Shown: positions 1 to 64,000 of the stretch, piece by piece | How the letters are laid out: each line of letters opens with the position of its first letter | Numbering within the stretch: position 1 is the first letter of the stretch | From: Rhizobium sp. WSM4643 | GTDB lineage: Bacteria > Pseudomonadota > Alphaproteobacteria > Rhizobiales > Rhizobiaceae | Direction: 5' to 3' | NCBI RefSeq assembly: GCF_025152745.1 | Contig: NZ_CP104042.1 | Span: forward strand, 310,001-374,000 | DNA: 64,000 nt | The notes under the pieces: generated by a model | What the model saw: the letters and a program-made list of their open reading frames with translations, nothing else | What the model was told of the DNA's origin: nothing | The model's database searches: none | Translations under genes and position numbers: made by a program

Positions 1-1
1 G

Positions 2-1381
2 AGCGAAAAGGACGCCGGCGAGGAACCAAACGCGATTAGCGAATGCGAGGTAAAGTCGAATATCAAGTCTGTTCCAGGCGTGATGACGATCCGCGGCTGC
101 GCCTATGCCGGTTCGAAAGGTGTCGTCTGGGGACCAATCAAGGATATGGTTCACATTTCACACGGGCCTGTGGGTTGCGGTCAATATTCCTGGTCGCAAC
201 GTCGCAACTATTACGTCGGCCTGACGGGCATCGACACGTTCGTAACGATGCAATTTACATCCGATTTTCAGGAAAAGGACATTGTTTTCGGTGGTGACAA
301 GAAATTGGAAAAGGTCATCGATGAGATCGCTGAACTTTTTCCGCTAAGCAATGGCGTCACCCTGCAATCAGAATGTCCGATCGGCCTGATTGGCGACGAT
401 ATCGAGGCCGTAGCGCGAAAAAAGGCCAAAGAACACGCGACGACCGTCGTGCCGGTACGCTGCGAAGGCTTCCGTGGCGTGTCGCAATCGCTTGGCCACC
501 ACATCGCCAACGACGCAATTCGAGATTGGGTCTTCGACAAGAAAGACATAAAATTTGATCCAAGTCCCTACGACGTAAATGTCATAGGCGACTATAACAT
601 TGGCGGCGACGCATGGGCCTCGCGCATCCTGCTCGAGGAGATCGGATTGCGCGTGGTCGGCAACTGGTCCGGAGATGCAACTCTCGCCGAAGTGGAGCGC
701 GCGCCGAGAGCGGCACTCAACCTCATTCACTGCTATCGGTCGATGAATTATATCTCCAGGCACATGGAGGAAAAATATGGCATCCCTTGGATGGAGTACA
801 ATTTCTTTGGACACTCCCAAATCGATGCCTCGCTGCGCGACATAGCCAAGCACTTCGGGCCGGAGATCCAAGAAAAAGCCGAAAAGGTCATAGCCAAATA
901 CCAACCCCTCGTTTGGGCCGTAATCGACAAATACTGGCAGCGCCTTTCCGGCAAACGGGTGATGCTCTACGTCGGGGGATTGCGTCCTCGTCACGTCGTC
1001 ACCGCCTATGAGGACCTCGGGATGGAAATCGTAGGAACCGGCTACGAATTCGGTCACGGCGACGACTATCAGCGCACTGGCCATTATGTAAAAGAAGGCA
1101 CGCTGATCTACGACGATGTGACTGGCTATGAACTTGAGAAATTCATTGAGGGAATTCGGCCCGATCTCGTCGGGTCCGGCGTTAAAGAAAAATACCCGGT
1201 GCAGAAAATGGGCATTCCATTCCGTCAGATGCACTCATGGGACTATTCTGGTCCGTATCACGGTTATGACGGCTTCGCGATTTTCGCTCGGGACATGGAC
1301 ATGGCCATCAACAATCCAGTTTGGGGTCTCTACGACGCGCCCTGGAAAAATGACCGCGCTTTGGCGGCGGTTGCTGGGTGA
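2..1381 (+). CDS. nifD: Nitrogenase MoFe protein alpha chain NifD (5' end outside window)
   Basis: Alpha subunit of the molybdenum-iron nitrogenase; with NifK it holds the P-cluster and the FeMo-cofactor and reduces N2. The frame is open from base 2, so the start and roughly the first 35 codons lie outside the window. Counting from the GTG at position 80, Cys7, Cys33 and Cys99 have the spacing of the P-cluster ligands (Cys62, 88 and 154 of Azotobacter), His140 matches His195, Cys218 (in IHCYRSMN) is the FeMo-co ligand and His385 (in QMHSWDYSG) matches His442. All catalytic positions are intact. It is followed by nifK after about 97 bases and is surely co-transcribed with nifHDK. Identity is secure. 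Confidence 0.97.
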
Positions 1382-1478
1382 GAACATAGCGTTCGCGCGT
1401 AAAAAACGCGCAACGGCTTAAGCGACGCATGTTTCTGGACCGCCCTTGAGCCGCGGCCAGATCGAAAGAGGTGACCCT

Positions 1479-3020
1479 ATGCCGCAGTCAGCTGAGAAAA
1501 CTCTCGACCACGCGCCCCTATTCTGCGAGCCGGAATACAGGAAGATGTTGGCCAAAAAAAAGCTGAAATTCGAGTGCCCACACCCGGATCAGGTCGTGTC
1601 GGACCAGCGCGAATTCACGAAGAGCTGGGAATACCGCGAGAAAAACTTGGCCCGCCAAGCCCTTGTCGTCAATCCAGCCAAAGCCTGCCAGCCCCTCGGC
1701 GCGGTCTTCGCAGCGGCGGGATTCGAGCGAACGATGTCGTTCGTCCATGGCAGCCAAGGTTGCGTTGCCTACTACAGATCGCACCTATCGCGCCATTTCA
1801 AGGAGCCGTCATCGGTGGTCTCGTCATCGATGACGGAAGACGCCGCTGTATTTGGCGGCTTGAAAAACATGGTCGACGGTCTCGCCAACACATACAAACT
1901 CTATAACCCGAAGATGATCGCGGTGTCGACCACATGTATGGCCGAGGTCATCGGAGATGATCTGCATGGTTTTATCGAAAACGCCAAAAGTGAAGGTTCG
2001 GTCCCGCGCGATTTCGATGTCCCCTTCGCCCACACGCCTGCCTTTGTCGGCAGCCATGTCGATGGCTACGACAGCATGGTAAAAGGTGTGCTGGAGAATT
2101 TCTGGAAGGGCGCCGCGCGAAGTGAAGCCACCGCTTCTATCAACATCATTCCTGGATTTGATGGCTTCTGCGTTGGGAACAATCGCGAACTAAAACGCCT
2201 GCTTGACCTGATGCAAGTGACTTACATGTTCATCCAGGACGCATCAGATCAGTTCGATACGCCTTCCGATGGCAAATTTCGGATGTATGACGGCGGGACC
2301 AGCATCAATGACGTGAAGGCGGCGTTGAATGCGGAGTGGACATTGTCCCTGCAATATTACAACACTCGCAAGACGTTAGATTACTGCAGAGACGTTGGAC
2401 AAGCGGCGACTTCCTTCCACTACCCTCTCGGCGTCGAAGCTACCGACGAACTTCTGATGGTGATATCGGAAATTTCCAGCAAAGAAATTCCCGAGGCGAT
2501 CCGTCTAGAGCGCGGCCGACTCATCGATGCGATGGCGGACAGCCAAGCTTGGCTATACGGAAAGAAATACGCGATCTACGGCGATCCAGATTTCGTCTAT
2601 GCGATGGCGCGCTTCATCATGGAGACCGGCGGCGAGCCAACCCACTGCCTGGCCACAAATGGCACCTCAGCTTGGGAGGACGAGATGAAGGAACTCCTCG
2701 CATCCTCGCCCTTCGGGAAGAATGCACAGGTTTGGCCAGGCAAAGATCTCTGGGCACTGCGCTCGCTACTGTTCACAGAGCCGGTGGATCTCCTGATCGG
2801 AAATTCTTATGGGAAGTATCTCGAACGGGACACCGGTACCCCACTGGTTCGGCTGATGTTTCCAATTTTCGACCGGCACCATCATCATCGATTCCCCCTC
2901 ATGGGGTACCAAGGCGGACTGCGTCTTCTAACGGCGATCCTCGACAAGATCTTCGACAACCTCGATCGCGAAACAATGCACGCGGGTGTGACAGATTATT
3001 CGTATGACCTCACTCGCTAA
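1479..3020 (+). CDS. nifK: Nitrogenase MoFe protein beta chain NifK
   Basis: Beta subunit of the MoFe protein, 513 residues, the usual rhizobial length. The chosen ATG at 1479 follows GAAAGAGG with good spacing and gives the typical start MPQSAEKTLDHAPLF; an upstream in-frame start at 1446 lacks family support. Cys70 (NPAKAC), Cys95 (GSQGC) and Cys153 (STTCMAE) are the P-cluster ligands and sit at exactly the Azotobacter positions. The C-terminal FDRHHHHRFPLMGYQGG block is the usual NifK signature. It lies between nifD and nifE on the same strand and works in the nodule bacteroid cytoplasm. No defect is seen. Confidence 0.98.
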   Translation: MPQSAEKTLDHAPLFCEPEYRKMLAKKKLKFECPHPDQVVSDQREFTKSWEYREKNLARQALVVNPAKACQPLGAVFAAAGFERTMSFVHGSQGCVAYYRSHLSRHFKEPSSVVSSSMTEDAAVFGGLKNMVDGLANTYKLYNPKMIAVSTTCMAEVIGDDLHGFIENAKSEGSVPRDFDVPFAHTPAFVGSHVDGYDSMVKGVLENFWKGAARSEATASINIIPGFDGFCVGNNRELKRLLDLMQVTYMFIQDASDQFDTPSDGKFRMYDGGTSINDVKAALNAEWTLSLQYYNTRKTLDYCRDVGQAATSFHYPLGVEATDELLMVISEISSKEIPEAIRLERGRLIDAMADSQAWLYGKKYAIYGDPDFVYAMARFIMETGGEPTHCLATNGTSAWEDEMKELLASSPFGKNAQVWPGKDLWALRSLLFTEPVDLLIGNSYGKYLERDTGTPLVRLMFPIFDRHHHHRFPLMGYQGGLRLLTAILDKIFDNLDRETMHAGVTDYSYDLTR

Positions 3021-3073
3021 GAGCGACGGTCGGCCGGGCGGCCTATCTCTCAACCAGATATGAAGGCAGACGA

Positions 3074-4495
3074 ATGTCCTCGCTCAACGCCAAAAACAAA
3101 GATGCCTTCCACGCGCTAGCGAGTGAAAGGAGCGGCAGCAAGGGTCCCAAGGCGCGCCGAAGAAATTGCGCGAGGCCAATGGCCCCGGGAACGGCCGTCG
3201 GCGGTTGCGCTTTCGACGGCGCCAAGGTCGCACTGCAGCCGATCACCGATGTCGCACATCTGATTCACGGGCCGCTCGCCTGCGAGGGAAATTCCTGGGA
3301 CAACCGTGGCGCTGCCTCGTCAGGTCCAACACTTTGGCGGACGAGCTTCACGACTGATCTTACGGAAATCGACATTGTAATGGGACACAGCGAACGGAGG
3401 CTCTTTAAAGCGATCCGGGAAATCAAGGATGGGTATGCGCCCGCGGCAATTTTTGTCTATTCAACCTGCGTTACAGCGATGATCGGTGACGACATCGACG
3501 TTGTTTGCAAGCGAGCGACGGACGAATTTGCTTTACCGGTGGTGCCGGTCAATGCACCAGGTTTTGTCGGATCTAAAAACCTCGGCAACAAGCTAGCGGG
3601 CGAGGCGCTGCTCAAGCATGTCATAGGTACGGTTGAGCCCGATGAACCGGGCCTTTGCGACATCAACATACTCGGCGAATTTAACCTCTCGGGTGAGTTC
3701 TGGCAGGTGAAGCCGCTCTTGCATAGGCTCGGCATCCGCGTCCGCGCCTGTATTCCCGGAGACGCGCGATATCTGCAAGTCGCCTCCGCCCACCGCTCAC
3801 GCGCGGCGATGACGGTGTGTTCGACAGCGTTCGTTACGTTGGCACGTAAGATGCAGGAACGCTGGGATATTCCGTTTTTCGAGGGCTCCTTCTATGGCAT
3901 CTCCGGCACCTCGGAGGCGCTCCGGCGGATCGCCGATCTGCTTGTAAAGAAGGGTGCTGACCCCTCGCTTTTGCATCGCACGGAAATCCTTGTAGCGGAA
4001 GAAGAGGAAAAGGTGTGGAAGAGGCTGGAAGCGTACCGACCTCGCCTTGAGGGCAAGCGCGTGCTTCTAAATACAGGCGGCGTGAAATCCTGGTCGGTCG
4101 TCCATGCCTTGATGGAGATCGGCATGGAGATCGTCGGCACATCAGTCAAGAAATCGACGCTCGAAGATAGGGAGCGAGTGAAACAGACCCTGAAGGAGGA
4201 GAACCTCCTGTTCGAGTCGATGTCGCCGCGCGAGCTTTTCTCGCTTCTACTCGAGAGAAAGGCTGACATCATGCTGTCGGGCGGACGCACCCAGTATATA
4301 GCGCTAAAGGCAAAACTGCCCTGGCTTGACATCAACCAGGAGCGTCATCACGCTTACGCTGGCTATGAGGGTATCGTGCAACTTGCTCGACAAATTGACC
4401 TGGCAATCCACAATCCGGTGTGGCCGCAGGTGCGCGAGCCGGCGCCATGGGAGCCGGCATTGGTCGTTGAAAAGCGAGCGAAAAGGGAAGCGTAA
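3074..4495 (+). CDS. nifE: FeMo-cofactor scaffold subunit NifE
   Basis: NifE, paralogous to NifD, forms with NifN the scaffold on which the FeMo-cofactor precursor is matured before transfer to NifDK. The product has 473 residues, a normal length. It shows the NifD/E fold signatures: GGCAFDGAKVALQPITD, HGPLACEGNSWDNRG and STCVTAMIGDDID near the N-terminal half, and the C-terminal AYAGYEGIVQLARQID block where NifD has its cofactor His region. The ATG at 3074 follows AAGG. It sits 53 bases after nifK and 53 bases before nifN, consistent with one nifHDKEN transcript. Confidence 0.97.
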   Translation: MSSLNAKNKDAFHALASERSGSKGPKARRRNCARPMAPGTAVGGCAFDGAKVALQPITDVAHLIHGPLACEGNSWDNRGAASSGPTLWRTSFTTDLTEIDIVMGHSERRLFKAIREIKDGYAPAAIFVYSTCVTAMIGDDIDVVCKRATDEFALPVVPVNAPGFVGSKNLGNKLAGEALLKHVIGTVEPDEPGLCDINILGEFNLSGEFWQVKPLLHRLGIRVRACIPGDARYLQVASAHRSRAAMTVCSTAFVTLARKMQERWDIPFFEGSFYGISGTSEALRRIADLLVKKGADPSLLHRTEILVAEEEEKVWKRLEAYRPRLEGKRVLLNTGGVKSWSVVHALMEIGMEIVGTSVKKSTLEDRERVKQTLKEENLLFESMSPRELFSLLLERKADIMLSGGRTQYIALKAKLPWLDINQERHHAYAGYEGIVQLARQIDLAIHNPVWPQVREPAPWEPALVVEKRAKREA

Positions 4496-4548
4496 GCGCG
4501 TCGAACCAAAACCGCGAGATCACTCGCAAAAAATGTTGAGGTCGTACT

Positions 4549-5895
4549 ATGGCACGCGTCGTATCTCAAACCAAGTCGGCGGCGGTCAACCCCCTGAAGT
4601 CGTCTCAGCCGCTTGGTGCTGCCTTCGCCTTTCTGGGCGTCGACGGCGCAATACCTCTGCTCCATGGCAGCCAGGGATGTACGAGCTTCGCGCTCGCACT
4701 GCTCGCGAGGCACTTCAATGAAGCGATCCCGCTGCAAACCACGGCGATGAACGAAGCCGCGATAATCGTCGGCGGCGCGGATCGTCTTGAAGAGGCAATT
4801 CTCAGCCTCAAAGCCCGCACAAGGCCACGACTGATCGGGATATGCACGACCGCATCGGTAGAGGCCCGCGACGAGGATGTCGTCGGTGACGTCGAAAACA
4901 TCAAACGCAGGCGGGCGATAGAACTTGTGGGCACCGAAGTCGTAGTCGCCAACACGCCTGACTTTGACGGCGCCATAGAGGAGGGTTGGTCTAAAGCTGT
5001 TACCGCCGTGATCGAGGCAACAGCGCGACCTGACAAGCAATATCGCAATCCGAGGAAGATCGCGATACTGCCTGGCTGGAACTTAACGGTTGCTGACATA
5101 GAACATCTGCGCGAAACGGCCGTAAGTTTCGGCCTCGACCCGGTTATTCTGCCCGACGTATCCGGAGCGCTCGACGGCTCCATCCCCGAAGAATGGATGC
5201 CGATAACGAATGGCGGCACGAAATTGCAGGAGATCCGCGATCTCGGTGCGACGATGCAGTGTATCGCAATCGGTGAGCATATGCGGCGACCGGCTGAAGC
5301 GCTGCAGAGACTGACCGGCGTGCCGTACGTGCTGTTTAGATCGCTGACGGGCCTAGAAAACGTCGATCGCTTCATTCGCGTGCTTGCCGCTATGTCACGC
5401 AAACAGACACCGCTCAATGTCCGCCGCAACCGAATGCAGTTGCAGGATGCCATGCTCGACGGACATTCCCATATGGCAGGCAAGAAGATCGCAATCGCTT
5501 CGGAGCCCGATCAACTTTTCCAGCTCTCCAACTTTTTTGCTGCCATGGGTGCGGAAATTGCGGCCGCGGTCACCACGACCGGCACTTCGAAGGCGCTCGA
5601 GATGGTACCGGCGAAAACCGTCAAAGTCGGCGATCTCAGTGATCTGGAAAGTCTCGCCGCAATGGCCGATCTTATCGTCACGCACTCGCACGGCCGAGAA
5701 GCTGCCAGACGTCTCGGCGTTCCGCTGATGCGGGTGGGTTTCCCCATGTTCGACCGCTTCGGCAGCCAGCACAAGCTTACAGTATTATACCGGGGAACCC
5801 GCGACGTGATCTTCGACTTCGCGAACATCATTCAGGCTAACCACCCTCCGAACCCCGGCCCACTTGACTCAACCGATAGGCGGGAATCGCAATAA
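4549..5895 (+). CDS. nifN: FeMo-cofactor scaffold subunit NifN
   Basis: NifN, paralogous to NifK, is the partner of NifE in the cofactor scaffold. The product has 448 residues. Recognisable parts are NPLKSSQPLGAAFAFLG with HGSQGCTSF (the NifK-like Cys region), the ICTTASVEARDEDVVGD block, and the late FPMFDRFGSQHKLTVLYRGTRD block. The ATG at 4549 is preceded by GAGG at about 4535. Its TAA overlaps the ATG of the following nifX remnant (TAATG at 5893-5897), the usual translational coupling of nifN and nifX. The C-terminal tail is rich in Pro and Asn and poorly conserved. Identity is secure. Confidence 0.96.
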   Translation: MARVVSQTKSAAVNPLKSSQPLGAAFAFLGVDGAIPLLHGSQGCTSFALALLARHFNEAIPLQTTAMNEAAIIVGGADRLEEAILSLKARTRPRLIGICTTASVEARDEDVVGDVENIKRRRAIELVGTEVVVANTPDFDGAIEEGWSKAVTAVIEATARPDKQYRNPRKIAILPGWNLTVADIEHLRETAVSFGLDPVILPDVSGALDGSIPEEWMPITNGGTKLQEIRDLGATMQCIAIGEHMRRPAEALQRLTGVPYVLFRSLTGLENVDRFIRVLAAMSRKQTPLNVRRNRMQLQDAMLDGHSHMAGKKIAIASEPDQLFQLSNFFAAMGAEIAAAVTTTGTSKALEMVPAKTVKVGDLSDLESLAAMADLIVTHSHGREAARRLGVPLMRVGFPMFDRFGSQHKLTVLYRGTRDVIFDFANIIQANHPPNPGPLDSTDRRESQ

Positions 5896-6224
5896 TGAGA
5901 TCAATTCGTCGCGTCTCGCTCTTCAATGGCGGACTTCATCAACGCGGACGAAACGGCAGGTGGGCACTTCGCGAATTGCCATCGCCACACAAGATATGAA
6001 GGGACTGACAGCGCAGTTTGAATCGGTCAGACGATTTGACGCGACATGCGACTCGAGGACCTTCGTGGAAGCCGCTGGGTTCGAAAGTACAAGATCGGAA
6101 GACAGAAGCGAAGGTGGAGGACCGCACTGGGTAAAGATTGCGGCGTTAGACAGCTGCCAACTCGCGTTTGTCTGACAATTGGCGGGCCTTCCTCAGCCAC
6201 TTTGTCAGTGGCAGAACACGATAA
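5895..6224 (+). pseudogene. nifX: nifX remnant, frameshifted and truncated
   Basis: NifX normally carries FeMo-cofactor precursors (NifB-co/VK-cluster) between NifB, NifEN and NifDK and is about 130-160 residues long. Here the ATG at 5895, coupled to the nifN stop, gives a NifX-like start (RSIRRVSLFNGG) but ends after 34 codons at a TGA near 5997-5999. NifX-like sequence continues in a second frame (RIAIATQDMKGLTAQFES, then KIAALDSCQLAFV) and a third (CLTIGGPSSATLSVAEHD), which then runs in frame into the ferredoxin gene. The family's C-terminal third is absent. At least two frameshifts plus a truncation point to real decay rather than one base error. The assignment rests on remembered NifX sequences. 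Confidence 0.8.
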
Positions 6225-6237
6225 ATCGGAGGAATCT

Positions 6238-6561
6238 ATGACAAGCTCATCCGTGACCCGCGACGGGTCCCGATGGATGCCGGAATATCTGAATTCGATC
6301 AACCCTGCGATGTGCATCGGCTGCGGTCGCTGCTTCAAGGTTTGCTTACGCGAGGTCATGCATCCCCACGGCATCGATGAGGCAGGTGACATGCTCGGTG
6401 TTTGCGATGGCGAAGACGACTTTAATGGTGAGCTCAGTCGCGTGATCATGGTCATTGATTATCCCGGCCGATGTATCGGCTGCGGAGCGTGCGCCCGCGT
6501 CTGCCCCAAGAACTGCCAGACTCATATCGCCGTCGATCATCGTCCAGTGCACGAATCTTGA
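6238..6561 (+). CDS. fdxB: Nif-associated ferredoxin (FdxB / ferredoxin III type)
   Basis: A small iron-sulfur electron carrier of 107 residues. Two cysteine clusters are visible: CIGCGRCFKVC near residue 26 and CIGCGACARVCPKNC near residue 80. They are separated by a long acidic insert (DGEDDFNGELS), the layout of the nif-specific ferredoxin III family that follows nifX in many diazotrophs. The ATG at 6238 is preceded by CGGAGGAA at a good distance. The frame is also open upstream through the nifX debris, so a longer product is possible but unlikely. It probably donates electrons to nitrogenase or to cofactor assembly. Confidence 0.88.
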   Translation: MTSSSVTRDGSRWMPEYLNSINPAMCIGCGRCFKVCLREVMHPHGIDEAGDMLGVCDGEDDFNGELSRVIMVIDYPGRCIGCGACARVCPKNCQTHIAVDHRPVHES

Positions 6562-6866
6562 ATTCCGTTCCGAGCGGTAAAAGGCGCCGGCGACATACAA
6601 AGTGCGAGACAATCGCATCGGTCGAACGCGCGGAGAAGGCAGCATGGCAGCTTTGCGTGAAAGTAAATCCGGAAATGCGACGCGAAGCTCTTTCTGGGCA
6701 TCCAATCTGCTTCGGAGGCAGTGGTTACTGGAAACACCACGTCGAAAACCGACGACCAGAGATAGGAGGCACTGAAGTGTGCATCAAGCCGCGACCTACT
6801 TCTCCGAAAGTGAGGTGATTTCTCAGCGTCGCCGAAAGCAACTGTCGCGACTTGAGAAGATCAGGC
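6562..6866 (+). other. Gap between ferredoxin and rpoN, no clear gene
   Basis: About 300 bases without a recognisable gene. A small ORF from the ATG at about 6643 gives a 43-residue Arg-rich product without family features. I looked for a -24/-12 promoter: TGGCAGCTTTGC near 6644 has the wrong spacing (7 instead of 10 bases between GG and GC). The segment may be gene debris, as is the nifX remnant upstream. Confidence 0.4.
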
Positions 6867-6896
6867 ATGGCCCCGCGAATTAAGTGGAACTTTATC

Positions 6897-8474
6897 GTGA
6901 AACAATCCGCCAATCTTTTCCTGCGCCAGACCCAGTCCCTGGTGATGACACCGCAACTGATGCAATCCATCCAGTTGCTGCAGATGACGCATTTTGAACT
7001 CACCCAGTTCATCGCCCAGGAAGTGGAGAAGAACCCGCTGCTCGAATTTCCGTCGAATGACGGCGAGGCGGGCGGCGAACGTGGCGATGCCGAAGATGGA
7101 GAGTATGCTCATCAGCCCGAGGATGCCGGCTCCGACGATGGCTATGACAACCGCGCCGAGGCGCTCTCCAGCGACTGGTATGACAATGGCGGCAGCGCCA
7201 GCACCAGCCGGCTGAACGACGAACTCGACGCCAATTACACCAATGTCTTTCCTGATGACGGAGTCCCGCAGCGCCTCGATGCGCCGGAACTCGTCAGCCA
7301 GTGGAAGTCGATGCCGGGCAGCGGTGAGGGCGCCGACTATGATCTCGACGATTTCGTCGCCGGTCAGGTGTCGCTGCGCGATCATCTCGCCCAGCAGATC
7401 CCCTTCGTCCTGCCTGACATGGCCGACCGGCTGATCGCGCAGAATTTCGTCGACCAGCTCGACGACTGCGGTTATCTGCAGGCCGATATCGTCGAGGCGG
7501 GCGAGAGGCTGGGCACGAGCCTCGCACAGGCCGAGCGCGTGCTTGCCACCCTGCAGAGCCTTGATCCGCCAGGTGTTTTCGCCCGTAGCCTCGCCGAATG
7601 CCTGGCGATCCAGCTCAGGCAGAAGGACCGGTATGACCCGGCCATGCAGGCTCTGGTCGAAAACCTCGAACTGCTGGCCCGGCGCGATTTTGCCTCGCTG
7701 AAGCGGCTCTGCGGCGTCGACGAGGAAGATCTTCTCGACATGCTCGGCGAGATCCGTCAGCTCAATCCCAAGCCCGGCAGCGGCTTCGAAGCGGGTGTTT
7801 CCGAAGCAATCACGCCGGATGTAGTCGTCAGGCCCGCCTCGGACGGCGGCTGGCTGGTCGAGCTCAATCCGGATACGCTGCCGCGCGTGCTGGTCAACCA
7901 GTCCTATTTTTCCCGTGTGACGAAGAACGGCGAGGACCACGCCTTCCTCTCCGATTGCCTGCAGAGCGCCAACTGGCTGACGCGCAGCCTCGACCAGCGG
8001 GCAAAAACCATCATGAAGGTGGCAAGCGAAATCGTCCGCCAGCAGGACGCCTTCCTGCTGCACGGCGTCGATTACCTGCGCCCGCTGAACCTGAAAACGG
8101 TCGCCGAGGCGATCAAGATGCATGAATCCACCGTCAGCCGCGTCACGTCGAATAAATATATGCTGACGCCGCGCGGCCTCTTCGAACTCAAATATTTCTT
8201 CACCGTCTCGATCAGCGCCGTCGCCGGCGGCGACAGCCATTCCGCCGAGGCTGTGCGTCACAAGATCCGTGCGCTGATCCTGCAGGAGAGCCCGGAGGCG
8301 GTGCTTTCCGACGACGATATCGTCAACATGCTGAAGAAGGGCGGCGTCGATCTCGCCCGCCGCACGGTTGCGAAATACCGGGAGGCAATGAACATCGCCT
8401 CTTCGGTCCAGCGCCGCCGCGAGAAGCGGGCGCTCGCCAAGGTCGCAGGCCAAGTGCGTTTTTGGCCAAGCTAG
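6897..8474 (+). CDS. rpoN: RNA polymerase sigma-54 factor RpoN (symbiotic copy)
   Basis: Sigma-54, needed with NifA to transcribe nif and some fix genes from -24/-12 promoters. The GTG at 6897 gives VKQSANLFLRQTQSL, where the family begins; an ATG at 6867 would add 10 unconserved residues. Region I (MTPQLMQSIQLLQMTHFEL, then EVEKNPLLEF) contacts core polymerase and activator. An acidic spacer (DGEAGGERGDAEDGEY) follows, then the core-binding and helix-turn-helix regions, and the RpoN box ARRTVAKYRE near the end. The product has about 525 residues, a full length. Lying just after nif genes, it is best read as the plasmid rpoN2-type copy; a chromosomal rpoN is expected elsewhere. Its GC-rich codon use differs from the nif genes before it. 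Confidence 0.93.
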   Translation: MKQSANLFLRQTQSLVMTPQLMQSIQLLQMTHFELTQFIAQEVEKNPLLEFPSNDGEAGGERGDAEDGEYAHQPEDAGSDDGYDNRAEALSSDWYDNGGSASTSRLNDELDANYTNVFPDDGVPQRLDAPELVSQWKSMPGSGEGADYDLDDFVAGQVSLRDHLAQQIPFVLPDMADRLIAQNFVDQLDDCGYLQADIVEAGERLGTSLAQAERVLATLQSLDPPGVFARSLAECLAIQLRQKDRYDPAMQALVENLELLARRDFASLKRLCGVDEEDLLDMLGEIRQLNPKPGSGFEAGVSEAITPDVVVRPASDGGWLVELNPDTLPRVLVNQSYFSRVTKNGEDHAFLSDCLQSANWLTRSLDQRAKTIMKVASEIVRQQDAFLLHGVDYLRPLNLKTVAEAIKMHESTVSRVTSNKYMLTPRGLFELKYFFTVSISAVAGGDSHSAEAVRHKIRALILQESPEAVLSDDDIVNMLKKGGVDLARRTVAKYREAMNIASSVQRRREKRALAKVAGQVRFWPS

Positions 8475-8532
8475 GAAATGCTTTTGACACGCCGCTCATG
8501 CCCAAGGTCCGGAGCATGGGTTTATGACAGCT

Positions 8533-9093
8533 TCAGCGTTCGAACCGCTCCAGCATCCTCTTCAATTGTGCATTTTGCATTTGAAGCTTGCGTGCCAACT
8601 GCCCCCGGAGAAGCCTGATTTCTTCGTCGAGATCGATTGCATCGTCAAAAGCGGTGGGAGCGCTTGGAGAAGGTGGGACAACGACTGCAATAGTTTTCGG
8701 TTTCTTGCCCCGCATGCCCCGCTTTCGCGTTTGACCTTCGCTAACTCGAAAGACTTTTGGTGCTGCATGCGCGGCTGTATCGGCCTCATTGGACAAAGCC
8801 GGGTCAGCCGCTTCCACGGGCCTGGCGCTTTCGACATCTGCCGTATCGTCAACAATGCTTACCGCTTCCTCGGCATGATGCGGGTCCGCTGACACCGCCT
8901 CGCGTTCTTCGTGAATGAAGGGCTTTTCGTTGGCCGCACGATCCACGGCGTTCAACCGATTGTCGGCCGGCGTTTCAGTCAGCTCGGCGATGGATGATAC
9001 GTCCGGCTTCACATCATCGGTCGAGCCGTGTTCTTGCTTCTGCTGGCGTCGCCGTGACACCAGCCCAGCAAGAAGTTTCCATGGAGACGCCAT
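8533..9093 (-). CDS. SyrB-like protein of unknown function
   Basis: A 186-residue hydrophilic protein. The N-terminus is basic (MASPWKLLAGLVSRRRQQKQEHG), the middle is acidic and low in complexity, then comes a basic patch (TRKRGMRGKKPKT), and the end is a probable coiled coil (IDLDEEIRLLRGQLARKLQMQNAQLKRML). The same layout occurs in the next gene, which is closer to SyrB, the Sinorhizobium symbiotic regulator. I infer a family of SyrB-like proteins, often next to transposons in rhizobia. No DNA-binding fold can be seen. It converges with rpoN and is divergent from nothing; both SyrB-like genes point the same way. Confidence 0.6.
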   Translation of the reverse strand: MASPWKLLAGLVSRRRQQKQEHGSTDDVKPDVSSIAELTETPADNRLNAVDRAANEKPFIHEEREAVSADPHHAEEAVSIVDDTADVESARPVEAADPALSNEADTAAHAAPKVFRVSEGQTRKRGMRGKKPKTIAVVVPPSPSAPTAFDDAIDLDEEIRLLRGQLARKLQMQNAQLKRMLERFER

Positions 9094-9224
9094 TTTATTC
9101 GACCTCGAATTCTACTGCGTATGCAAACTGCGAGCAAAAACGTTGGCGGCAGAAGGATCCGCCGCCAAAATATTCACTTCAATAAGCATGAGAATGCGGC
9201 CAGCGCTTGATCGTCTGCTGCCGA

Positions 9225-9884
9225 TCAACCGAGGTTCAGTCGCTTTCGCAGATCGGCATTTTCAGCGCGGAGCTTCTCCGCCAGCAGCTTGCGCAGTCTC
9301 TGGTTTTCCTCTTCGAGCTGCAGAAGATCCGCGATCTCATCAACTGCCGCCACCGACGGTGCCGCCGCTGTCGACACAGCCTTCGAAGCACGTTTGACAG
9401 GCGTGCGCTTGGCACTCGGCGTACCTTCGTCAGGCTTTGCCTTACGTCCTCTTTTCTGTTTTCCAGCTGCGGCACCCGAAGCAACTGCCGGTTCCGCCGA
9501 AACGGTGACTGGGGCCGTTGCAGGGACCACCTTCTTGGCGCGAGGTTTGCGCACCTTCTTCGGTACATCGGGCGCCGCGGCGGCCGGCGTGTTAGCATTG
9601 GTCATCGTATCGTTTTCGTCGGCCATTATGGTCTCCTGTAAAGCCGATGCATTTGTCTCCTGCTCAATCGGCAGTGTCAATAACGGCCCGGCCTGTTCTT
9701 CTCCGGGTACAAGCATCTCGCTACTTTTTGCCTGAGGGGCTAGTGACATAAATGGCATTGCCTCGTCCTGCAGATCTTGAGCAACGGACTTGAGATCGGT
9801 GTCTCCCCAAATCGAGTTCGGTTTGGAATTCAGTTTTCGCCGACCTGATTTGTACTCGACGGCAAAGCTGCGCTCTTTTTTCAC
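9225..9884 (-). CDS. syrB: SyrB-like regulator with extra N-terminal module
   Basis: From the GTG at 9884 the product has 219 residues. Residues 1-50 (KKERSFAVEYKSGRRKL, then KPNSIWGDTDLKSVAQ) form a module found in other rhizobial plasmid proteins. From Met87 (position 9626), preceded by a strong AGGAGA site, the sequence is typical SyrB: Ala/Lys-rich basic segments (KKVRKPRAKK, KQKRGRKAKPDEG) and a C-terminal leucine-rich coiled coil (DLLQLEEENQRLRKLLAEKL). The gene may therefore yield both a long and a 133-residue form. SyrB in S. meliloti acts in the syrM-nodD3 symbiotic circuit; transfer of that role here is inference. Confidence 0.7.
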   Translation of the reverse strand: MKKERSFAVEYKSGRRKLNSKPNSIWGDTDLKSVAQDLQDEAMPFMSLAPQAKSSEMLVPGEEQAGPLLTLPIEQETNASALQETIMADENDTMTNANTPAAAAPDVPKKVRKPRAKKVVPATAPVTVSAEPAVASGAAAGKQKRGRKAKPDEGTPSAKRTPVKRASKAVSTAAAPSVAAVDEIADLLQLEEENQRLRKLLAEKLRAENADLRKRLNLG

Positions 9885-10229
9885 TTTAAAGAAGCCTCTG
9901 GTGTCTGTGGTAATTTTTCAGCGACGTCTTCAGCATCGCAACAAGCCTTCAGATAACGACTGCGGTCCATTCGGTCTATCCTTTTTGAGTATTCGGCTCA
10001 CACGCGGCTCCAATCGCAGAAAACCACTTATGGACGCAACCGTGACAAAACGATCGAATCGCAGCCGTCGGGATATAGTTCCGTTGACGCCGCTCATTGT
10101 GACTGATTCTTGTGACTACTTCGCGTTTTCGCCGGCCCCGGCGCTCGTCGCACGAAGTGCACAACTCTCTACGACCCATATGGCGAGCGATTGCATGGAG
10201 AAGAGGCTGACGACCCCACCGAGGCCTTA
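9885..10229. other. Intergenic region upstream of syrB-like gene
   Basis: About 345 bases holding the upstream region of the SyrB-like gene. A long + strand ORF crosses it (9790-10230), but most of it is antisense to the syrB-like N-terminus and its product has no family look. No regulatory site is recognised. Confidence 0.35.
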
Positions 10230-10412
10230 GGTGATGGATTCAAAAATTCGGGCTACTCGTTGCAGCAAGACCTTTGAACTTGGAAAACCAATTTCGATTG
10301 GATTGAGGTCGGGCGAATGGCGGGCAAGACGAGGAGCCGGGCGCTTTTTTTCTTTGACCAATTGATTGGCCTGTCGCTTTTGTGGGAGCCAACGTTGTCG
10401 ACGATGAACGGG
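10230..10412 (-). pseudogene. IS630-family transposase fragment
   Basis: Read on the - strand, two frames carry pieces of an IS630-type DDE transposase: FIVDNVGSHKSDRPINW (the second catalytic Asp region, usually DNLGSHK) and, after a frameshift, RHSPDLNPIEIGFPSSKVLLQ (the third acidic residue, usually PPYSPDLNPIE followed by a lysine-rich helix). The N-terminal two thirds and both inverted repeats are missing. It abuts a sequence resembling an IS21 end at about 10414, so it was probably cut by later insertions or deletions. Confidence 0.7.
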
Positions 10413-10413
10413 T

Positions 10414-10500
10414 GACCCTCAGCGTCAGTCAGGGTGTGGCACGGCGTGCAGAGATGTGATGAATGGAGTTACGCCGCGGCGCATTTATCAGACGATGATC
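10414..10500. repeat. Degenerate copy of the IS21-type terminal sequence
   Basis: CCTCAGCGTCAGTCAGG at about 10417, followed by GGAGTTACGCCGCGGCGC and a TATCAGACGATGATC-like stretch, matches with gaps the start of the IS21-type element at about 11666 (ACTCAGCGTCAATCAGG, then GGAGTTACACCCCC and GTCTCATGATC). This looks like the scar of a second, mostly deleted copy of the same element. Confidence 0.5.
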
Positions 10501-11183
10501 CGCAAGCGTACTCTGATCCTCAGACGCCGAGCGCGATTTATTCGGGCGGATCGACCGGCCGAGCCGCTTGCGGAAATCCGGGTACTTGCGGGTGATCTTT
10601 GAAAGAAAAGCTGGGGAAGCACCCCGGTGGTTGCCGCGTCAGATGCTCCTGCTTTGCAACAAAATCAGCAATCGGCCTCCCCCTAGAAAATTCAAGACAA
10701 TGCGATCTCCGCTCAATTTCTTCTGCACGGATCGTAAGTCGCAGTCCCGGACGGCCCGATTAACCGAGATTCTCCACGTCCAACTTACGACATTGTCGTC
10801 ACCTTTGTCGGCTTCGCGAAACGCATTCGTCTTCGCCCAATCACGTATTTTCCGCTAGGAAGTTGAAATAGCAGCAAATAATTGTTCGTCGGCTGTATCA
10901 TCTTGGTTGGCACGAATCTTGAGAGCTATTGCGAGGCAGCGGAACGGCCGCGGCATCCGCGTTGCGGGATAACCTCATTGGGCTGAACACATGAAGGGAC
11001 ACAAACTATGGCGGGAAGTGGCGGGACTGGCAACTCGCCGAGAATGTCGGCAAGTTCCAAAAGGGGGTGGACGTGCTCGCCGGCATCCGCGACGAGGATG
11101 TCGATGTCGGAGCGGCGCCGAAGACGTATCATGCTTCACGCACGGCCAAGGCTTTCTGAGCTCGAGGCGATCTGGAGATTAAA
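10501..11183. other. Accessory stretch with gene debris
   Basis: No intact gene is supported. A sigma-54-like site (TGGCACG-N4-TTGA) lies at 10908-10922. About 70 bases further on, the frame beginning near 11010 reads GKWRDWQLAENVGKFQKG, then VDVLAGIRDEDVDVGAAPK and a stop near 11160. This faintly resembles the N-terminus of PHA synthases (PhaC), but the rest is missing. I regard it as a decayed gene of uncertain origin. Confidence 0.35.
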
Positions 11184-11252
11184 GATGTCCAAAACTGAAC
11201 CTAAGCGTTTCGTTGGCGATCATACATCATCAGGAAGCACGAAGGAGTTCAT

Positions 11253-11619
11253 CATGCCGTTGACCAAGACGAACACCAACAACGCAATTCGGAGAAGAGT
11301 TACCCCGAACCATGAGCAGCGGAATGACTGTAGCGCTGCCATTGCACAAATCACTTTCGCCGATCTGGGACGTGGGGCTGGCACACTGCATACCGTGGGC
11401 GTTGCCCGTGTCGACATACAGGGACGAACCGCGGCGGGTGATGCGAACATCCAAGTCCAGATGGGTGGACGTACGGTCGCTGCTGCAATGATCTTCAATT
11501 CCGTGCAACAGACGACGGATCCCGCCAATCAAAGGGGAGCGGCCAACGGCACCATCTCGGTGCTCCGTCAGAGCATGGACAGCGGGACGGTCTGGAATTT
11601 GACAGGAACGCTTCCATGA
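11253..11619 (+). CDS. Small hypothetical protein
   Basis: I do not recognise the family. The ATG at 11253 follows AAGGAG with ideal spacing and gives about 121 residues; an in-frame ATG at 11184 with GGAG before it would add 23. The protein has Thr/Asn-rich and Gly/Ala-rich segments (ITFADLGRGAGTLHTVGVARVDI, read as short beta strands), no membrane segment and one Cys. The end (SGTVWNLTGTLP) suggests a complete beta-rich domain. It sits just before an IS21-type element, in decayed surroundings, so it may be a survivor or itself inactive. Confidence 0.45.
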
Positions 11620-11665
11620 CAGTCTAGCGCGCAGCAGAATGCGCGGCGACAAACAAGTTGAGACT

Positions 11666-12995
<1,330 letters not shown>

Positions 12996-12999
<4 letters not shown>

Positions 13000-13490
13000 G
13001 TCCTTCAAGAAGCTTACTGGACGATCAATCGTAACAGCTGTTCGGTTCCCATGTTTTCTCCCCACCCCAGAGCGTGTGAGAAACTTGCCGGGCGCTGCTG
13101 ACCGGCCGTCGTCTTGACGAGATTGCTGAAGAACGGCGCATCGGGATCAAGCGCGGCCTGAGCTCAGGGGTCGTTCATAGTCATGGCACCTTGGAGATTG
13201 TGGAACTTCGAACGCCACACAGGATGCGAGCAAACTCCGCGTCCTGCGTGGCGTCGACGCCGCCCACGACGACCTTGCTCATATCCCTTGCCGGTCTTTT
13301 GAAACGGCTGATCATACCGTGGTGCCTTGCGGCCCACGGACTTGGGCGTGCGCAGTCAAGCATGGGTTGAGAACGGCGCAGCCGATGACGCCTTCGTCTG
13401 CTGACCAGGCCGCGACCTCGCCCGCAGACGCCGCCCGATGATGGACTTGTATCGTGCCGTTTCGACCAGCGAGCGTTTGCCGTACCCGTT
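12996..13490. other. Stretch between IS21 and IS5 remnants, no gene
   Basis: About 500 bases of mixed debris. A + strand frame near 13085-13150 (RRLDEIAEERRIGI) resembles part of a LuxR-type helix-turn-helix but is too short to call. A 129-codon - strand ORF (13181-13570) has no family features. Confidence 0.35.
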
Positions 13491-14416
13491 AGAGCCTGAC
13501 CGAAAAAGAGTTGAGTGAAATCAGCCAGTTGTGGTTCTGTTTGTTTGCTTAGGACGAACGGAGACCACAATGGGCTGGACTGATTTCACCCGTCGCCAAT
13601 ATGCCCGACGCGCAATGCGGTATGCAAGCGATCTGACGGACCGGGAATGGGGATTGATCTCGCCTTGCCTGCCCGAACCGAGGCGACTGGGCAGGCCGCG
13701 TAGCACCGATCTTCGCGAGGTCGTGAATGCGTTGCTTTACATCGCCACGACTGGGTGCCAATGGCGGATGATGCCCAAGGATTTTCCGCCTTTTACAACG
13801 GTGCAGTCCTATTTCTATGAATGGCGAGCGACAGGGTTATGGGTCGGATCAACCATCATCTTGTGATGGAGGCGCGTGAATTGGAAGGCCGGGAAGCCTC
13901 GCCGTCTGCGGGCGTGATCGACAGTCAAAGGTAAAAACCACGGAAAGCGGCGGCATTTGACGCGGGCAAGAAGATCAAGGGACGCAAGCGTCATATCGTC
14001 GTCGACACGCTTGGACTGATGGTCGGCCTGGTGGTTCACAGCGCCGATATTCAGGATCGCGATGGTGCACCTGCGGTCCTCAAAACCATTCTCAAGCGCT
14101 GGCCGTGGCTGAGACATATCTTCGCCGACGGTGGTTATGCCGGACCGAAGCTGAAGGGCGCACTGGAAAAAATCGCAAAGTTCACTCTCCAGATCGTCAA
14201 GCGGACCGACAAGGCAAAAAGCTTCGAGGTTCTGCCACGTCGCTGGGTCGTGGAGCGCACCTTCGCGTGGCTTGGCAGATGCCGACGTTTGGCCAAGGAT
14301 TGGGAAAAGTCCCTCGCTTCAGCCGAAGCATGGATCACTGTCGCCCACATCCGCGTCCTGACACGACGCTTGGCAAGATACCGATATCGTTGAAACCTTT
14401 TCGAGTCAGGGTTCTT
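13491..14416 (+). mobile_element. Decayed IS5-family (IS427 group) element
   Basis: Imperfect terminal inverted repeats: AGAGCCTGACCGAAAAAG at 13491 on the left, and the complement of TTTTCGAGTCAGGGTTCT ending near 14416 on the right. TTAG occurs at both edges and may be part of the target duplication. About 0.9 kb, the normal size of this group; the transposase inside is broken by frameshifts. Confidence 0.75.
13570..14393 (+). pseudogene. IS5-family transposase with several frameshifts
   Basis: The N-terminal part from 13570 (GWTDFTRRQYARRAMRYASD, then TGCQWRMMPKDFPPFTTVQ) is typical of the IS427 group. The frame is lost near 13850 and continues as INHHLVMEARELEGREASPS, ending in a stop after GVIDSQR. 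It resumes as VKTTESGGI and again as DAGKKIKGRKRHIVVDT, then runs to the end with RRWVVERTFAWLGRCRRLAKD. IS427 elements use one programmed frameshift, but here there are at least three breaks, so the copy is dead. Confidence 0.8.
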
Positions 14417-14703
14417 AGAGATCTGCCATTTCATCCGGCCGCCAAGATATGAAGCGCGATATAAGTAACATATATTATAACGTATTCCGTAACTTACGCG
14501 TTTTCAAAACGGAAAGTAAGAGCTGACAAATTTCAAGAAATATACTTTAACATATATCCCACACATCTGTTGCGTTGTTCGTCGTTTTCATAAAGTGTCC
14601 CGTTATGAGTTACGATAGTGCAACAGGCAAATTCTTTCCGATGAATCCTGAAATCTTGCCGGCGACGTCATCGTCGGGAGGCTTGCACAAGGAGCACGAC
14701 GAC
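14417..14703. other. AT-rich upstream region
   Basis: Unusually AT-rich for this window (for example ATATAAGTAACATATATTAT near 14458). Probably foreign DNA and promoter sequence of the small gene that follows; no defined operator is recognised. Confidence 0.35.
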
Positions 14704-14952
14704 ATGAATCACCAAAAGAAATCAGCTAAGCGTCTTGACTACTCGCATCTGCGGTTGGCAACCATCGACGGCATGTCGCTGCCTGGTCTACAATTGTCAC
14801 TCGACCTGAAGGAGGGCTCTGCGTCGCCGAAGAAGACGTTTTTCCAACAATTGCTCCTCGAGTTTGCTTTCGGTTGCGAGCTATTTTATCCGCTCCAGCT
14901 ATATGAACATTCCGCAACGAGGGAGGGGGCGACAAAGGCGCTAAACCGTTAA
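14704..14952 (+). CDS. Small hypothetical protein
   Basis: I do not recognise the family. The ATG at 14704 is preceded by AAGGAG and gives 82 residues; an in-frame ATG at 14605 would add 33. The product starts basic (NHQKKSAKRLDYSHLRLATID), contains a possible helix (KKTFFQQLLLEFAFGCELF) and has no signal peptide. It follows an AT-rich stretch and stands alone between the IS5 remnant and a secreted protein gene. Expression is uncertain. Confidence 0.35.
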   Translation: MNHQKKSAKRLDYSHLRLATIDGMSLPGLQLSLDLKEGSASPKKTFFQQLLLEFAFGCELFYPLQLYEHSATREGATKALNR

Positions 14953-15372
14953 GCGAGAGTTACGATATATGATTAGGGGAATTCGGACCGGCCGCCACGT
15001 TCCTCATTTGAAATCCACGTCTATCGGGTTTCCATATTCCAGGATGGAAGCGCCGGCTCAGTCGCCAACGCTTGCAAACTCCAACAACAGGTCGGCGAGC
15101 GGATGGAGATTGTCATGGACGACGTTGATGCGACGCAAGCAAAGGACGGGTCGGGACACGGCTTCAACAGGTACGGACTAGCACGGCAGCAACATCGGAA
15201 GATGGTAAGAAAGTCCATCAGGGACCCAACCGTTAAGCGGTACACGCAAGGTGCAGTTCAAATCTAGCGGCCTGCATCAAATAAGCTGACAACGCGAGCT
15301 CGCCTCAAAATCAAGGAAATTTGACGCGCAGGGTTCGCTCATCAAATTTACTGCAGAAAGGATTCGTTCTCC
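14953..15372. other. Non-coding stretch before the secreted protein gene
   Basis: About 420 bases. Short ORFs on both strands have no family features. No RNA gene, promoter motif or terminator could be supported. Confidence 0.35.
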
Positions 15373-16083
15373 GTGTCATTTTGTTCTTCGAAACGCATTC
15401 GCATCGCCGCACTTGCAGCGGCCGCCATCGTGCTGGGCAGCAAGATCGTAATTGCGCAAGAGCCGTCTACAGGATCTCAGTGGCTGAACACTCCGGCATC
15501 TCGAGTGGAAGCGCTTGCGGTCCTCCAGACCTTGAATGCCAATCTCCTGAGTAACGCCAGTGCTACGTTGACCCTTGACCGTTGGTGCGCCGCGCATAAG
15601 CTCGCACCGGAAGGTTCCAAGATCGTAGCTCAGCGTGTGGGCGGGCAAGTCAAACCGGCCGATGAGCACATCCGTGAACTTCTGACCGTCGGACCCGGTG
15701 AGTTGATCGCTTATCGCCGCGTCCGTCTGGTCTGCGGCGACCGCGTCTTGTCCGAAGCCGACAACTGGTATGTCCCTGCAAAATTAACTGCAGAAATGAA
15801 TCAGGCGTTGAATACCAGCGATATCGCGTTTGGCAGAGCCGTTCAGGCTCTCAATTTCACTCGCACAAACCTGTCTGCCAAGTTGCTCTGGTCTCCTCTA
15901 TCTGAAGGCTGGGACATGGACGGCTCAATAGCGCATGAAACAAGTTCCCTTAGCCTGCCGCCGTTCCTGCTCGAACATCGTGCCGTACTGAAACTTCGAG
16001 ACGGCACGCCGTTTAGCGCCTTGGTCGAAAGCTACACGGACAAAATACTAGACTTTCCAGTTCCGCGCCTGCTTTCCCAATAG
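15373..16083 (+). CDS. Secreted protein, possible chorismate-lyase-like fold
   Basis: 236 residues with a signal peptide at the N-terminus (KRIRIAALAAAAIVLGSKIV, likely cut near residue 28). The mature part has features reminiscent of the chorismate lyase (UbiC/DUF98-like) fold: RRVRLVCGDRVLSEADNWYVP, a Met-Asn region TAEMNQALNTSDIAFGRAVQ and a late LLEHRAVLKLRDGTPFSAL strand. Only part of the UbiC active site can be suggested, so activity is unknown; the export signal also makes a ubiquinone role unlikely. The ORF start could be GTG at 15373. It stands alone, followed by the TPP riboswitch region. Function assignment is tentative. Confidence 0.5.
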   Translation: MSFCSSKRIRIAALAAAAIVLGSKIVIAQEPSTGSQWLNTPASRVEALAVLQTLNANLLSNASATLTLDRWCAAHKLAPEGSKIVAQRVGGQVKPADEHIRELLTVGPGELIAYRRVRLVCGDRVLSEADNWYVPAKLTAEMNQALNTSDIAFGRAVQALNFTRTNLSAKLLWSPLSEGWDMDGSIAHETSSLSLPPFLLEHRAVLKLRDGTPFSALVESYTDKILDFPVPRLLSQ

Positions 16084-16264
16084 CGCTTCGGTATCTCGGT
16101 ACAATTGGCGAACTGCTCGGGATAAATCGACAGCCAATGCATACGACAGCGGCGTCTGTCTTGCGGAAGCGTGCCGGTCGAACGATTGCTTTTGTCCATT
16201 CGTTTGATCGCGGCGACCACGCAGCCTGAGTGTAACTAGGCCCCGAGCCATCGCAGATTGTCGC

Positions 16265-16296
16265 TTGACAGTCCCCTCGGCCAGGGCCTCTACCCT
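16265..16296 (+). promoter_or_regulatory. Possible promoter of the riboswitch transcript
   Basis: TTGACA at 16265-16270 and CTCTAC at 16288-16293 are 17 bases apart, just upstream of the TPP aptamer. A fair housekeeping-type promoter; not tested. Confidence 0.4.
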
Positions 16297-16306
16297 TTTT
16301 TGCATT

Positions 16307-16399
16307 CACCAGGGGTGTCCCGGCAAGGGGCTGAGATACTGCTATCGCGCGCAGTGACCCGTTGAACCTGATCCAGTTCATACTGGCGTAGGGACGGTG
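16307..16399 (+). ncRNA. TPP riboswitch (THI element)
   Basis: Closing stem CACC...GGTG, the conserved AGGGGTG near 16311, CTGAGA at 16331-16336, ACCCGTTGAACCTGATCCAG at about 16358-16377 and TACTGGCGTAGGGA at 16381-16394 are the hallmarks of the thiamine pyrophosphate aptamer. It normally controls thiCOGE in rhizobia. Here only a short thiC stub follows. Confidence 0.92.
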
Positions 16400-16417
16400 C
16401 AAGCGCTCAAAAGCAGT

Positions 16418-16440
16418 GGATTCACGCGTGGAATCCTTTT
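16418..16440 (+). terminator. Attenuator hairpin of the TPP riboswitch
   Basis: GGATTC-acgcgtg-GAATCC followed by TTTT, 19 bases after the aptamer. It fits the expression platform of a transcription-terminating riboswitch. Confidence 0.65.
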
Positions 16441-16503
16441 CGGCGTCTTCTCATCATTCCGGCTGAGGACTGGTTCTCCAATCGAAATTTGGAGCATCAA
16501 ATC

Positions 16504-16556
16504 ATGAATATCGCAGCCACCCCAACCGTCACCACCGGCCCCTTGCCGGCATCCGA
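16504..16556 (+). pseudogene. thiC: 5' stub of thiC (about 18 codons)
   Basis: ATG at 16504 after TTGGAG gives NIAATPTVTTGPLPASD, the start of rhizobial ThiC (phosphomethylpyrimidine synthase). From about 16555 on, the sequence is the complement of an IS66 transposase C-terminus, so thiC was cut by the element. The rest of thiC is not in the window. Confidence 0.7.
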
Positions 16557-16981
16557 CCCTGCGAAGAGTGCATTTTTCCGATTGAGGGCAATTGGCCTGA
16601 TTGACCGTTCGACGACGTTGGAGTCGATCTCGATCCGGCCATCGTCGATGAAGCGGGTCAATCCGTCCCGACCACGATCTCCACGCGCGGCAGATGCGCT
16701 GGCAGCGAACCCCGGTTGGTGCGCCGTTTGGCGACCTGCGCCTGGCGCAGAGCAGTCGAGCCCTGTTCCTTCTCTTCCAGCCCGGCAGCCTCGATCTGTT
16801 CGGCTTCTTCAAGCCCAAGCAGAAGCTGGTCCTCGGGAAGCGTCTCTGCCCGTCGACCAAAGCGGTGACGCTGTAATTCCTTGATGATCTGCCGCAGCCG
16901 GGCATTCTCCGCCTCGCGCGAAAGCACCATCGCTTTCAGCGCGTTCAGGTCATCCGGAAGTTCGGCCGCCGTTATCGTCAT
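16557..16981 (-). pseudogene. tnpC: IS66-family transposase TnpC, internally deleted
   Basis: From the ATG at 16981 (- strand) the first 104 residues are a normal IS66 TnpC start: a Leu/Arg coiled coil (SREAENARLRQIIKELQRHR), FGRRAETLPEDQLLLGLEEAE and NRGSLPAHLPRVEIVV. At about 16668 the sequence jumps, out of frame, to the C-terminal motif GLTRFIDDGRIEIDSNVVER, then SIRPIALNRKNALFAGSD. Roughly 350-400 central residues, including the catalytic core, are gone. The distal end sits directly on the thiC stub. Confidence 0.82.
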
Positions 16982-17100
16982 GGATCAAGAACAGCATATT
17001 TTACCGCTCGGATCGAGAGGCTGGATGTTGCTGATTCAATTGGTGCCTTACACAATGAAGAGCTAAGACATCATGATGATAGACAAGGAGGCCGCCAAAA

Positions 17101-17526
17101 ATGACTACTGTTTTGCGAGACAAGTTCGAAATGCTGTCGAACATGACGCCCTCGCTCATAGACGGCGAGTATGTGTTCTGCTCGATACCTTATGATGGGA
17201 GCAAAGTTCACGATCTGAATCCGATTGCGACATTCCAAGAAAGGGAAGGCTTGACACTAGTCCTTGAGAAAGGAGAAGCCCACGAAGCGGGGTTCGAAAC
17301 TTCGCTTGCGATGCGCCAGATCACCCTCAACGTGAATTCTGCGCTTGATGGCGTCGGCCTTACGGCGGGGGTCGCTGCCTGTCTCGCAGACGCGGGCATT
17401 CCGTGCAACATGGTGGCAGCATATCACCACGACCACATTTTTGTGCCGGCGGGCTTAGCTGACCGAGCATTGCATCTGCTGGCAACATTGCAAGCCGAGT
17501 CTGCAGGGGCGACGCGCAAACGTTGA
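17101..17526 (+). CDS. ACT-domain protein (DUF2241 / ACT_3 type)
   Basis: A 141-residue cytoplasmic protein with strong ribosome binding site AAGGAGG just upstream. The family is recognisable by SLIDGEYVFCSIP near residue 20, the central FQEREGLTLVLEKGEA, RQITLNVNSALDGVGLTAGV and the C-terminal DAGIPCNMVAAYHHDHIFV with a His-His-Asp-His cluster. The last two segments form an ACT-like amino-acid-binding fold. The ligand is unknown. It has no partner genes here; neighbours are an IS66 remnant and decayed sequence, so it is a single transferred gene. Confidence 0.75.
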   Translation: MTTVLRDKFEMLSNMTPSLIDGEYVFCSIPYDGSKVHDLNPIATFQEREGLTLVLEKGEAHEAGFETSLAMRQITLNVNSALDGVGLTAGVAACLADAGIPCNMVAAYHHDHIFVPAGLADRALHLLATLQAESAGATRKR

Positions 17527-18773
17527 CGAACAGTTAGTCCCCGCACATAACCGGCGAAACATCAATAATTTCGCGGGCAAGGGGCAGCACGAGCAGACCG
17601 GGCGTTCCTCGCCGAGGCTCCGTCGCGATTGACGGAGAAGGTCCGAAGACCGACGCTACGTGCGCGATCATTGTTTTCGCTAAAAGCTGTGCGCACTCGC
17701 CTGAACCGACAGCACATCGAAGTTGTTGTAGGGAGCACGCCAGTAGATAACATCGGCCTGGTTCGGGCACTCCACGATCTTTGGAATACGGGTGATTTAA
17801 AGCTGTGCGTTCAAATGCACGCTACGGATTTTGTCGCACATTGGCCGGCGAGTGCGCATGAACTGACAAGGCGTGGCATCAGGGGCTACGCCATGTCTAT
17901 GCCTACCACCATCTCACAGCCAGTTGCTGGCGGCGCCCCAGCCGATGTTATACGGCTCATCGCAATCACCATTGCCTTCGCCACATGATGATCCTAGTTT
18001 CGCGCCGCGACGCTCCGGCGCCTTAGACCGTATGTTCATGGGGATTCTGGCCGACATCACCGCAATAAGCACGAGAAGGGCTTTGGAGAATGCATGAATT
18101 CGGACCGACTGGTGATGCCCAACCGGTCGGCTGGTAGATCCGTCCGGGCGAACGGTCAGACCACTGCGACTTCCGCTGTACCTATCGTATGACGGAAGAT
18201 TCAGCGCTCCGGCTTGCAAGAATCGAATTGCCGGAGTTTATCGTGGCTCGCAAGGTTCCGGTGGGCGCAAGCGCCTTGCCGGAATCGGACATTGGATATC
18301 GGTCATAAAGGTGTCCAATAGCGCGTTGTCAAACTACGGGGCATTCTGCCGACGGCGGCTAGAAAACTTTTGGTTGGCTTTTCGCAAGGACGTATTTGGC
18401 CCTCTCCCGTGATTGCAGAGTTCGTGCGATGTCTTATCGTAGCCGAGCCGCCCAATTTCCTCGAGATGACGTTCCTCGCGCCAAAGAAGAGGGGCACCTC
18501 GAAGCGACGGAACGATGACCTAGAAAAGCCAGAGGACCGTTAGCGCTGCGCAAGGAACATGTTCTCGTGGGGCTAGGGAACTCATACGCTCAGTGTAATT
18601 CTCAACGATGCCAGTCGCAACTCTCCATGCGTTGAAACGAGGTGGCGACATGCCGGCACGTTTGTCAATGCCTTCTCGGGAACGACGCTCGGCCGCCATG
18701 AGTTCGTCGTCTCCACTCACCACTATGGGAAAGAGGTGCTGCTTTTTGCGCGTTCAGGCCAAAAACCAGGCCG
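17527..18773. other. 1.2 kb of decayed sequence before dnaE2
   Basis: No intact gene is supported. It contains a SnoaL-like fragment (listed separately). A + strand frame at 18409-18540 (VIAEFVRCLIVAEPPNFLEM) has protein-like composition but no known family and no start. Small ORFs on the - strand are unconvincing. Confidence 0.4.
17725..17880 (+). pseudogene. SnoaL-like domain fragment
   Basis: The frame reads NIGLVRALHDLWNTGDLKL, then MHATDFVAHWPASAHELTRRG, like the first third of a SnoaL-type small hydrolase or polyketide-cyclase-like protein (about 130 residues when complete). Sequence after about 17885 no longer fits. A proper start codon is not evident, so I read it as a remnant. Confidence 0.45.
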
Positions 18774-21700
18774 TCAATGAAAATTCCTGCTCTTCACCTT
18801 CAGCGTATCGATATGAAGGTCAGGCACGAACATGTCGCGCGGGGCTACAACAGGCTTCGGCTTGTCCCGCGGATCCGGCCCACCGCCCCTGGCGAACTCA
18901 TCGCCACGGCCGGCCGGCAGCTTGAACTCCTCATCCCGATCGGCAAGGCCGACAAGGTCGCCTGACAAGTCGAAGAGCTGCTGGGCGACAAGATGCACGA
19001 CCTCTCCTTCCCGCTGGATCCGGCCATTGATCGCCATCATTGAAGAACCGAGAACGACACGCCGGCGCTTTTCAAACAGCGTCGGCCAGACAACGAGATT
19101 GGCAGGCCCGGTCTCGTCCTCGATGGTAATGAACATGACACCCTTGGCCGATCCGGGCTTTTGCCGCACCAGCACAAGTCCGGCAGTATAGACCCACCGC
19201 CCGTCCCTCGAATTCATCGCCTCGGCACAGGTGATGATGTTGCGCACTGATAAATCCTTGCGCAGGAAGGCGATCGGATGCTGCCGCAATGTCAGCCCGG
19301 TATGGCTGTAGTCCTCGATGACGTTATGCCCGTCCGTCATCTGCCGAAGTGCCACCTCCGGCTCCTGCTGCTCGGCAATCGCAGCCATCTCCCGTTCGGC
19401 AGCCGCGGCAAACAGCGGCAGAGGTTCATCGCGCAGCGCCTTGATCGCCCACAGCGCGTCGCGGCGTTCAAGCTTCAGCGACGGCAGAAATGCATCGGCC
19501 TTCGCAAGCTGGACGAGCGCTTCCGATGGCACACCGGATCGTCGCCACATGTCGTCAACCGAGGCAAAAGCATTGTTCATGCGTGCCGCGACGATGCGCG
19601 CCGCGTCAGCGACCGCCAGTCCTTTCACCTGCCGGAAACCGAGCCGTACAGCGTGGCGGCCAGAATTGCCGATCCGCTCCAGCGTGCAATCCCATCGGGA
19701 CCGATTGATGCAGACCGGCCGCACCTCGACGCCGTGCGCTCTCGCATCGCCGACGATCTGCGCCGGCGCGTAAAAACCCATCGGCTGCGAATTGATGAGC
19801 GCCGCACAGAAGGCTTCCGGATAATGGCATTTGATGTAGCTCGACGCATAGGCGATCAACGCGAACGACGCCGCATGGCTCTCCGGAAAACCATAGGAGC
19901 CAAAGCCTTCGAGCTGGGAGAAGGTCTTTTCGGCGAATTCGGGCGTGTAGCCGTTCCTCACCATGCCGGACACGAGCTTGTCCTTGAACCGCGAGACGCC
20001 GCCGGTAAACTTGAAGGTCGCCATCGATTTGCGCAGCTGGTCGGCCTCGCCGCCGGTAAAGCCGGCGCAGACCATCGCCACCCTCATCGCCGACTCCTGA
20101 AACAGCGGCACGCCCAACGTCTTGCCGAGCACCGCCTCAAGCTCGGGCGTCGGATATTCGACGGCCTCTTTGCCTTCGCGCCGGCGCAGATAGGGATGCA
20201 CCATGTCCCCCTGGATCGGGCCGGGCCGGACAATGGCGACTTGTACCACGAGGTCGTAGAAGGTCCAGGGTTTCAGCCGCGGCAGCATCGCCATCTGCGC
20301 GCGGCTTTCGATCTGGAAGGTGCCGAGCGTATCGGCCTTGCGGATCATCGCATAGGTCGCAGGATCCTCCTGCTCGATGTCAGAGAGGTCGAGATCCCGA
20401 TCCTTGTGCTCGCGGATCAAGTCGAAGGCCTTGGCCATGCAGGTCAGCATTCCAAGGGCCAGGATGTCCACCTTCATGAATTTCAGGGCTTCGACGTCGT
20501 CCTTGTCCCATTCGATGATCTGACGGTCCTTCATCGTCGCCGGTTCGATCGGCACGAGATCGTCGAGCCGATCATGGGTGAGGACGAACCCGCCGGGATG
20601 CTGGCCGAGATGCCGTGGCGCGCCCATCAATTGCTGCGCGAGCTTCAAAGTCAGCACAAGACGCCGGTCGTCTGGATTGAGATTGAGCTCGCGGACATTG
20701 CGGTCGCAAACCTCCTCCGACCAGGCCCACATGCCGGAGGACAGAGCCTTGATCACGTCTTCGGGGAGGCCGAGCGCCTTTCCGACATCGCGGATCGCGC
20801 CGCGCGCCCGATAGCGGGTGACGGTGGCGCAGAGCGCTGCCTTTTCTCTGGTGTAGGTGCGATAGATCCACTGGATCACCTCTTCGCGCCGCTCGTGCTC
20901 GAAATCAACGTCGATATCCGGCGGCTCGTCGCGCTCCTGGGACACGAAGCGTTCGAAGAGAAGATCGTTGGTCGAGGGATCGATACTGGTGATGCCGAGA
21001 ATGTAGCAGACGGCGCTGTTGGCTGCGGAGCCCCTGCCCTGGCAAAGAATGCCCTCAGACCGCGCATAGCGCACGATCGAGAAGACCGTCAGAAAATAGG
21101 GCGCGTATTTCATGGTGCGGATCAGATCGAGCTCGTGCCGCACGACCTTCAACACATCGGGCGGCAGACCTTCGGGATAGCGATCGGGCACGCATTGCCA
21201 GACATAATGCTCCAGCGATGCCTGGGCATCCTTGCCCGGTACGATTGCCTCCTCCGGATATTGGTAGGTAAGCTCCTCGAGCGAGAAAGTGCAGCGACGG
21301 ACGATCTCCATGGTTCGCGCGAGGGCTTGCCGGTATCGCGGAAACAACCGCTCCATTTCTTCTGGCGGCTTCAGATAGCGATCAGCGTGGCGCTCGCGCT
21401 CGAAACCGACATCGTCGATGGTGGTGCGGGTACGAATGCAGGTGACGATGTCCTGCAACTGCCGGCGGCCTGGCTCGTGGAAAAGGACGTCATTGGTGAC
21501 GACCGTCCGCACCTTGAACCGTGTGGCGAGATTTGAGATTTCATGCAGCCGCAGCTGGTCGTTCTGCCGGCGCCGCAGACAAAGCGACACATAGGCCCGA
21601 TCGCCGAACAGCTCGGCCATCTTGCGCAGCTGGATCGCGCAGACGTCATCCGGCAGGTCCGGCACCAGGATGCCGATCATGCCGTCGTTGTATGCGATGA

Positions 21701-22031
21701 CGTCGTCCCAGTGGAGGATGCAGTTGTTCTTGCCGCCCCGCGATTTGCCGAGCGTGATGAGGCGGGTCAGCCGGGAATAGGCAGCCCGGTCGGTCGCGTA
21801 GACCAGCAACGACATGCCGTCTTGCAGATCGAGCCGGCAACCGACAACCAGGCGCAGACCGGTGGCGCGGGATGCTTCAAGTGCCCGGACAATCCCTGCC
21901 AGCGAATTGCGGTCGACGATGCCGAGGGCTTCGATACCAAGAGCCTTGGCGGTCTCGAACAGTTCCTGCGCCGAGCTTGCACCGCGCAGGAAGGAAAAAT
22001 GGGTCGTGACCTGCAGCTCGGCATAGCTCAT
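18774..22031 (-). CDS. dnaE2: Error-prone DNA polymerase DnaE2
   Basis: A 1085-residue C-family polymerase that, with ImuA and ImuB, copies damaged DNA and causes SOS mutagenesis. The PHP domain is at the N-terminus ([20 protein letters not shown]). The polymerase core shows [17 protein letters not shown] and [19 protein letters not shown] with the catalytic Asp pair, and [20 protein letters not shown]; an OB-fold lies near the C-terminus. The length matches the DnaE2 class and is shorter than replicative DnaE. Its ATG overlaps the imuB stop, so it is the last gene of the imuA-imuB-dnaE2 operon. Confidence 0.95.
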
Positions 22032-23539
22032 GCGAAGATCCCATGGCAGAACCAGCGGTGGCTTCCGGTTTCAGGATCGATGCCATCACCGGAGCGAAAC
22101 ACCCAGAGACGCTCGCCGGCCTCGTCTTCAATGACGAAATAGTCTCGCACCGCCTCCATCTCGGCGTCACGCTGCCACCACTCGCCAAAAATCCGTTCCG
22201 GACCATCGGCGCGCTTGACCTTCCGCCGCTTGCCGCGCCAGGTGATCGAGACCGGCGGCCGGTCCGGCAGCAAGGCAATGGCCTCGATCAGTTCGGGACG
22301 TGCCAGCAGCCGGACCGGCCGGCGCCAATGGCTGACCCAGGTGACCGCGATCGGATCGGCAGCAGGACTGATGCGTTGGACGGAGCGCTCTGGCACGTCG
22401 GAGGCAACCGGTGCCACCCGATAAACACGCTGGCCACGGTTGCCGTAAATATCGATCAATGGCGTGACGTCGGTGACATCCTCCTCGACCAGCGAGGAGG
22501 ATTTCTGGCGCTCCTCCAGCGGCTCGACTATGACCGCAACCAGGGTGAGCTTCTCGATCCCGAACCCGGGCTCGATCTTTTCCGTCCGGTCGCGAAACAG
22601 CTTGGTCAACCAGGCGACATCGCGCACCGGCTTCACCGTGCCGGCGCGGATTGCCTGCCTGACACCGTCGACCTTCTCGACGATCAGGTCGGCGCGCCGA
22701 ACACCAAGGCCGCGCCTTTGCAGCTCCTCGATCAGTTGCACCACCAGCCGGCCGACATATTTGTTGATGGTTTCGGCAGCACCGATCGGCTCGGCGAAGG
22801 CGCGGCTCACCTCGACGAGCTCAGGGGTACGGATTGGATCGATCTGTTCGCAGACGCGGCCGAACATCTGGTCGAGCCGCCGGCCGATCTCCGGGCCGAA
22901 ACGAAGCGTCAGCGGCGCGCGCGGCGTATTGGCCAATTCGCCGATGGTCTGGAAGCCGAGCGTGCGCAGATCGCTGACGACTTTCCCGGGAAGGCGCAGC
23001 AAGGATATCGGCAGCTTTTCGACGGCGCGGACGGTCTCACCTGAAGGCACGATGATCGTCTCGCGGCTGATGGCACGGGCGCAGGCGTGAGCTGCCCCCC
23101 AAGTGTCGGCGATTGCGACCCGGGGAGTGAGTTTCTTCGCCAGGAACTGATTGGCGATCTTGGTCACCATGGCGAGCTCGCCGCCCTGCAGGTGATCGGC
23201 ACCCTCGGTGTCCATGACGATGCCGTCGATGCCATCGACCGCGACGATCGGCGAATAGAGTGTCAGCGCCCAAAGGGTAATGCGTTGAAGTGCTGCGGCA
23301 TCCTTTGCAGGATCCGCCTCGACCAGCATCGGACCGCGGAACAGCGCCTGTGCTTTCGCCGCCGGCATGCCGACATGAACGCCGGCTTTTCGGGCGGCGG
23401 CGTCCGCAGCCGACACCCAGCGCTTCGAGCCGCTCCTGGCGATCACGGCGATCGCCTGTTCAGGCGGAATGGAGGGATCGGCGCGACGAATGCGATCCGT
23501 CGGCAGATCCGGAAGATAGATCGAGACGACCCTTGTCAT
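22028..23539 (-). CDS. imuB: ImuB, Y-family polymerase-like mutasome subunit
   Basis: ImuB (503 residues) resembles Y-family polymerases but serves as the hub that brings DnaE2 to the sliding clamp. Visible parts are the N-terminal palm ([19 protein letters not shown]), [20 protein letters not shown], a helix-hairpin-helix region ([20 protein letters not shown]) and the long C-terminal ImuB-specific tail ending [16 protein letters not shown]. The start overlaps the 3' end of imuA by about 80 bases and the stop overlaps the dnaE2 start, giving tight coupling. Catalytic acidic residues appear incomplete, as usual for ImuB, but I did not align them. Confidence 0.92.
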
Positions 23540-24212
23540 CGCACGCCCTCACGAGAAACTCAGCACATTCACCCGCTTTCACGCGCATCAATTCCAGCAA
23601 CCATTGGGCCCTGCCGATACCCGGCACCGGCAATTCCTCCGACGGCATGACGCTCACCCGCCATCGCGTGGTCGACGCCGTCGGCTGCCCGAAATCATTC
23701 GCCTCCGTCTGCCGTCGCCAGCGTCGGACGGCAAGCGCCATCGTGCCTGTCCGCTCAGCCGCCAGCTGCAGCCGGCGCGAGCCGACCATCGGCAGGCGAA
23801 CGAGTTCACCGACGACGGCGCCGAGCCCGCCAAAGGACAGCCCCTCCTCCATGTTCGCCAGGACGTCCTCCTCCTTGTCGGATTCCACGAAGATCACCCG
23901 GTCGGGATGAAGACCGACCTGGGCGAGCGCAGGAAAGAACAGATCGGGGCGCGTCAGGCACCAGACGATCGGGCCTCTCGTCCGCGCTGCGATGCCTGCG
24001 GCACAGAGCGCTGCTGCTGCACCATCCACCGTGCCCGACCCGCCGCCTGCAAATTCGTGCAGGGCGCCATAGGCCAGACCACCTCCCGGGAGCACTGCAT
24101 CGATTTCCGGCACCCCAAAGGACAGACAGCCAGCCTTTCTGGCTGATACGCCTTCAAGCGATGCAATGCGCTCGCGCAAATCGGAAATCACCCTTTGACG
24201 GGCAGCAGTCAT
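23460..24212 (-). CDS. imuA: ImuA, RecA-like mutasome accessory protein
   Basis: ImuA (250 residues) is a RecA/SulA-related protein that binds RecA and ImuB in damage-induced mutagenesis. It shows GVPEIDAVLPGGGLAYGALHE, in place of a Walker A loop, the strand PIVWCLTRPDLFFPALAQVG, DRVIFVESDKEEDVLANME and a conserved C-terminal AQWLLELMRVKAGECAEFLV. The tail overlaps the imuB start region by 80 bases. A LexA box lies 61 bases upstream of its ATG, so the operon should be SOS-induced. Confidence 0.9.
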   Translation of the reverse strand: MTAARQRVISDLRERIASLEGVSARKAGCLSFGVPEIDAVLPGGGLAYGALHEFAGGGSGTVDGAAAALCAAGIAARTRGPIVWCLTRPDLFFPALAQVGLHPDRVIFVESDKEEDVLANMEEGLSFGGLGAVVGELVRLPMVGSRRLQLAAERTGTMALAVRRWRRQTEANDFGQPTASTTRWRVSVMPSEELPVPGIGRAQWLLELMRVKAGECAEFLVRACDDKGRLDLSSGSADGSHSSRRSLHSA

Positions 24213-24272
24213 CGTTCACGGCTCCCTTCAAGGTCGTGTTGGCGGCCGACATCATGTCAGACAAATGCAGAT

Positions 24273-24287
24273 GTTCTCTTTCTGTTC
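24273..24287. promoter_or_regulatory. LexA (SOS) box of the imuA operon
   Basis: GTTCTCTTTCTGTTC matches the alphaproteobacterial LexA box GTTC-N7-GTTC exactly (read as GAAC-N7-GAAC towards imuA). It lies 61 bases before the imuA ATG and about 210 before the ligase gene. Confidence 0.88.
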
Positions 24288-24493
24288 CGACCCATTTCAA
24301 GAGTCAAGCAACCAGAGGGATGGGAATATTATCCTGAACATTAGAAATCAGCAGAATACCCATGGGAATCAGCTGAATAGCGGGCGGCGTATTTTTTTCC
24401 GAGTGTTTGCGAGCGCTAATCCCTTTGTGTGAATTGCGGGGACAAGTCGGTATCGTCACAGTGTCTTTAAGATTTTTCTGCTGAACTGTCGGC

Positions 24494-25558
24494 ATGCCGA
24501 AGCCTCCGAGATCAAAACCCCTCCTTCGTGACACCGAGGCCCCGATCCGTTCCCGGCCGCGAGGCAAGCGAAATCCAGCTCAACCGCAGCTGCTGTTCGA
24601 TCCCATGCCTGAGCGTGTCGAGCCTGCGCTGGCGGAATTGAAGTCCCATCCCCCAAAGGGAAGCGAATGGAGCTGGGAGCTGAAATGGGATGGCTATCGC
24701 CTCGCAGTTCACATCGAGCCGCAGGGGATCCGGATCCTCACCCGCGGCGGCCATGACTGGACGCATCGTTTTCCGGCAATCGCAGAGGCCACCCGAGCGC
24801 TCGGGCCGGCGACGATGATCATCGATGGCGAGGCCGTCGTGCTCGACGAAGAGGGTCGGCCGGAATTCGGGCTGCTGCAGCAATCGCTGGGCGCATCCGG
24901 CAAGCAAGCGGGCAACCGTGCTTCCGACGCCGTCCTTTACGCTTTCGATCTTATCTATCTGGACGGCCACGATCTGCGCGGTGTCGAATACCGTTCGCGC
25001 CGACACCTTCTCGAGGACACGTTAAACGTCGCAAACAAGGATGAAGCCGGCGCCATCCGGCTATCGGAAACACTCGATGCTGAACCAGCTGTCCTGCTGG
25101 AGCATGTCTGCCGCCTCGGGCTGGAAGGCATCGTCGGCAAGCACCTCGACCGGCCCTATCGTTCGGGCCGCACCGGGGATTGGGTGAAAGTCAAATGCAT
25201 CCAGAGCGAGGCCTTCTTCATCGTCGGCTATGAGAGGTCGGCAGCGTCGCCTGCCGGCTTCGGCTCGTTGGTGCTTGCCGCGTATCGTGGTGATGAGCTC
25301 GTCCACGTCGGAAGTGTCGGCACGGGATTCAGGCAAGCCGAGATCATAAGGTTGCGGAAGATGCTGGACACGCTGCGATGGAAGCGAAAGCAGCCGCCCC
25401 TGCCCTATTCCGGAAGTGCCGATATTGTCTGGGTCGAACCGACCCTGATCGCCGAGATCGAGTTTCGCGCCTGGACGGCGGACGGGAAACTCCGTCATCC
25501 GTCGTACAAAGGCTTGCGAGAACACCAGGACAATGCCGACGTCTTCCGGCTCGACTAG
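24494..25558 (+). CDS. ATP-dependent DNA ligase, LigD/LigC type
   Basis: A 354-residue stand-alone ligase of the kind used in bacterial non-homologous end joining. Motif I ELKWDGYRL (about residue 62) contains the lysine that takes up AMP. MIIDGEAVVLDEEG (motif III region), LEGIVGKHLDRPYRSGRTGDW (motif IV) and VKVKCI (motif V) follow, and the OB-fold domain ends at FRLD. The polymerase and nuclease domains of full LigD are absent, and no Ku gene is in the window. It diverges from imuA and is followed 62 bases later by an HMCES-like gene. Whether the LexA box also affects it is unknown. Confidence 0.92.
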   Translation: MPKPPRSKPLLRDTEAPIRSRPRGKRNPAQPQLLFDPMPERVEPALAELKSHPPKGSEWSWELKWDGYRLAVHIEPQGIRILTRGGHDWTHRFPAIAEATRALGPATMIIDGEAVVLDEEGRPEFGLLQQSLGASGKQAGNRASDAVLYAFDLIYLDGHDLRGVEYRSRRHLLEDTLNVANKDEAGAIRLSETLDAEPAVLLEHVCRLGLEGIVGKHLDRPYRSGRTGDWVKVKCIQSEAFFIVGYERSAASPAGFGSLVLAAYRGDELVHVGSVGTGFRQAEIIRLRKMLDTLRWKRKQPPLPYSGSADIVWVEPTLIAEIEFRAWTADGKLRHPSYKGLREHQDNADVFRLD

Positions 25559-25620
25559 CGAAACCGGCGCCATCCGCTAGATTGTCCTCCACTAAGCTCA
25601 CGCGGAGTAGATGGCCTGCT

Positions 25621-26394
25621 ATGTGTAACCTCTATCGCATGGAAGACAGGGACTGGGTCGCCAAATGGGCCCAGGACGCTGAAAGCCTGATCAATCTGAT
25701 GCCAGCCTACCAGATGAACCCCGATCAGATGGGGCCGATCGTCCGCAACACCGCCGACGGGAAGAAGCAACTGGTCCATGCGCGCTGGGGACTGCCCTCG
25801 CCGCGCTTCGCACTTGAGAAGGCGGCCAAAGCCAAGGCGGAGAAACTTGCGGCCAAGGGCAAGCCGTTCGATCTCGAAGAACTGATCCGCATGGAGGCCG
25901 ACCGCGGCACGACCAACGTGCGCAAGCTCAGTTTTCCGCACTGGAAGCGGTGGTTCGGCGTCGAAAACAGATGCCTCGTCCCGGTCACCAGTTTCGCCGA
26001 GCCGGATCCGGCCAGCCGGCAAGATGGCGGCAACGTGCCCAATGCCTGGTTCGCCCGCGATGAGCAGAAGTCGCTGATGTTTTTTGCCGGTCTCCATGTG
26101 CCGCAATGGCTGAGTGTCCGAAAGGTCAGGGACGGGCTGACTACCGACGATCTCTACGGTTTCTTGACCACGGATCCCAACGACCTGGTGAAGCCGATCC
26201 ATGAGAAGGCGATGCCGGTCCTGTTGCTCACCAGGGAAGAGACCGACACCTGGATGCGGGCGCCCTGGGAGGAGGCCAAGGAACTGGCCCGTCCATTACC
26301 CAATGACGCGCTGATCATTTCGTCGCGCGAGCCGTACGGATCGACGATCGTCTCGAAATCCGGAGAGCTGGTGGAACAGGGCAGTCTGCTTTGA
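25621..26394 (+). CDS. SOS response-associated peptidase (SRAP/HMCES, YedK-like)
   Basis: A 257-residue SRAP-domain protein. Cys2 after the start Met becomes the N-terminal nucleophile and links covalently to abasic sites in single-stranded DNA, shielding them. The start was set at 25621 because it places Cys at position 2 (MCNLYRM); the open frame reaches further upstream. Conserved features are the RWGLPSP loop, the N-R-K cluster TTNVRKLSF, CLVPVTSFAEPDP with the active-site Glu, and the late PIHEKAMPVLL with the catalytic His. Next to the ligase and the SOS mutasome it belongs to a DNA damage module. Confidence 0.93.
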   Translation: MCNLYRMEDRDWVAKWAQDAESLINLMPAYQMNPDQMGPIVRNTADGKKQLVHARWGLPSPRFALEKAAKAKAEKLAAKGKPFDLEELIRMEADRGTTNVRKLSFPHWKRWFGVENRCLVPVTSFAEPDPASRQDGGNVPNAWFARDEQKSLMFFAGLHVPQWLSVRKVRDGLTTDDLYGFLTTDPNDLVKPIHEKAMPVLLLTREETDTWMRAPWEEAKELARPLPNDALIISSREPYGSTIVSKSGELVEQGSLL

Positions 26395-26423
26395 CCCCTG
26401 AGTTCCGGACTTGAATCGGAAAC

Positions 26424-26457
26424 GAAAAAGCCTGCCGCGGGAGGAGGTGCGGCAGGC
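26424..26457 (-). terminator. Terminator of the alpha-r14-like RNA
   Basis: Nine-pair GC-rich stem (26430-26438 with 26449-26457) followed on the - strand by TTTTT (26425-26429). It also forms hairpin 4 of the RNA and faces the end of the SRAP gene. Confidence 0.8.
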
Positions 26458-26585
26458 TCTTCGAAAGAATTGAACAACGGCTGGGAGGAGGAGGGCCGTT
26501 GTTCCGTCAGGTTCCCTTTGGGAGGAGGATCGGGTCGCCTGAAACACGAAGCTCTGCGGGAGGAGGTGCATTGCTTCGTTGATCT
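26424..26585 (-). ncRNA. alpha-r14 / 'cuckoo'-type small RNA with four CCUCCUCCC loops
   Basis: Read on the - strand, four hairpins each expose CCUCCUCCC (anti-Shine-Dalgarno) in the loop. Hairpin 1 has the stem around ACGAAGC/GCTTCGT (about 26545-26580); hairpin 2 is imperfect (CAGG..CCC / GGG..CCTG, about 26507-26541). Hairpin 3 is GAACAACGGC/GCCGTTGTTC (26472-26504). Hairpin 4 is GCCTGCCGC/GCGGCAGGC (26430-26457) and is followed by TTTTT, a terminator. The alpha-r14 (Smr14C) and CcsR RNAs of alphaproteobacteria have this design and act on translation. The 5' end is a guess. Confidence 0.8.
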
Positions 26586-26684
26586 GAAGATATCAGAGGC
26601 TGTCCCGACCGCCAGCGCTCAGATCGCAGTGCAGCCATGCGTTTGTTGCAACGCAATATAACTCCTGTGCTTATTTTTCGGCCA

Positions 26685-26999
26685 TTATGGGCGAGACGCG
26701 GCTTTTGCTGGGCTCGGCTCGAAACCGAGAACGAATTCGATCACCTTGGCGGAAGACATTTCGCACGGCTTCAGGATCGACCCAGGTCCCGCCAATCGAT
26801 AGAGGTTGAAGCTGACGATATCGGTTCCGCCGAGCTCCTCGCCATAGAGCCATGTCCGTTTGCCATCCTGCGACCGCTTGACGGTCACGCCCCATGATCG
26901 ATTGCCAAAATGTCCGTCGACATAGCCGTCCGGCAATTTCGCAAGCGCGTCTTCGAACGTCGCCTGAATTGTTGGAGGTGTTTTGCCGTTGGCCGTCAT
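26685..26999 (-). CDS. Small conserved hypothetical protein
   Basis: About 104 residues from the Met at 26999 (an upstream Met at 27011 is in frame). It contains IQATFEDALAKLPDGYVDGHF, GNRSWGVTVKRSQDGKRTWLY and GEELGGTDIVSFNLYRLAGP. The composition and alternating strands suggest a compact soluble domain. I recall similar small rhizobial proteins but no function. It lies upstream of, and on the same strand as, the alpha-r14-like RNA. Confidence 0.55.
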   Translation of the reverse strand: MTANGKTPPTIQATFEDALAKLPDGYVDGHFGNRSWGVTVKRSQDGKRTWLYGEELGGTDIVSFNLYRLAGPGSILKPCEMSSAKVIEFVLGFEPSPAKAASRP

Positions 27000-27011
27000 G
27001 GTGCGAGGCAT

Positions 27012-27345
27012 TCGTCGCAGATCCCGCAGCCATCGTCATCCATGCTTGAGGCCGGACGTAACCTGCGACAGCACGGACACGTCGTTGCATCCGGTGCACA
27101 CTCTTCATCGCGGTCCGGGGGAAGAATTTCAATCTGGATCAAATGGAGTAGTACGGCAACACGTCAGCAGCCGATACACGCAAAGCGAATGAATGATTGA
27201 CGGACCGCCGAGGCATAGTATTTCCGCCGTTAGGTTCACAAACCAACATATGTGCGCCGCTTTCGCAACCTCGGAATCCGGTCAGACACGCACCTGCGCC
27301 TCCCTCGGCGACAGGCGCAAAACCCAATTACATGCACGCCTGCAA
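27012..27345. other. Gap without recognisable gene
   Basis: About 330 bases; only short ORFs without family features. No terminator or operator could be supported. Confidence 0.35.
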
Positions 27346-28467
27346 TCACTTCGTTCTCGCGCGGAGGGTGATTCTGGTCAGTTCCGATGGCACACCGAGC
27401 CTTAACGCGAATCCAGGCCATATGGCCGTTCCGTTGTTTAAATACAATGTCATGGCTCCGATTTGGTATCGACCCGAAACAAATCCTCCATTGGCGCGCG
27501 CGATCAAGCGGTCGAGGCCGAGAACCATGCCACCATGTGTATGCCCCGACAGCTGAAGCGCCACACCGGAGGTGGCCGCTTTCTCGGCCATCATTGGTTG
27601 GTGATCGAGCAATAGGATGGGAGTGTTCGCAGGAACTCCCTTGATTGCCGCGGCGAGGTCAGGCGGTGGAGCGCTATGCCCGCGGGCTGACACGTCGGTC
27701 ACGCCCGCCAGTACGATCTCCGCATTGCCTCTCTTGAGGACGACGTGGCTGTTGGACAGCATCCGCATGCCCAACATCTCGAGGTGGCGCATCCATTCTT
27801 GGTAATCGAAGAAATATTCATGGTTCCCCGGAATTGCGTAGACACCGTCACGTGCCCTCAAACCCCAAAGCGGTGCGACATCGTCTTTGCGGTGAGCCAC
27901 GTCACCGTCGATGAAGTCCCCGGTGATGACGATCAGGTCCGCATCGAGCGCATTGGTCCTCGATACGACCTCTTTAGTCCATGCGGCTGGGAACAGACGG
28001 CTGACGTGAAGGTCAGTCAACTGAATCAGCCGATAGCCATCAAATTCGGGAGACAATCCAGCGATGGCAATTTCTATGTCGTTTAGCGGTGGCACTCTGA
28101 TTGCCTGGTTGACACCGTACGCTGACATGCCAAGGGCCAAAGCTCCGATCGCATATCGCAGACCTGCCGGGGCAGAGGGGAAGCCTCCCTTGAACGGGAT
28201 GATCGCGAGTGAGACCACATCCAGTGCGATCTGAAACACTGCTAGCAACACGATCGCGCCGAAAAGGACACTGAAAGCAATGACCAAAGGGCGCGGAAAC
28301 TCTGGGTCGAAGACCGAGCCGGAAGAGAGGCGACTAACCAGATGAAATTGCGAGGCTACCAACAAGAGGATCGCCAGGGATGCCTTTGCCGACCAGATCC
28401 ATGGCAGTGGCTGAATGAATCGTACCACGACGACCAGCCAGGGAATTCCGAAAATGAGGTGGAACAT
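27346..28467 (-). CDS. Membrane-anchored metallophosphoesterase (YkuE/YaeI type)
   Basis: A 373-residue protein. Residues 1-130 contain about four membrane segments (FGIPWLVVVVRFI, ASLAILLLVASQF, IAFSVLFGAIVLLAVFQIAL, YAIGALALGMSAYG). The rest is a calcineurin-like phosphoesterase with metal ligands in LTDLHVS, GDFIDG, GNHEYF, LDHQPM and SGHTHGG, all intact. Relatives hydrolyse phosphodiester or pyrophosphate bonds at the membrane, including lipid A precursors, but the substrate here is unknown. It stands alone. Confidence 0.88.
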   Translation of the reverse strand: MFHLIFGIPWLVVVVRFIQPLPWIWSAKASLAILLLVASQFHLVSRLSSGSVFDPEFPRPLVIAFSVLFGAIVLLAVFQIALDVVSLAIIPFKGGFPSAPAGLRYAIGALALGMSAYGVNQAIRVPPLNDIEIAIAGLSPEFDGYRLIQLTDLHVSRLFPAAWTKEVVSRTNALDADLIVITGDFIDGDVAHRKDDVAPLWGLRARDGVYAIPGNHEYFFDYQEWMRHLEMLGMRMLSNSHVVLKRGNAEIVLAGVTDVSARGHSAPPPDLAAAIKGVPANTPILLLDHQPMMAEKAATSGVALQLSGHTHGGMVLGLDRLIARANGGFVSGRYQIGAMTLYLNNGTAIWPGFALRLGVPSELTRITLRARTK

Positions 28468-28565
28468 CAGATGCTTTCATCTGGGTGGGCTGTTGCCACA
28501 GCTTATAAGGTGCTGTCAGTCTTATGGGCTGACAGGCCCTCGTTCATCGCAATGCTCATGTCCGA

Positions 28566-29435
28566 TCAGCGAGGGCGATACTGCTGCATGAGCTTGCCAA
28601 ATTTCCGCAGACCCATCGCGTCGGCAATGGACGGCGATATGGCGTTCGCGATCGTAAGCATTTTGAGCGTCCCGCCGCCCATGACGTGGACTTGACGACG
28701 TTTGCGGATGGTGGCGAGGATCTCGCGCGCGACCTGGTCGGGTTCGCAGAGGTCGACGCCCAGCTTGCTCCACATGTCGAAGAAAGGCGACTCGGCCTCG
28801 GTGTTGGAGGGAACAGGCCCGAAGAAGGAAAGCATTACGTTGGTCCCGGCAAGCTCGCGGTTGGCGCTTTGCACATAGCTCGCCAGCGCGCCGCGGCTCG
28901 CGGCATAGGAGCTCATAAACGGCAGCGCCACCCGGCCGTCCATGGCACCGCTGACGTGGACAACCACTGCGTTACCGGCTTGCTTGCGCAGTCCAGGCAG
29001 GAAGGCCCGGGTCACGAACATGGGCCCCTTGACGTTGATCGCGAACAGATCGTCGATGTCGGCCAAAGTGTATTCCTCAATGGCTTTGCGCGGCGAGATG
29101 CCCGCAAGGTTCACCACCGCATCGACCCGGCCGAGGTGCTCGAAGGCCACTGCCGCCAGCTTCTCCATGCTCGCCGGATCTGTGACGTCTGCTCTTTGGT
29201 AGATCGCCGAGCCGTCATTTCGGCCTGTCAGCGCAGCGGCGTCGTGCTCTCGCCGCGCGGCGAGTACCAACCGGAAGCCCTCGGCCGCGAGGAGCCTGGC
29301 CAGCGCGTGACCAAGTCCTCCCGTCACACCGATGAGAACGGCGGTGGGCGCGTCCTTGCCGTTCTTTGTCGCGGCGGTCCCGGCCCCGGTAGCGCCACCG
29401 GTAATCACAGGAGATTTTTCGTTCAGTTGCGTCAT
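28566..29435 (-). CDS. Short-chain dehydrogenase/reductase
   Basis: A 289-residue SDR-fold oxidoreductase. After a Gly/Ala-rich lead the cofactor loop is GVTGGLGHALARLL, followed by LAARRE (suggesting NADP), the NLAGISPRKA motif, and the active-site region SSYAASRGALASY. The usual YxxxK catalytic pair reads Tyr-Ala-Ala-Ser-Arg, so the lysine is replaced by arginine, or the alignment is shifted. A membrane-like segment is absent. An Rrf2-type regulator gene lies 73 bases upstream on the same strand, so the two may form a small regulated unit. The substrate is unknown. Confidence 0.82.
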   Translation of the reverse strand: MTQLNEKSPVITGGATGAGTAATKNGKDAPTAVLIGVTGGLGHALARLLAAEGFRLVLAARREHDAAALTGRNDGSAIYQRADVTDPASMEKLAAVAFEHLGRVDAVVNLAGISPRKAIEEYTLADIDDLFAINVKGPMFVTRAFLPGLRKQAGNAVVVHVSGAMDGRVALPFMSSYAASRGALASYVQSANRELAGTNVMLSFFGPVPSNTEAESPFFDMWSKLGVDLCEPDQVAREILATIRKRRQVHVMGGGTLKMLTIANAISPSIADAMGLRKFGKLMQQYRPR

Positions 29436-29508
29436 TTCGTGGTCCTTTTTTGATCGTATTGGTTACGATGAAAGTATCTATTATGGGCAAAAAAATCAGG
29501 GCAAAGCC

Positions 29509-29934
29509 CTAACTGGCCTTGGCTCTGATTTTCGATACCACATCCGCCAACGTCGTCTGTCTCAGATGGCCATGGACGGCCTCCTCAGTGCCAACCAGCA
29601 CGTCCCCCATGACTTCCTTGATGTTAGAACTGATAATACACTCCTTGCTCACGGGATAAGCATGGATGGCAAAAGCGTCTGGAGGGTTTACCGCCACGTA
29701 GATGTCTAGGAGCGAAATCTTATTGGGGCTTCGTGCCAGGCCATAACCGCCCGACTTACCAACCGTCGTCTTCGCCAGCTTCGCCTTCGAGAGTTTAACG
29801 AGGACTCTTTTAACGAAAACCGGATTCGCATTCACGCTGCGCGCCAGAACTTCGGACGCGAAAACTCCGTCGTGATGTGCGATTGCCGCCATGACGTGGA
29901 CGGCAATCGAAAATTGAGTGTTTACTGAAGCCAT
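29509..29934 (-). CDS. Rrf2-family transcriptional regulator
   Basis: A 141-residue winged-helix regulator: FSIAVHVMAAIAHHDGV, then the DNA-binding helices EVLARSVNANPVFVKRVLVKL and the wing KSGGYGLARSPNKISLLD. Only one cysteine (KECIISSNI) is present in the sensing region, so it is not a typical three-Cys iron-sulfur Rrf2 protein; it is closer to the YwnA class, possibly a redox sensor. A perfect palindrome sits 7 bases before its ATG, which suggests autoregulation. Probably it controls the SDR gene downstream. Confidence 0.87.
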   Translation of the reverse strand: MASVNTQFSIAVHVMAAIAHHDGVFASEVLARSVNANPVFVKRVLVKLSKAKLAKTTVGKSGGYGLARSPNKISLLDIYVAVNPPDAFAIHAYPVSKECIISSNIKEVMGDVLVGTEEAVHGHLRQTTLADVVSKIRAKAS

Positions 29935-29940
29935 TTTTTA

Positions 29941-29957
29941 GATACTATATTAGTATC
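29941..29957. promoter_or_regulatory. Palindromic operator of the Rrf2 gene
   Basis: GATACTA-TAT-TAGTATC is a perfect 17-base palindrome directly before the start codon. A GATAC half-site recurs before the SDR gene (about 29474). A likely Rrf2 binding site. Confidence 0.6.
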
Positions 29958-30134
29958 CGTATGGATGCAAGAGCAGTGCGACGGCGCGCGACTTCTGGTC
30001 GCCCCATCTGATTTTCGGATGATGGCGTGTTCTGGTGAACGCGCCACCATTGCCCGCTTCAGTCAGCATAATGCGGAAATTGTCTATGTCGCCTTGATGG
30101 GACTCGAACCGCAGACCGGTGAATTGGTTGGCTT

Positions 30135-31316
30135 TCAAACTGCTGCGGGAAGAGGATCGGTGCCTTCACTAAGGATCGCGAGATACCGCCTATAGCTGAA
30201 AACGCGACCACGCCTGCGGCCGGTCACCTCCTCAACTATGCCGAACCGCTCCAGATCGGTGAGTGCCGCATTGACGGTAGGGGCCGATAGGCCCGTCTTT
30301 TGAACAAGCTGATTTGCCGTCAGGAACGGATTTTGCTGAAAAAGATCATGGATGCGAAGCGCTGAACCGGCTCGGTCGCTTTCAGTTGTGATGCGCTCGC
30401 GGTCTTCCTTGAACACCTCGACGATCCGAGTGGCGGCGTCAAATGCCTGGTTTGCGGTGTCGGCGACGCCGGTAAGGAAGAAGTCGAGCCAACCTTCCCA
30501 ACTGCCGTGTTCGCGGACCTCCTGGAGCAGTCGATAGTATTCCGTTCGATGGGTCTTCAGGTAAAGACTTAGATACAGTAGTGGCTTACGGAGAACCCCA
30601 TTCATGCAAAGGTAGAGCGTGACTAGCAAGCGGCCGATACGACCGTTGCCATCCAGGAATGGATGGATCGTTTCGAACTGGACGTGCAGAAGGCCGGCCT
30701 TGATGAGTGCAGGCAGCCGCGACCGATCTTCATGCATGAAACCTTCGAGCGCATCCAAGCAGGTGTCCATCTCCGTGACAGGCGGCGGCACGAAGAGCGC
30801 ATTGCCAGGTCGTGTCCCCCCGATCCAATTCTGCGAGCGCCGGAATTCGCCGGGATTCTTGGTACCGCCGCGCCCACTTTGCAGCAATCGCGCGTGCATT
30901 TCACGTATCAGGCGTAGGGACATTGGCAGAGATTCCAGTCGTTCCAAACCATACATCATGGCATCGACGTAGTTCGAAACTTCGCGGATATCATCGACAG
31001 GTTGTCCCGCCTGCGCTTCCGTCTCAAAACGCAGAAGATCGGAGAGCGTTGACTGTGTTCCTTCGATCTGCGAGGAAAGAACAGCTTCCTTCCTGATATA
31101 CATGTAAAGAAAGAGCTCCTGACGAGGGAGCAGCATCGTGATACCATCTAGCCGTCCGAGAGCTCGCTCCGCCAAGCTAAGACGCTCCAGAAGTGAAAGC
31201 ACATCAATGGCAGGCATAGGCGGCAATGGCGGAGGTACGAATGCCCGCACGGTTTCGCCAGCAACTGCTGTTTCGACAAAGCGGCCGAACCGCTGATTTA
31301 GCTCGGAATCAGACAT
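30135..31316 (-). CDS. Fic-family protein (AMP-transferase type) with winged helix
   Basis: A 393-residue Fic enzyme. The catalytic motif HPFLDGNGRIGR starts at His218 and is complete, so it should transfer AMP to a protein hydroxyl. An inhibitory motif SSQIEG (residues 81-86) before the Fic core places it in the class with an N-terminal self-inhibiting helix, whose Glu85 blocks the ATP site. The C-terminal part (LFQQNPFLTANQLVQKTGLS, APTVNAALTDLERFGIVEEV) is a winged helix, so it may bind DNA and regulate itself. There is no antitoxin gene beside it. The target is unknown. Confidence 0.9.
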   Translation of the reverse strand: MSDSELNQRFGRFVETAVAGETVRAFVPPPLPPMPAIDVLSLLERLSLAERALGRLDGITMLLPRQELFLYMYIRKEAVLSSQIEGTQSTLSDLLRFETEAQAGQPVDDIREVSNYVDAMMYGLERLESLPMSLRLIREMHARLLQSGRGGTKNPGEFRRSQNWIGGTRPGNALFVPPPVTEMDTCLDALEGFMHEDRSRLPALIKAGLLHVQFETIHPFLDGNGRIGRLLVTLYLCMNGVLRKPLLYLSLYLKTHRTEYYRLLQEVREHGSWEGWLDFFLTGVADTANQAFDAATRIVEVFKEDRERITTESDRAGSALRIHDLFQQNPFLTANQLVQKTGLSAPTVNAALTDLERFGIVEEVTGRRRGRVFSYRRYLAILSEGTDPLPAAV

Positions 31317-31339
31317 GGGCTGATTATGCTTTTCAGCTG

Positions 31340-31404
31340 CTATTTAAGCAAGTTGGCCTTCACTTAAATAACGAAGCAGGTAAGGTAAGCGCTCTTAAAT
31401 AAGG
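31340..31404. promoter_or_regulatory. Inverted repeats upstream of the Fic gene
   Basis: TATTTAAG (about 31343) and CTTAAATA (about 31363) form an inverted repeat with a 14-base spacer, and CTTAAATAAG recurs near 31394. They could be an operator for the Fic protein's own winged helix. Confidence 0.4.
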
Positions 31405-31584
31405 GTACGCCCCAGTCGAGCGCCTTGAAAGGATGCGACCCGTAGACTTCATCATCGGTTCGAGTTGGATAACCCAAATTTATGGAACTGGATTCGAGCG
31501 TACCGGTGAGATAGTCAAACGGATCAAGGGAGGCACTGAGTGATGGTGTCACCTCGTCACTGACATCGACGAGTTATTGCGAGC
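31405..31584. other. Gap upstream of the sRNA candidate
   Basis: No gene is recognised between the Fic promoter region and the hairpin cluster that follows. Confidence 0.35.
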
Positions 31585-31700
31585 GGGTCGGACTTCGGTC
31601 CGATGGTAGACAGCAATCTCTCTGCTAATTTCCGTTCCGCTGAGACTGCAAAACTCAGCACGAAAAGGGTGTCTGCCCCTGATCCGGAACACCCTTTTCA
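31585..31700 (+). ncRNA. Candidate small RNA with three hairpins
   Basis: Three consecutive perfect stem-loops: TCGGAC-ttcg-GTCCGA (31588-31603), with a stable UUCG tetraloop; GCTGAG-actgcaaaa-CTCAGC (31639-31659); and AAAAGGGTGT...ACACCCTTTT (31663-31698), which ends in a T run and looks like a terminator. The order fits a free-standing + strand sRNA. I know no matching family, and the promoter is not identified. Confidence 0.4.
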
Positions 31701-32029
31701 AACTCGCTTTCGGAAGTCCCGCAACTGGTCATACGGTAATCAGTCGGAGCATCTTGCGTGCGATAGTGTTGCCGGTTCCTTCGCACTAAAGCGGGCCGTC
31801 ATCAAAGTCGAAGTCTGTGATTTGCTCGGCTTCTGCGAAGGGCGGCATCGTGAACACGATGCGGGCGATGGCCTTTCAAACGGGGAAACCACGACGCGAG
31901 AACGCCGACGCATTTCGATGCGTTGCTTTGAATTGCGTTATCTATGTTTTCATCACTATCGCCCGATATTTCTTATTTGAGCAAGCGCCTCTGGCGTCAG
32001 CACGCGAATTTTGTACGTGGGAGATAGCG
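31701..32029. other. Gap before the PAS-GGDEF gene
   Basis: About 330 bases, open in several frames but without protein features. It probably holds the promoter of the GGDEF gene. Confidence 0.35.
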
Positions 32030-32907
32030 ATGTTCCTGGATGAAGATCACGAAGCAAACGAAGCAGCCGAGCTGACGAAGCAAACGCTCGTCGACACGCA
32101 GGAGAGGATGGGCATGATGCTCGACCTCATGCCGATGGGATTTTTCATTGATACGAGGCAGGGGATCATTTTCGGGAACCAGGAAGCCGCGCGCCTTCTG
32201 CAAGTGCCACAAGATGAAGTTGTGGGTAAACATTTTCTGGATTTCCTGACGACGCATGCCGGGGAAGCCGCCAAGCAGATTGAAGAGGCCTTTCATGGCC
32301 GGATTAGCGTGGAACCAACGGAGTCGGCACCGACCTCAAGGCCATCCAGGACAGACTGCACCTCCTGGCAGTCACCGACGAACTGACAGGCGCGTTCAAC
32401 CGCCGCCATGCATTCACGATTGGCCATGGATTGTTCAACACGCAGCAAGACGCTTCCAGCAACATCGCGCTTGCGGTCCTCGACGTTGACCACTTCAAAC
32501 GCGTCAATGACACCTATGGACATTCAGCCGGTGACGCCGCGCTTAAAATGCTGACGCAGTCCGTCCAGGAGATCATTTCGGGCGACGGCTCCGTCGATGT
32601 GATCTTCGCCCGTGTCGGCGGGGAGGAGTTCATGGTCCTGTTCCCGGCCCTGGAGCCCGAGGCCGTGTTTGAGAAGTGCGAAGCGATCCGGCGTGAGATC
32701 GGGCGGCGGCCCGTTCTATCGGCGGCGGGCACGTTCCATATCACCGTCTCCATCGGCGTGGCCCTGCGGAGGGAAACCGACGTTTCTTTCGACAGCCTTT
32801 ATTCGAGTGCTGATAGGGCGCTCTACGAGGCGAAGTCGTCCGGTCGAAATCGTGTCTGCCGAGATGAATCAGGCCCGCTCTCCCACCAGGATCTCACGGG
32901 GACTTGA
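32030..32907 (+). pseudogene. PAS-GGDEF diguanylate cyclase, broken by a frameshift
   Basis: From the ATG at 32030 the product is acidic, then PAS-like (MMLDLMPMGFFIDTRQGIIF, NQEAARLLQVPQDEVVGKHF). The frame changes near 32310-32330. The second frame continues TDLKAIQDRLHLLAVTDELT, GAFNRRHAFTIGHGLFNT, LAVLDVDHFKRVNDTYGH, and RVGGEEFMVLF, an intact GGEEF active site, ending YEAKSSGRNRV. Without the shift it would be a soluble cyclic-di-GMP synthase of about 290 residues. The break could be real or a single base error. It converges with hemC. Confidence 0.75.
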
Positions 32908-32922
32908 CGCCGCCCGATCCGT

Positions 32923-33861
32923 CTAAACGGGTTCGGACTCCATCCCCACCCCGGCCAGGACCATCCTACCGGCCTCTTCGCCCAGCGCCGCCGGGGCTGT
33001 CCGAGCGCCACGCACGGCCACGCGCCGAGGGTTCCGCCCATCAGCATCGATGCTCAGACCGCGAAGCAGGATCTCGCTTCCATGACAGACGGCGAGCGCT
33101 CCGATCGGCATTCGGCACGAGCCGTTGAGGGTTCGAAGGAATGCACGCTCGCAGCGAACGGCATCGGCCGTGCCTGCATCGTTTAGAGCCGATACCAGTT
33201 CAGTTATTCGGTCATTCGCGACGACACTCTCGATGCAGATGGCTCCCTGCGCGGGTGAAGGTGGGAAATCGCGCGGGTTCAAAATCTCCGTCGCGGCGTC
33301 GGACATGCCCAGCCGGTTCAGTCCCGCCATCGCAAGCAGCGTCGCGTCAACAACGCCATTCTCGAGCTTCTGCAGCCGCGTACCGACGAATCCCCGAAAT
33401 GGAACGATATCTAGATCTGGCCGGTGCATTGCGACAAGCGCTGCGCGTCGGATCGACGACGTACCGACCACGGCGCCAGGCGGCAGCTCCCACAATCGAT
33501 ATCCGCTGCGTGAGATCAACACATCGCGCACGTCCTCCCTCGGCAGGAACGCGCTGAGGTGCAGCCCGTCCGGAAGGGTCGTGGCGACATCCTTGGCCGA
33601 ATGCACCGCAAGATCGAGGGCTCCTGAAAGGAGCCTTTCCTCCAGTTCAATTGTAAAAAGGCCCTTCACTCCGACCTCTGGCAACGGCCGTTCGTCAAGC
33701 CGATCGCCTCTGGTCGTCAGAGGCACGATCTCGAAGCAGTCGTCAGGAAGACCGTGGTAGGCCGCGAGCCGGCCGGCCACCTCCTTCGCCTGGGCAAGCG
33801 CAAGCGGGCTTGCTCGCGTACCGATCTTGATTTGGTTCTGTGCAACCCCTCCCAGCTTCAT
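32923..33861 (-). CDS. hemC: Porphobilinogen deaminase (hydroxymethylbilane synthase)
   Basis: HemC joins four porphobilinogen units into hydroxymethylbilane, an early step in heme synthesis. The product has 312 residues, a normal length. Catalytic Asp91 lies in HSAKDVATTLP, the polypyrrole-binding Arg residues in GTSSIRRAAL and FRGFVGTRL, and Cys249 in LNGSCRMPIGA anchors the dipyrromethane cofactor. Its ATG overlaps the stop of the ABC exporter by one base (TGATG), so both are one operon, probably under the FixK box at 35761. Rhizobia also have a chromosomal hemC, so this should be an extra, microaerobic copy. Confidence 0.93.
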   Translation of the reverse strand: MKLGGVAQNQIKIGTRASPLALAQAKEVAGRLAAYHGLPDDCFEIVPLTTRGDRLDERPLPEVGVKGLFTIELEERLLSGALDLAVHSAKDVATTLPDGLHLSAFLPREDVRDVLISRSGYRLWELPPGAVVGTSSIRRAALVAMHRPDLDIVPFRGFVGTRLQKLENGVVDATLLAMAGLNRLGMSDAATEILNPRDFPPSPAQGAICIESVVANDRITELVSALNDAGTADAVRCERAFLRTLNGSCRMPIGALAVCHGSEILLRGLSIDADGRNPRRVAVRGARTAPAALGEEAGRMVLAGVGMESEPV

Positions 33862-35723
33862 CAGGCGGCATCCTGTTCGGGCTGGGTGGCGACATTGAAC
33901 TGCAACTCCGCGAGTCTTGCGTAAAGTCCCCCCTGTCGAACTAGCGACGCATGCGTACCCTCCTCGACGATCCTGCCCTTGTCCATGACCAGGATGCGGT
34001 CGGCGTTGAGAACGGTGGCGAGCCGGTGCGCAATGACGATCGTCGTCCGACCGCTCATGAGTCCCTCCAATCCCCGTTGAACGAGCTGCTCGTTCTCGGC
34101 GTCCAACGAGGCGGTCGCTTCGTCGAGAAGGAGGATTGGAGCATCTTTGAGCAGCGCGCGTGCAATCGCTATCCTCTGGCGCTGTCCGCCGGAGAGCGTC
34201 AGACCGCGCTCGCCGACGACGGTTTCGTATGCGTCTGGAAGCGCGGCGACAAAGGCGTCCACCCGCGCCTTGGCGGCGGCCGCCGCTATTTCCGCCTCTG
34301 CGGCGTCAGGACGACCGAATGCGATGTTTTCAGCGATCGAGGCGGCAAAGATCGTCACGTCCTGCGGGACGACGGAAATCTCCTTCCGCAGTTCTTCAGG
34401 CGTGGTCGACCTGATATCCCGCCCGTCGATCGCGATGCTGCCCGAGTAGTCGTCATAGAAACCCAGCAACAAGGAGAGAACGGTACTCTTCCCCGATCCC
34501 GACGGGCCGACGATCGCGACCGTCTCGCCAGCCGCGACCCGCAGCGAGAGGCCTCTAAGCACTTCTCTTTCAGGCGAGCCAGGATAGGCGAAATGGAGAT
34601 CCGCGATCTGAACGTCGCCCCGTACTGGACCGATCGGTCTGAGGGAACCATGCTGACGGACGCTCTCTTGTTCGTCCAATAGCTCGAAAAGCCGTCCAGC
34701 CGCTCCGGCAGCCTGGGCCATTTCGCCCCAGACTTCGGAGAGCGACCCGAGCGAGCCCGCCGCGATCACGGCATAGATTAGAAACTGACTGAGATTACCG
34801 GCAGAAAGCGTTCCGCTAAGCAGGCTGTGCGCCCCAATCCATAGCACTCCGACGACGCTTCCGAATATTAGAGCGATTGCAACCGCCGTAAGGACTGCCC
34901 GCGAGCGCGAAGCGACGACTGCGCTTCGATAGGACTCCTCTATATCCTTTGAGTATCGGCGACAGGCGATCTCCTCGCCGTTGAATGCCTGGACGGTGCG
35001 GCTTCCGGCTATGATTTCGGCGGCGTAAGCGGATGCATTGGCCAGGGCGTCCTGAGCGGCCCTCGACCGCCGCCGAACCGAGCGCCCGAACACCACCAGC
35101 GGAACCACGACCAAGGGAATGGCGCCCATGGTGATCGCGGACAAAGCTGGGCTTGTCACGAACATCATGGCGAGAGCGCCGATGCAGAGGATGGAGTTTC
35201 TCAACGCGACGGATGCGGCGAGGCTAGTCGCCGTCTTGATCTGAGCAGCGTCCGCGGTCAGCCGCGAGGCGATCTCCCCCGACCGGTTTGCGTCGAAAAA
35301 GCTCGCGGGGAGACGGGTGATCTTCCTGAAGACCATTATCCGGAGATCGCCAACGATCCGTTCCCCGAGCGTGGTGACGAAGTAGTATCGGCAGGCGCTT
35401 GCCAACGCGAGTCCGATCGCAAGGATCATTAGCATCATGAAGTAGCGGTTGACGAACGCGCCATCGGCCTGGCTGAAGCCATTGTCTATCATCCTGCGCA
35501 CCGCCAACGGGAGCGCAAGCGAAATCAGCGCCGCGCAGGTCAGCGAAACACCCGCGCACATCACCAGCGGCCGATGATTGCGAAGCAGTGGTCGCAGGCG
35601 CATCAGGCTCCCAATTCTCCGCTTCGAGGCACCCCCTTCGCGCGAGTCGGCTGCGCGCTCTAACTGGCCCGCGGTACGGCAGTCGTGCTGTGCGATCATC
35701 AATGTCTCGGTCTCCGGCTTCAT
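33861..35723 (-). CDS. ABC exporter, fused membrane and ATPase domains (MsbA-like)
   Basis: A half-transporter of about 620 residues: six membrane helices (for example LVMCAGVSLTCAALISLALP), then an ATPase with Walker A GPSGSGKSTV, Q-loop VPQD, signature LSGGQRQRIAIARAL, Walker B ILLLDEATA and the His switch IVIAHRLATV. It is of the MsbA/lipid-exporter type, but the cargo cannot be read. The start was set at 35723; further Met codons (35699, 35813) are possible and the FixK box centre at 35767 favours 35723 or 35699. It is coupled to hemC and follows hemA, so a heme- or redox-related cargo is a fair guess. ccmA and ccmB are not in this window. Confidence 0.85.
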   Translation of the reverse strand: MKPETETLMIAQHDCRTAGQLERAADSREGGASKRRIGSLMRLRPLLRNHRPLVMCAGVSLTCAALISLALPLAVRRMIDNGFSQADGAFVNRYFMMLMILAIGLALASACRYYFVTTLGERIVGDLRIMVFRKITRLPASFFDANRSGEIASRLTADAAQIKTATSLAASVALRNSILCIGALAMMFVTSPALSAITMGAIPLVVVPLVVFGRSVRRRSRAAQDALANASAYAAEIIAGSRTVQAFNGEEIACRRYSKDIEESYRSAVVASRSRAVLTAVAIALIFGSVVGVLWIGAHSLLSGTLSAGNLSQFLIYAVIAAGSLGSLSEVWGEMAQAAGAAGRLFELLDEQESVRQHGSLRPIGPVRGDVQIADLHFAYPGSPEREVLRGLSLRVAAGETVAIVGPSGSGKSTVLSLLLGFYDDYSGSIAIDGRDIRSTTPEELRKEISVVPQDVTIFAASIAENIAFGRPDAAEAEIAAAAAKARVDAFVAALPDAYETVVGERGLTLSGGQRQRIAIARALLKDAPILLLDEATASLDAENEQLVQRGLEGLMSGRTTIVIAHRLATVLNADRILVMDKGRIVEEGTHASLVRQGGLYARLAELQFNVATQPEQDAA

Positions 35724-35760
35724 TCCATGGCAGTCTTCTTCTCGGAAGACGGCCCTGTCT

Positions 35761-35774
35761 TTGATCGGGATCAA
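35761..35774. promoter_or_regulatory. FixK/FNR box before the ABC exporter-hemC operon
   Basis: TTGATCGGGATCAA, a perfect TTGAT-N4-ATCAA site. It lies 38-51 bases before the Met at 35723; activation from -41.5 would start transcription near 35726. Confidence 0.85.
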
Positions 35775-35918
35775 TAATAATCGCGATCCCTGCTCGTCTT
35801 TCCGGAGGCGCAATCCCGCAGGCGAGACTGAGAAATAGAGAGGGCTGCACGACGTCTGAATTTAGCATGCAGACGATGGTTCATTCCGTCCTTAGAGAAC
35901 GGAAGACCCCGCAATGCA

Positions 35919-37133
35919 TCAGGCCACGTGCCTTGCGAGCGCGCAGCGCGACCAGAGCGAATGCAGCGCCTCGACCAGGTGGGCGATATCGGCGTCGGAA
36001 TGCAGCGGCGTCGGCGTGATGCGCAGGCGCTCGGTCTTCTTCGGCACGGTGGGATAGTTGATCGGCTGGACATAGACGCCGCAATTGTCGAGCAGCAGAT
36101 CGGAGATCCACTTGCACTTGGCCGCATCGCCGACCAGCACCGGCACGATATGGCTCGGATTGGGCATATGCGGAATGCCGCGCTGGTCGAGCAGCGCCCT
36201 CAGCTTGCGGACACGGTCCTGATGACGGGCGCGCTCGAACTGGCTGATCTTCAGGTGCTGGATCGAGGCGACGGCACCGGCGGCCAGCGCCGGCGGCAGC
36301 GCCGTGGTGAAGATGAAGCCCGACGCAAACGAGCGGATGAAATCGCAAAGGGCCGTCGACGCGGCGATATAGCCGCCCATCACCCCGAACGCCTTGCCGA
36401 GCGTGCCCTCGATCACGGTCAGCCGGTCCATCAGCCCTTCGCGCTCGGCAATGCCGCCGCCGCGCGGGCCGTACATGCCGACGCCATGCACTTCGTCGAG
36501 ATAGGTCATCGCCCCGTATTTGTCGGCGAGATCGCAGATTTCCTTGATCGGGGCGATATCACCATCCATCGAATAGACGCTCTCGAAGGCGATCAGCTTC
36601 GGCGCCTTCGGATCGGCGGCCTTGAGCTTGGCTTCGAGATCGGCCACGTCATTGTGCTTCCAGATCACCTTGTCGCACTTGGCATAGCGGATGCCCTCGA
36701 TCATCGAGGCATGATTCAGCGCATCGGAGAAGATGATCAGGCCGGGGATCTTGGCGCCGAGCGTGCCGAGCGCTGCCCAGTTGGACACATAGCCCGACGT
36801 GAAGATCAGCGCTGCTTCCTTGCCGTGCAGGTCGGCAAGCTCACGCTCGAGCATGACGTGATGGTGGTTGGTGCCAGAAATATTCCGGGTGCCTCCCGCA
36901 CCCGCGCCACAGTGGTCGATGGCGTTCTTCATCGCCTCGATCACCTTTGGATGCTGGCCCATGCCGAGATAGTCGTTGGAGCACCAGACCGTGACTTCCT
37001 TTTGGCCATCCGCGGTGTGACGCGTCGCGCGCGGAAAATTGCCGCGGTGACGTTCGAGATCGGCAAAAACGCGGTAACGGCCTTCGGTACGAAGTCCGTC
37101 CAACTCGTCTTTGAAAAACGCTTCGAAATCCAT
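35919..37133 (-). CDS. hemA: 5-aminolevulinate synthase
   Basis: HemA makes 5-aminolevulinate from glycine and succinyl-CoA using pyridoxal phosphate, the entry step of heme synthesis in alphaproteobacteria. The product has 404 residues. The ATG at 37133 follows GGGAGG at good distance; the in-frame TTG just before it is not needed. Key features are [43 protein letters not shown] and the PLP lysine in [13 protein letters not shown] FixK box lies about 55 bases upstream, so this copy should be induced at low oxygen. Confidence 0.96.
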
Positions 37134-37186
37134 CAAGATCCTCCCTGGTACGACCGCAGGGATATCTCGACTTATGCGGCCCGTAT

Positions 37187-37200
37187 TTGATCTCTGTCAA
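37187..37200. promoter_or_regulatory. FixK/FNR box before hemA
   Basis: TTGATCTCTGTCAA fits TTGAT-N4-GTCAA. Its centre is about 60 bases before the hemA ATG, placing the start of transcription near 37152. Confidence 0.8.
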
Positions 37201-37375
37201 GTAAAGCGCGGATGGCCGCGCGGTCGAGTGTGGCTGCTTCTCTCCCGCTATCACCGGGCAACCTGAAGACGCCGAACCAGGACCGACTGCCGGCACCAGG
37301 AGCCAGTTGAGTTCGCGTGAGGTCTTGAAGCAACGGCATGCATTCGACGCTGCAACGATGCTCGACGCTGGGTCT

Positions 37376-37389
37376 TTGATCCGGATCAA
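37376..37389. promoter_or_regulatory. FixK/FNR box before ccmC
   Basis: TTGATCCGGATCAA is a perfect site. Its centre is only about 42 bases before the ccmC ATG, so the mRNA may start at or next to the ATG, or translation may begin at the second ATG (37437). Confidence 0.83.
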
Positions 37390-37424
37390 TTATCTCGCGC
37401 GCAGCAACAGCTATTGCTCCGTGC

Positions 37425-38189
37425 ATGACCAAAGCAATGGACCTTCTGAACTATTTCGCCTCCCTCGCTCAGCCGTCGAAGTTCCTCAAGATGGCGGACC
37501 GCGTTCTTCCTCTGCTTGCAGGGGGCACCGCTCTGTCGTTCGCTGCGGGTCTTTGGCTGAGTTTCAGCTCGGACGTCGACTACCAGCAGGGCGTAACCGT
37601 CAGGATCATGTATGTCCACGTGCCGGCGGCCTGGATGGCCATGCTCTGCTATACGACGATGACCGCCAATGCCATCGGGTCGTTGGTCTGGCGGCATCCC
37701 TTGGCCGACGTCGCGGCCCGCGTCGCCGCTCCCCTTGGCGCCGCCTTCACCTTCGTGTCGCTCGTGACCGGCGCGATCTGGGGCAAGCCTATGTGGGGCA
37801 CGTGGTGGGTGTGGGACGCCCGCCTGACATCGATGTTCGTTCTTTTGATCATGTATCTCGGCATATTGGCGATCAATCGGGCGATCGACGATCCGACTCG
37901 CGCCGCCCGTGTCACGGCGGTCCTGATCGTCGTGGGTTTCGTCAATATCCCGATCATCAAGTTTTCCGTCGATTGGTGGAACACGCTGCATCAACCCGCC
38001 AGCGTGTTGCGGCTGGACGGCCCCGCGCTCGACATCGAGTTCCTACGCCCCCTGCTGGCCATGGGACTGGCGTTTTCGGCGCTGTTCGCCACGCTCTACG
38101 TCGCATCGATAAGAAACGAGATCTGGCGAAGGAAGCTCATCACGCAATACAGGCTCGCAGCAAAAGCCGCTGCTCACAGGGAGACTTGA
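37425..38189 (+). CDS. ccmC: Heme exporter / heme-handling protein CcmC
   Basis: CcmC loads heme onto CcmE in the periplasm for cytochrome c maturation. The product has 254 residues with six membrane helices. The tryptophan-rich heme motif WGTWWVWDARLTS is complete and the flanking His residues (YVHVPAAWMAM and WWNTLHQPASV) are present. A second ATG at 37437 is possible. It leads a compact ccmC-ccmD-ccmG operon with a FixK box immediately upstream. The ABC subunits CcmA and CcmB, which usually precede ccmC, are not in the window, so they must be supplied by the chromosome. Confidence 0.95.
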   Translation: MTKAMDLLNYFASLAQPSKFLKMADRVLPLLAGGTALSFAAGLWLSFSSDVDYQQGVTVRIMYVHVPAAWMAMLCYTTMTANAIGSLVWRHPLADVAARVAAPLGAAFTFVSLVTGAIWGKPMWGTWWVWDARLTSMFVLLIMYLGILAINRAIDDPTRAARVTAVLIVVGFVNIPIIKFSVDWWNTLHQPASVLRLDGPALDIEFLRPLLAMGLAFSALFATLYVASIRNEIWRRKLITQYRLAAKAAAHRET

Positions 38190-38190
38190 A

Positions 38191-38346
38191 ATGAACCACG
38201 AACACTATGTTCTTGCAGCATACTTGCTCACCTTCGCGGTCATGGTCACGGCGACGTTGAAGGTCTGGCTCTCAGGCCGACGCTACCGCCGTCAGATCGA
38301 GGCGCTTGCTGCCGCGCGACGTCGGCCAATTGGCGGAGATTGCTAG
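38191..38346 (+). CDS. ccmD: CcmD, small subunit of the heme export complex
   Basis: A 51-residue membrane protein starting right after ccmC (ATG at 38191) and ending with the TAG next to the ccmG ATG. One membrane helix (YVLAAYLLTFAVMVTATLKV) is followed by a basic tail (RRYRRQIEALAAARRR), the usual CcmD layout. It helps release holo-CcmE from the CcmABC complex. Confidence 0.88.
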   Translation: MNHEHYVLAAYLLTFAVMVTATLKVWLSGRRYRRQIEALAAARRRPIGGDC

Positions 38347-38907
38347 ATGCGTCGGTACGCCCTCGCCGCATTTCCGCTTGTCGCGTTTCTAGGAATTGCC
38401 GGTGCCGTTGCTAATACGCTGTATCGCAAATCCGCAGAAGGTTACGCTCATTCCGCGATTCCCTCGGCTCTCGTGGGACGTCGACATCCAGCCCTCGATC
38501 TTGCGCCACTTGCCGGTCTGGACGTGCCGGGCCTGTACGACCGCCCGCTCGATGGTCATATCACCGTCGTCAATATCTTCGCGTCCTGGTGCGTTCCTTG
38601 TCGGCTCGAACACCCGGCGCTGATGGAACTGGCCAAGAATCCGCGCATCAAGCTCGTAGGCGTCAACTACAAGGATGCGCCAGGAAAGGCCCTCGCCTTC
38701 CTCCGTGAAAATGGCAATCCGTTCGCCGCTGTCGGAATCGACACCACGGGAAGAAGCTCGATCGACTGGGGAGTCTACGGCGTCCCGGAAACATTCGTTA
38801 TCGATCGTGCGGGACGAATCGTCTTGAGACATGTCGGACCGATCGACGAGAAAGGCCTAACGATGGATATTCTGCCCGCTTTGGAAGAGATCATCGCCGC
38901 CGAATGA
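38347..38907 (+). CDS. ccmG: Thiol:disulfide oxidoreductase CcmG (DsbE)
   Basis: CcmG keeps apocytochrome c cysteines reduced so that heme can attach. The product has 186 residues: an N-terminal membrane anchor (AAFPLVAFLGIAGAVA) and a periplasmic thioredoxin fold with the redox pair in FASWCVPCRLEHPAL, the cis-Pro in YGVPETFVID and the family-specific KLVGVNYKD strand. The start follows directly on the ccmD stop. Last gene of the ccmCDG operon. Confidence 0.95.
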   Translation: MRRYALAAFPLVAFLGIAGAVANTLYRKSAEGYAHSAIPSALVGRRHPALDLAPLAGLDVPGLYDRPLDGHITVVNIFASWCVPCRLEHPALMELAKNPRIKLVGVNYKDAPGKALAFLRENGNPFAAVGIDTTGRSSIDWGVYGVPETFVIDRAGRIVLRHVGPIDEKGLTMDILPALEEIIAAE

Positions 38908-39221
38908 GCGCTGCCTCATTCAGCCGTGTTTGACCTCCATCAAAGAAGCGGCCTCGCCTATTGAGTATCTCGGTTTGGCGGGTCGGGATTTTCCCGTGTC
39001 AAGGGGGGAAACTTGACAGAGGCTCGCTGGGTGTCGCGGCGCGATGCCGAGCGAGCCTCCTCGCGTCAAGTGCACCTGTCCCCTCAAGTCGCCTGTTTAG
39101 CGATGTGCAGATCGCCTGCATTGGTGCTGGGCACGGCGCAGAGTGCGAGCTTGCGATCATATCCGCACGTTGGCTACGGAGGAGTCGCCGACGACAAGCG
39201 CGCCAGCAATGAGTCGCCGTC
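38908..39221. other. Convergent gap with an orphan FixK box and an inverted repeat
   Basis: About 310 bases between ccmG (+) and the CBS gene (-). TTGACCTCCATCAA at 38930-38943 fits a FixK/FNR site, and TGTCAAG-N8-CTTGACA lies at 38997-39018. An ORF from about 39013 (86 codons, TTG start) has no family features. A low-oxygen transcript, perhaps an RNA, may start near 38978. Confidence 0.45.
38930..38943. promoter_or_regulatory. Orphan FixK/FNR-type box
   Basis: TTGACCTCCATCAA (TTGAC-N4-ATCAA) downstream of ccmG with no annotated gene properly placed after it on either strand. Confidence 0.55.
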
Positions 39222-39890
39222 TCAGTCCATCTCGGTGCCAGTCAGCCGGGTGATCTGCAGCCGGTCACGATAGGCGCCGAGACCCAGGCTCTCGACCAGG
39301 GTGCGAACAGCCTTTTGCTTCAGTTCCGACTCCACGTTGCCATCGAGCGTCACTTGGCCGTTCTTGACCGTTACCTGGACCTTCTGGGGCGTTATCCCCA
39401 AGTCTGACCTCAGGCGCGTCCGGACAGCCAGCCTGATCGATTCATCTCCTTTTGGCAGCGGCGCCGTCTGGGCGTCGATGATCAGGCCGAGGATGTCCCG
39501 GCGGCTGACGATCCCGACAAGGCGCCCATTTTCGATGATAGGCAGCCGCTTGATGCGGTGCGCCTGGAGGCTTTCGGCGATATCCGATACCTCGCTGTCC
39601 GGGCGCGCTACGATCACGTCTTGGGACATGACATCTGCGACACACCAGCCATTGCTGGAAATATATCGCTCAAGATCGATCTCGGATGCGCGGATCGAAC
39701 GGGACGGGAACCGAATCTCTTTCCGCATCAGCAGATCGCCTTCCGTGATCATTCCGCAGACGCGGCCTCCGTTGTCGACGACGGGAAGGCCGCTGACCTT
39801 GTTTTGCATCATGACAGCGACGGCGTGGCGTATACCGACCGCTGGACCGATCGACACCACATGAGTGGTCATTATGTCCTTCGCCTGCAT
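39222..39890 (-). CDS. CBS-domain protein with C-terminal BON domain
   Basis: The start was moved to 39890 (MQAKDIMTTHVV) because the FixK box overlaps the longer ORF's beginning. Two CBS motifs (AVMMQNKVSGLPVVDNGGRV, LQAHRIKRLPIIENGRLVG) form an adenine-nucleotide-binding pair and a BON domain (RTRLRSDLGITPQKVQVTVK, GQVTLDGNVESELKQKAV) follows. Such proteins are common in low-oxygen regulons, but the partner is not known. A ligand-sensing role in energy metabolism is inference. Confidence 0.87.
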   Translation of the reverse strand: MQAKDIMTTHVVSIGPAVGIRHAVAVMMQNKVSGLPVVDNGGRVCGMITEGDLLMRKEIRFPSRSIRASEIDLERYISSNGWCVADVMSQDVIVARPDSEVSDIAESLQAHRIKRLPIIENGRLVGIVSRRDILGLIIDAQTAPLPKGDESIRLAVRTRLRSDLGITPQKVQVTVKNGQVTLDGNVESELKQKAVRTLVESLGLGAYRDRLQITRLTGTEMD

Positions 39891-39954
39891 TGTCCTGCCT
39901 CGTCTATAGGAATTGTTGCTGCGACGACGATAGGACGACCGCGTCGAGCCGCCA

Positions 39955-39968
39955 TTGATCTCCGTCAA
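39955..39968. promoter_or_regulatory. FixK/FNR box before the CBS-BON gene
   Basis: TTGATCTCCGTCAA; read on the - strand it is TTGAC-GGAG-ATCAA. The centre is about 72 bases before the ATG at 39890. The site overlaps the end of ccmH. Confidence 0.8.
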
Positions 39969-40432
39969 ATAGTGCGATCTCTGTGAAGCATCTCGCTCAG
40001 CTTCGCTTGTTCATCGGCCGTCAGCTTGCTGCCGGTCGGCTTGCCGGCCCTGTTGCGGGCAAAGACCAACAGTGACAGCCCGCCGGCAAGCACCAGCAGC
40101 AGCGGTGCGCCCCAGAGCAGCCCCGTCTTCATGCTGACACGCGGCTTCAAAAGCACGAACTCGCCGTAGCGCGAGACGATGTAGTTCAGCACCGCCTCAT
40201 CGCTGTCGCCATCGGTGATGCGCTCGCGCACCAGCAGGCGCAGGTCCTTGGCGAGATCGGCATTGGAATCGTCGATCGACTGGTTCTGGCAGACCATGCA
40301 GCGCAGTTCCGCCGAAAGCGCGCGGGCGCGGGCCTCGAGCGCCGGATCGGCCAGCACCTCGTCGGGATTGACGGCAAAGGCGGGGACGGGCATCAGGAGC
40401 AAAGCGACAGCCAGGAGCAGACGCCGCATCAT
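39965..40432 (-). CDS. ccmH: Cytochrome c maturation protein CcmH (CycL)
   Basis: CcmH reduces apocytochrome c cysteines and works with CcmF and CcmI in heme ligation. About 155 residues: signal peptide ([18 protein letters not shown]), redox motif [19 protein letters not shown], then a C-terminal membrane helix ([20 protein letters not shown]). The start (40432, or 40429) overlaps the stop of ccmF, as usual in the ccmIEFH operon. The redox pair is intact. Confidence 0.94.
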
Positions 40433-42426
40433 TCGGCCGGCTCCATTGCAGCAGCTGCCGGCCTTGCCGGTTTCGCCTTGCGGCGCGGCGCGCCGACACG
40501 CAGCCGCCGGTCGCTGAGCGAAACCAGGCCGCCGAAGGCCATGATCACCGCGCCGCCCCAGATGCAGAGAATGAACGGCTTCCACCAGATGCGCACGACG
40601 ATGCCGCCGTCCTTGGTGGCGTCACCGAGCGAGACATAGAGCTGGCTGAGCCCGAAGGTCAGAATACCAGCCTCCGTCGTCGGCATCTGCCGGGCGGTAT
40701 AGAGCCGCTTGGCCGACCAGGTATCGGCAACCGCGACACCGGCACGGCGGATGGTGAAGTGGCCGCGCTCCTCGGTATAGTTCGGCCCGGTCCCCGGCTG
40801 CATGCCGTCGAAATGCAGGCTGTAACCGCCGGCCTCGGTCACCTCGCCGGGCTTCATCTCGATGACATGCTCGCTCTCAAACGTCGTCACCGCGACGATG
40901 CCGAGCACGGTGACGCCGAGCCCGGCATGGGCTAGCGCCGTGCCGAAGGCCGAACGCGGCAGGCCGGAAAGCCGCCGCCAGGCAAGGCTGCCCGCCACCT
41001 TGCCGATGCCGGCGCGATACCAGAGATCGGCCACCGCACCGAGGATGAGGAACAGCCCGGTAGCCAGGCCGAGGACGGCAAGCACCGGCCCGCCATGTTC
41101 GATATAGAAGAAGATCAGTGCGGCAAGGAAGGCGAGACCTGCGACGACATAAAGCCGCTGCAGCGCACCGAGCAGATCGCCGCGCTTCCAGGCCAGCATC
41201 GGCCCGAACGGCACGATGACGATCAGCGGTGCCATCAGCAGGCCGAAGGTCAGATTGAAGAAGGGCGGCCCGACGGAGATCTTGTCGCCGGTCAGCGTTT
41301 CCAAGAGCAGCGGATAGAGCGTGCCGGTCAGCACCGTGCCGCAGGCGACCGTCAGGATCAGATTGTTGACGACGAGCGCGCCCTCGCGCGAGATCGGCGC
41401 AAACAGCCCGCCGGCCGACAGCTTCGGCGCGCGGAAGGCAAACAGCGACAGCGCCCCGCCGATGAAGATCAGCAAGATACAGAGAATGAAGACGCCGCGG
41501 GAGGGGTCGCTGGCAAAGGCATGCACCGAGGTCAGCACGCCGGAGCGCACCAGGAAGGTGCCCATCAGCGACAGCGAGAAGGTGAGGATGGCGAGCAGCA
41601 CCGTCCAGATCTTCAGCGCCTCGCGTTTTTCCATGACAAGCGCCGAATGCAGCAGCGCGGTGCCGGCCAGCCATGGCATGAAGGAGGCGTTTTCCACCGG
41701 GTCCCAGAACCACCAACCGCCCCAGCCGAGCTCGTAATAGGCCCAGTAGGAGCCCATGGCGATGCCGAGCGTCAGGAAGGTCCAGGCCGCCAGCGTCCAG
41801 GGCCGCACCCAGCGCGCCCAGGCGGCGTCGATGCGTCCTTCCAGGAGGGCAGCGACGGCAAAGGAGAAGCAGACCGAGAAGCCGACATAACCGAGATAGA
41901 GCAGCGGCGGGTGGATCGCCAGACCGACATCCTGAAGCACCGGGTTGAGATCGCGGCCCTCGGCCGGCGCCGGATCGAGCCGCAGAAAGGGATTGGAGGT
42001 CAACAGAATGAACAGCGTGAAGGCGACCGAAATCCAGGCCTGCACGGCAAGCACATTGGCCTTCAGCGTCTCCGGCAGATTGCGGCCGAAGACGGCGACC
42101 AGCGCGCTGAACAGCGTCAGGATCAGCAGCCAGAGCATCATCGATCCCTCGTGATTGCCCCAGACGCCAGAGTATTTGTAGATCAGCGGCACCAGCGAAT
42201 GCGAATTCTCCCAGACGTTTTCGACCGAGAAATCCGAGACGACATGGGCATAGGTCAGCACGGCGAAGGAGAAGGCCACAAGCGCAAACATCGCCAGCGA
42301 GCCGACCGTCGCCACATCCATCATCGCCCGGTCGTGACGGCGGGCTCCGATCACCGGCACGATGGAAAGGATGAGCGCCGTGGCCAGTGCCAGCACCAGC
42401 GCGTAGTGGCCGATCTCGATGATCAT
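40429..42426 (-). CDS. ccmF: Cytochrome c heme lyase subunit CcmF (CycK)
   Basis: CcmF takes heme from CcmE and ligates it to apocytochrome c. The product has 665 residues with many membrane helices. The start at 42426 ([16 protein letters not shown]) was chosen over an unconserved upstream extension. The WWD heme-binding motif ([19 protein letters not shown]) and the flanking [13 protein letters not shown] and [14 protein letters not shown] (here [13 protein letters not shown]) regions with His ligands are present. It overlaps ccmE (start side) and ccmH (stop side) by a few bases. Confidence 0.96.
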
Positions 42427-42935
42427 GGCGTCGCCTTCACTTCCTGCGCTTGGCTTTCCTTTCCTGGGCCTTGCTTCCCAGGACCTTCCTGGCCTTGCCC
42501 TTCCTTCCACAATCCCTGGGCTTTCAGCCCGTCGGCCACGTCCTTCGGCATATAGGTCTCGTCATGCTTGGCAAGCACGGTGTCGGCGACGAAGATGGTC
42601 GTTCCGGCAGTGAACATGCCCTCGGTGACGACGCCCTGGCCCTCGCGGAAGAGATCGGGCAGGATGCCGGTATATTTGACCTTCACGGCGTTGGCGCTGC
42701 CGTCGGTCACGGCAAATTCCACCGTCGAGCCGGTGCCGCGCACGACGCTGCCCTCACCGACCAGGCCGCCAAGGCGAATGCGGGTTTCCGGCGCCACCGG
42801 CGTCTTGGCGAGATCCGCCGGCATGTAGAAATAGGCGACCGACTGGCTGAAGGCGAACATCACCAGCAGCACGGCGGCGGCAATGAAGCCCATCCCGCCT
42901 GCAATCACCGCCAGGCGTTTCTGCTTGCGCGTCAT
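42423..42935 (-). CDS. ccmE: Heme chaperone CcmE (CycJ)
   Basis: CcmE carries heme covalently bound to a histidine from CcmC to CcmF. The product has 170 residues: an N-terminal anchor ([20 protein letters not shown]), an OB-fold ([35 protein letters not shown]) and the heme-binding motif [10 protein letters not shown]. The C-terminal tail is long, rich in Gly, Gln and Lys and repetitive ([14 protein letters not shown]), beyond what function requires. It lies between ccmI and ccmF with overlapping ends. Confidence 0.94.
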
Positions 42936-44086
42936 TGCGTCGCTCCCTCCGGGGCTATGCCGAGTTCCCTGGCCAGCGCCAGCAATTGCCTGCCCTGTTC
43001 GCCGGGCGGCGGAAAGGCCGCAAGCCCGCGCTTCAGGGCGCCGGCGGCGCGATCCTTGTCGTTCAAAACGGCATAAGAGCGGACGAGCCGCATCCATCCC
43101 TCGAAATTGTTCGGATCCTCGCTGAGCTTGGCATCGAGGCTTTCGACCATGCCGCGGATCATCTGCTGCCGGTCGCCGGCGTTCATGGTCTCGGCCGCCG
43201 TCACATCCTGCTGCGTGGGATTGCCGGGAGCAGCCGCACCGGCGCCCGGATTGACGTCAGGGCCTGCCGGCGCGCCGCCGTTCATGGCGATATGCTGGTT
43301 GACCAGCGGCAGCCAGGGTGCATCGGCCGGCGAATCCTTGACGATCGCTTCGAAGGCCGCCCTCGCATCCGCCATCTTTCCCGCCTGTTCCATACCGAGC
43401 GCGATGTAGAATCGTGTGCGAGGATTGTTCGGCTCGATCGACAGCGACCGCTCCAGCGTCTGGCGCGTCTCCTCGGTAATCTTGCCGTTCGACTCCGCCA
43501 TCAGCGCTTCGGCCATTCCCCGAAGACGGCCGGCGTTGAGCCCGAGCTGCCTGATGGCGTTGCGGTAGGCCTTTTCGGCGTCGTCCGCGCGGTTTAGTCG
43601 TAGATAGACCGGCGCGATCACGTCCCATCCTCGGCCGTCTTCCGGGTATCTGGCCAGGTGCATCTCGCTCTTCCTGACCAAAACAGCGAGATCCCGGTCC
43701 GGATTGTCTAAACGCTTCTGCAGCGGCATCGACGGCAGTTCCGGCCGACCAAGGGCCACATACATCCCTATGCTCAGCAGGGGCAGGAACGCGACGATGG
43801 ACAGCCGAACTGCGGCATTGATTCTCGATGGGGGCTCGCCGCCTGGAGTATTGTCGTCGGCTGCCTTGAAGAGGCGTCTCGCGGTTTCCGCCTTCGCCAA
43901 CTCATATTCACCCTGCATGATGCGACCGGCCGTCAGCTCGCTGTCCAGTTCTAGAAGCTGGTCGCGATAGACTCGCGTAGCATTCGAATTATCCCGGACA
44001 GGGCGTGCGCGGCTCGACGATAGCGCGTGCAGCAGCGCTGCCGTGGTCGCAGTAGCTAGGACCGCAAACGATAACCAAATAATCAT
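42932..44086 (-). CDS. ccmI: Cytochrome c maturation protein CcmI (CycH)
   Basis: CcmI is the chaperone that holds apocytochrome c for the heme lyase. The start at 44086 ([20 protein letters not shown]) gives a membrane helix at the right place; a GTG a few codons earlier is possible. The N-terminal domain has the conserved [18 protein letters not shown] segment, a second helix follows ([20 protein letters not shown]), and the periplasmic part has TPR-like repeats. About 384 residues. It leads the ccmIEFH operon; a FixK box lies about 63 bases upstream. Confidence 0.93.
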
Positions 44087-44141
44087 GATCTCAGACGCCA
44101 ATTTTACCACGCCACCGTAGCGGCACGGACCGAGGCGTACT

Positions 44142-44155
44142 TTGACGCGGATCAA
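44142..44155. promoter_or_regulatory. FixK/FNR box before ccmIEFH
   Basis: TTGACGCGGATCAA; on the - strand TTGAT-CCGC-GTCAA. The centre lies about 62 bases before the ccmI ATG. Confidence 0.8.
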
Positions 44156-44167
44156 TTATCCGTCAGG

Positions 44168-44929
44168 TTAGACACTTTTGCCGGTGAATACATAGCCCAC
44201 GCCCCTCACCGACTGGATCAACGCAGGTTCCTTGGGATCGGCCTCGATTTTCTTGCGAAGGCGCACGATCTGCGCGTCGATCACTCGGTCGAACGCCTCC
44301 AGACTGCGGTTTCTCGTCTGGTCCATCAAGGTATCCCGCGTCAGAACCCGCCCAGGATTGCGAGCGAAAACCAATAGCATGTCGAACTCGCCCGTCGTGA
44401 GGGGAACATCGTTGCCGGTCGGCGCGGTCAGCCTTCGGCGCGCCACGTCGAGCCGCCACCCGTCGAACTGCAAGACATCGTCGACCGAAATTCTGGCGCT
44501 GGACGTCGGTCCGGCGGCGGAGCGCCTTCGAAGAACAGTCCGCAGCCGCGCAAGCAGTTCACGAAGGTGAAAGGGTTTGGCGATGTAGTCGTCGGCGCCC
44601 ACTTCAAGCCCCACGACCTTGTCGGTCACGTCGTCCTGCCCCGTGAGCATCAGCACCGGGACGTCGGAGGCGCTTCTGAGTTCTTTCAAAAGCTCAAGGC
44701 CATTCTCGCCATTTGGCAGAACCAGATCCAGGAATACGGCGGCATATGGAGCCTTTGTCATCTCGCTTCGCATGGCCGCCCCGTTGCCAACCGCAGTTAC
44801 TCGATATCCGTTGTCCTCGAAATATCGTACAAGCATCTGCCTTATCCGGGCGTCGTCGTCGACAACCAGAATTCGATCGAGTTCCATATCCTGCGCTAGT
44901 CCTACTGCCGCCGTTGTCACAGAAGACAT
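44168..44929 (-). CDS. OmpR/PhoB-family response regulator (FxkR candidate)
   Basis: A 253-residue regulator. The receiver domain has the acidic pocket VVDDDARIRQ, the phosphorylated Asp in AVFLDLVLPNGENG, the Thr in VLMLTGQD and the Lys in DDYIAKPFHL. The C-terminal winged helix (PLTTGEFDMLLVFARNPGRV, IVRLRKKIEADP, IQSVRGVGYVF) is typical of OmpR/PhoB. In R. etli, FxkR, an OmpR-type protein, links hybrid FixL to fixK through GTTACA-N4-GTTACA K-boxes. Both hFixL and such a box are in this window, so this gene is the natural candidate; its exact orthology was not tested. It has no paired kinase gene beside it. Confidence 0.8.
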   Translation of the reverse strand: MSSVTTAAVGLAQDMELDRILVVDDDARIRQMLVRYFEDNGYRVTAVGNGAAMRSEMTKAPYAAVFLDLVLPNGENGLELLKELRSASDVPVLMLTGQDDVTDKVVGLEVGADDYIAKPFHLRELLARLRTVLRRRSAAGPTSSARISVDDVLQFDGWRLDVARRRLTAPTGNDVPLTTGEFDMLLVFARNPGRVLTRDTLMDQTRNRSLEAFDRVIDAQIVRLRKKIEADPKEPALIQSVRGVGYVFTGKSV

Positions 44930-45065
44930 AATTCAGGATTGTCGAAAGCGCTATGGGTTCGCTAGACCAACCCCCTGAAAAGTGGAGTCCGTCGAGAGAC
45001 CCTCGAACGAGCGCCAGGCCGTCGACCTAGCCGAGCGGTTCCCGCGCTTCGACGTCACGCCTGGC

Positions 45066-45734
45066 TCAGCAGGCCAGGCGAAGCATGGCCATGCTCTCGA
45101 TGCGGACCGTCCGCCCCCTCACATCCACTCCAACTTCGGCGAGCGCAGCAAAGGCCCTCGACAATGCCTCCGGAGCCAGCCCGAGCTTCCCTGCAAGGAC
45201 ACGTTTCTGATATGGAAGACGGAAAGTCACCTGCGACGTGGTGGCCAGGCAGCGGCTAAGAAAGTAGTTGGCGACCCTTTGAGCGGCGGTGTGCAGCCGA
45301 TCGCCGGCAATGCAGTTGAACGCGCCGAGCAGATGTCGCGCCATAATGCGCATGATATTACGCTGGATCGCCTGACGATCGTTCGCAAGCGCCCTCAGTC
45401 CGGCCAAGTCGAACATGACGACCTCGGTGAATTCGGCCGCCTTGGCGCCGTGCTCGTAGCTTCCGTCCTCACACGGTACCAAGTATTCGCCAAATGCGTC
45501 CCCCGGCTCGCAGACGCACACGTCCACCTCCCGTCCCGACGATTCCCTCTTGGTCAGTCGGACGAGCCCGGTCAGGACGCAGAAGAGGTGAGAGCCCGGC
45601 TGCCCCTCGCCGACGATGTCTTCGTTTGGCGAAAATGACCTCAGTTCGGCCAGCCCCAGAATGCTGTTTGAGTCTTTGGCGTCCAGACCTTCGAAGAGCT
45701 CCAGCCGTCCCAGAAATTCGTCCATCGCTAACAT
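45066..45734 (-). CDS. Crp/Fnr-family regulator of the NnrR/Dnr or FixK type
   Basis: A 222-residue activator; the ATG at 45734 follows AAGGAGGAG. The N-terminal cyclic-nucleotide-like domain (ELFEGLDAKDSNSILGLAEL, GSHLFCVLTGLVRLTKRE) lacks the FNR four-Cys cluster. The recognition helix LAPEALSRAFAAL keeps Glu..Ser-Arg, the FNR/FixK pattern, so it should bind TTGAY half-sites. It starts 24 bases after fixS and is probably the last gene of fixGHIS. Its similarity to nitric-oxide-responsive Dnr/NnrR proteins is moderate, and nap and pseudoazurin genes lie nearby; its signal is unknown. Confidence 0.8.
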   Translation of the reverse strand: MLAMDEFLGRLELFEGLDAKDSNSILGLAELRSFSPNEDIVGEGQPGSHLFCVLTGLVRLTKRESSGREVDVCVCEPGDAFGEYLVPCEDGSYEHGAKAAEFTEVVMFDLAGLRALANDRQAIQRNIMRIMARHLLGAFNCIAGDRLHTAAQRVANYFLSRCLATTSQVTFRLPYQKRVLAGKLGLAPEALSRAFAALAEVGVDVRGRTVRIESMAMLRLAC

Positions 45735-45758
45735 CAATTCTCCTCCTTTTCCGCGGAC

Positions 45759-45917
45759 CTAGTGAAGCGGTGGATCGATCTCGTCATCGGCGAGCACCCG
45801 CCACGCTGCGCCTTGGAGATCGTCGTATTGGCCGCTCTTAAGCGACCAGAGAAAGGCTGTAAGGCCTACGCCTCCCATGACGAGAGCTATTGGAATGAGA
45901 TAGATCAGCATGTTCAT
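45759..45917 (-). CDS. fixS: FixS (CcoS), cbb3 oxidase assembly factor
   Basis: A 52-residue membrane protein; its ATG overlaps the fixI stop (ATGA). One membrane helix (MLIYLIPIALVMGGVGLTAF) followed by LWSLKSGQYDDLQGAAWRVL, the diagnostic CcoS pattern, and a short acidic end. Needed to insert the metal centres of the oxidase. Antisense ORFs cover this gene but are not real. Confidence 0.92.
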   Translation of the reverse strand: MNMLIYLIPIALVMGGVGLTAFLWSLKSGQYDDLQGAAWRVLADDEIDPPLH

Positions 45918-48196
45918 GCCGGGATTTCCCCTGTGGAGGCGGCCGGCCGCTGCGCCTTTACGGCACGCGCGCGGGTGCCTGGCGAGTTAAGCCTTAAGGC
46001 GTTGCTGACAACGATGATCGAGGACGTCGACATCGCCACCGCCGCGATCAGTGGCGTCGCCAGCCCGGCGATGGCGATCGGAACCGCCAGGACGTTGTAG
46101 GCAATGGCGAGTGCGAAATTCTGTCGTATGAGGGTTGCCGAACGTCTTGCAATGCGGATCGCCTCAGGAACGGCGTCGAGCCGCTCGCTGAAGAACACGA
46201 GATCGGATGCCTGTCGGCCAATGTCCGATGCGCTCGCCGGCGCCATCGAGACATGAGCGGCTGCGAGCGCGGGGGCGTCGTTGATCCCGTCGCCCACCAT
46301 CAGCACCTTGCGACCGTCGCCCGCCAGTCGCTGGCACTCCTCGACCTTTGCCTTCGGCGTGAGAGCTCCGAGCGCGCGCTGGATTCCGACAAGACGGGCC
46401 ACGCCGTCGACCACACTGCGGCGGTCGCCGGAAAGGATCAGTGTATGCAACCCGGCGCCGGCGAGCTGTCTGACCGCCTCCGCAGCGCCCGGCCGAAGGG
46501 TGTCCTCCAAAAAGAAGCGCGCTAGAACAGAACCGTTGATTGCAAGCACGACCTCCGACAGCGAGCCTCCGGCGGCCGGAGTAGAAGCGGGAACGCCGGC
46601 GAACGCTGCGTTGCCCAGTCGGTAGACCGAATCCCCCCGCAAACCTTCGAGCCCTCCGCCGGGAATTTCGGTCACGCGATCGAACTGTGCTGCAGTGGCG
46701 GCAAGATCGCGCGCCAAGGCCTGAGACAAAGGATGCCTCGAATGAATCGCGAGACCTGCCGCAGTGGCAACGGACGCCTCATGGGATGTTTCAGTCCGAA
46801 CAAGCCTCGGCCGGCCGATGGTGAGCGTCCCGGTCTTGTCGAAGGCTACGGTGTCGATCTCGGCCAGCCGTTCAAGCGCGGAGCCATCCTTCACCATTAC
46901 GCCCTTGCGGAAAAGATGTCCCGCAGCCACGACCTGGACCACTGGAACAGCAAGTCCCAGCGCGCATGGGCAAGTGATAATCAGCACTGCAACGGCGACC
47001 AGCATGGCCTGTTTCCAGTCCCCTCCCAATAGACCCCACCCAAGGAAGGAGATTGCCGCCAGCAGATGCACTACCGGCGAGTAAAGCGCCGCGGCGCGAT
47101 CGGCGATGCGTCTGTAGCCGGCCCTGCCGCCCTCAGCCGCCTCCATCAGGGAAATTATCTCCGCGAGCAGAGAATTCCGGGCGAGCTTCGTCGCCTGAAC
47201 GACTAATGCGCCCGTAAGATTCATGGCCCCCGAAGCGACTTCGCCACCCTTTGCGATCGCGACGGGACTGCTTTCGCCGGTCACGATCGACAGGTCCAGA
47301 TCGCTTTCTCCGCTCAAGACGACCCCGTCGACAGGGATGCGATCCCCCGGCGCGATCAGGATTTCGCTACCCACTGCGATTTCAGCGACGGATACGTATC
47401 GACGCGATCCATCGCATGACAGGAGAAGCGCTCCGCGCGGCGCGAGCCTCGCCAGTCCGTTGATCGCAGCGCGGGCCTTTTCCCGCATGACATGGTCTAA
47501 GGTTCTGCCGATCAGAAGAAAAAACAGGAGGGAGACCGTGGCGTCGAACCATGCGTGCTCTCCGTGGTGCGCCGTCTCCCATAACGAGACGGCGTAGGAG
47601 AGCGTCACTGCCAGCGAGATGGGAACGTCCATGTTGGTCCGGCCATGCTTGAGCGCGTTCCACGCGGACTGGAAGAAAAACCGTCCGGCGTAGACAAGTG
47701 CGGGGGCCGCGATCATCGCCGAGATCCAGTGGAAAAGATCCCTTGTCGCGGCGTCCGCGCCGGACCAGACCGAAACCGAAAGTAGCATGATGTTGGCGGC
47801 CGCGAATCCCGAAATGCCGACCGCCAGCAAAAGCTGGTTCCTGGCGCCATCGGTCTCTGCGGCGTTTGCTGTGGACAGATGTGCGCTGTAGCCAGCGGCG
47901 GCTATCGCAGAAACTATGCCGGTCGGATCGATTCGCGCGCCATCGTCCATCTCGGCATAGACGCATGTGACGCGGCGCGACGTCAGGTTGACGCGGGCCG
48001 TGCGGACGAACGGCAATGCCGAGAGCGCGGTCTCTATGGACGAGATGCAGCCGCCACAGTGGGCATCGGGTACGCTGAGCTCAAGCTGCTGAAGCCCGTC
48101 GCCTAATGAATGGCTGGCGAGCGCTATCTCCTCTGCGCTGAAGGATCTCGCGCTCATCGCCAACACGCCTTCGGCATTCATTGCGCAGCATGTCAT
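45914..48196 (-). CDS. fixI: Copper-transporting P-type ATPase FixI (CcoI)
   Basis: FixI moves copper for the CuB centre of the cbb3 oxidase. The product has 760 residues: an N-terminal metal-binding domain with HCGGCISSIETALS, eight membrane helices, the ion-binding CPC (ITCPCALGLAVP), TGES, phosphorylation site DKTGTLT, HP motif (RHPLSQALA) and GDGINDAPALAAA. All catalytic motifs are intact. The start overlaps the fixH stop and the end overlaps fixS. Confidence 0.96.
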   Translation of the reverse strand: MTCCAMNAEGVLAMSARSFSAEEIALASHSLGDGLQQLELSVPDAHCGGCISSIETALSALPFVRTARVNLTSRRVTCVYAEMDDGARIDPTGIVSAIAAAGYSAHLSTANAAETDGARNQLLLAVGISGFAAANIMLLSVSVWSGADAATRDLFHWISAMIAAPALVYAGRFFFQSAWNALKHGRTNMDVPISLAVTLSYAVSLWETAHHGEHAWFDATVSLLFFLLIGRTLDHVMREKARAAINGLARLAPRGALLLSCDGSRRYVSVAEIAVGSEILIAPGDRIPVDGVVLSGESDLDLSIVTGESSPVAIAKGGEVASGAMNLTGALVVQATKLARNSLLAEIISLMEAAEGGRAGYRRIADRAAALYSPVVHLLAAISFLGWGLLGGDWKQAMLVAVAVLIITCPCALGLAVPVVQVVAAGHLFRKGVMVKDGSALERLAEIDTVAFDKTGTLTIGRPRLVRTETSHEASVATAAGLAIHSRHPLSQALARDLAATAAQFDRVTEIPGGGLEGLRGDSVYRLGNAAFAGVPASTPAAGGSLSEVVLAINGSVLARFFLEDTLRPGAAEAVRQLAGAGLHTLILSGDRRSVVDGVARLVGIQRALGALTPKAKVEECQRLAGDGRKVLMVGDGINDAPALAAAHVSMAPASASDIGRQASDLVFFSERLDAVPEAIRIARRSATLIRQNFALAIAYNVLAVPIAIAGLATPLIAAVAMSTSSIIVVSNALRLNSPGTRARAVKAQRPAASTGEIPA

Positions 48197-48678
48197 TGGC
48201 CAGATCCTCCGGTATCGATCCGGTCGGCCTCGTGCATGACGACCTTGCCGTCGCGGCGAGAGACAATCTCGACGATCCAGTCTCCCGAAGTCAGCCGGTG
48301 GGTCGCTTCGAACCTGCCTTCGCTCACTTTGGCGAAGGCGACATGGAAGTCCTCATGGTCACCGACGGGTCGCTTGAAATTCGCGGCGACCTCGTCGACC
48401 GCGGCGGGTGAGCCGTCGCGGTTGCGGATGTCGTAGTGGATCGCGCCATGCAGAAAAGAGAGCTTGCCGACGACGCCGGAGGCCGCCATCGTCTTCGCTT
48501 CGGCGGCCTTGCGGTTGAACTCCTGGCTGGCGACGTAGGTGTTCTCGACGACCAGTCCACTCCAACTCGAGGACGCGTAGAGGGCCATGGTCACGTTCAC
48601 GCCGATCACGACGGTGAAGAAGGCGACCGTGGTCATCAGCATGTGCCGGCCCGTGAATTCTTTCGATGGAATGCTCAT
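48193..48678 (-). CDS. fixH: FixH (CcoH), cbb3 oxidase assembly protein
   Basis: A 161-residue protein with one N-terminal membrane helix (MLMTTVAFFTVVIGVNVTMA) and a periplasmic domain (EATHRLTSGDWIVEIVSRRD near the end). The NTYVASQEFNRKAAEA stretch is typical of FixH. It helps assemble the oxidase and may act with FixI. It overlaps fixG and fixI by 4 bases each. Confidence 0.93.
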   Translation of the reverse strand: MSIPSKEFTGRHMLMTTVAFFTVVIGVNVTMALYASSSWSGLVVENTYVASQEFNRKAAEAKTMAASGVVGKLSFLHGAIHYDIRNRDGSPAAVDEVAANFKRPVGDHEDFHVAFAKVSEGRFEATHRLTSGDWIVEIVSRRDGKVVMHEADRIDTGGSGQ

Positions 48679-50243
48679 CTTGCGGCTCCTGGAGAATTGA
48701 ACGCAGCGCGGTAGGTGGCCCTGTCGGCGTGCTCCGAATCCTCCACCGTGAAGAGGAACTCGTCGATGACGTCGGCACCGGTCCGGTTCGTCACGAAGAC
48801 CTTCAGGGTCGTAGCGACGTCAGGGGCGGCGTCGATGGTGAAGCTGCGGGCCTCAGCCTTGCCGAGTTCCGGGATCCGCATCGTCGCACCCTCCAGACCG
48901 GAGATCTTCAATTCGATCTTTCTGGGGGCGGGAACCATGTTGAGAACTCGCAGCGTATATCCGTTGCGAATGGAACCCTCGCTCTCCAGGACGTACTGTG
49001 GGTTCCGGTCATGAACGACGTTGAGTTCGAGACGGCCCCGCATCGACAGGTGCACTACCATGGCAATGCCGATCAGGCTCCAGACGGTGGCGTAGAACAG
49101 TATGCGCGGACGGAAGATGATACGCCAGTCGAAGTGCCTGACGCCGTCTACGAAGGATCCATCGGGATTACGGACCTTCGCCGGCTGTACGGGTTTCATC
49201 CCGCCGTCCGTCGCGATCGACATGTTTCCGGCATATTCGCTGAGTGTCGCATAGGCAATGAGACCGCGGGGCTTGCCGAGCTTATCCATGACGCCGTCGC
49301 ATGCATCGATGCAGAGAGCGCATGTGATGCACTCCATCTGCTGCCCGTCGCGGATGTCTATTCCCATCGGACAGACCGCCACGCACGCGTTGCAGTCGAC
49401 GCAGTCGCCGACCGGCTGCCCCAGTGCCTGCGCCTTCTTCGCGTGACGCGACCGCTGCTCGCCACGCCAGTCGTTGTAGGTCACCACAAGGGAGTTCTCA
49501 TCCAGCATCGCGCCCTGGATGCGCGGCCATGGGCACATGTACGTGCAGACCTGCTCGCGCATCAGACCGCCAAGCACATAGGTGGTGGCGGCCAGGGTGG
49601 CGACGGTCGCGTAGGCGACGGCAGGCGCGGAGCCGGTGACGAAGGAGACGACGAGGGTCGGCGCATCGGCAAAATAGAAGATCCAGGCGCCGCCCGTCGC
49701 GACACCGATGATCAGCCAGATTGCATGCTTCAGGAGACGCTTCCGTATCTTTTCGAAAGTCCAGGCGCCTGCGTCGAGCTTCATTCTCGCATTGCGATCG
49801 CCCTCGATGGCCCGTTCCACGACCAGGAAGAGATCGACCCAGACGGTTTGCGGGCAGGCATAGCCGCACCATGCGCGGCCAACTGCGGACGTGACGAGAA
49901 ACAGTCCAAACCCAGCCATGACGAGAAGACCGGCGACGTAGTAGAATTCCTGCGGCCAGATCTCGATGAAGAAGAAGAAGAACCGACGCGTGGACAAGTC
50001 GATGAGGATTGCCTGGTCGGGCGCGTAAGGACCGCGATCCCACCGTATCCAGGGGGACAGATAGTAGATGCCGAGCGTGATCAGCATCACGATCCACTTG
50101 AACCGACGGAATCGTCCCTCCGCCCGCTTCGGGAACACCTTCTTTCGCGCTGCGTACAACGGCTCGCGGTTCTTGCGCGCGTTCACAGGTTCGGCGTCGA
50201 TCCGGCGCACATCTTTTGGATCAGGAGCTGTATAGAGATTCAT
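48675..50243 (-). CDS. fixG: FixG (CcoG), membrane iron-sulfur copper reductase
   Basis: A 522-residue membrane protein with two ferredoxin-type clusters in CVDCNACVAVCPMGID and CITCALCIDACDGVMDK, earlier Cys pairs (WCGYACPQTVW and CTYMCPWPRIQG) and five or more membrane helices; the C-terminal part is periplasmic. CcoG reduces Cu(II) for oxidase assembly. First gene of fixGHIS; a FixK box sits about 60 bases upstream of the ATG at 50243. Confidence 0.95.
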   Translation of the reverse strand: MNLYTAPDPKDVRRIDAEPVNARKNREPLYAARKKVFPKRAEGRFRRFKWIVMLITLGIYYLSPWIRWDRGPYAPDQAILIDLSTRRFFFFFIEIWPQEFYYVAGLLVMAGFGLFLVTSAVGRAWCGYACPQTVWVDLFLVVERAIEGDRNARMKLDAGAWTFEKIRKRLLKHAIWLIIGVATGGAWIFYFADAPTLVVSFVTGSAPAVAYATVATLAATTYVLGGLMREQVCTYMCPWPRIQGAMLDENSLVVTYNDWRGEQRSRHAKKAQALGQPVGDCVDCNACVAVCPMGIDIRDGQQMECITCALCIDACDGVMDKLGKPRGLIAYATLSEYAGNMSIATDGGMKPVQPAKVRNPDGSFVDGVRHFDWRIIFRPRILFYATVWSLIGIAMVVHLSMRGRLELNVVHDRNPQYVLESEGSIRNGYTLRVLNMVPAPRKIELKISGLEGATMRIPELGKAEARSFTIDAAPDVATTLKVFVTNRTGADVIDEFLFTVEDSEHADRATYRAAFNSPGAAR

Positions 50244-50296
50244 GACGGCGTTCCGGTTTCTGCCCCTCCTTGTCCCACCTTCGGGTCTGGCTCTCC

Positions 50297-50310
50297 TTGA
50301 TCCAGGTCAA
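50297..50310. promoter_or_regulatory. FixK/FNR box before fixGHIS
   Basis: TTGATCCAGGTCAA, centred about 60 bases before the fixG ATG; transcription would start near 50262. Confidence 0.85.
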
Positions 50311-50320
50311 GAATCCAATC

Positions 50321-50358
50321 GGAAAAAGAAGGGCCACGCCGGACAGGAGGCATGGCCC
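50321..50358 (-). terminator. Terminator after fixNOQP
   Basis: On the - strand, GGGCCA..GCC / GGC..TGGCCC hairpin (50331-50358) followed by TTCTTTTT. It separates the fixNOQP transcript from the fixG promoter. Confidence 0.7.
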
Positions 50359-50444
50359 TCAAAGGGAAGGGTCGAGGATGAAGCTCCAGCCGTTTCTCAT
50401 TCTTCGGGCGCCCAACCGACGAGGATCGGCACGGCGGGAAAATT

Positions 50445-50473
50445 GGCCACGCCCTGGAAGAGAAGGCGTGGCC
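50445..50473 (-). other. Second strong hairpin between fixP and fixG
   Basis: GGCCACGCC (50445-50453) pairs perfectly with GGCGTGGCC (50465-50473). It shares the GGCCACGCC arm with the terminator 100 bases away, so the two hairpins look like related repeats. On the - strand it is followed by AATTTT. Confidence 0.5.
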
Positions 50474-50523
50474 CTACGAGGAACCGCGGGGAGAGACCGC
50501 TAGGACGTCCTCGTAATAGAGTT

Positions 50524-50709
50524 TTATCCGCGGGTCGTCGGCTGATCTTTGAGCGAGGTCAAACTGATCGTGCAATTGCCGATCTTCTCAGAGTCGTCCT
50601 GCTCGCTCTGCGGAGCCTCCTGCTTGTTCCGCGCCGAGACACGGGAGTGGATGACCGCGCGCGGAGCGCCGTACAAGCTTAGAAGCGGATTGTGTTCATG
50701 GTTGCTCAT
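50524..50709 (-). CDS. Small ORF downstream of fixP (61 residues)
   Basis: The ATG at 50709 lies 10 bases after the fixP stop and follows GAGGAGAAC with good spacing, better than many real genes. The product is SNHEHNPLLSLYGAPRAVIH, then a hydrophilic Ser/Lys/Glu-rich part with one Cys (KIGNCTISLTSLKD). It has no membrane helix and no family that I know. As the last cistron of fixNOQP it may be a small low-oxygen protein; its coding status needs proof. Confidence 0.45.
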   Translation of the reverse strand: MSNHEHNPLLSLYGAPRAVIHSRVSARNKQEAPQSEQDDSEKIGNCTISLTSLKDQPTTRG

Positions 50710-50719
50710 GCTGTTCTCC

Positions 50720-51583
50720 TCACGTCCCGCCGCCAAGCGAATGGACGAAAATGGTAAGTTCCTTGATTGTCGTATCGCCGAGGCGCCCTGCCCAGGCCGG
50801 CATGACGCCATGCTTGGGACCGGCCACCTGACGGATGATCGCATCCTCGCCGCGTGCCTTCAGCCAGATCGCATCGGCGAGATCCGGCGCGCCCATTTCG
50901 GCTTTTCCTTTGGCGTCGTCGCCGTGACATGCGGCACAGTTATCGACGAAGACCTGTTTTCCGGCCTCTGCGAGACCGGGGTCCGACGGTGTATTGGTCA
51001 GTCCCCAGACGTAAGCCGCGACTTGCTTCATCTGGATGGGTTCCAAGACATCAGTAAAAGCCGGCATTTCGGAAGCGTGGGTGTCCGTATCCTCGTCGAA
51101 GCGAATTCCATGCGCGATGGTCGCCTGGATGGCATCCAGGTCTCCACCCCACAGCCAATCGTCGTCGTTGAGGTTCGGAAATCCCGGACCGCCGCTTGCT
51201 CCCGAGCCGTGGCACGGCGCGCAGTTCACCTTGAAGGCAGACGCGCCGCCGGCGACCGCGAATTCGCGAAGGGCAGAATCGGAATCAATCTCCTGCACCG
51301 TCTTGGCGGCGATCAGATCATGCAGGGTCGTCTGCGACGCCCTCGCCTGATCCAGCTCCTGCTGCAGCTCGGCACGCGTTGAATAGCCGAGATAGCCTTT
51401 TGTGGCCGAAGTGATCATCGGAATGGCCGGATAGGCGATGGCATAGCCGATAGCCCACAAGATTGTCACGTAGAAGGTCCACACCCACCAGCGGGGCATC
51501 GGATTGTTGAGTTCGCGGATGCCGTCCCATTCATGTCCGGTCGTTTCGACGCCGCTCATTTCATCGATATGTTTTTCCGACAT
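50720..51583 (-). CDS. fixP: cbb3 oxidase diheme cytochrome c subunit FixP (CcoP)
   Basis: FixP passes electrons from cytochrome c to the oxidase core. About 287 residues from the Met at 51583 (a Met at 51592 is also in frame): a short N-terminal segment with ELNNPMPRWWVWTFYVTILW, one membrane helix, and two cytochrome c domains with CAPCH and CAACH. Met ligands are in EMPAFTD and VMPAWAGRL. It needs the ccm genes of this island for heme attachment. It follows fixQ. Confidence 0.96.
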   Translation of the reverse strand: MSEKHIDEMSGVETTGHEWDGIRELNNPMPRWWVWTFYVTILWAIGYAIAYPAIPMITSATKGYLGYSTRAELQQELDQARASQTTLHDLIAAKTVQEIDSDSALREFAVAGGASAFKVNCAPCHGSGASGGPGFPNLNDDDWLWGGDLDAIQATIAHGIRFDEDTDTHASEMPAFTDVLEPIQMKQVAAYVWGLTNTPSDPGLAEAGKQVFVDNCAACHGDDAKGKAEMGAPDLADAIWLKARGEDAIIRQVAGPKHGVMPAWAGRLGDTTIKELTIFVHSLGGGT

Positions 51584-51584
51584 C

Positions 51585-51737
51585 TCAATCATCCTTCAAG
51601 GGAATATCGGCGGCCTCTTTCGCCGTTTGCTTGCTGCCTGGGCGAAGGGCGAACACGACCGCGCCGACGAAGAATGCCGTCATAGCCACAAGGCCCCAAC
51701 TGTCGGCGAAGTGTCTCATTGCAGTATAGGTTTCCAT
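51585..51737 (-). CDS. fixQ: cbb3 oxidase small subunit FixQ (CcoQ)
   Basis: A 50-residue membrane protein: METYTAMRHFADSWGLV then the helix AMTAFFVGAVVFAL and RPGSKQTAKEAADIPLKDD. The ATG at 51737 follows GAGGTGATCC. The stop overlaps the fixP start region. CcoQ stabilises the complex in the presence of oxygen. Confidence 0.93.
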   Translation of the reverse strand: METYTAMRHFADSWGLVAMTAFFVGAVVFALRPGSKQTAKEAADIPLKDD

Positions 51738-51745
51738 GGATCACC

Positions 51746-52480
51746 TCATCGGTAGCCGGTCGCGTCGTCGTAGGTCGAGAAATCGACCAACGTTCCGAGC
51801 ATCTGCAGGTAGGACACCAGGGCATCCATTTCGGTCAGCGCAGCCGGATCGCCGTCGAAATCGCCGGTCTTCGCCTTCGGATAGCGGGCAAGCAGGGCCG
51901 TCGTATCTGCGTTCGGATCGGCTTGGGCCTTCATGTCGGCCTCCGCGTTCGCCAGCATGTCATCGTTATAGGGCACGCCCACGTCCTCGTTGGCCTTCAG
52001 GTCCATTCCCACGTCCTTGACCGTCACCCTCTGCTCTTTGAGGAAGGCGTAACTCGGCATGATCGACTCCGGCACGACCGCCCGTGGATCCGCGAGATGC
52101 TGGACATGCCATTCGTTGGAGTAACGTGCCCCGACACGGGCCAGATCCGGCCCGGTTCGCTTGGATCCCCATTGGAAAGGATGATCGTACATGGACTCGG
52201 CCGCGAGCGAGTAATGGCCGTAGCGTTCGACCTCGTCGCGGAAGGGCCTGATCATCTGGCTGTGGCAGAGGTAGCAGCCTTCGCGGATGTAGATGTTCCG
52301 GCCGGCCAATTCGAGCGGCGTATACGGCCGCATGCCTTCCACCTTTTCAATCGTATTCTGCAGGTAGAACAGCGGTGCGATTTCGACGATGCCGCCTATG
52401 CTCACGACGAGCAGCGAGCCGACGAGAAGAAGCGTCGCGTTCTTCTCGAGGATCTGATGTTTATCTAGTATCGATGCCAT
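51746..52480 (-). CDS. fixO: cbb3 oxidase monoheme cytochrome c subunit FixO (CcoO)
   Basis: A 244-residue membrane-anchored cytochrome c. One N-terminal helix ([20 protein letters not shown]) is followed by the heme site [18 protein letters not shown] and the Met ligand region near [12 protein letters not shown] central electron-transfer subunit between FixP and FixN. Eight bases separate it from fixQ and from fixN. Confidence 0.96.
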
Positions 52481-52488
52481 GTCTCACC

Positions 52489-54111
52489 TCATTCGGCAGG
52501 CTGTGGTTGGGGCACGAAAGTGGTTGGGATTGCAGCTTCGTCGCGCAGGTAGCCGCGGATCGTCATGAACACGTTCCAGGCCATGACGAGACCGCCCGCC
52601 AGGTAAAGCGTTCCGCCGACCGCGCGCAGCACGTAGTAGGGGAACATCGCCGCGACTGTCTCCGCGAAGGAATAGACGAGGAAGCCCTGAGAATTGTACT
52701 CGCGCCACATCAGCCCCTGCTGGATGCCGGCAACCCAAAGCACGGCGGCGTAGACGACGATCCCGAGGGTCGCGAGCCAGAAGTGCCAGTTGACCATCCG
52801 CAGGCTGTAGAGACGCTCGCGTCCCCATAGCTTCGGCGTCAGGTAGTAGATCGCCCCGAAGGTGATCATTCCCACCCAGCCGAGAGCGCCGGAATGCACG
52901 TGGCCGATCGTCCATTCGGTATAGTGGCTGAGCGAATTGACGGTTTTCACCGACATCATCGGGCCTTCGAAGGTCGACATCCCGTAAAAGGCGATGGCGA
53001 CGATCATCATACGGATGATCGGATCGGTGCGGATCTTGTCCCAGGCGCCTGAAAGGGTCATGAGACCGTTGATCATGCCGCCCCAGGAGGGCATCCAGAG
53101 CATGATCGAGAAAACCATGCCGAGCGTCTGGGCCCAGTCGGGCAGCGCCGTGTAATGCAGATGATGCGGGCCGGCCCAGATGTACATGAAGATCAGCGCC
53201 CAGAAGTGGATGATCGAGAGCCGGTATGAATAGACGGGTCGGTTGGCCTGCTTCGGCACGAAGTAGTACATCATGCCCAGGAAGCCGGCGGTGAGGAAGA
53301 AGCCGACGGCGTTGTGGCCGTACCACCATTGGGTCAGCGCGTCCTGAACGCCCGAGAAGACAGAATAGCTCTTCGATCCCAGGAACGAGGTGGGAACCGC
53401 CAGGTTGTTGACCACGTGCAGCATCGCGATGGTGACGATGAAGCCCAAATAGAACCAGTTCGCCACATAGATATGCGGCTCTTTGCGCCTCAGGATCGTG
53501 CCGAGATAGACGGCGAGATAGGCGACCCAGACGATGGTGAGCCAGAGGTCGACGTACCACTCAGGTTCGGCATATTCACGGGCCTGGGTGATTCCGAGAA
53601 CGTATCCGGTCGCAGCCATCACGATAAAAAGCTGGTAACCCCAGAATACGAACCAAGCCAGGCTACCGCCGAAAAGACGTGCGCGACAGGTGCGTTGCAC
53701 CACGTAGAACGATGTCATGATCAGCGCATTGCCGCCAAAGGCGAAGATGACCGCCGAGGTGTGAACGGGCCGCAACCTTCCGAAATTGAGATAAGGGGCG
53801 ATGTTGAGGTCAGGAAAGGCAAGCTGCAGCGCGATGATCACGCCAACCAGGAAGCCGACTACGCCCCAGAACACCGTGGCGATCAAGCCATATCGTATCA
53901 CCTCGTCGAAATAGGCGGACGGATCGACTTTCTGCTGCCGGGCTGCCGGCGAGAAATCAACTCTCCTGATCAGCAGCGCAGCGCCCGCGGCAAGGCAGAA
54001 GCAAAGTATGCCCATATGGACTGCAAAGAGGTGGTCGTGTGCGAATGCGGCTCCCAGCAGAGCCAGGAACGCCGCGACCGTGATCGCCACCGTTTCCGTC
54101 GTGTAGTTCAT
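52489..54111 (-). CDS. fixN: cbb3 oxidase catalytic subunit FixN (CcoN)
   Basis: Heme-copper oxidase core with about twelve membrane helices, 540 residues. Heme and CuB ligands are in [28 protein letters not shown] (His of the Cu site), [15 protein letters not shown] (His-His pair) and [14 protein letters not shown]. High affinity for oxygen lets bacteroids respire in the nodule. The operon is fixN-O-Q-P plus a small ORF; a FixK box lies 87 bases upstream, in the shared region with fixK. Confidence 0.97.
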
Positions 54112-54197
54112 GATGTCGTCCCCAGTGCACAGCGACCGCGCCGCGGCCGGCTTTCTCGTACCTGAGGCAGGACTGTCACGGAGCCAGAGCGGGCTCC

Positions 54198-54211
54198 TTG
54201 ATCTACATCAA
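54198..54211. promoter_or_regulatory. FixK/FNR box before fixNOQP
   Basis: TTGATCTACATCAA, centred about 93 bases before the fixN ATG, giving a start of transcription near 54163. It might also let FixK act on its own divergent promoter. Confidence 0.88.
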
Positions 54212-54246
54212 CGAAACAGTCGCTTTTCTCCCTATGCGCCCGGCTT

Positions 54247-54262
54247 GTTACAAACTGTTACA
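54247..54262. promoter_or_regulatory. K-box (FxkR-type site) before fixK
   Basis: GTTACA-AACT-GTTACA is a perfect tandem repeat, the motif known as the K-box in R. etli and S. medicae fixK promoters, where FxkR binds. It lies 87 bases before the fixK ATG. Confidence 0.8.
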
Positions 54263-54348
54263 TGGCCTCACCAATTCGGACGCTGCGATCGTTCCGGCGT
54301 TACCGGACCGCTTTCTAATGCCCTCATCGACAAACGAGGGACACGAAG

Positions 54349-55077
54349 ATGCTGATGCAGGGCAACGCCGCATTTCAGAAGACCGAAGCCGCAAGCGGTA
54401 GCCGGAGCGTTCAGACGCTCTCGTCACTGTTCCACATGTCTGCGAGCGAGACCGTGGGCGCGGGTAAGGCGATCTGCTGGGAGGGCGACGCCGTCAAGCA
54501 TCTCTTCCAGGTCGTGGAGGGCGTCGTGCGTCTCCATCGCATCATCGGCGAAGGCCGCCGCGTCATCACCGGCTTCCATTTCCCCGGTGACGTCGTCGGA
54601 ACGTTTCTAGAGGGCGACTTTCTGTTCACGGCCGAAGCCGTGACCGACTGCAAGATCCGGCGGATGCCGCGCAAGCACTTTCGCGATGGGGTCGCCCGGT
54701 CGGATGCCCTTCACACTGCATACATCTCCCTTCTCTGCCGTGAGACGGCTGCCGCTCACGACCAGATGGTGCTGCTGTCAAAGAAGAACGCAGAAGAACG
54801 TCTGTGCAGCTTCATCGTAAAGCTCGCAGCTCGGCCTGATTCCCGGTCGCAGCCGAATCTGCTACGCGTGCCGATGAACCGTCAGGACATCGCCGACTAT
54901 CTTGGCCTGACGATCGAGACCGTCTCGCGCACGATCAGCAAGCTGGCGTCCAGAAACATCGTCGTCCCCGAGGGCAGGCACGATCTTAGAATCGTGGACC
55001 CGGTACGACTGGCGCAATTGTCCGGAAACGCTGATGATTTCTCCGCGAAAACCTGCCATAGGGTCAATTTCCACTGA
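54349..55077 (+). CDS. fixK: Crp/Fnr-family regulator FixK
   Basis: A 242-residue activator of the low-oxygen respiration genes. The sensory domain (GKAICWEGDAVKHLFQVVEG, VITGFHFPGDVVGTFLEG) lacks the N-terminal cysteine cluster of FNR, so it does not sense oxygen itself and depends on its transcription. The recognition helix YLGLTIETVSRTISKL has Glu..Ser-Arg, matching the TTGAY sites found across the island. It diverges from fixN and is followed after 24 bases by the hybrid FixL gene, so fixK and fixL form one unit. Confidence 0.93.
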   Translation: MLMQGNAAFQKTEAASGSRSVQTLSSLFHMSASETVGAGKAICWEGDAVKHLFQVVEGVVRLHRIIGEGRRVITGFHFPGDVVGTFLEGDFLFTAEAVTDCKIRRMPRKHFRDGVARSDALHTAYISLLCRETAAAHDQMVLLSKKNAEERLCSFIVKLAARPDSRSQPNLLRVPMNRQDIADYLGLTIETVSRTISKLASRNIVVPEGRHDLRIVDPVRLAQLSGNADDFSAKTCHRVNFH

Positions 55078-55101
55078 CACTCCTGAAGAGCCTATACGCC
55101 C

Positions 55102-57027
55102 ATGCCTCATCGCCTCATATCGCCGCGCACCGCGTCGTCGCAGGAACTTGACGCTCTGGTGCACGTGCTCGATGGAGCAGACATCATCATCCATCGGCTG
55201 GAAGGAACCATCACGCACTGGTCGATCGGATGCGAAAACATGTACGGATGGAGCCGTGAGGAGGCTGTGGGAGAAAACGTCTACGAACTGTTGGCAACCC
55301 GGTTCCCGGAGCCTGCGGAGAGCATCCACGAGCAGTTGAAGTCCCGTGGTTTCTGGCAGGGAGAGATCATCCATCGCCACAAGAACGGCCAGGACATTCA
55401 CGTCGCGAGCCGGTGCGTCCTGGTCAACCTTCCAGACGGCGATCCCGCGGTCATTCAGTCGAACAGCGACGTCAGCGCCCTCCGGAAGGCCGAGCAGGAA
55501 GTGAGATCGCGCGAGGCGCACCTTAGGTCGATTCTGGATACGGTGCCCGACGCGATGGTCGTCATCGATCAGAAGGGCATCGTGATATCCTTCAGCAAAG
55601 CCGCCGAAAGCTTGTTCGGCATGACTTCCGAGGAAATCTGCGGCCGGAACGTCAGCAACCTGATGCCCAATCCCTATCGCGATGCGCACGACGGCTACAT
55701 CGGGAGATATCTCGGCACCGGCGAGAAGCGGATCATCGGCTACGGTCGCGTGGTGACCGGCCAGCGTGCGGACGGCTCACAGTTCCCCATGGAGCTGCAC
55801 GTCGGAGAGGCCACGGTCGATGGGGCGCGGATTTTTACGGGATTCGTACGAGACCTCACGAGCAGGGTTAAGATCGAGGAAGATCTGCGCCAGGCACAGA
55901 AGATGGAAGCGGTAGGGCAGTTGACAGGAGGCCTCGCGCACGACTTCAACAATCTCCTTACCGTCATCAGCGGCAACCTCGAAATGATCGAGGATAAGCT
56001 TCCGGCGGGACCTCTTCGCGATATGCTCCGGGAAGCGCAGGATGCTGCTGGAGATGGCGCAAAGCTGACGGGCCAACTGCTTGCCTTCGGCCGACGCCAA
56101 CCGCTCAGCCCTAAGCAGGTTGATCTGGGGCAACTCGTCATGGGATTCTCAGACCTGCTCCGCAGGATGCTGGGAGAGGACATCAAGCTTTCGACCGTGG
56201 TTTCCGGGTCGGGCTTCAACGTGCTGGTAGACAGCTCGCAGCTTCAGAACGCAATTCTCAACATCGCCCTCAACGCCCGCGATGCCATGCCGAAGGGCGG
56301 CAGCCTGACCACCGAGGTGTCGCGCGTCCATCTGGATGCCGACTATGCCAAGATGTATCCAGAGGTCCGCAGCGGGCACTTCGCGCTCATATCGATGACC
56401 GATACCGGCAGCGGCATGAGCGACGAGGTCAAGAAGCGGGCGATAGAACCGTTCTTCACCACCAAGGAAGTGGGCTCAGGAACTGGTCTCGGTCTGAGCA
56501 TGGTGTACGGCTTTGTCAAACAGTCCGGCGGCCATCTTCAAATCTATAGCGAGGTCGGAAGAGGCACGACAATCCGCATTTACCTGCCCGCCCCTGATGC
56601 CGGCGGAGCAGACGCCTTTGTGGAACAAGCGGGAAAAACGGAATCACCACTTCCCAAGGGAACCGAACTTGTTCTCGTCGTCGAAGATGACGCGCGAGTG
56701 CGTCGCGTTGCGGTAGCTCGGCTCGTCGCCATGGGCTATTCAGTGCTGGAAGCTGAGAACGGTCAACGCGCGCTGGAGGTTCTCGAGGAAAACGGGAACA
56801 TCGCCCTCCTGTTCACCGACATCGTGATGCCGGGAGGCCTTACTGGAGACGAAGTCGCAGGCGCAGCGCGCAAGCTTCGTCCCGAACTTGCGGTACTCTT
56901 CACATCCGGATATTCGGAGCCTTCTCTCGCGACGCATGAGGTGATCGCCGGAGCGCAGTGGCTGCGAAAGCCGTACACCGCCAGAGAACTCGCAACGAAG
57001 ATCCGAGAACTGCTAGACGAGCGATGA
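55102..57027 (+). CDS. fixL: Hybrid oxygen-sensing histidine kinase FixL (hFixL)
   Basis: A 641-residue soluble protein with no membrane helix. PAS 1 lies at about residues 15-125 and PAS 2 at 135-255; the latter is the heme PAS, with His196 in YRDAHDGYIGRYL as heme ligand and Arg216 in IIGYGRVVTG, exactly 20 residues later as in Bradyrhizobium FixL. The kinase has phospho-His280 (GGLAHDFNNLL), the N box and GTGLGLSMVYG. A C-terminal receiver has Asp573 in LLFTDIVMPGG. Such hybrids replace the FixL-FixJ pair in R. etli; no fixJ is present here. Fits the FxkR route to fixK. Confidence 0.94.
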   Translation: MPHRLISPRTASSQELDALVHVLDGADIIIHRLEGTITHWSIGCENMYGWSREEAVGENVYELLATRFPEPAESIHEQLKSRGFWQGEIIHRHKNGQDIHVASRCVLVNLPDGDPAVIQSNSDVSALRKAEQEVRSREAHLRSILDTVPDAMVVIDQKGIVISFSKAAESLFGMTSEEICGRNVSNLMPNPYRDAHDGYIGRYLGTGEKRIIGYGRVVTGQRADGSQFPMELHVGEATVDGARIFTGFVRDLTSRVKIEEDLRQAQKMEAVGQLTGGLAHDFNNLLTVISGNLEMIEDKLPAGPLRDMLREAQDAAGDGAKLTGQLLAFGRRQPLSPKQVDLGQLVMGFSDLLRRMLGEDIKLSTVVSGSGFNVLVDSSQLQNAILNIALNARDAMPKGGSLTTEVSRVHLDADYAKMYPEVRSGHFALISMTDTGSGMSDEVKKRAIEPFFTTKEVGSGTGLGLSMVYGFVKQSGGHLQIYSEVGRGTTIRIYLPAPDAGGADAFVEQAGKTESPLPKGTELVLVVEDDARVRRVAVARLVAMGYSVLEAENGQRALEVLEENGNIALLFTDIVMPGGLTGDEVAGAARKLRPELAVLFTSGYSEPSLATHEVIAGAQWLRKPYTARELATKIRELLDER

Positions 57028-57627
57028 GCCGGCCGGAACGTTTGCGTCACCGCGGATCGTGACGACCTCGGGATCCGATTGTGTTGTGACTTGCCTGGCA
57101 AGGTTTCGACGATTCAGTTTGCAACAGTTCAGCTAGACCGAGGTCCCCGCGTCTATCGGCGGATCGCCGGGCCGAAACGCCAGAACTTCAATCGTATTAT
57201 GATCCTGACCCTTCGGGAGAACACGCCGCTCGGTCGCTGTCGCGAGCGATAGAAGCCTCGCTAGATCCCGCTGGCCTCTCGGCTCATTCCTTGCGCCGCG
57301 ACGGGCCGTAGCGAAGGGCCAAAGTCTACGAGACACGTGCTTCGCACACAAATAGACGACCGCCATGCAGCGTGGCACCATTCAGATAGCAGTCAATGAT
57401 TTCCCAGTTCTATCGCGCCGTCCTGCGCGTCGGTGACGTACTTCCTGCAGACGGGTGCCGGCGGCTTCCGCGGAGATTCAAGATCGCGACGTGCAAACGA
57501 CGGATACGAGGTGCTGAAGCCGGATTTGATCTACCAAATTTGACCAGCGTCAAAGAGGGCCGCTTTCGGATGGCATAGAAAGGCTCCCGAGGCCGACCAT
57601 CGGTCCCGTTTCAAATGGAGATAATCA
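57028..57627. other. Gap between fixL and pseudoazurin
   Basis: About 600 bases without a supported gene. Weak ORFs on both strands have no features. The FixK box of the pseudoazurin gene is near its right end. Confidence 0.4.
57540..57553. promoter_or_regulatory. FixK/FNR-type box before pseudoazurin
   Basis: TTGACCAGCGTCAA, symmetric TTGAC-N4-GTCAA, centred about 81 bases before the azu ATG. The TTGAC form also suits Dnr/NnrR-type regulators. Confidence 0.72.
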
Positions 57628-58071
57628 ATGCGCTTCAATATTGTCCCGGCCGCGGTGGCTGCGGTTCTCGTTGCGTCTGCCGCGCCGTCGATGGCCGCCG
57701 ATCATCAGATTCAGTTGCTCAACAAGGGCGCCGACGGCGTCATGGTCTTCGAGCCTGGCTTCGTCAAGATCGCTCCCGGCGACACAGTCACCTTCGTGCC
57801 GACCGACAAGAGCCACAACGTCGAAACCTACAAGGGTCTCATTCCGGACGGCGCGGCGCAATTCAAGTCGAAGCCGAACGAGGAGTTCCAGACCAAGTTC
57901 GACGTGCCAGGCGCCTACGTCGTCAAATGCACTCCACATGCCGGCATGGGCATGGTCGCACTGATCCAGGTCGGCGACGCGCCGGCAAACCTCGACGCCA
58001 TCAAGACCGCGAAGGTGCCGAACCCGGTGCGCAAGCGCCTCGACGCGGACCTCGCCCAGGTCACCCCGTAA
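57628..58071 (+). CDS. Pseudoazurin (blue copper protein)
   Basis: A 147-residue periplasmic copper electron carrier. Signal peptide: [17 protein letters not shown], cut near residue 23. The type-1 copper ligands are His in [10 protein letters not shown] and Cys, His, Met in [12 protein letters not shown]. Pseudoazurins give electrons to nitrite or nitrous oxide reductases and sometimes to oxidases. No such denitrification gene is in the window besides nap, so its partner might be the cbb3 oxidase; that is inference. Followed by two copper-handling genes. Confidence 0.93.
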
Positions 58072-58126
58072 CCTAAATCAGCCGCAAGCTGGCGCTTCAA
58101 AGCGCTAGCCCGCAGGGAGTCGATCT

Positions 58127-58654
58127 ATGATCAAGCAAGTCACCGCCGCCCTGTTCGCTGCCCTCTGCGCCGCCGGAGCGGCGCATGGACATGCCACGCT
58201 TGAACAAGCGCAGGCGGCGCCCGGCAAGGCCTACAAGGCGGTCGTCCGGATCGGTCACGGCTGCGAAGGAAAGCCGACCATCAAAGTCCGCGTGAAGGTT
58301 CCAGAAGGACTCATTTCCGCCAAGCCGATGCCAAAGCCGGGCTGGACCGTCGACAAGATCAAGGGCGCCTACGAAAAAAGCTACAATCTCTATGGCTCGG
58401 CAGTGAAAGAGGGAACGACGGAAATCGTCTGGAGCGGAGGCAATCTCGCCGACGACGAGTACGACGAGTTCGTGTTCCGTGGAACGGTCGCCAAGGAAAC
58501 GCCGTCCGGGACCCGCATATACGTTCCGATCGTGCAGGAGTGCACCGACGGAGCTTTCGAACGGTGGATCGAAATTCCCACGGTGGGGAAGTCATCCGAC
58601 GACTATGAAAATCCGGCGCCGTTCTTCGACGTCGTAGAACAACCTCGTTCTTGA
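58127..58654 (+). CDS. YcnI-like copper-binding protein (DUF1775)
   Basis: A 175-residue exported protein. After the signal peptide (TAALFAALCAAGAAHG) the mature chain starts with His-Ala-Thr-Leu-Glu (HATLEQAQ), the copper site of YcnI in which the first His binds Cu(II). The domain shows YKAVVRIGHGCEGKPTIKVR and EYDEFVFRGTV. It lacks the C-terminal membrane helix of Bacillus YcnI. The pair ycnI-copCD is a known arrangement and follows pseudoazurin here. Confidence 0.87.
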   Translation: MIKQVTAALFAALCAAGAAHGHATLEQAQAAPGKAYKAVVRIGHGCEGKPTIKVRVKVPEGLISAKPMPKPGWTVDKIKGAYEKSYNLYGSAVKEGTTEIVWSGGNLADDEYDEFVFRGTVAKETPSGTRIYVPIVQECTDGAFERWIEIPTVGKSSDDYENPAPFFDVVEQPRS

Positions 58655-58669
58655 GAAGGACCACCGCCC

Positions 58670-60319
58670 ATGTGGCTGATCATCTCCACATGGGCGGCCG
58701 CCAACCGGCGGGCAGCCTTGCTTCTCCTGCTCGTCTTGGCGGCGCTCGGGTTCCTTTCGCCAGTGGGCGCGCAAGCTCACGCCGTGTTGAGAAGTTCCTC
58801 CCCCGCGAGCAACGAAACTCTGGATCGGCCGCTCAGCCGCGTCGAGCTTCGCTTTAACGAAGCAGTCAGGCTTGTCACCGCGAGCGCTACCGATTCCACC
58901 GGCGCCCGGACAGTCGTGCAGGGGAATACTCTCGGCTCCGTTGTCATATTGAACCTCCCAAGTTCGATCGCTCGTGGCACTATCATCGTAAGCTATCGGG
59001 TGGCATCGGAGGACGGGCATCCGGTGGGCGGCTCCGTCGTCTTCCACGTCGGCACGCAGACGGCAGCGATCAGCGATACCCCGCAAGGATTCGTCTCGCC
59101 CCTGATGATCGCAATCTGGCTCGTGCAAGCCGGCTCGATCGTCCTCCTTGCGGTCGTCGTCGGGGGTGCATTCTTCGCCCATCTGTTTGATGCTGGAACG
59201 CCCCTTTCCTCGCGACAAGATCTCACCGCGTCCCTCGCCGTCCTGCTGCTTACCGCGAACGTCTACCTGCAAGGGCTCGACGAGATTGGCGGCGAACTGA
59301 GGCTCGCTGGCATGCGGCCGTTTCTCGCCGCAGCTCAGAACGGCTCGGCGATCGCCGCATCTCTTGCACTGTTCTCCATCGTGCTCGTTTCAATACCGAT
59401 CAACGGCCACAGGGCTTCCTTGGCGGCCGCGGTACTCGCGATGATCGCCGCCTCCGTCTCCTTCACGTTCACCGGCCACTGCAACGTGGCGGAGCCTCGC
59501 TGGCTCGCCAGGACGTGCATGTTCCTACACGGTGGGGTGATGATCTTCTGGATCGGAAGCCTGATCCCGCTGTGGCGAATTGGCGAAAAGCAAGCGCGCT
59601 CGGGTCCCCTGCTCGGTTTCTCGCGGGTGATACCCTTGCCGTTCGTCGGGATGTTGCTGGCGGGCGGCGCGCTCGCCTGGATAGAATTGCCCGCCCTCAA
59701 TACCATTTTGCTATCGATCTTTGGGCGGGTGCTGCTTCTCAAAATCCTACTCGTCTCGTTGCTCTGCTTGCTCGCAGTCTACAACCGATTCTGGCTCACG
59801 CAGCCTGCGCTAGCCGGAAGCCCGACCGCCAGATGGCGCCTGCGACGCAGCATCGCCGCCGAGATAGTCCTGGCCGTGGCCATCGTTGCCTCTGCGTCGC
59901 TTTGGCGCTTCGCAGGCCCCGATCAACTTGAGTTCGTGACAGCGGCGCCGATGCTTTCCATTCACCTGCATTCCGAGACGGCAATGGCGCAGCTCGAGCT
60001 TCAGCTCCAGCGCGACGGCACCTCCACGGCTCGAGTGAGCGTCATGACGCTCGACTTCGAGCCACTCGAACCGCGCACTGTCGTGCTTCGCATGAGAAAG
60101 CCGAATGCCGGTGTTGAGCCCATAAAATACGATCTGTTGAAATCACCGGACGGCGCCTGGGAGACCAGCGGCCTACCCATAAGCAATCCGACCGGCTGGG
60201 AGGCCGATGTGCAGATCCTGATCGATGATTTCACAACGGCTCATCTCGAAGGCGACCTGGCTCCATCGAGCGACGCCGCCGCCACCTCGGTTACGAAAAG
60301 GTCCGGTGCCGGTTCCTGA
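58670..60319 (+). CDS. CopC-CopD fusion protein (copper import/resistance)
   Basis: A 549-residue fusion. After a signal-like helix (ALLLLLVLAALGFLSPVGAQ) the CopC domain starts with AHAVLRSSSPASNETL and contains the late Cu-binding DGHPVGGSVVFHV. CopD follows with eight membrane helices (IWLVQAGSIVLLAVVVGGAF, and others), and a soluble C-terminal domain (AAPMLSIHLHSETAMAQLEL) completes it. CopCD brings copper to the cytoplasm or handles it in the periplasm. The ATG at 58670 starts 15 bases after ycnI. It may supply copper for pseudoazurin and for the oxidase. Confidence 0.9.
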   Translation: MWLIISTWAAANRRAALLLLLVLAALGFLSPVGAQAHAVLRSSSPASNETLDRPLSRVELRFNEAVRLVTASATDSTGARTVVQGNTLGSVVILNLPSSIARGTIIVSYRVASEDGHPVGGSVVFHVGTQTAAISDTPQGFVSPLMIAIWLVQAGSIVLLAVVVGGAFFAHLFDAGTPLSSRQDLTASLAVLLLTANVYLQGLDEIGGELRLAGMRPFLAAAQNGSAIAASLALFSIVLVSIPINGHRASLAAAVLAMIAASVSFTFTGHCNVAEPRWLARTCMFLHGGVMIFWIGSLIPLWRIGEKQARSGPLLGFSRVIPLPFVGMLLAGGALAWIELPALNTILLSIFGRVLLLKILLVSLLCLLAVYNRFWLTQPALAGSPTARWRLRRSIAAEIVLAVAIVASASLWRFAGPDQLEFVTAAPMLSIHLHSETAMAQLELQLQRDGTSTARVSVMTLDFEPLEPRTVVLRMRKPNAGVEPIKYDLLKSPDGAWETSGLPISNPTGWEADVQILIDDFTTAHLEGDLAPSSDAAATSVTKRSGAGS

Positions 60320-60531
60320 CCGCCGGCATGGCCACGAGCGAGAGAAGTCTCGGCGGATCCGTAGATTTCACTAGCCATCCATCTTTGACAATGATTGCAA
60401 GAGCGGTCGTCGCCACGTAATCGCCTGCCAATTCGACTTCGCAGCGACGTCGGGCACACCTGCCCGAGCAACGGTCGACGTCGAACACCACCGGAGCGAC
60501 ATTCGCCGACCCTTGGGTACGGGAGAAAACG

Positions 60532-61233
60532 ATGCTTATTAAGGAAGGCGAGAGCCGCACTCTAAAGACGGACATTCTGCTCGCATCGTCGCTGGCGTTC
60601 GTTGCAGGGGGCGTCAACAGCGCCGGATATCTGGGATTCGGCTACTTTTCGGCCAACATGACCGGCAATGTCTCATTGATCTCTGACCATATCTCAGCGG
60701 GAGACATCTACCTCGGGGTCGCGTTCTTAGGTATTGTTGCGATGTTCATGGCGGGAGCGTTCTCTGCGTCATTGTTCATCCAAATTGGCAAACGCTACCG
60801 GTTGCCAGCGATATTTGCTCTCACCCTTTTGGCGGAGGCGGCTTTGCTGATGGGCATCGGCCTCTACTCTCTCATCGCAGGTTCAAGTGTCAGCGGTCTC
60901 GGAACCGTCGGTGTGATTAGCTTCTCGATGGGCATCCAGAATGCTGCATCCACGCGAATATCCGGCAGCAGGGTACGAACGACCCATGTATCTGGCGTCG
61001 CAACAGATATCGGAGTTGGCTTGGCGCAACTGATCGAGCCGTCTGATGCCCATGCGGGCCGGCATACTCGGGATCGCCTTCTGCTACACAGCGCGACCGT
61101 GGCGTCATTCCTTGTCGGTGGCACAGCCGGCGTGCTGTGTTATCAAGCTGCCGGCGGTGCAGTTTTCTGCGCGTTTTCAGTCGTTTTGCTGTTCCTTTGT
61201 GTCAGGCATCTGATTGGCGTCTCACATAACTGA
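60532..61233 (+). CDS. DUF1275 membrane protein (YoaK family)
   Basis: A 233-residue protein with about six membrane helices (ASSLAFVAGGVNSAGYLGFG at the start). The family motif YFSANMTGNVSLI and GIQNAASTRISG with SGVATDIGVGLA are present. The function of the family is not known; it may be a transporter. It stands alone between the copper genes and nap; no FixK box is seen upstream. Confidence 0.85.
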   Translation: MLIKEGESRTLKTDILLASSLAFVAGGVNSAGYLGFGYFSANMTGNVSLISDHISAGDIYLGVAFLGIVAMFMAGAFSASLFIQIGKRYRLPAIFALTLLAEAALLMGIGLYSLIAGSSVSGLGTVGVISFSMGIQNAASTRISGSRVRTTHVSGVATDIGVGLAQLIEPSDAHAGRHTRDRLLLHSATVASFLVGGTAGVLCYQAAGGAVFCAFSVVLLFLCVRHLIGVSHN

Positions 61234-61451
61234 GAATGCGTGACGTCCGGCGATAGCTGCGTGGCCGTCCAGATGACCCGGCGTGCCCGATCGACGAGCA
61301 GTTCGAGCAGCCTCAGCGCGCCTTGATATTACCTATCCTGGACCGTTTAAGCCGATCTGGAGGTTTACTTTGTCTTCCAAACTGGCAGATCGGCGATTTC
61401 ACCTAGGATGGAAAAATCGACGAGCCGAAGAATTTCAATGGTGGACAGGAG

Positions 61452-62159
61452 TCAGTCACCTAGGGCGATCGTGCCGACCTTGCTCAGATAAGAGGCGAGT
61501 TTGGCCCGATCATGCCATTCATGATAGGCGGTCTTACCCATCAGATCCGCCGGCACCTTCCAGCCGGGGTCGACGCCCTCCATATTCGGAAGATCATGCG
61601 CTATGCCCTTGTGGCAATCGATGCAGGTCGCCTTGCCCGGCAGTAGGTATCGGGTGTGAATATCGGCGGCGCGCACTGTCTGCTTCGTCAGATCCATGGC
61701 TCCCATCGAGTGGCAGTTTCGGCATTCCAGGCTGTCGTTGGCCTTCAGCCGCCCCCATTCGTGTTGGGCGAGTTCCAGTCGTTTGTCGAGGAACTTCTCG
61801 CGCGTGTTGATCGTCCCGAATATCTTGCCCCAGACTTCCTTCGAGGCCTGCATCTTGCGAGCGATCTTGTCGGTCCATTGGTGTGGCACATGGCAATCAG
61901 GGCATGTGGCGCGAACGCCCGACCGGTTCGAAAAATGAACTGTGCGGCTCAGCTCCTCGTAGACGTTCGTTCGCATTTCATGGCAGCCGGTGCAGAAGGC
62001 CTCGGTATTGGTCGTCTCTAGCGCCGTGTTGAATGCGCCCCAGAACATGACGCCGCCGACGAAGCCGCCAAGCGTCAGGAAGCCCAGGCTCAATGTCGCT
62101 GCAGGCGAACTCAGCAAGCGCCAGCACCATAGGATTATTGCCTTTATCCCGCCAATCAT
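61452..62159 (-). CDS. napC: Tetraheme cytochrome c NapC
   Basis: NapC passes electrons from quinol to NapB/NapA. The product has 235 residues with one N-terminal anchor ([20 protein letters not shown]) and four heme sites: CTGCH, CPDCH, CRNCH and CIDCH. It belongs to the NapC/NirT family. It overlaps the napB stop and is the last gene of the nap operon; other nap genes continue beyond the window. Confidence 0.96.
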
Positions 62160-62650
62160 TGCTCGCTTCCCGCGGGTTTGAACCCCAGCTCGCTCATGTC
62201 TTTGAAGCTGTTCGGCACCAAAGGCTTCGCATCCGCCTGAGGCACGTGGCAGGCGGTGCAGAAATATCGCCGGGGCGAAACGTCGGCCAGCATCTGCCCT
62301 TCGCGAGTCATGTAGTGCGTGACGCTGATCATCGGCGCGCCGGAGCCTTCGGTAAGCTCGCGCCGATGGCAGGAAAGACAGCGATTGGCGTTCACCGTCA
62401 GTTGGTAGCCTTCGATCGAATGCGGGATGATCGGAGGCTGGTCTGGATAATTGCGCATCTTGCGGACGTCATCGACCACCCACCTGGGAACCGGCTTCGG
62501 ATCCTTGCTCTCCATCGGATTCTCGTTGCCCGACAACGACGGCACCATTTGCGCGAGGGTGACGGTGCCGGTGAGCATGAGGACGGCGACGGCCGCGATC
62601 GCCCAGACGCGCCTCGAAATCAGACGACGGGAAGAATCTTGACTGCGCAT
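62156..62650 (-). CDS. napB: Diheme cytochrome c NapB
   Basis: NapB transfers electrons from NapC to NapA. The start at 62650 ([15 protein letters not shown]) gives 164 residues with an export signal ([19 protein letters not shown]) and two heme sites, CLSCH and CTACH. The family segment [20 protein letters not shown] is present. The start overlaps the end of napA by about 30 bases. Confidence 0.95.
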
Positions 62651-64000
62651 TTTTTGAAATCCGTCTGCTTGGAGATGGGGTCGGTGGCGTCGAGCGTGAC
62701 CTTGTTGATCAACTGGCTGGCGTCGAACCATGGGACAAAGATCACGCCGTGCGGCATTCGGTTGCGCCCGCGAATTTCCACGCGGCTAATGATCTCGCCG
62801 CGCCGCGATTGTATCCGCACCTCCGCTCCCTGATTGAGGCCCATTTTTCTGGCGTCGTCTCCGTTCATGAAACACCGCGCGCCGGGAAACGCCCGATAAA
62901 GTTCGGGAACACGCATTGTCATCGAGCCGGAATGCCAGTGTTCGAGGACGCGGCCCGTCACGAGCCAGAAGTTGAACTCGTCATCGGGCGACTCGGCCGG
63001 CGGCTCGTAGGGGACTGCCAGGATGACCGCCCGACCGTCCTTCTGCCCGTAGAACTTCAGCCCCTCGCCCGGCTTGACGTAGGGATCGTAGCCTTCGCGG
63101 TACCGCCACCGCGTCTCCTTGCCGTCGACGACGGGCCAGCGCAGGCCACGCACCTGATGGTACATGTCGTAGGGTGCCAGATCGTGTCCATGCCCGCGCC
63201 CGAAATGAGCATATTCCTCGAAGAGCCCCTTCTGGATGTAGAAGCCGAAGGCCTTGGCCTCCCGGTTCTCGTATTCGGGCGAGACATCCGACAGCGGGAA
63301 TTCGTCGACATTACCGTTCTGATAGAGCACCTGGTAAAGCGTCTTTCCCTTGTATTCGGGGGTCTTCTCGAGGATGTCGGCGGGCCAGACCTCGTCGGTG
63401 GTGAAGCGCTTGGAGAATTCCACCAACTGCCAGAGGTCCGAGCGGGCTTCGCCGGGAGCATCGACCAACTGGTGCCAGACATGCGTGCGCCGTTCGGCAT
63501 TGCCATAGGCGCCCTCCTTCTCCACCCACATGGCCGCCGGCAATATCAGATCCGCGCTCATGGCGGTGACTGTCGGATAGGCGTCCGAGACGACGATGAA
63601 GTTGTCCGGGTTTCGATATCCCTTATAAGTTTCGTTGCTGGTGTTCGGCGCGGCCTGGACGTTGTTGTTGACCTGCACCCAGTAGAAATTCAGCTTTCCG
63701 TCGTTGAGCATGCGGTCCTGCTCGACGGCATGATAACCTGGCTTGTCCGGAAGGAGCCCGTCCGGAAGCTTCCATATCTCCTCCGCGTGCTTGCGATGGT
63801 CCGGATTGGTGACGACCATGTCGGCCGGCAGGCGGTGGGCGAAGGTGCCGACCTCGCGGGCCGTACCGCAGGCCGACGGCTGCCCCGTCAGCGAGAACGG
63901 ACTGTTGCCCGGCTCGGAAATCTTGCCCGTGAGTAGATGCAGGTTATAGACCATCTGGTTGGCCCACACGCCCCGAACATGCTGGTTGAAGCCCATCGTC
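62620..64000 (-). CDS. napA: Periplasmic nitrate reductase NapA (C-terminal part)
   Basis: The large molybdenum subunit that reduces nitrate to nitrite in the periplasm. About 460 of the usual 830 residues are in the window; the gene starts to the right of it. Typical blocks are [58 protein letters not shown] and [20 protein letters not shown] (molybdopterin-dinucleotide binding). The N-terminal iron-sulfur cluster lies outside. No defect is seen in the visible part. Confidence 0.96.

Follow-up and report, generated by a model that had tools for sequence, protein, structure and literature searches.

The 64-kb stretch of Rhizobium sp. WSM4643 DNA analysed here (the window) carries a microaerobic respiration island of a known kind, that of plasmid p42f of Rhizobium etli. 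Very probably, the island stands under a cascade of hybrid FixL (hFixL), FxkR and FixK, and its hemA and ccmIEFH genes are held near the housekeeping sequences by gene conversion that usually spares the promoters. The island's hemA and ccm genes seem to have been overwritten repeatedly by housekeeping copies while retaining their own low-oxygen switch. This homogenisation looks new; a literature search covering mostly sources other than subscription journals found no paper on hemA or ccm gene conversion in Rhizobium. The original prediction had missed it, along with a second island in the same genome and a structured element behind a ninth FixK-type box.

The gene list given in that prediction was borne out. 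On the minus strand lie hemC (hydroxymethylbilane synthase, 32923..33861; TIGR00212 above cut-off), hemA (5-aminolevulinate synthase, 35919..37133; TIGR01821) and, between them, an MsbA-type ABC exporter half-transporter (33861..35723; TIGR02204 above cut-off, start assumed at ATG 35723). They are followed on the plus strand by ccmC (37425-38189), ccmD (38191-38346, read directly from the sequence) and ccmG (38347-38907), with TIGR01191 and TIGR00385 matches covering ccmC and ccmG. The minus strand then carries a gene for a CBS-BON domain protein (39222..39890; PF00571, PF04972), ccmH (39965..40432, named from its position after ccmF and an NrfF/CcmH-type match below the model cut-off), ccmF (40429..42426; TIGR00353), ccmE (42423..42935; NF009731), ccmI (42932..44086; TIGR03142), an OmpR-type response regulator, probably FxkR (44168..44929; PF00072, PF00486), a Crp/Fnr-family regulator (45066..45725), fixS (45759-45917), fixI (45914-48196), fixH (48193-48678, assigned by position with no NCBIfam match), fixG (48675-50243) and the cbb3 oxidase genes fixP (50720-51592; TIGR00782), fixQ (51585-51737, read directly from the sequence), fixO (51746-52480; TIGR00781) and fixN (52489-54111; TIGR00780). 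On the plus strand are fixK (54349..55077), hybrid fixL (55102..57027; PAS, HisKA, HATPase_c and receiver) and genes for a pseudoazurin-like blue-copper protein (57628-58071; PF00127), a DUF1775 protein (58127-58654; PF07987) and a CopC-CopD protein (58670-60319; PF04234, PF05425). The island is not the complete, self-contained unit that had been proposed, because ccmA and ccmB are lacking: its seven ccm genes are C, D, G, H, F, E and I, the housekeeping CcmB protein as a query finds nothing in the window, and the CcmA query matches there only the ATPase of the ABC exporter (28%). Most heme genes are missing as well, hemA and hemC being the only ones among the 20 island ORFs scanned.

All eight boxes originally listed are exact matches to TTGAY-N4-RTCAA. 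They precede the ABC exporter and hemC (35761..35774), hemA (37187..37200), ccmC (37376..37389), the CBS gene (39955..39968), ccmIEFH (44142..44155), fixGHIS (50297..50310), fixNOQP (54198..54211) and the blue-copper protein gene (57540..57553), and those before hemA and ccmI are conserved among islands. A pattern scan of the window found a ninth exact box, at 38930..38943. Nine boxes are far above chance: 300 dinucleotide-preserving shuffles gave a mean of 0.19 for the window and, in a second set of 300, 0.05 for 32923-60319, with at most two boxes in any one shuffle of either set. The whole genome holds 51 exact boxes versus 4 for the pattern read backwards. Eight of the nine boxes have centres that precede a gene start by 42-94 bp (44.5 bp from ATG 35723 in the case of box 35761); the ninth, 38930, has no gene start downstream of it. 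The centre of box 54198 is 144.5 bp from fixK versus 93.5 bp from fixNOQP, the better fit. We therefore rejected box 54198 as the main driver of fixK, which has a nearer K-box.

This K-box, GTTACA-N4-GTTACA (motif from the accessible text of PMC7888657), is an exact match at 54247..54262 on the plus strand, and the whole genome has two exact copies, both before fixK. The product of 55102-57027 has the domain set of a hybrid FixL: PAS, HisKA and HATPase_c plus a C-terminal Response_reg domain. The regulator at 44168-44929 is 59% identical to a regulator of R. brockwellii that adjoins a second fixK and was itself taken for FxkR by position, and we consider it probably FxkR. No N-terminal cysteine cluster of the FNR type was seen in the FixK sequence. 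Most likely, then, the switch above FixK is hFixL-FxkR acting at K-box 54247. By analogy with characterised strains, we infer a phosphorelay in which low oxygen would activate hybrid FixL, which would act through FxkR at the K-box to turn on fixK; FixK, and probably also FnrN, would then activate the box-bearing operons, namely those for the cbb3 oxidase, its assembly, the copper electron carrier, and the second copies of hemA and ccmIEFH. Copies of hem and ccm genes do lie behind FixK-type boxes inside a microaerobic cluster, as proposed. The notion of one switch needs refinement in that FixK itself is probably driven by hFixL-FxkR through a K-box.

Plasmid hem and ccm copies under FixK, thought to be the unusual part, are not so, since R. 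etli p42f and R. brockwellii pRltCC275eF (L113) both carry the cluster. The comparison with p42f of R. etli CFN42 found the same order of hemA, CBS, ccmE, ccmI, Crp, fixSIHG, fixPQO, fixK, fixL, pseudoazurin, DUF1775 and CopC, and the accessible text of PMC4125696 places fixK and fixL beside the cluster and fxkR on the same plasmid. However, p42f lacks hemC-ABC and ccmC/ccmG beside hemA, and its ccmF is in pieces; a further difference is the second island that accompanies the window's one, on contig C1 of the genome. Plasmid pRltCC275eF shares hemA, ccmG, CBS, ccmHFEI, Crp, fixSIHG, fixPQON, fixK, the hybrid kinase, pseudoazurin and a K-box identical to that of the window, but it lacks hemC-ABC, and its FxkR-like gene is on the far side of hemN, next to a second fixK-like gene. 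That FixK controls hemA, hemC and ccmIEFH has already been predicted in print: section 24 of PMC4999443 names hemA, hemC, hemN, cco and ccmIEFH among the FnrN/FixK targets predicted for Rhizobiales, and it does not take up duplicated genes or any homogenisation of them.

Downstream of box 38930, at a spacing of 47 nt, lies a conserved structured element (38977..39068, plus strand) that is predicted to fold as a four-way junction and occupies part of the gap separating ccmG from the 3' end of the CBS gene; its p42f counterpart is at 554461-554546. We regard the element as a candidate FixK-controlled RNA, likely new, although the ncRNA tables supplementing PMC2881028 and PMC4167512 may already include it. 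A homology search gave 17 distinct loci, and a box-like site occurs 46-47 nt before the element in 15 of 18 loci (exact in nine, with one mismatch in three, and at chance level when taken alone in three). An Rfam scan of 30000-61000 showed no family above cut-off at the element; a microRNA-family match at 39011-39071 scored 29 bits, with a cut-off of 79, and was taken as chance. None of the small ORFs around box 38930 is evidently a gene. Covariation controls were mixed, the G068 element is no more stable than its shuffles (z -1.3), and the minimum-energy fold of the p42f element is not a four-way junction.

The element could quite conceivably be a DNA palindrome, a terminator or a mobile repeat between convergent genes instead, and we hold this to be a serious possibility, if somewhat short of an even one. 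Its place between ccmG and the CBS gene end would suit such a role, palindromic DNA likewise keeps its pairs, and weaker matches to the element occur on the opposite strand (11/30). On the other hand, the element persists without ccmG, as in p42f, and the box-like site recurs upstream of it; there is no T run after the hairpin on either strand, and the copies per genome are few.

FnrS of enterobacteria is an FNR-controlled small RNA. The candidate would resemble it in being a small RNA downstream of an FNR/FixK site, with no sequence relation claimed.

The second island, on C1, has the gene order of the window and is decaying: its hemC counterpart matches in two frames, and ccmC, ccmD and ccmG are absent or cut. 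As the genome also carries housekeeping hemA and ccmIEFH, HemA is present in three near-identical copies (100, 100 and 99% at the amino acid level). Between the two islands, synonymous divergence (dS) is low for ccmF (0.002), ccmE (0.041), hemC (0.059), hemA (0.123) and the ABC exporter (0.157), and high for fixP/O/N (0.83-0.97), fixH (1.1), fixI (1.6), fixK (1.7), fixG (1.8) and hfixL (2.3). Intermediate values for ccmH (0.35) and ccmI (1.02) point to partial homogenisation only, and island hemC, ccmC and ccmG are not homogenised with their housekeeping paralogues (dS 1.4-2.5). Sharp-ended blocks of low synonymous divergence adjoin saturated neighbours: the ccmE-ccmF tract 42777-40471 is ~100% identical to the C1 island over 2.3 kb, the 3' part of ccmI is near the housekeeping copy and its 5' part (above ~43400) is not, and at 43400-43250 the C1 island has housekeeping-type sequence. 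In the three-way ccm mosaic, runs of 53 sites shared by window and C1 island and of 48 shared by C1 island and housekeeping copy were reached in 0/5000 permutations, the longest permuted run being 14.

A family-wide HemA search gave matches in 87/121 genomes, and second copies were analysed within the genus Rhizobium. The hemA copies of one genome are each other's nearest in 13 of 16 genomes, and those of ccmF in 6/9; the hemA exceptions are G028, G049 and G068, which are exceptions for ccmF as well. Some margins are narrow (96.8-96.9 versus 96.5% for the window copy, 97.3 versus 97.1% for G053), and tree support for the G056 pair is weak (86/74). The pair analysis left out fragmentary copies (G052, G075, G098), second copies at most 80% identical (G008, G016, G024, G029, G030, G036, G054, G066, G072, G079) and G030_C76; the pair comparison, box scan and tree were run without the R_leg_23b4 fragment, and a contig scan with the ABC exporter, which returned mostly distant exporters, was set aside. 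The hemA tree (43 rows, with the second copy of G030 as outgroup and G049_C1 left out for a start misplaced by a partial match) requires 16 switches between the island and the non-island state, 14 of them forced by supported branches, and the ccmF tree requires 8. A single island clade is rejected for both (p-AU 1e-92 and 7e-76), in a test presuming that groups were named before the data were seen, some island labels having been assigned when plasmid location and boxes were already visible; a later neighbour check agreed with the labels.

While the copies group by genome, the boxes follow the locus. A FixK box precedes hemA in 18/18 island copies, at -61 to -69 in 17 of them, and is exact in none of 26 other copies, two of which (G016_C1 and G060_C1) have a one-mismatch site beyond -230. 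For ccmI, the box is present in 10/10 island copies with enough upstream sequence versus 0/13 others, two of the latter having 1.5 kb upstream only. Island genes lie beside all 17 island hemA copies of the G genomes and beside none of 16 partners. Within pairs, 300-bp hemA flanks align at only 40-55%, except upstream in G053 (61%) and downstream in the two G000 islands (82%). In G053, the island hemA has a housekeeping promoter (85%), with the box further out at -144. Beyond the box, promoters of different genomes are 48% alike for islands versus 75% for housekeeping copies, so that the case for a shared ancestry of island promoters depends chiefly on where the box lies and which genes adjoin it.

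Low dS and within-genome nearness, yet locus-bound boxes, argue for recurrent promoter-sparing conversion of hemA and much of the ccmIEFH coding sequence. The housekeeping promoter on the G053 island copy and the housekeeping-type 43400-43250 segment of C1 indicate that the direction was apparently mostly from housekeeping copy to island. From such patterns, we infer that conversion is the mechanism, which way it ran in most genomes, and that equal proteins are selected for. Fresh housekeeping duplicates, gained repeatedly by the islands instead of conversion of a resident copy, would also group copies by genome. This is improbable, however, as an insertion would be expected to bring flanks or a new place, whereas the island copies retain the box position and island neighbours, the blocks begin and end inside genes, and in G053 the box persists beyond the housekeeping upstream sequence. 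Purifying selection on conserved enzymes alone, without exchange between loci, fits the 97-100% identity of HemA and CcmF copies as proteins, but it is highly unlikely, as the excess similarity within genomes extends to synonymous sites (dS 0.002-0.13 for hemA and ccmF) and the similarity stops inside ccmI. Assembly errors can hardly be the source, for although 2.3 kb at ~100% on two replicons is a spot where assemblers can fail, this assembly has 4 contigs and 99.4% completeness, and independent genomes, several in few contigs, give the same pattern.

The proposed promoter-sparing conversion of hemA and ccm has relatives in the concerted evolution of prokaryotic paralogues (tuf, amo/hao and others) treated in PMC6053082, in whose available text paralogues are likewise nearer within species than to orthologues, synonymous sites included. 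The words hemA, ccm and Rhizobium are absent from its main text, and unlike the systems described there, the island copies are on different replicons, with an oxygen-responsive box marking one locus only.

We see an even chance that two things hold together, namely that the element is an undescribed FixK-activated RNA of ~90 nt with a four-way junction, its start lying where FixK would set the transcription start, and that promoter-sparing conversion keeps HemA and Ccm equal to the housekeeping proteins across loci and replicons. If the RNA is real, it would be one more regulator in the oxygen circuit of legume symbionts. With HemA and Ccm held equal by such conversion, the switch would be free to evolve and the enzyme not. 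The 16 genomes of one genus form a natural series in which recombination mostly keeps the duplicated enzymes alike and their switches remain distinct, completed by the three genomes in which homogenisation failed and by G053, in which the promoter was overrun. Such a series therefore allows one to ask whether selection favours conversion or merely tolerates it, or whether homology sets its limits.

The island (32923-60319) lies on C3, a 549-kb contig of a 6.4-Mb genome assembled in four contigs. Its gene order is hemC, an MsbA-type ABC exporter gene, hemA, ccmC-D-G, a CBS-BON protein gene, ccmH-F-E-I, an OmpR-type regulator, a Crp/Fnr-type regulator, fixSIHG, fixPQON, fixK and hybrid fixL, followed by genes for a blue-copper protein, a DUF1775 protein and a CopC-CopD protein. 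All eight FixK-type boxes (TTGAY-N4-RTCAA) of the original prediction were exact matches and a ninth was found at 38930, as compared to a mean of 0.05 in shuffles of the island. The claim that the island is self-contained did not hold, as both its heme pathway and its Ccm system are incomplete: housekeeping CcmB had no match in the window, the sole match to CcmA was the ATPase of the ABC exporter, and ccmA, ccmB, ccmC, ccmD and ccmG are grouped elsewhere, on contig C1.

The plain island was correctly observed and is already known. The cluster is present both in R. etli p42f and in R. brockwellii pRltCC275eF, a match to at least part of 32900-45000 was found in 106 plasmid records, and control of hemA, hemC and ccmIEFH by FnrN/FixK in Rhizobiales is a published prediction (PMC4999443). 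A remnant (hemC, ABC exporter, partial hemA, ccmH) occurs on R. leguminosarum pRL23b4, typed conjugative (L112, 20024-24935), with no fix genes annotated within that stretch, and the p42f island ccmF (L114, L190) matches as fragments split apart by other genes. The Crp/Fnr-family gene (45066-45725), between the probable fxkR and fixS, is present in the islands seen. The blue-copper gene and its box (57540-58071) are repeated at C3:391924-392452 (91% identity), more FixK-type boxes occur along C3 beyond the window as far as 413976, and the window ends in a partial NapA-like nitrate reductase (62620-63996), named by eye from its translation.

An exact K-box (GTTACA-N4-GTTACA) lies upstream of fixK (54247-54262), and the genome has only two, one preceding the fixK of each of its islands. 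In R. leguminosarum, hFixL-activated FxkR is described as binding this motif, and FixK as binding anaeroboxes (PMC7888657). The regulator encoded at 44168-44929 shares 59% identity with an R. brockwellii regulator adjoining a second fixK-like gene and is probably FxkR. Because of this probable FxkR, the K-box before fixK and the hybrid fixL, the island seems to encode the entire sensor-to-output cascade.

The ninth box sits in the space separating ccmG from the 3' end of the CBS gene, and 47 nt from its first base begins an element (38977-39068) present in 18 loci, every one adjoining a CBS gene. A box-like site begins 46-47 nt ahead of the element in 15 of the 18 (nine exact, three with one mismatch, and three no better than chance by themselves); given this spacing, FixK-driven transcription would begin close to the element's own first base. 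A model, R1, built on 12 sequences, matched 17 distinct loci on the forward strand, six of them outside its building set, and none of 17 housekeeping loci; it found no element in the examined island stretches of G053, G060, G066 and G091. Under stricter filters, seven of 61 relatives were positive, all within the 37 of this genus, and DNA similarity recovered the element in 7 of 100 genus genomes. A four-way junction of 32 pairs, evaluated on 11 distinct sequences, had 96.5% of its cells paired versus 37-44% with partners slid. All 500 shuffles scored lower both for covariation and for cells with two-sided change, but the number of pairs with two-sided change (5) was reached in 54 of 500 shuffles and that of further pair types in 477. 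Single-sequence folding gave the junction in three of four sequences tried, not in p42f (z of -5.2, -4.5, -1.3 and -3.5 for the four), and no Rfam family reached its cut-off. The odds slightly favor this element being an RNA, and as a box-linked structured candidate it deserves follow-up.

The second island of this genome (C1:3227944-3250999) has the same gene order. It is decaying: it lacks ccmC, ccmD and the 5' portion of ccmG (gap at about C1:3232182-3232323), and the match to hemC (C1:3227983-3228908) is split over two frames. Housekeeping copies of hemA (C1:4141705-4142919) and ccmIEFH (about C1:1140406-1144391) are also present, with no exact FixK-type box found upstream of either.

Divergence between these copies is a mosaic. 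The two islands are about 50-90% identical across the fix part and 99-100% across about 2.3 kb of ccmF-ccmE. Their dS is low for ccmF (0.002), ccmE (0.041), hemC (0.059), hemA (0.123) and the ABC exporter (0.157), and rises through CBS (0.33), ccmH (0.35), fixP/O/N (0.83-0.97), ccmI (1.02), fixH (1.1), fixI (1.6), fixK (1.7), fixG (1.8), fxkR (1.9) and crp (2.0) to hfixL (2.3). Against housekeeping copies, the window gave 0.125 for ccmF, 0.132 for hemA, 0.21 for ccmE, 0.43 for ccmH and 0.67 for ccmI, with hemC (1.38), ccmC (1.43) and ccmG (2.5) diverged. Informative sites among the three ccm copies are grouped in blocks: the C1 island agrees with housekeeping at about 43421-42806 and 40452-40052, and with the window at 42777-40471. 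None of 5000 permutations matched the two longest runs observed (53 and 48 sites), their maximum being 14. At 43400-43250 the C1 island carries housekeeping-type sequence, being 98.9% identical to its own housekeeping copy, 85-94% to those of other species and 75% to the window. A third fixNOQP (C3:266808-270587) has fixNOP near the window's (50437-54222; dS 0.12-0.24) and distant fixGHI (1.3-1.6).

The same pattern recurs in the genus. Among 100 genomes searched, 95 matched hemA and 16 had at least two near-full-length close copies; in 13 of the 16, no other of the 43 rows was as close to these copies as they were to each other (exceptions G028, G049 and G068). On the hemA tree, copies must change between island and non-island 16 times, of which 14 are forced, and a single island clade is rejected (p-AU 1e-92); the copies of 12 genomes hold together, those of G056 weakly (86/74), and G053 is unresolved. 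For ccmF, six of nine genomes with at least two copies show the within-genome pattern, the same three genomes failing; the two copies in G091 are identical across 2040 bases, and the tree needs eight changes and rejects one island clade (p-AU 7e-76). We infer that hemA and much of ccmIEFH have been homogenised by recurrent gene conversion. The process is selective, as island hemC, ccmC and ccmG stay distinct despite housekeeping paralogues, perhaps because they are too diverged for recombination. A prokaryote survey naming 26 genes with lasting concerted evolution has no mention of hemA, ccm or Rhizobium in its main text (PMC6053082).

Promoters, however, follow the locus. An exact box lies within 300 bp upstream of hemA in 18/18 island copies versus 0/26 others, beginning 61-69 bp ahead of the aligned start in 17 of the 18, and upstream of ccmI in 10/10 island copies having enough sequence versus 0/13 others. 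Mean identity over the 100 bp upstream of hemA is 75% among housekeeping copies, 48% between islands of different genomes and 41% where an island copy is set against a housekeeping copy from its own genome. What the island promoters have in common is therefore mostly the box and where it stands. The 300-bp flanks of hemA pairs show 40-55% aligned identity, except for G053 upstream (61%) and the two islands of the present genome downstream (82%). In G053, the 100 bp upstream of island hemA are of housekeeping type (85%) and the box start is shifted to -144, a configuration that shows the direction there to be from the housekeeping to the island copy. The housekeeping-type stretch of the C1 island at 43400-43250 points the same way. 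Island promoters may generally escape conversion because they lack homology to housekeeping promoters and because loss of the box would be costly. This promoter-sparing homogenisation deserves follow-up.
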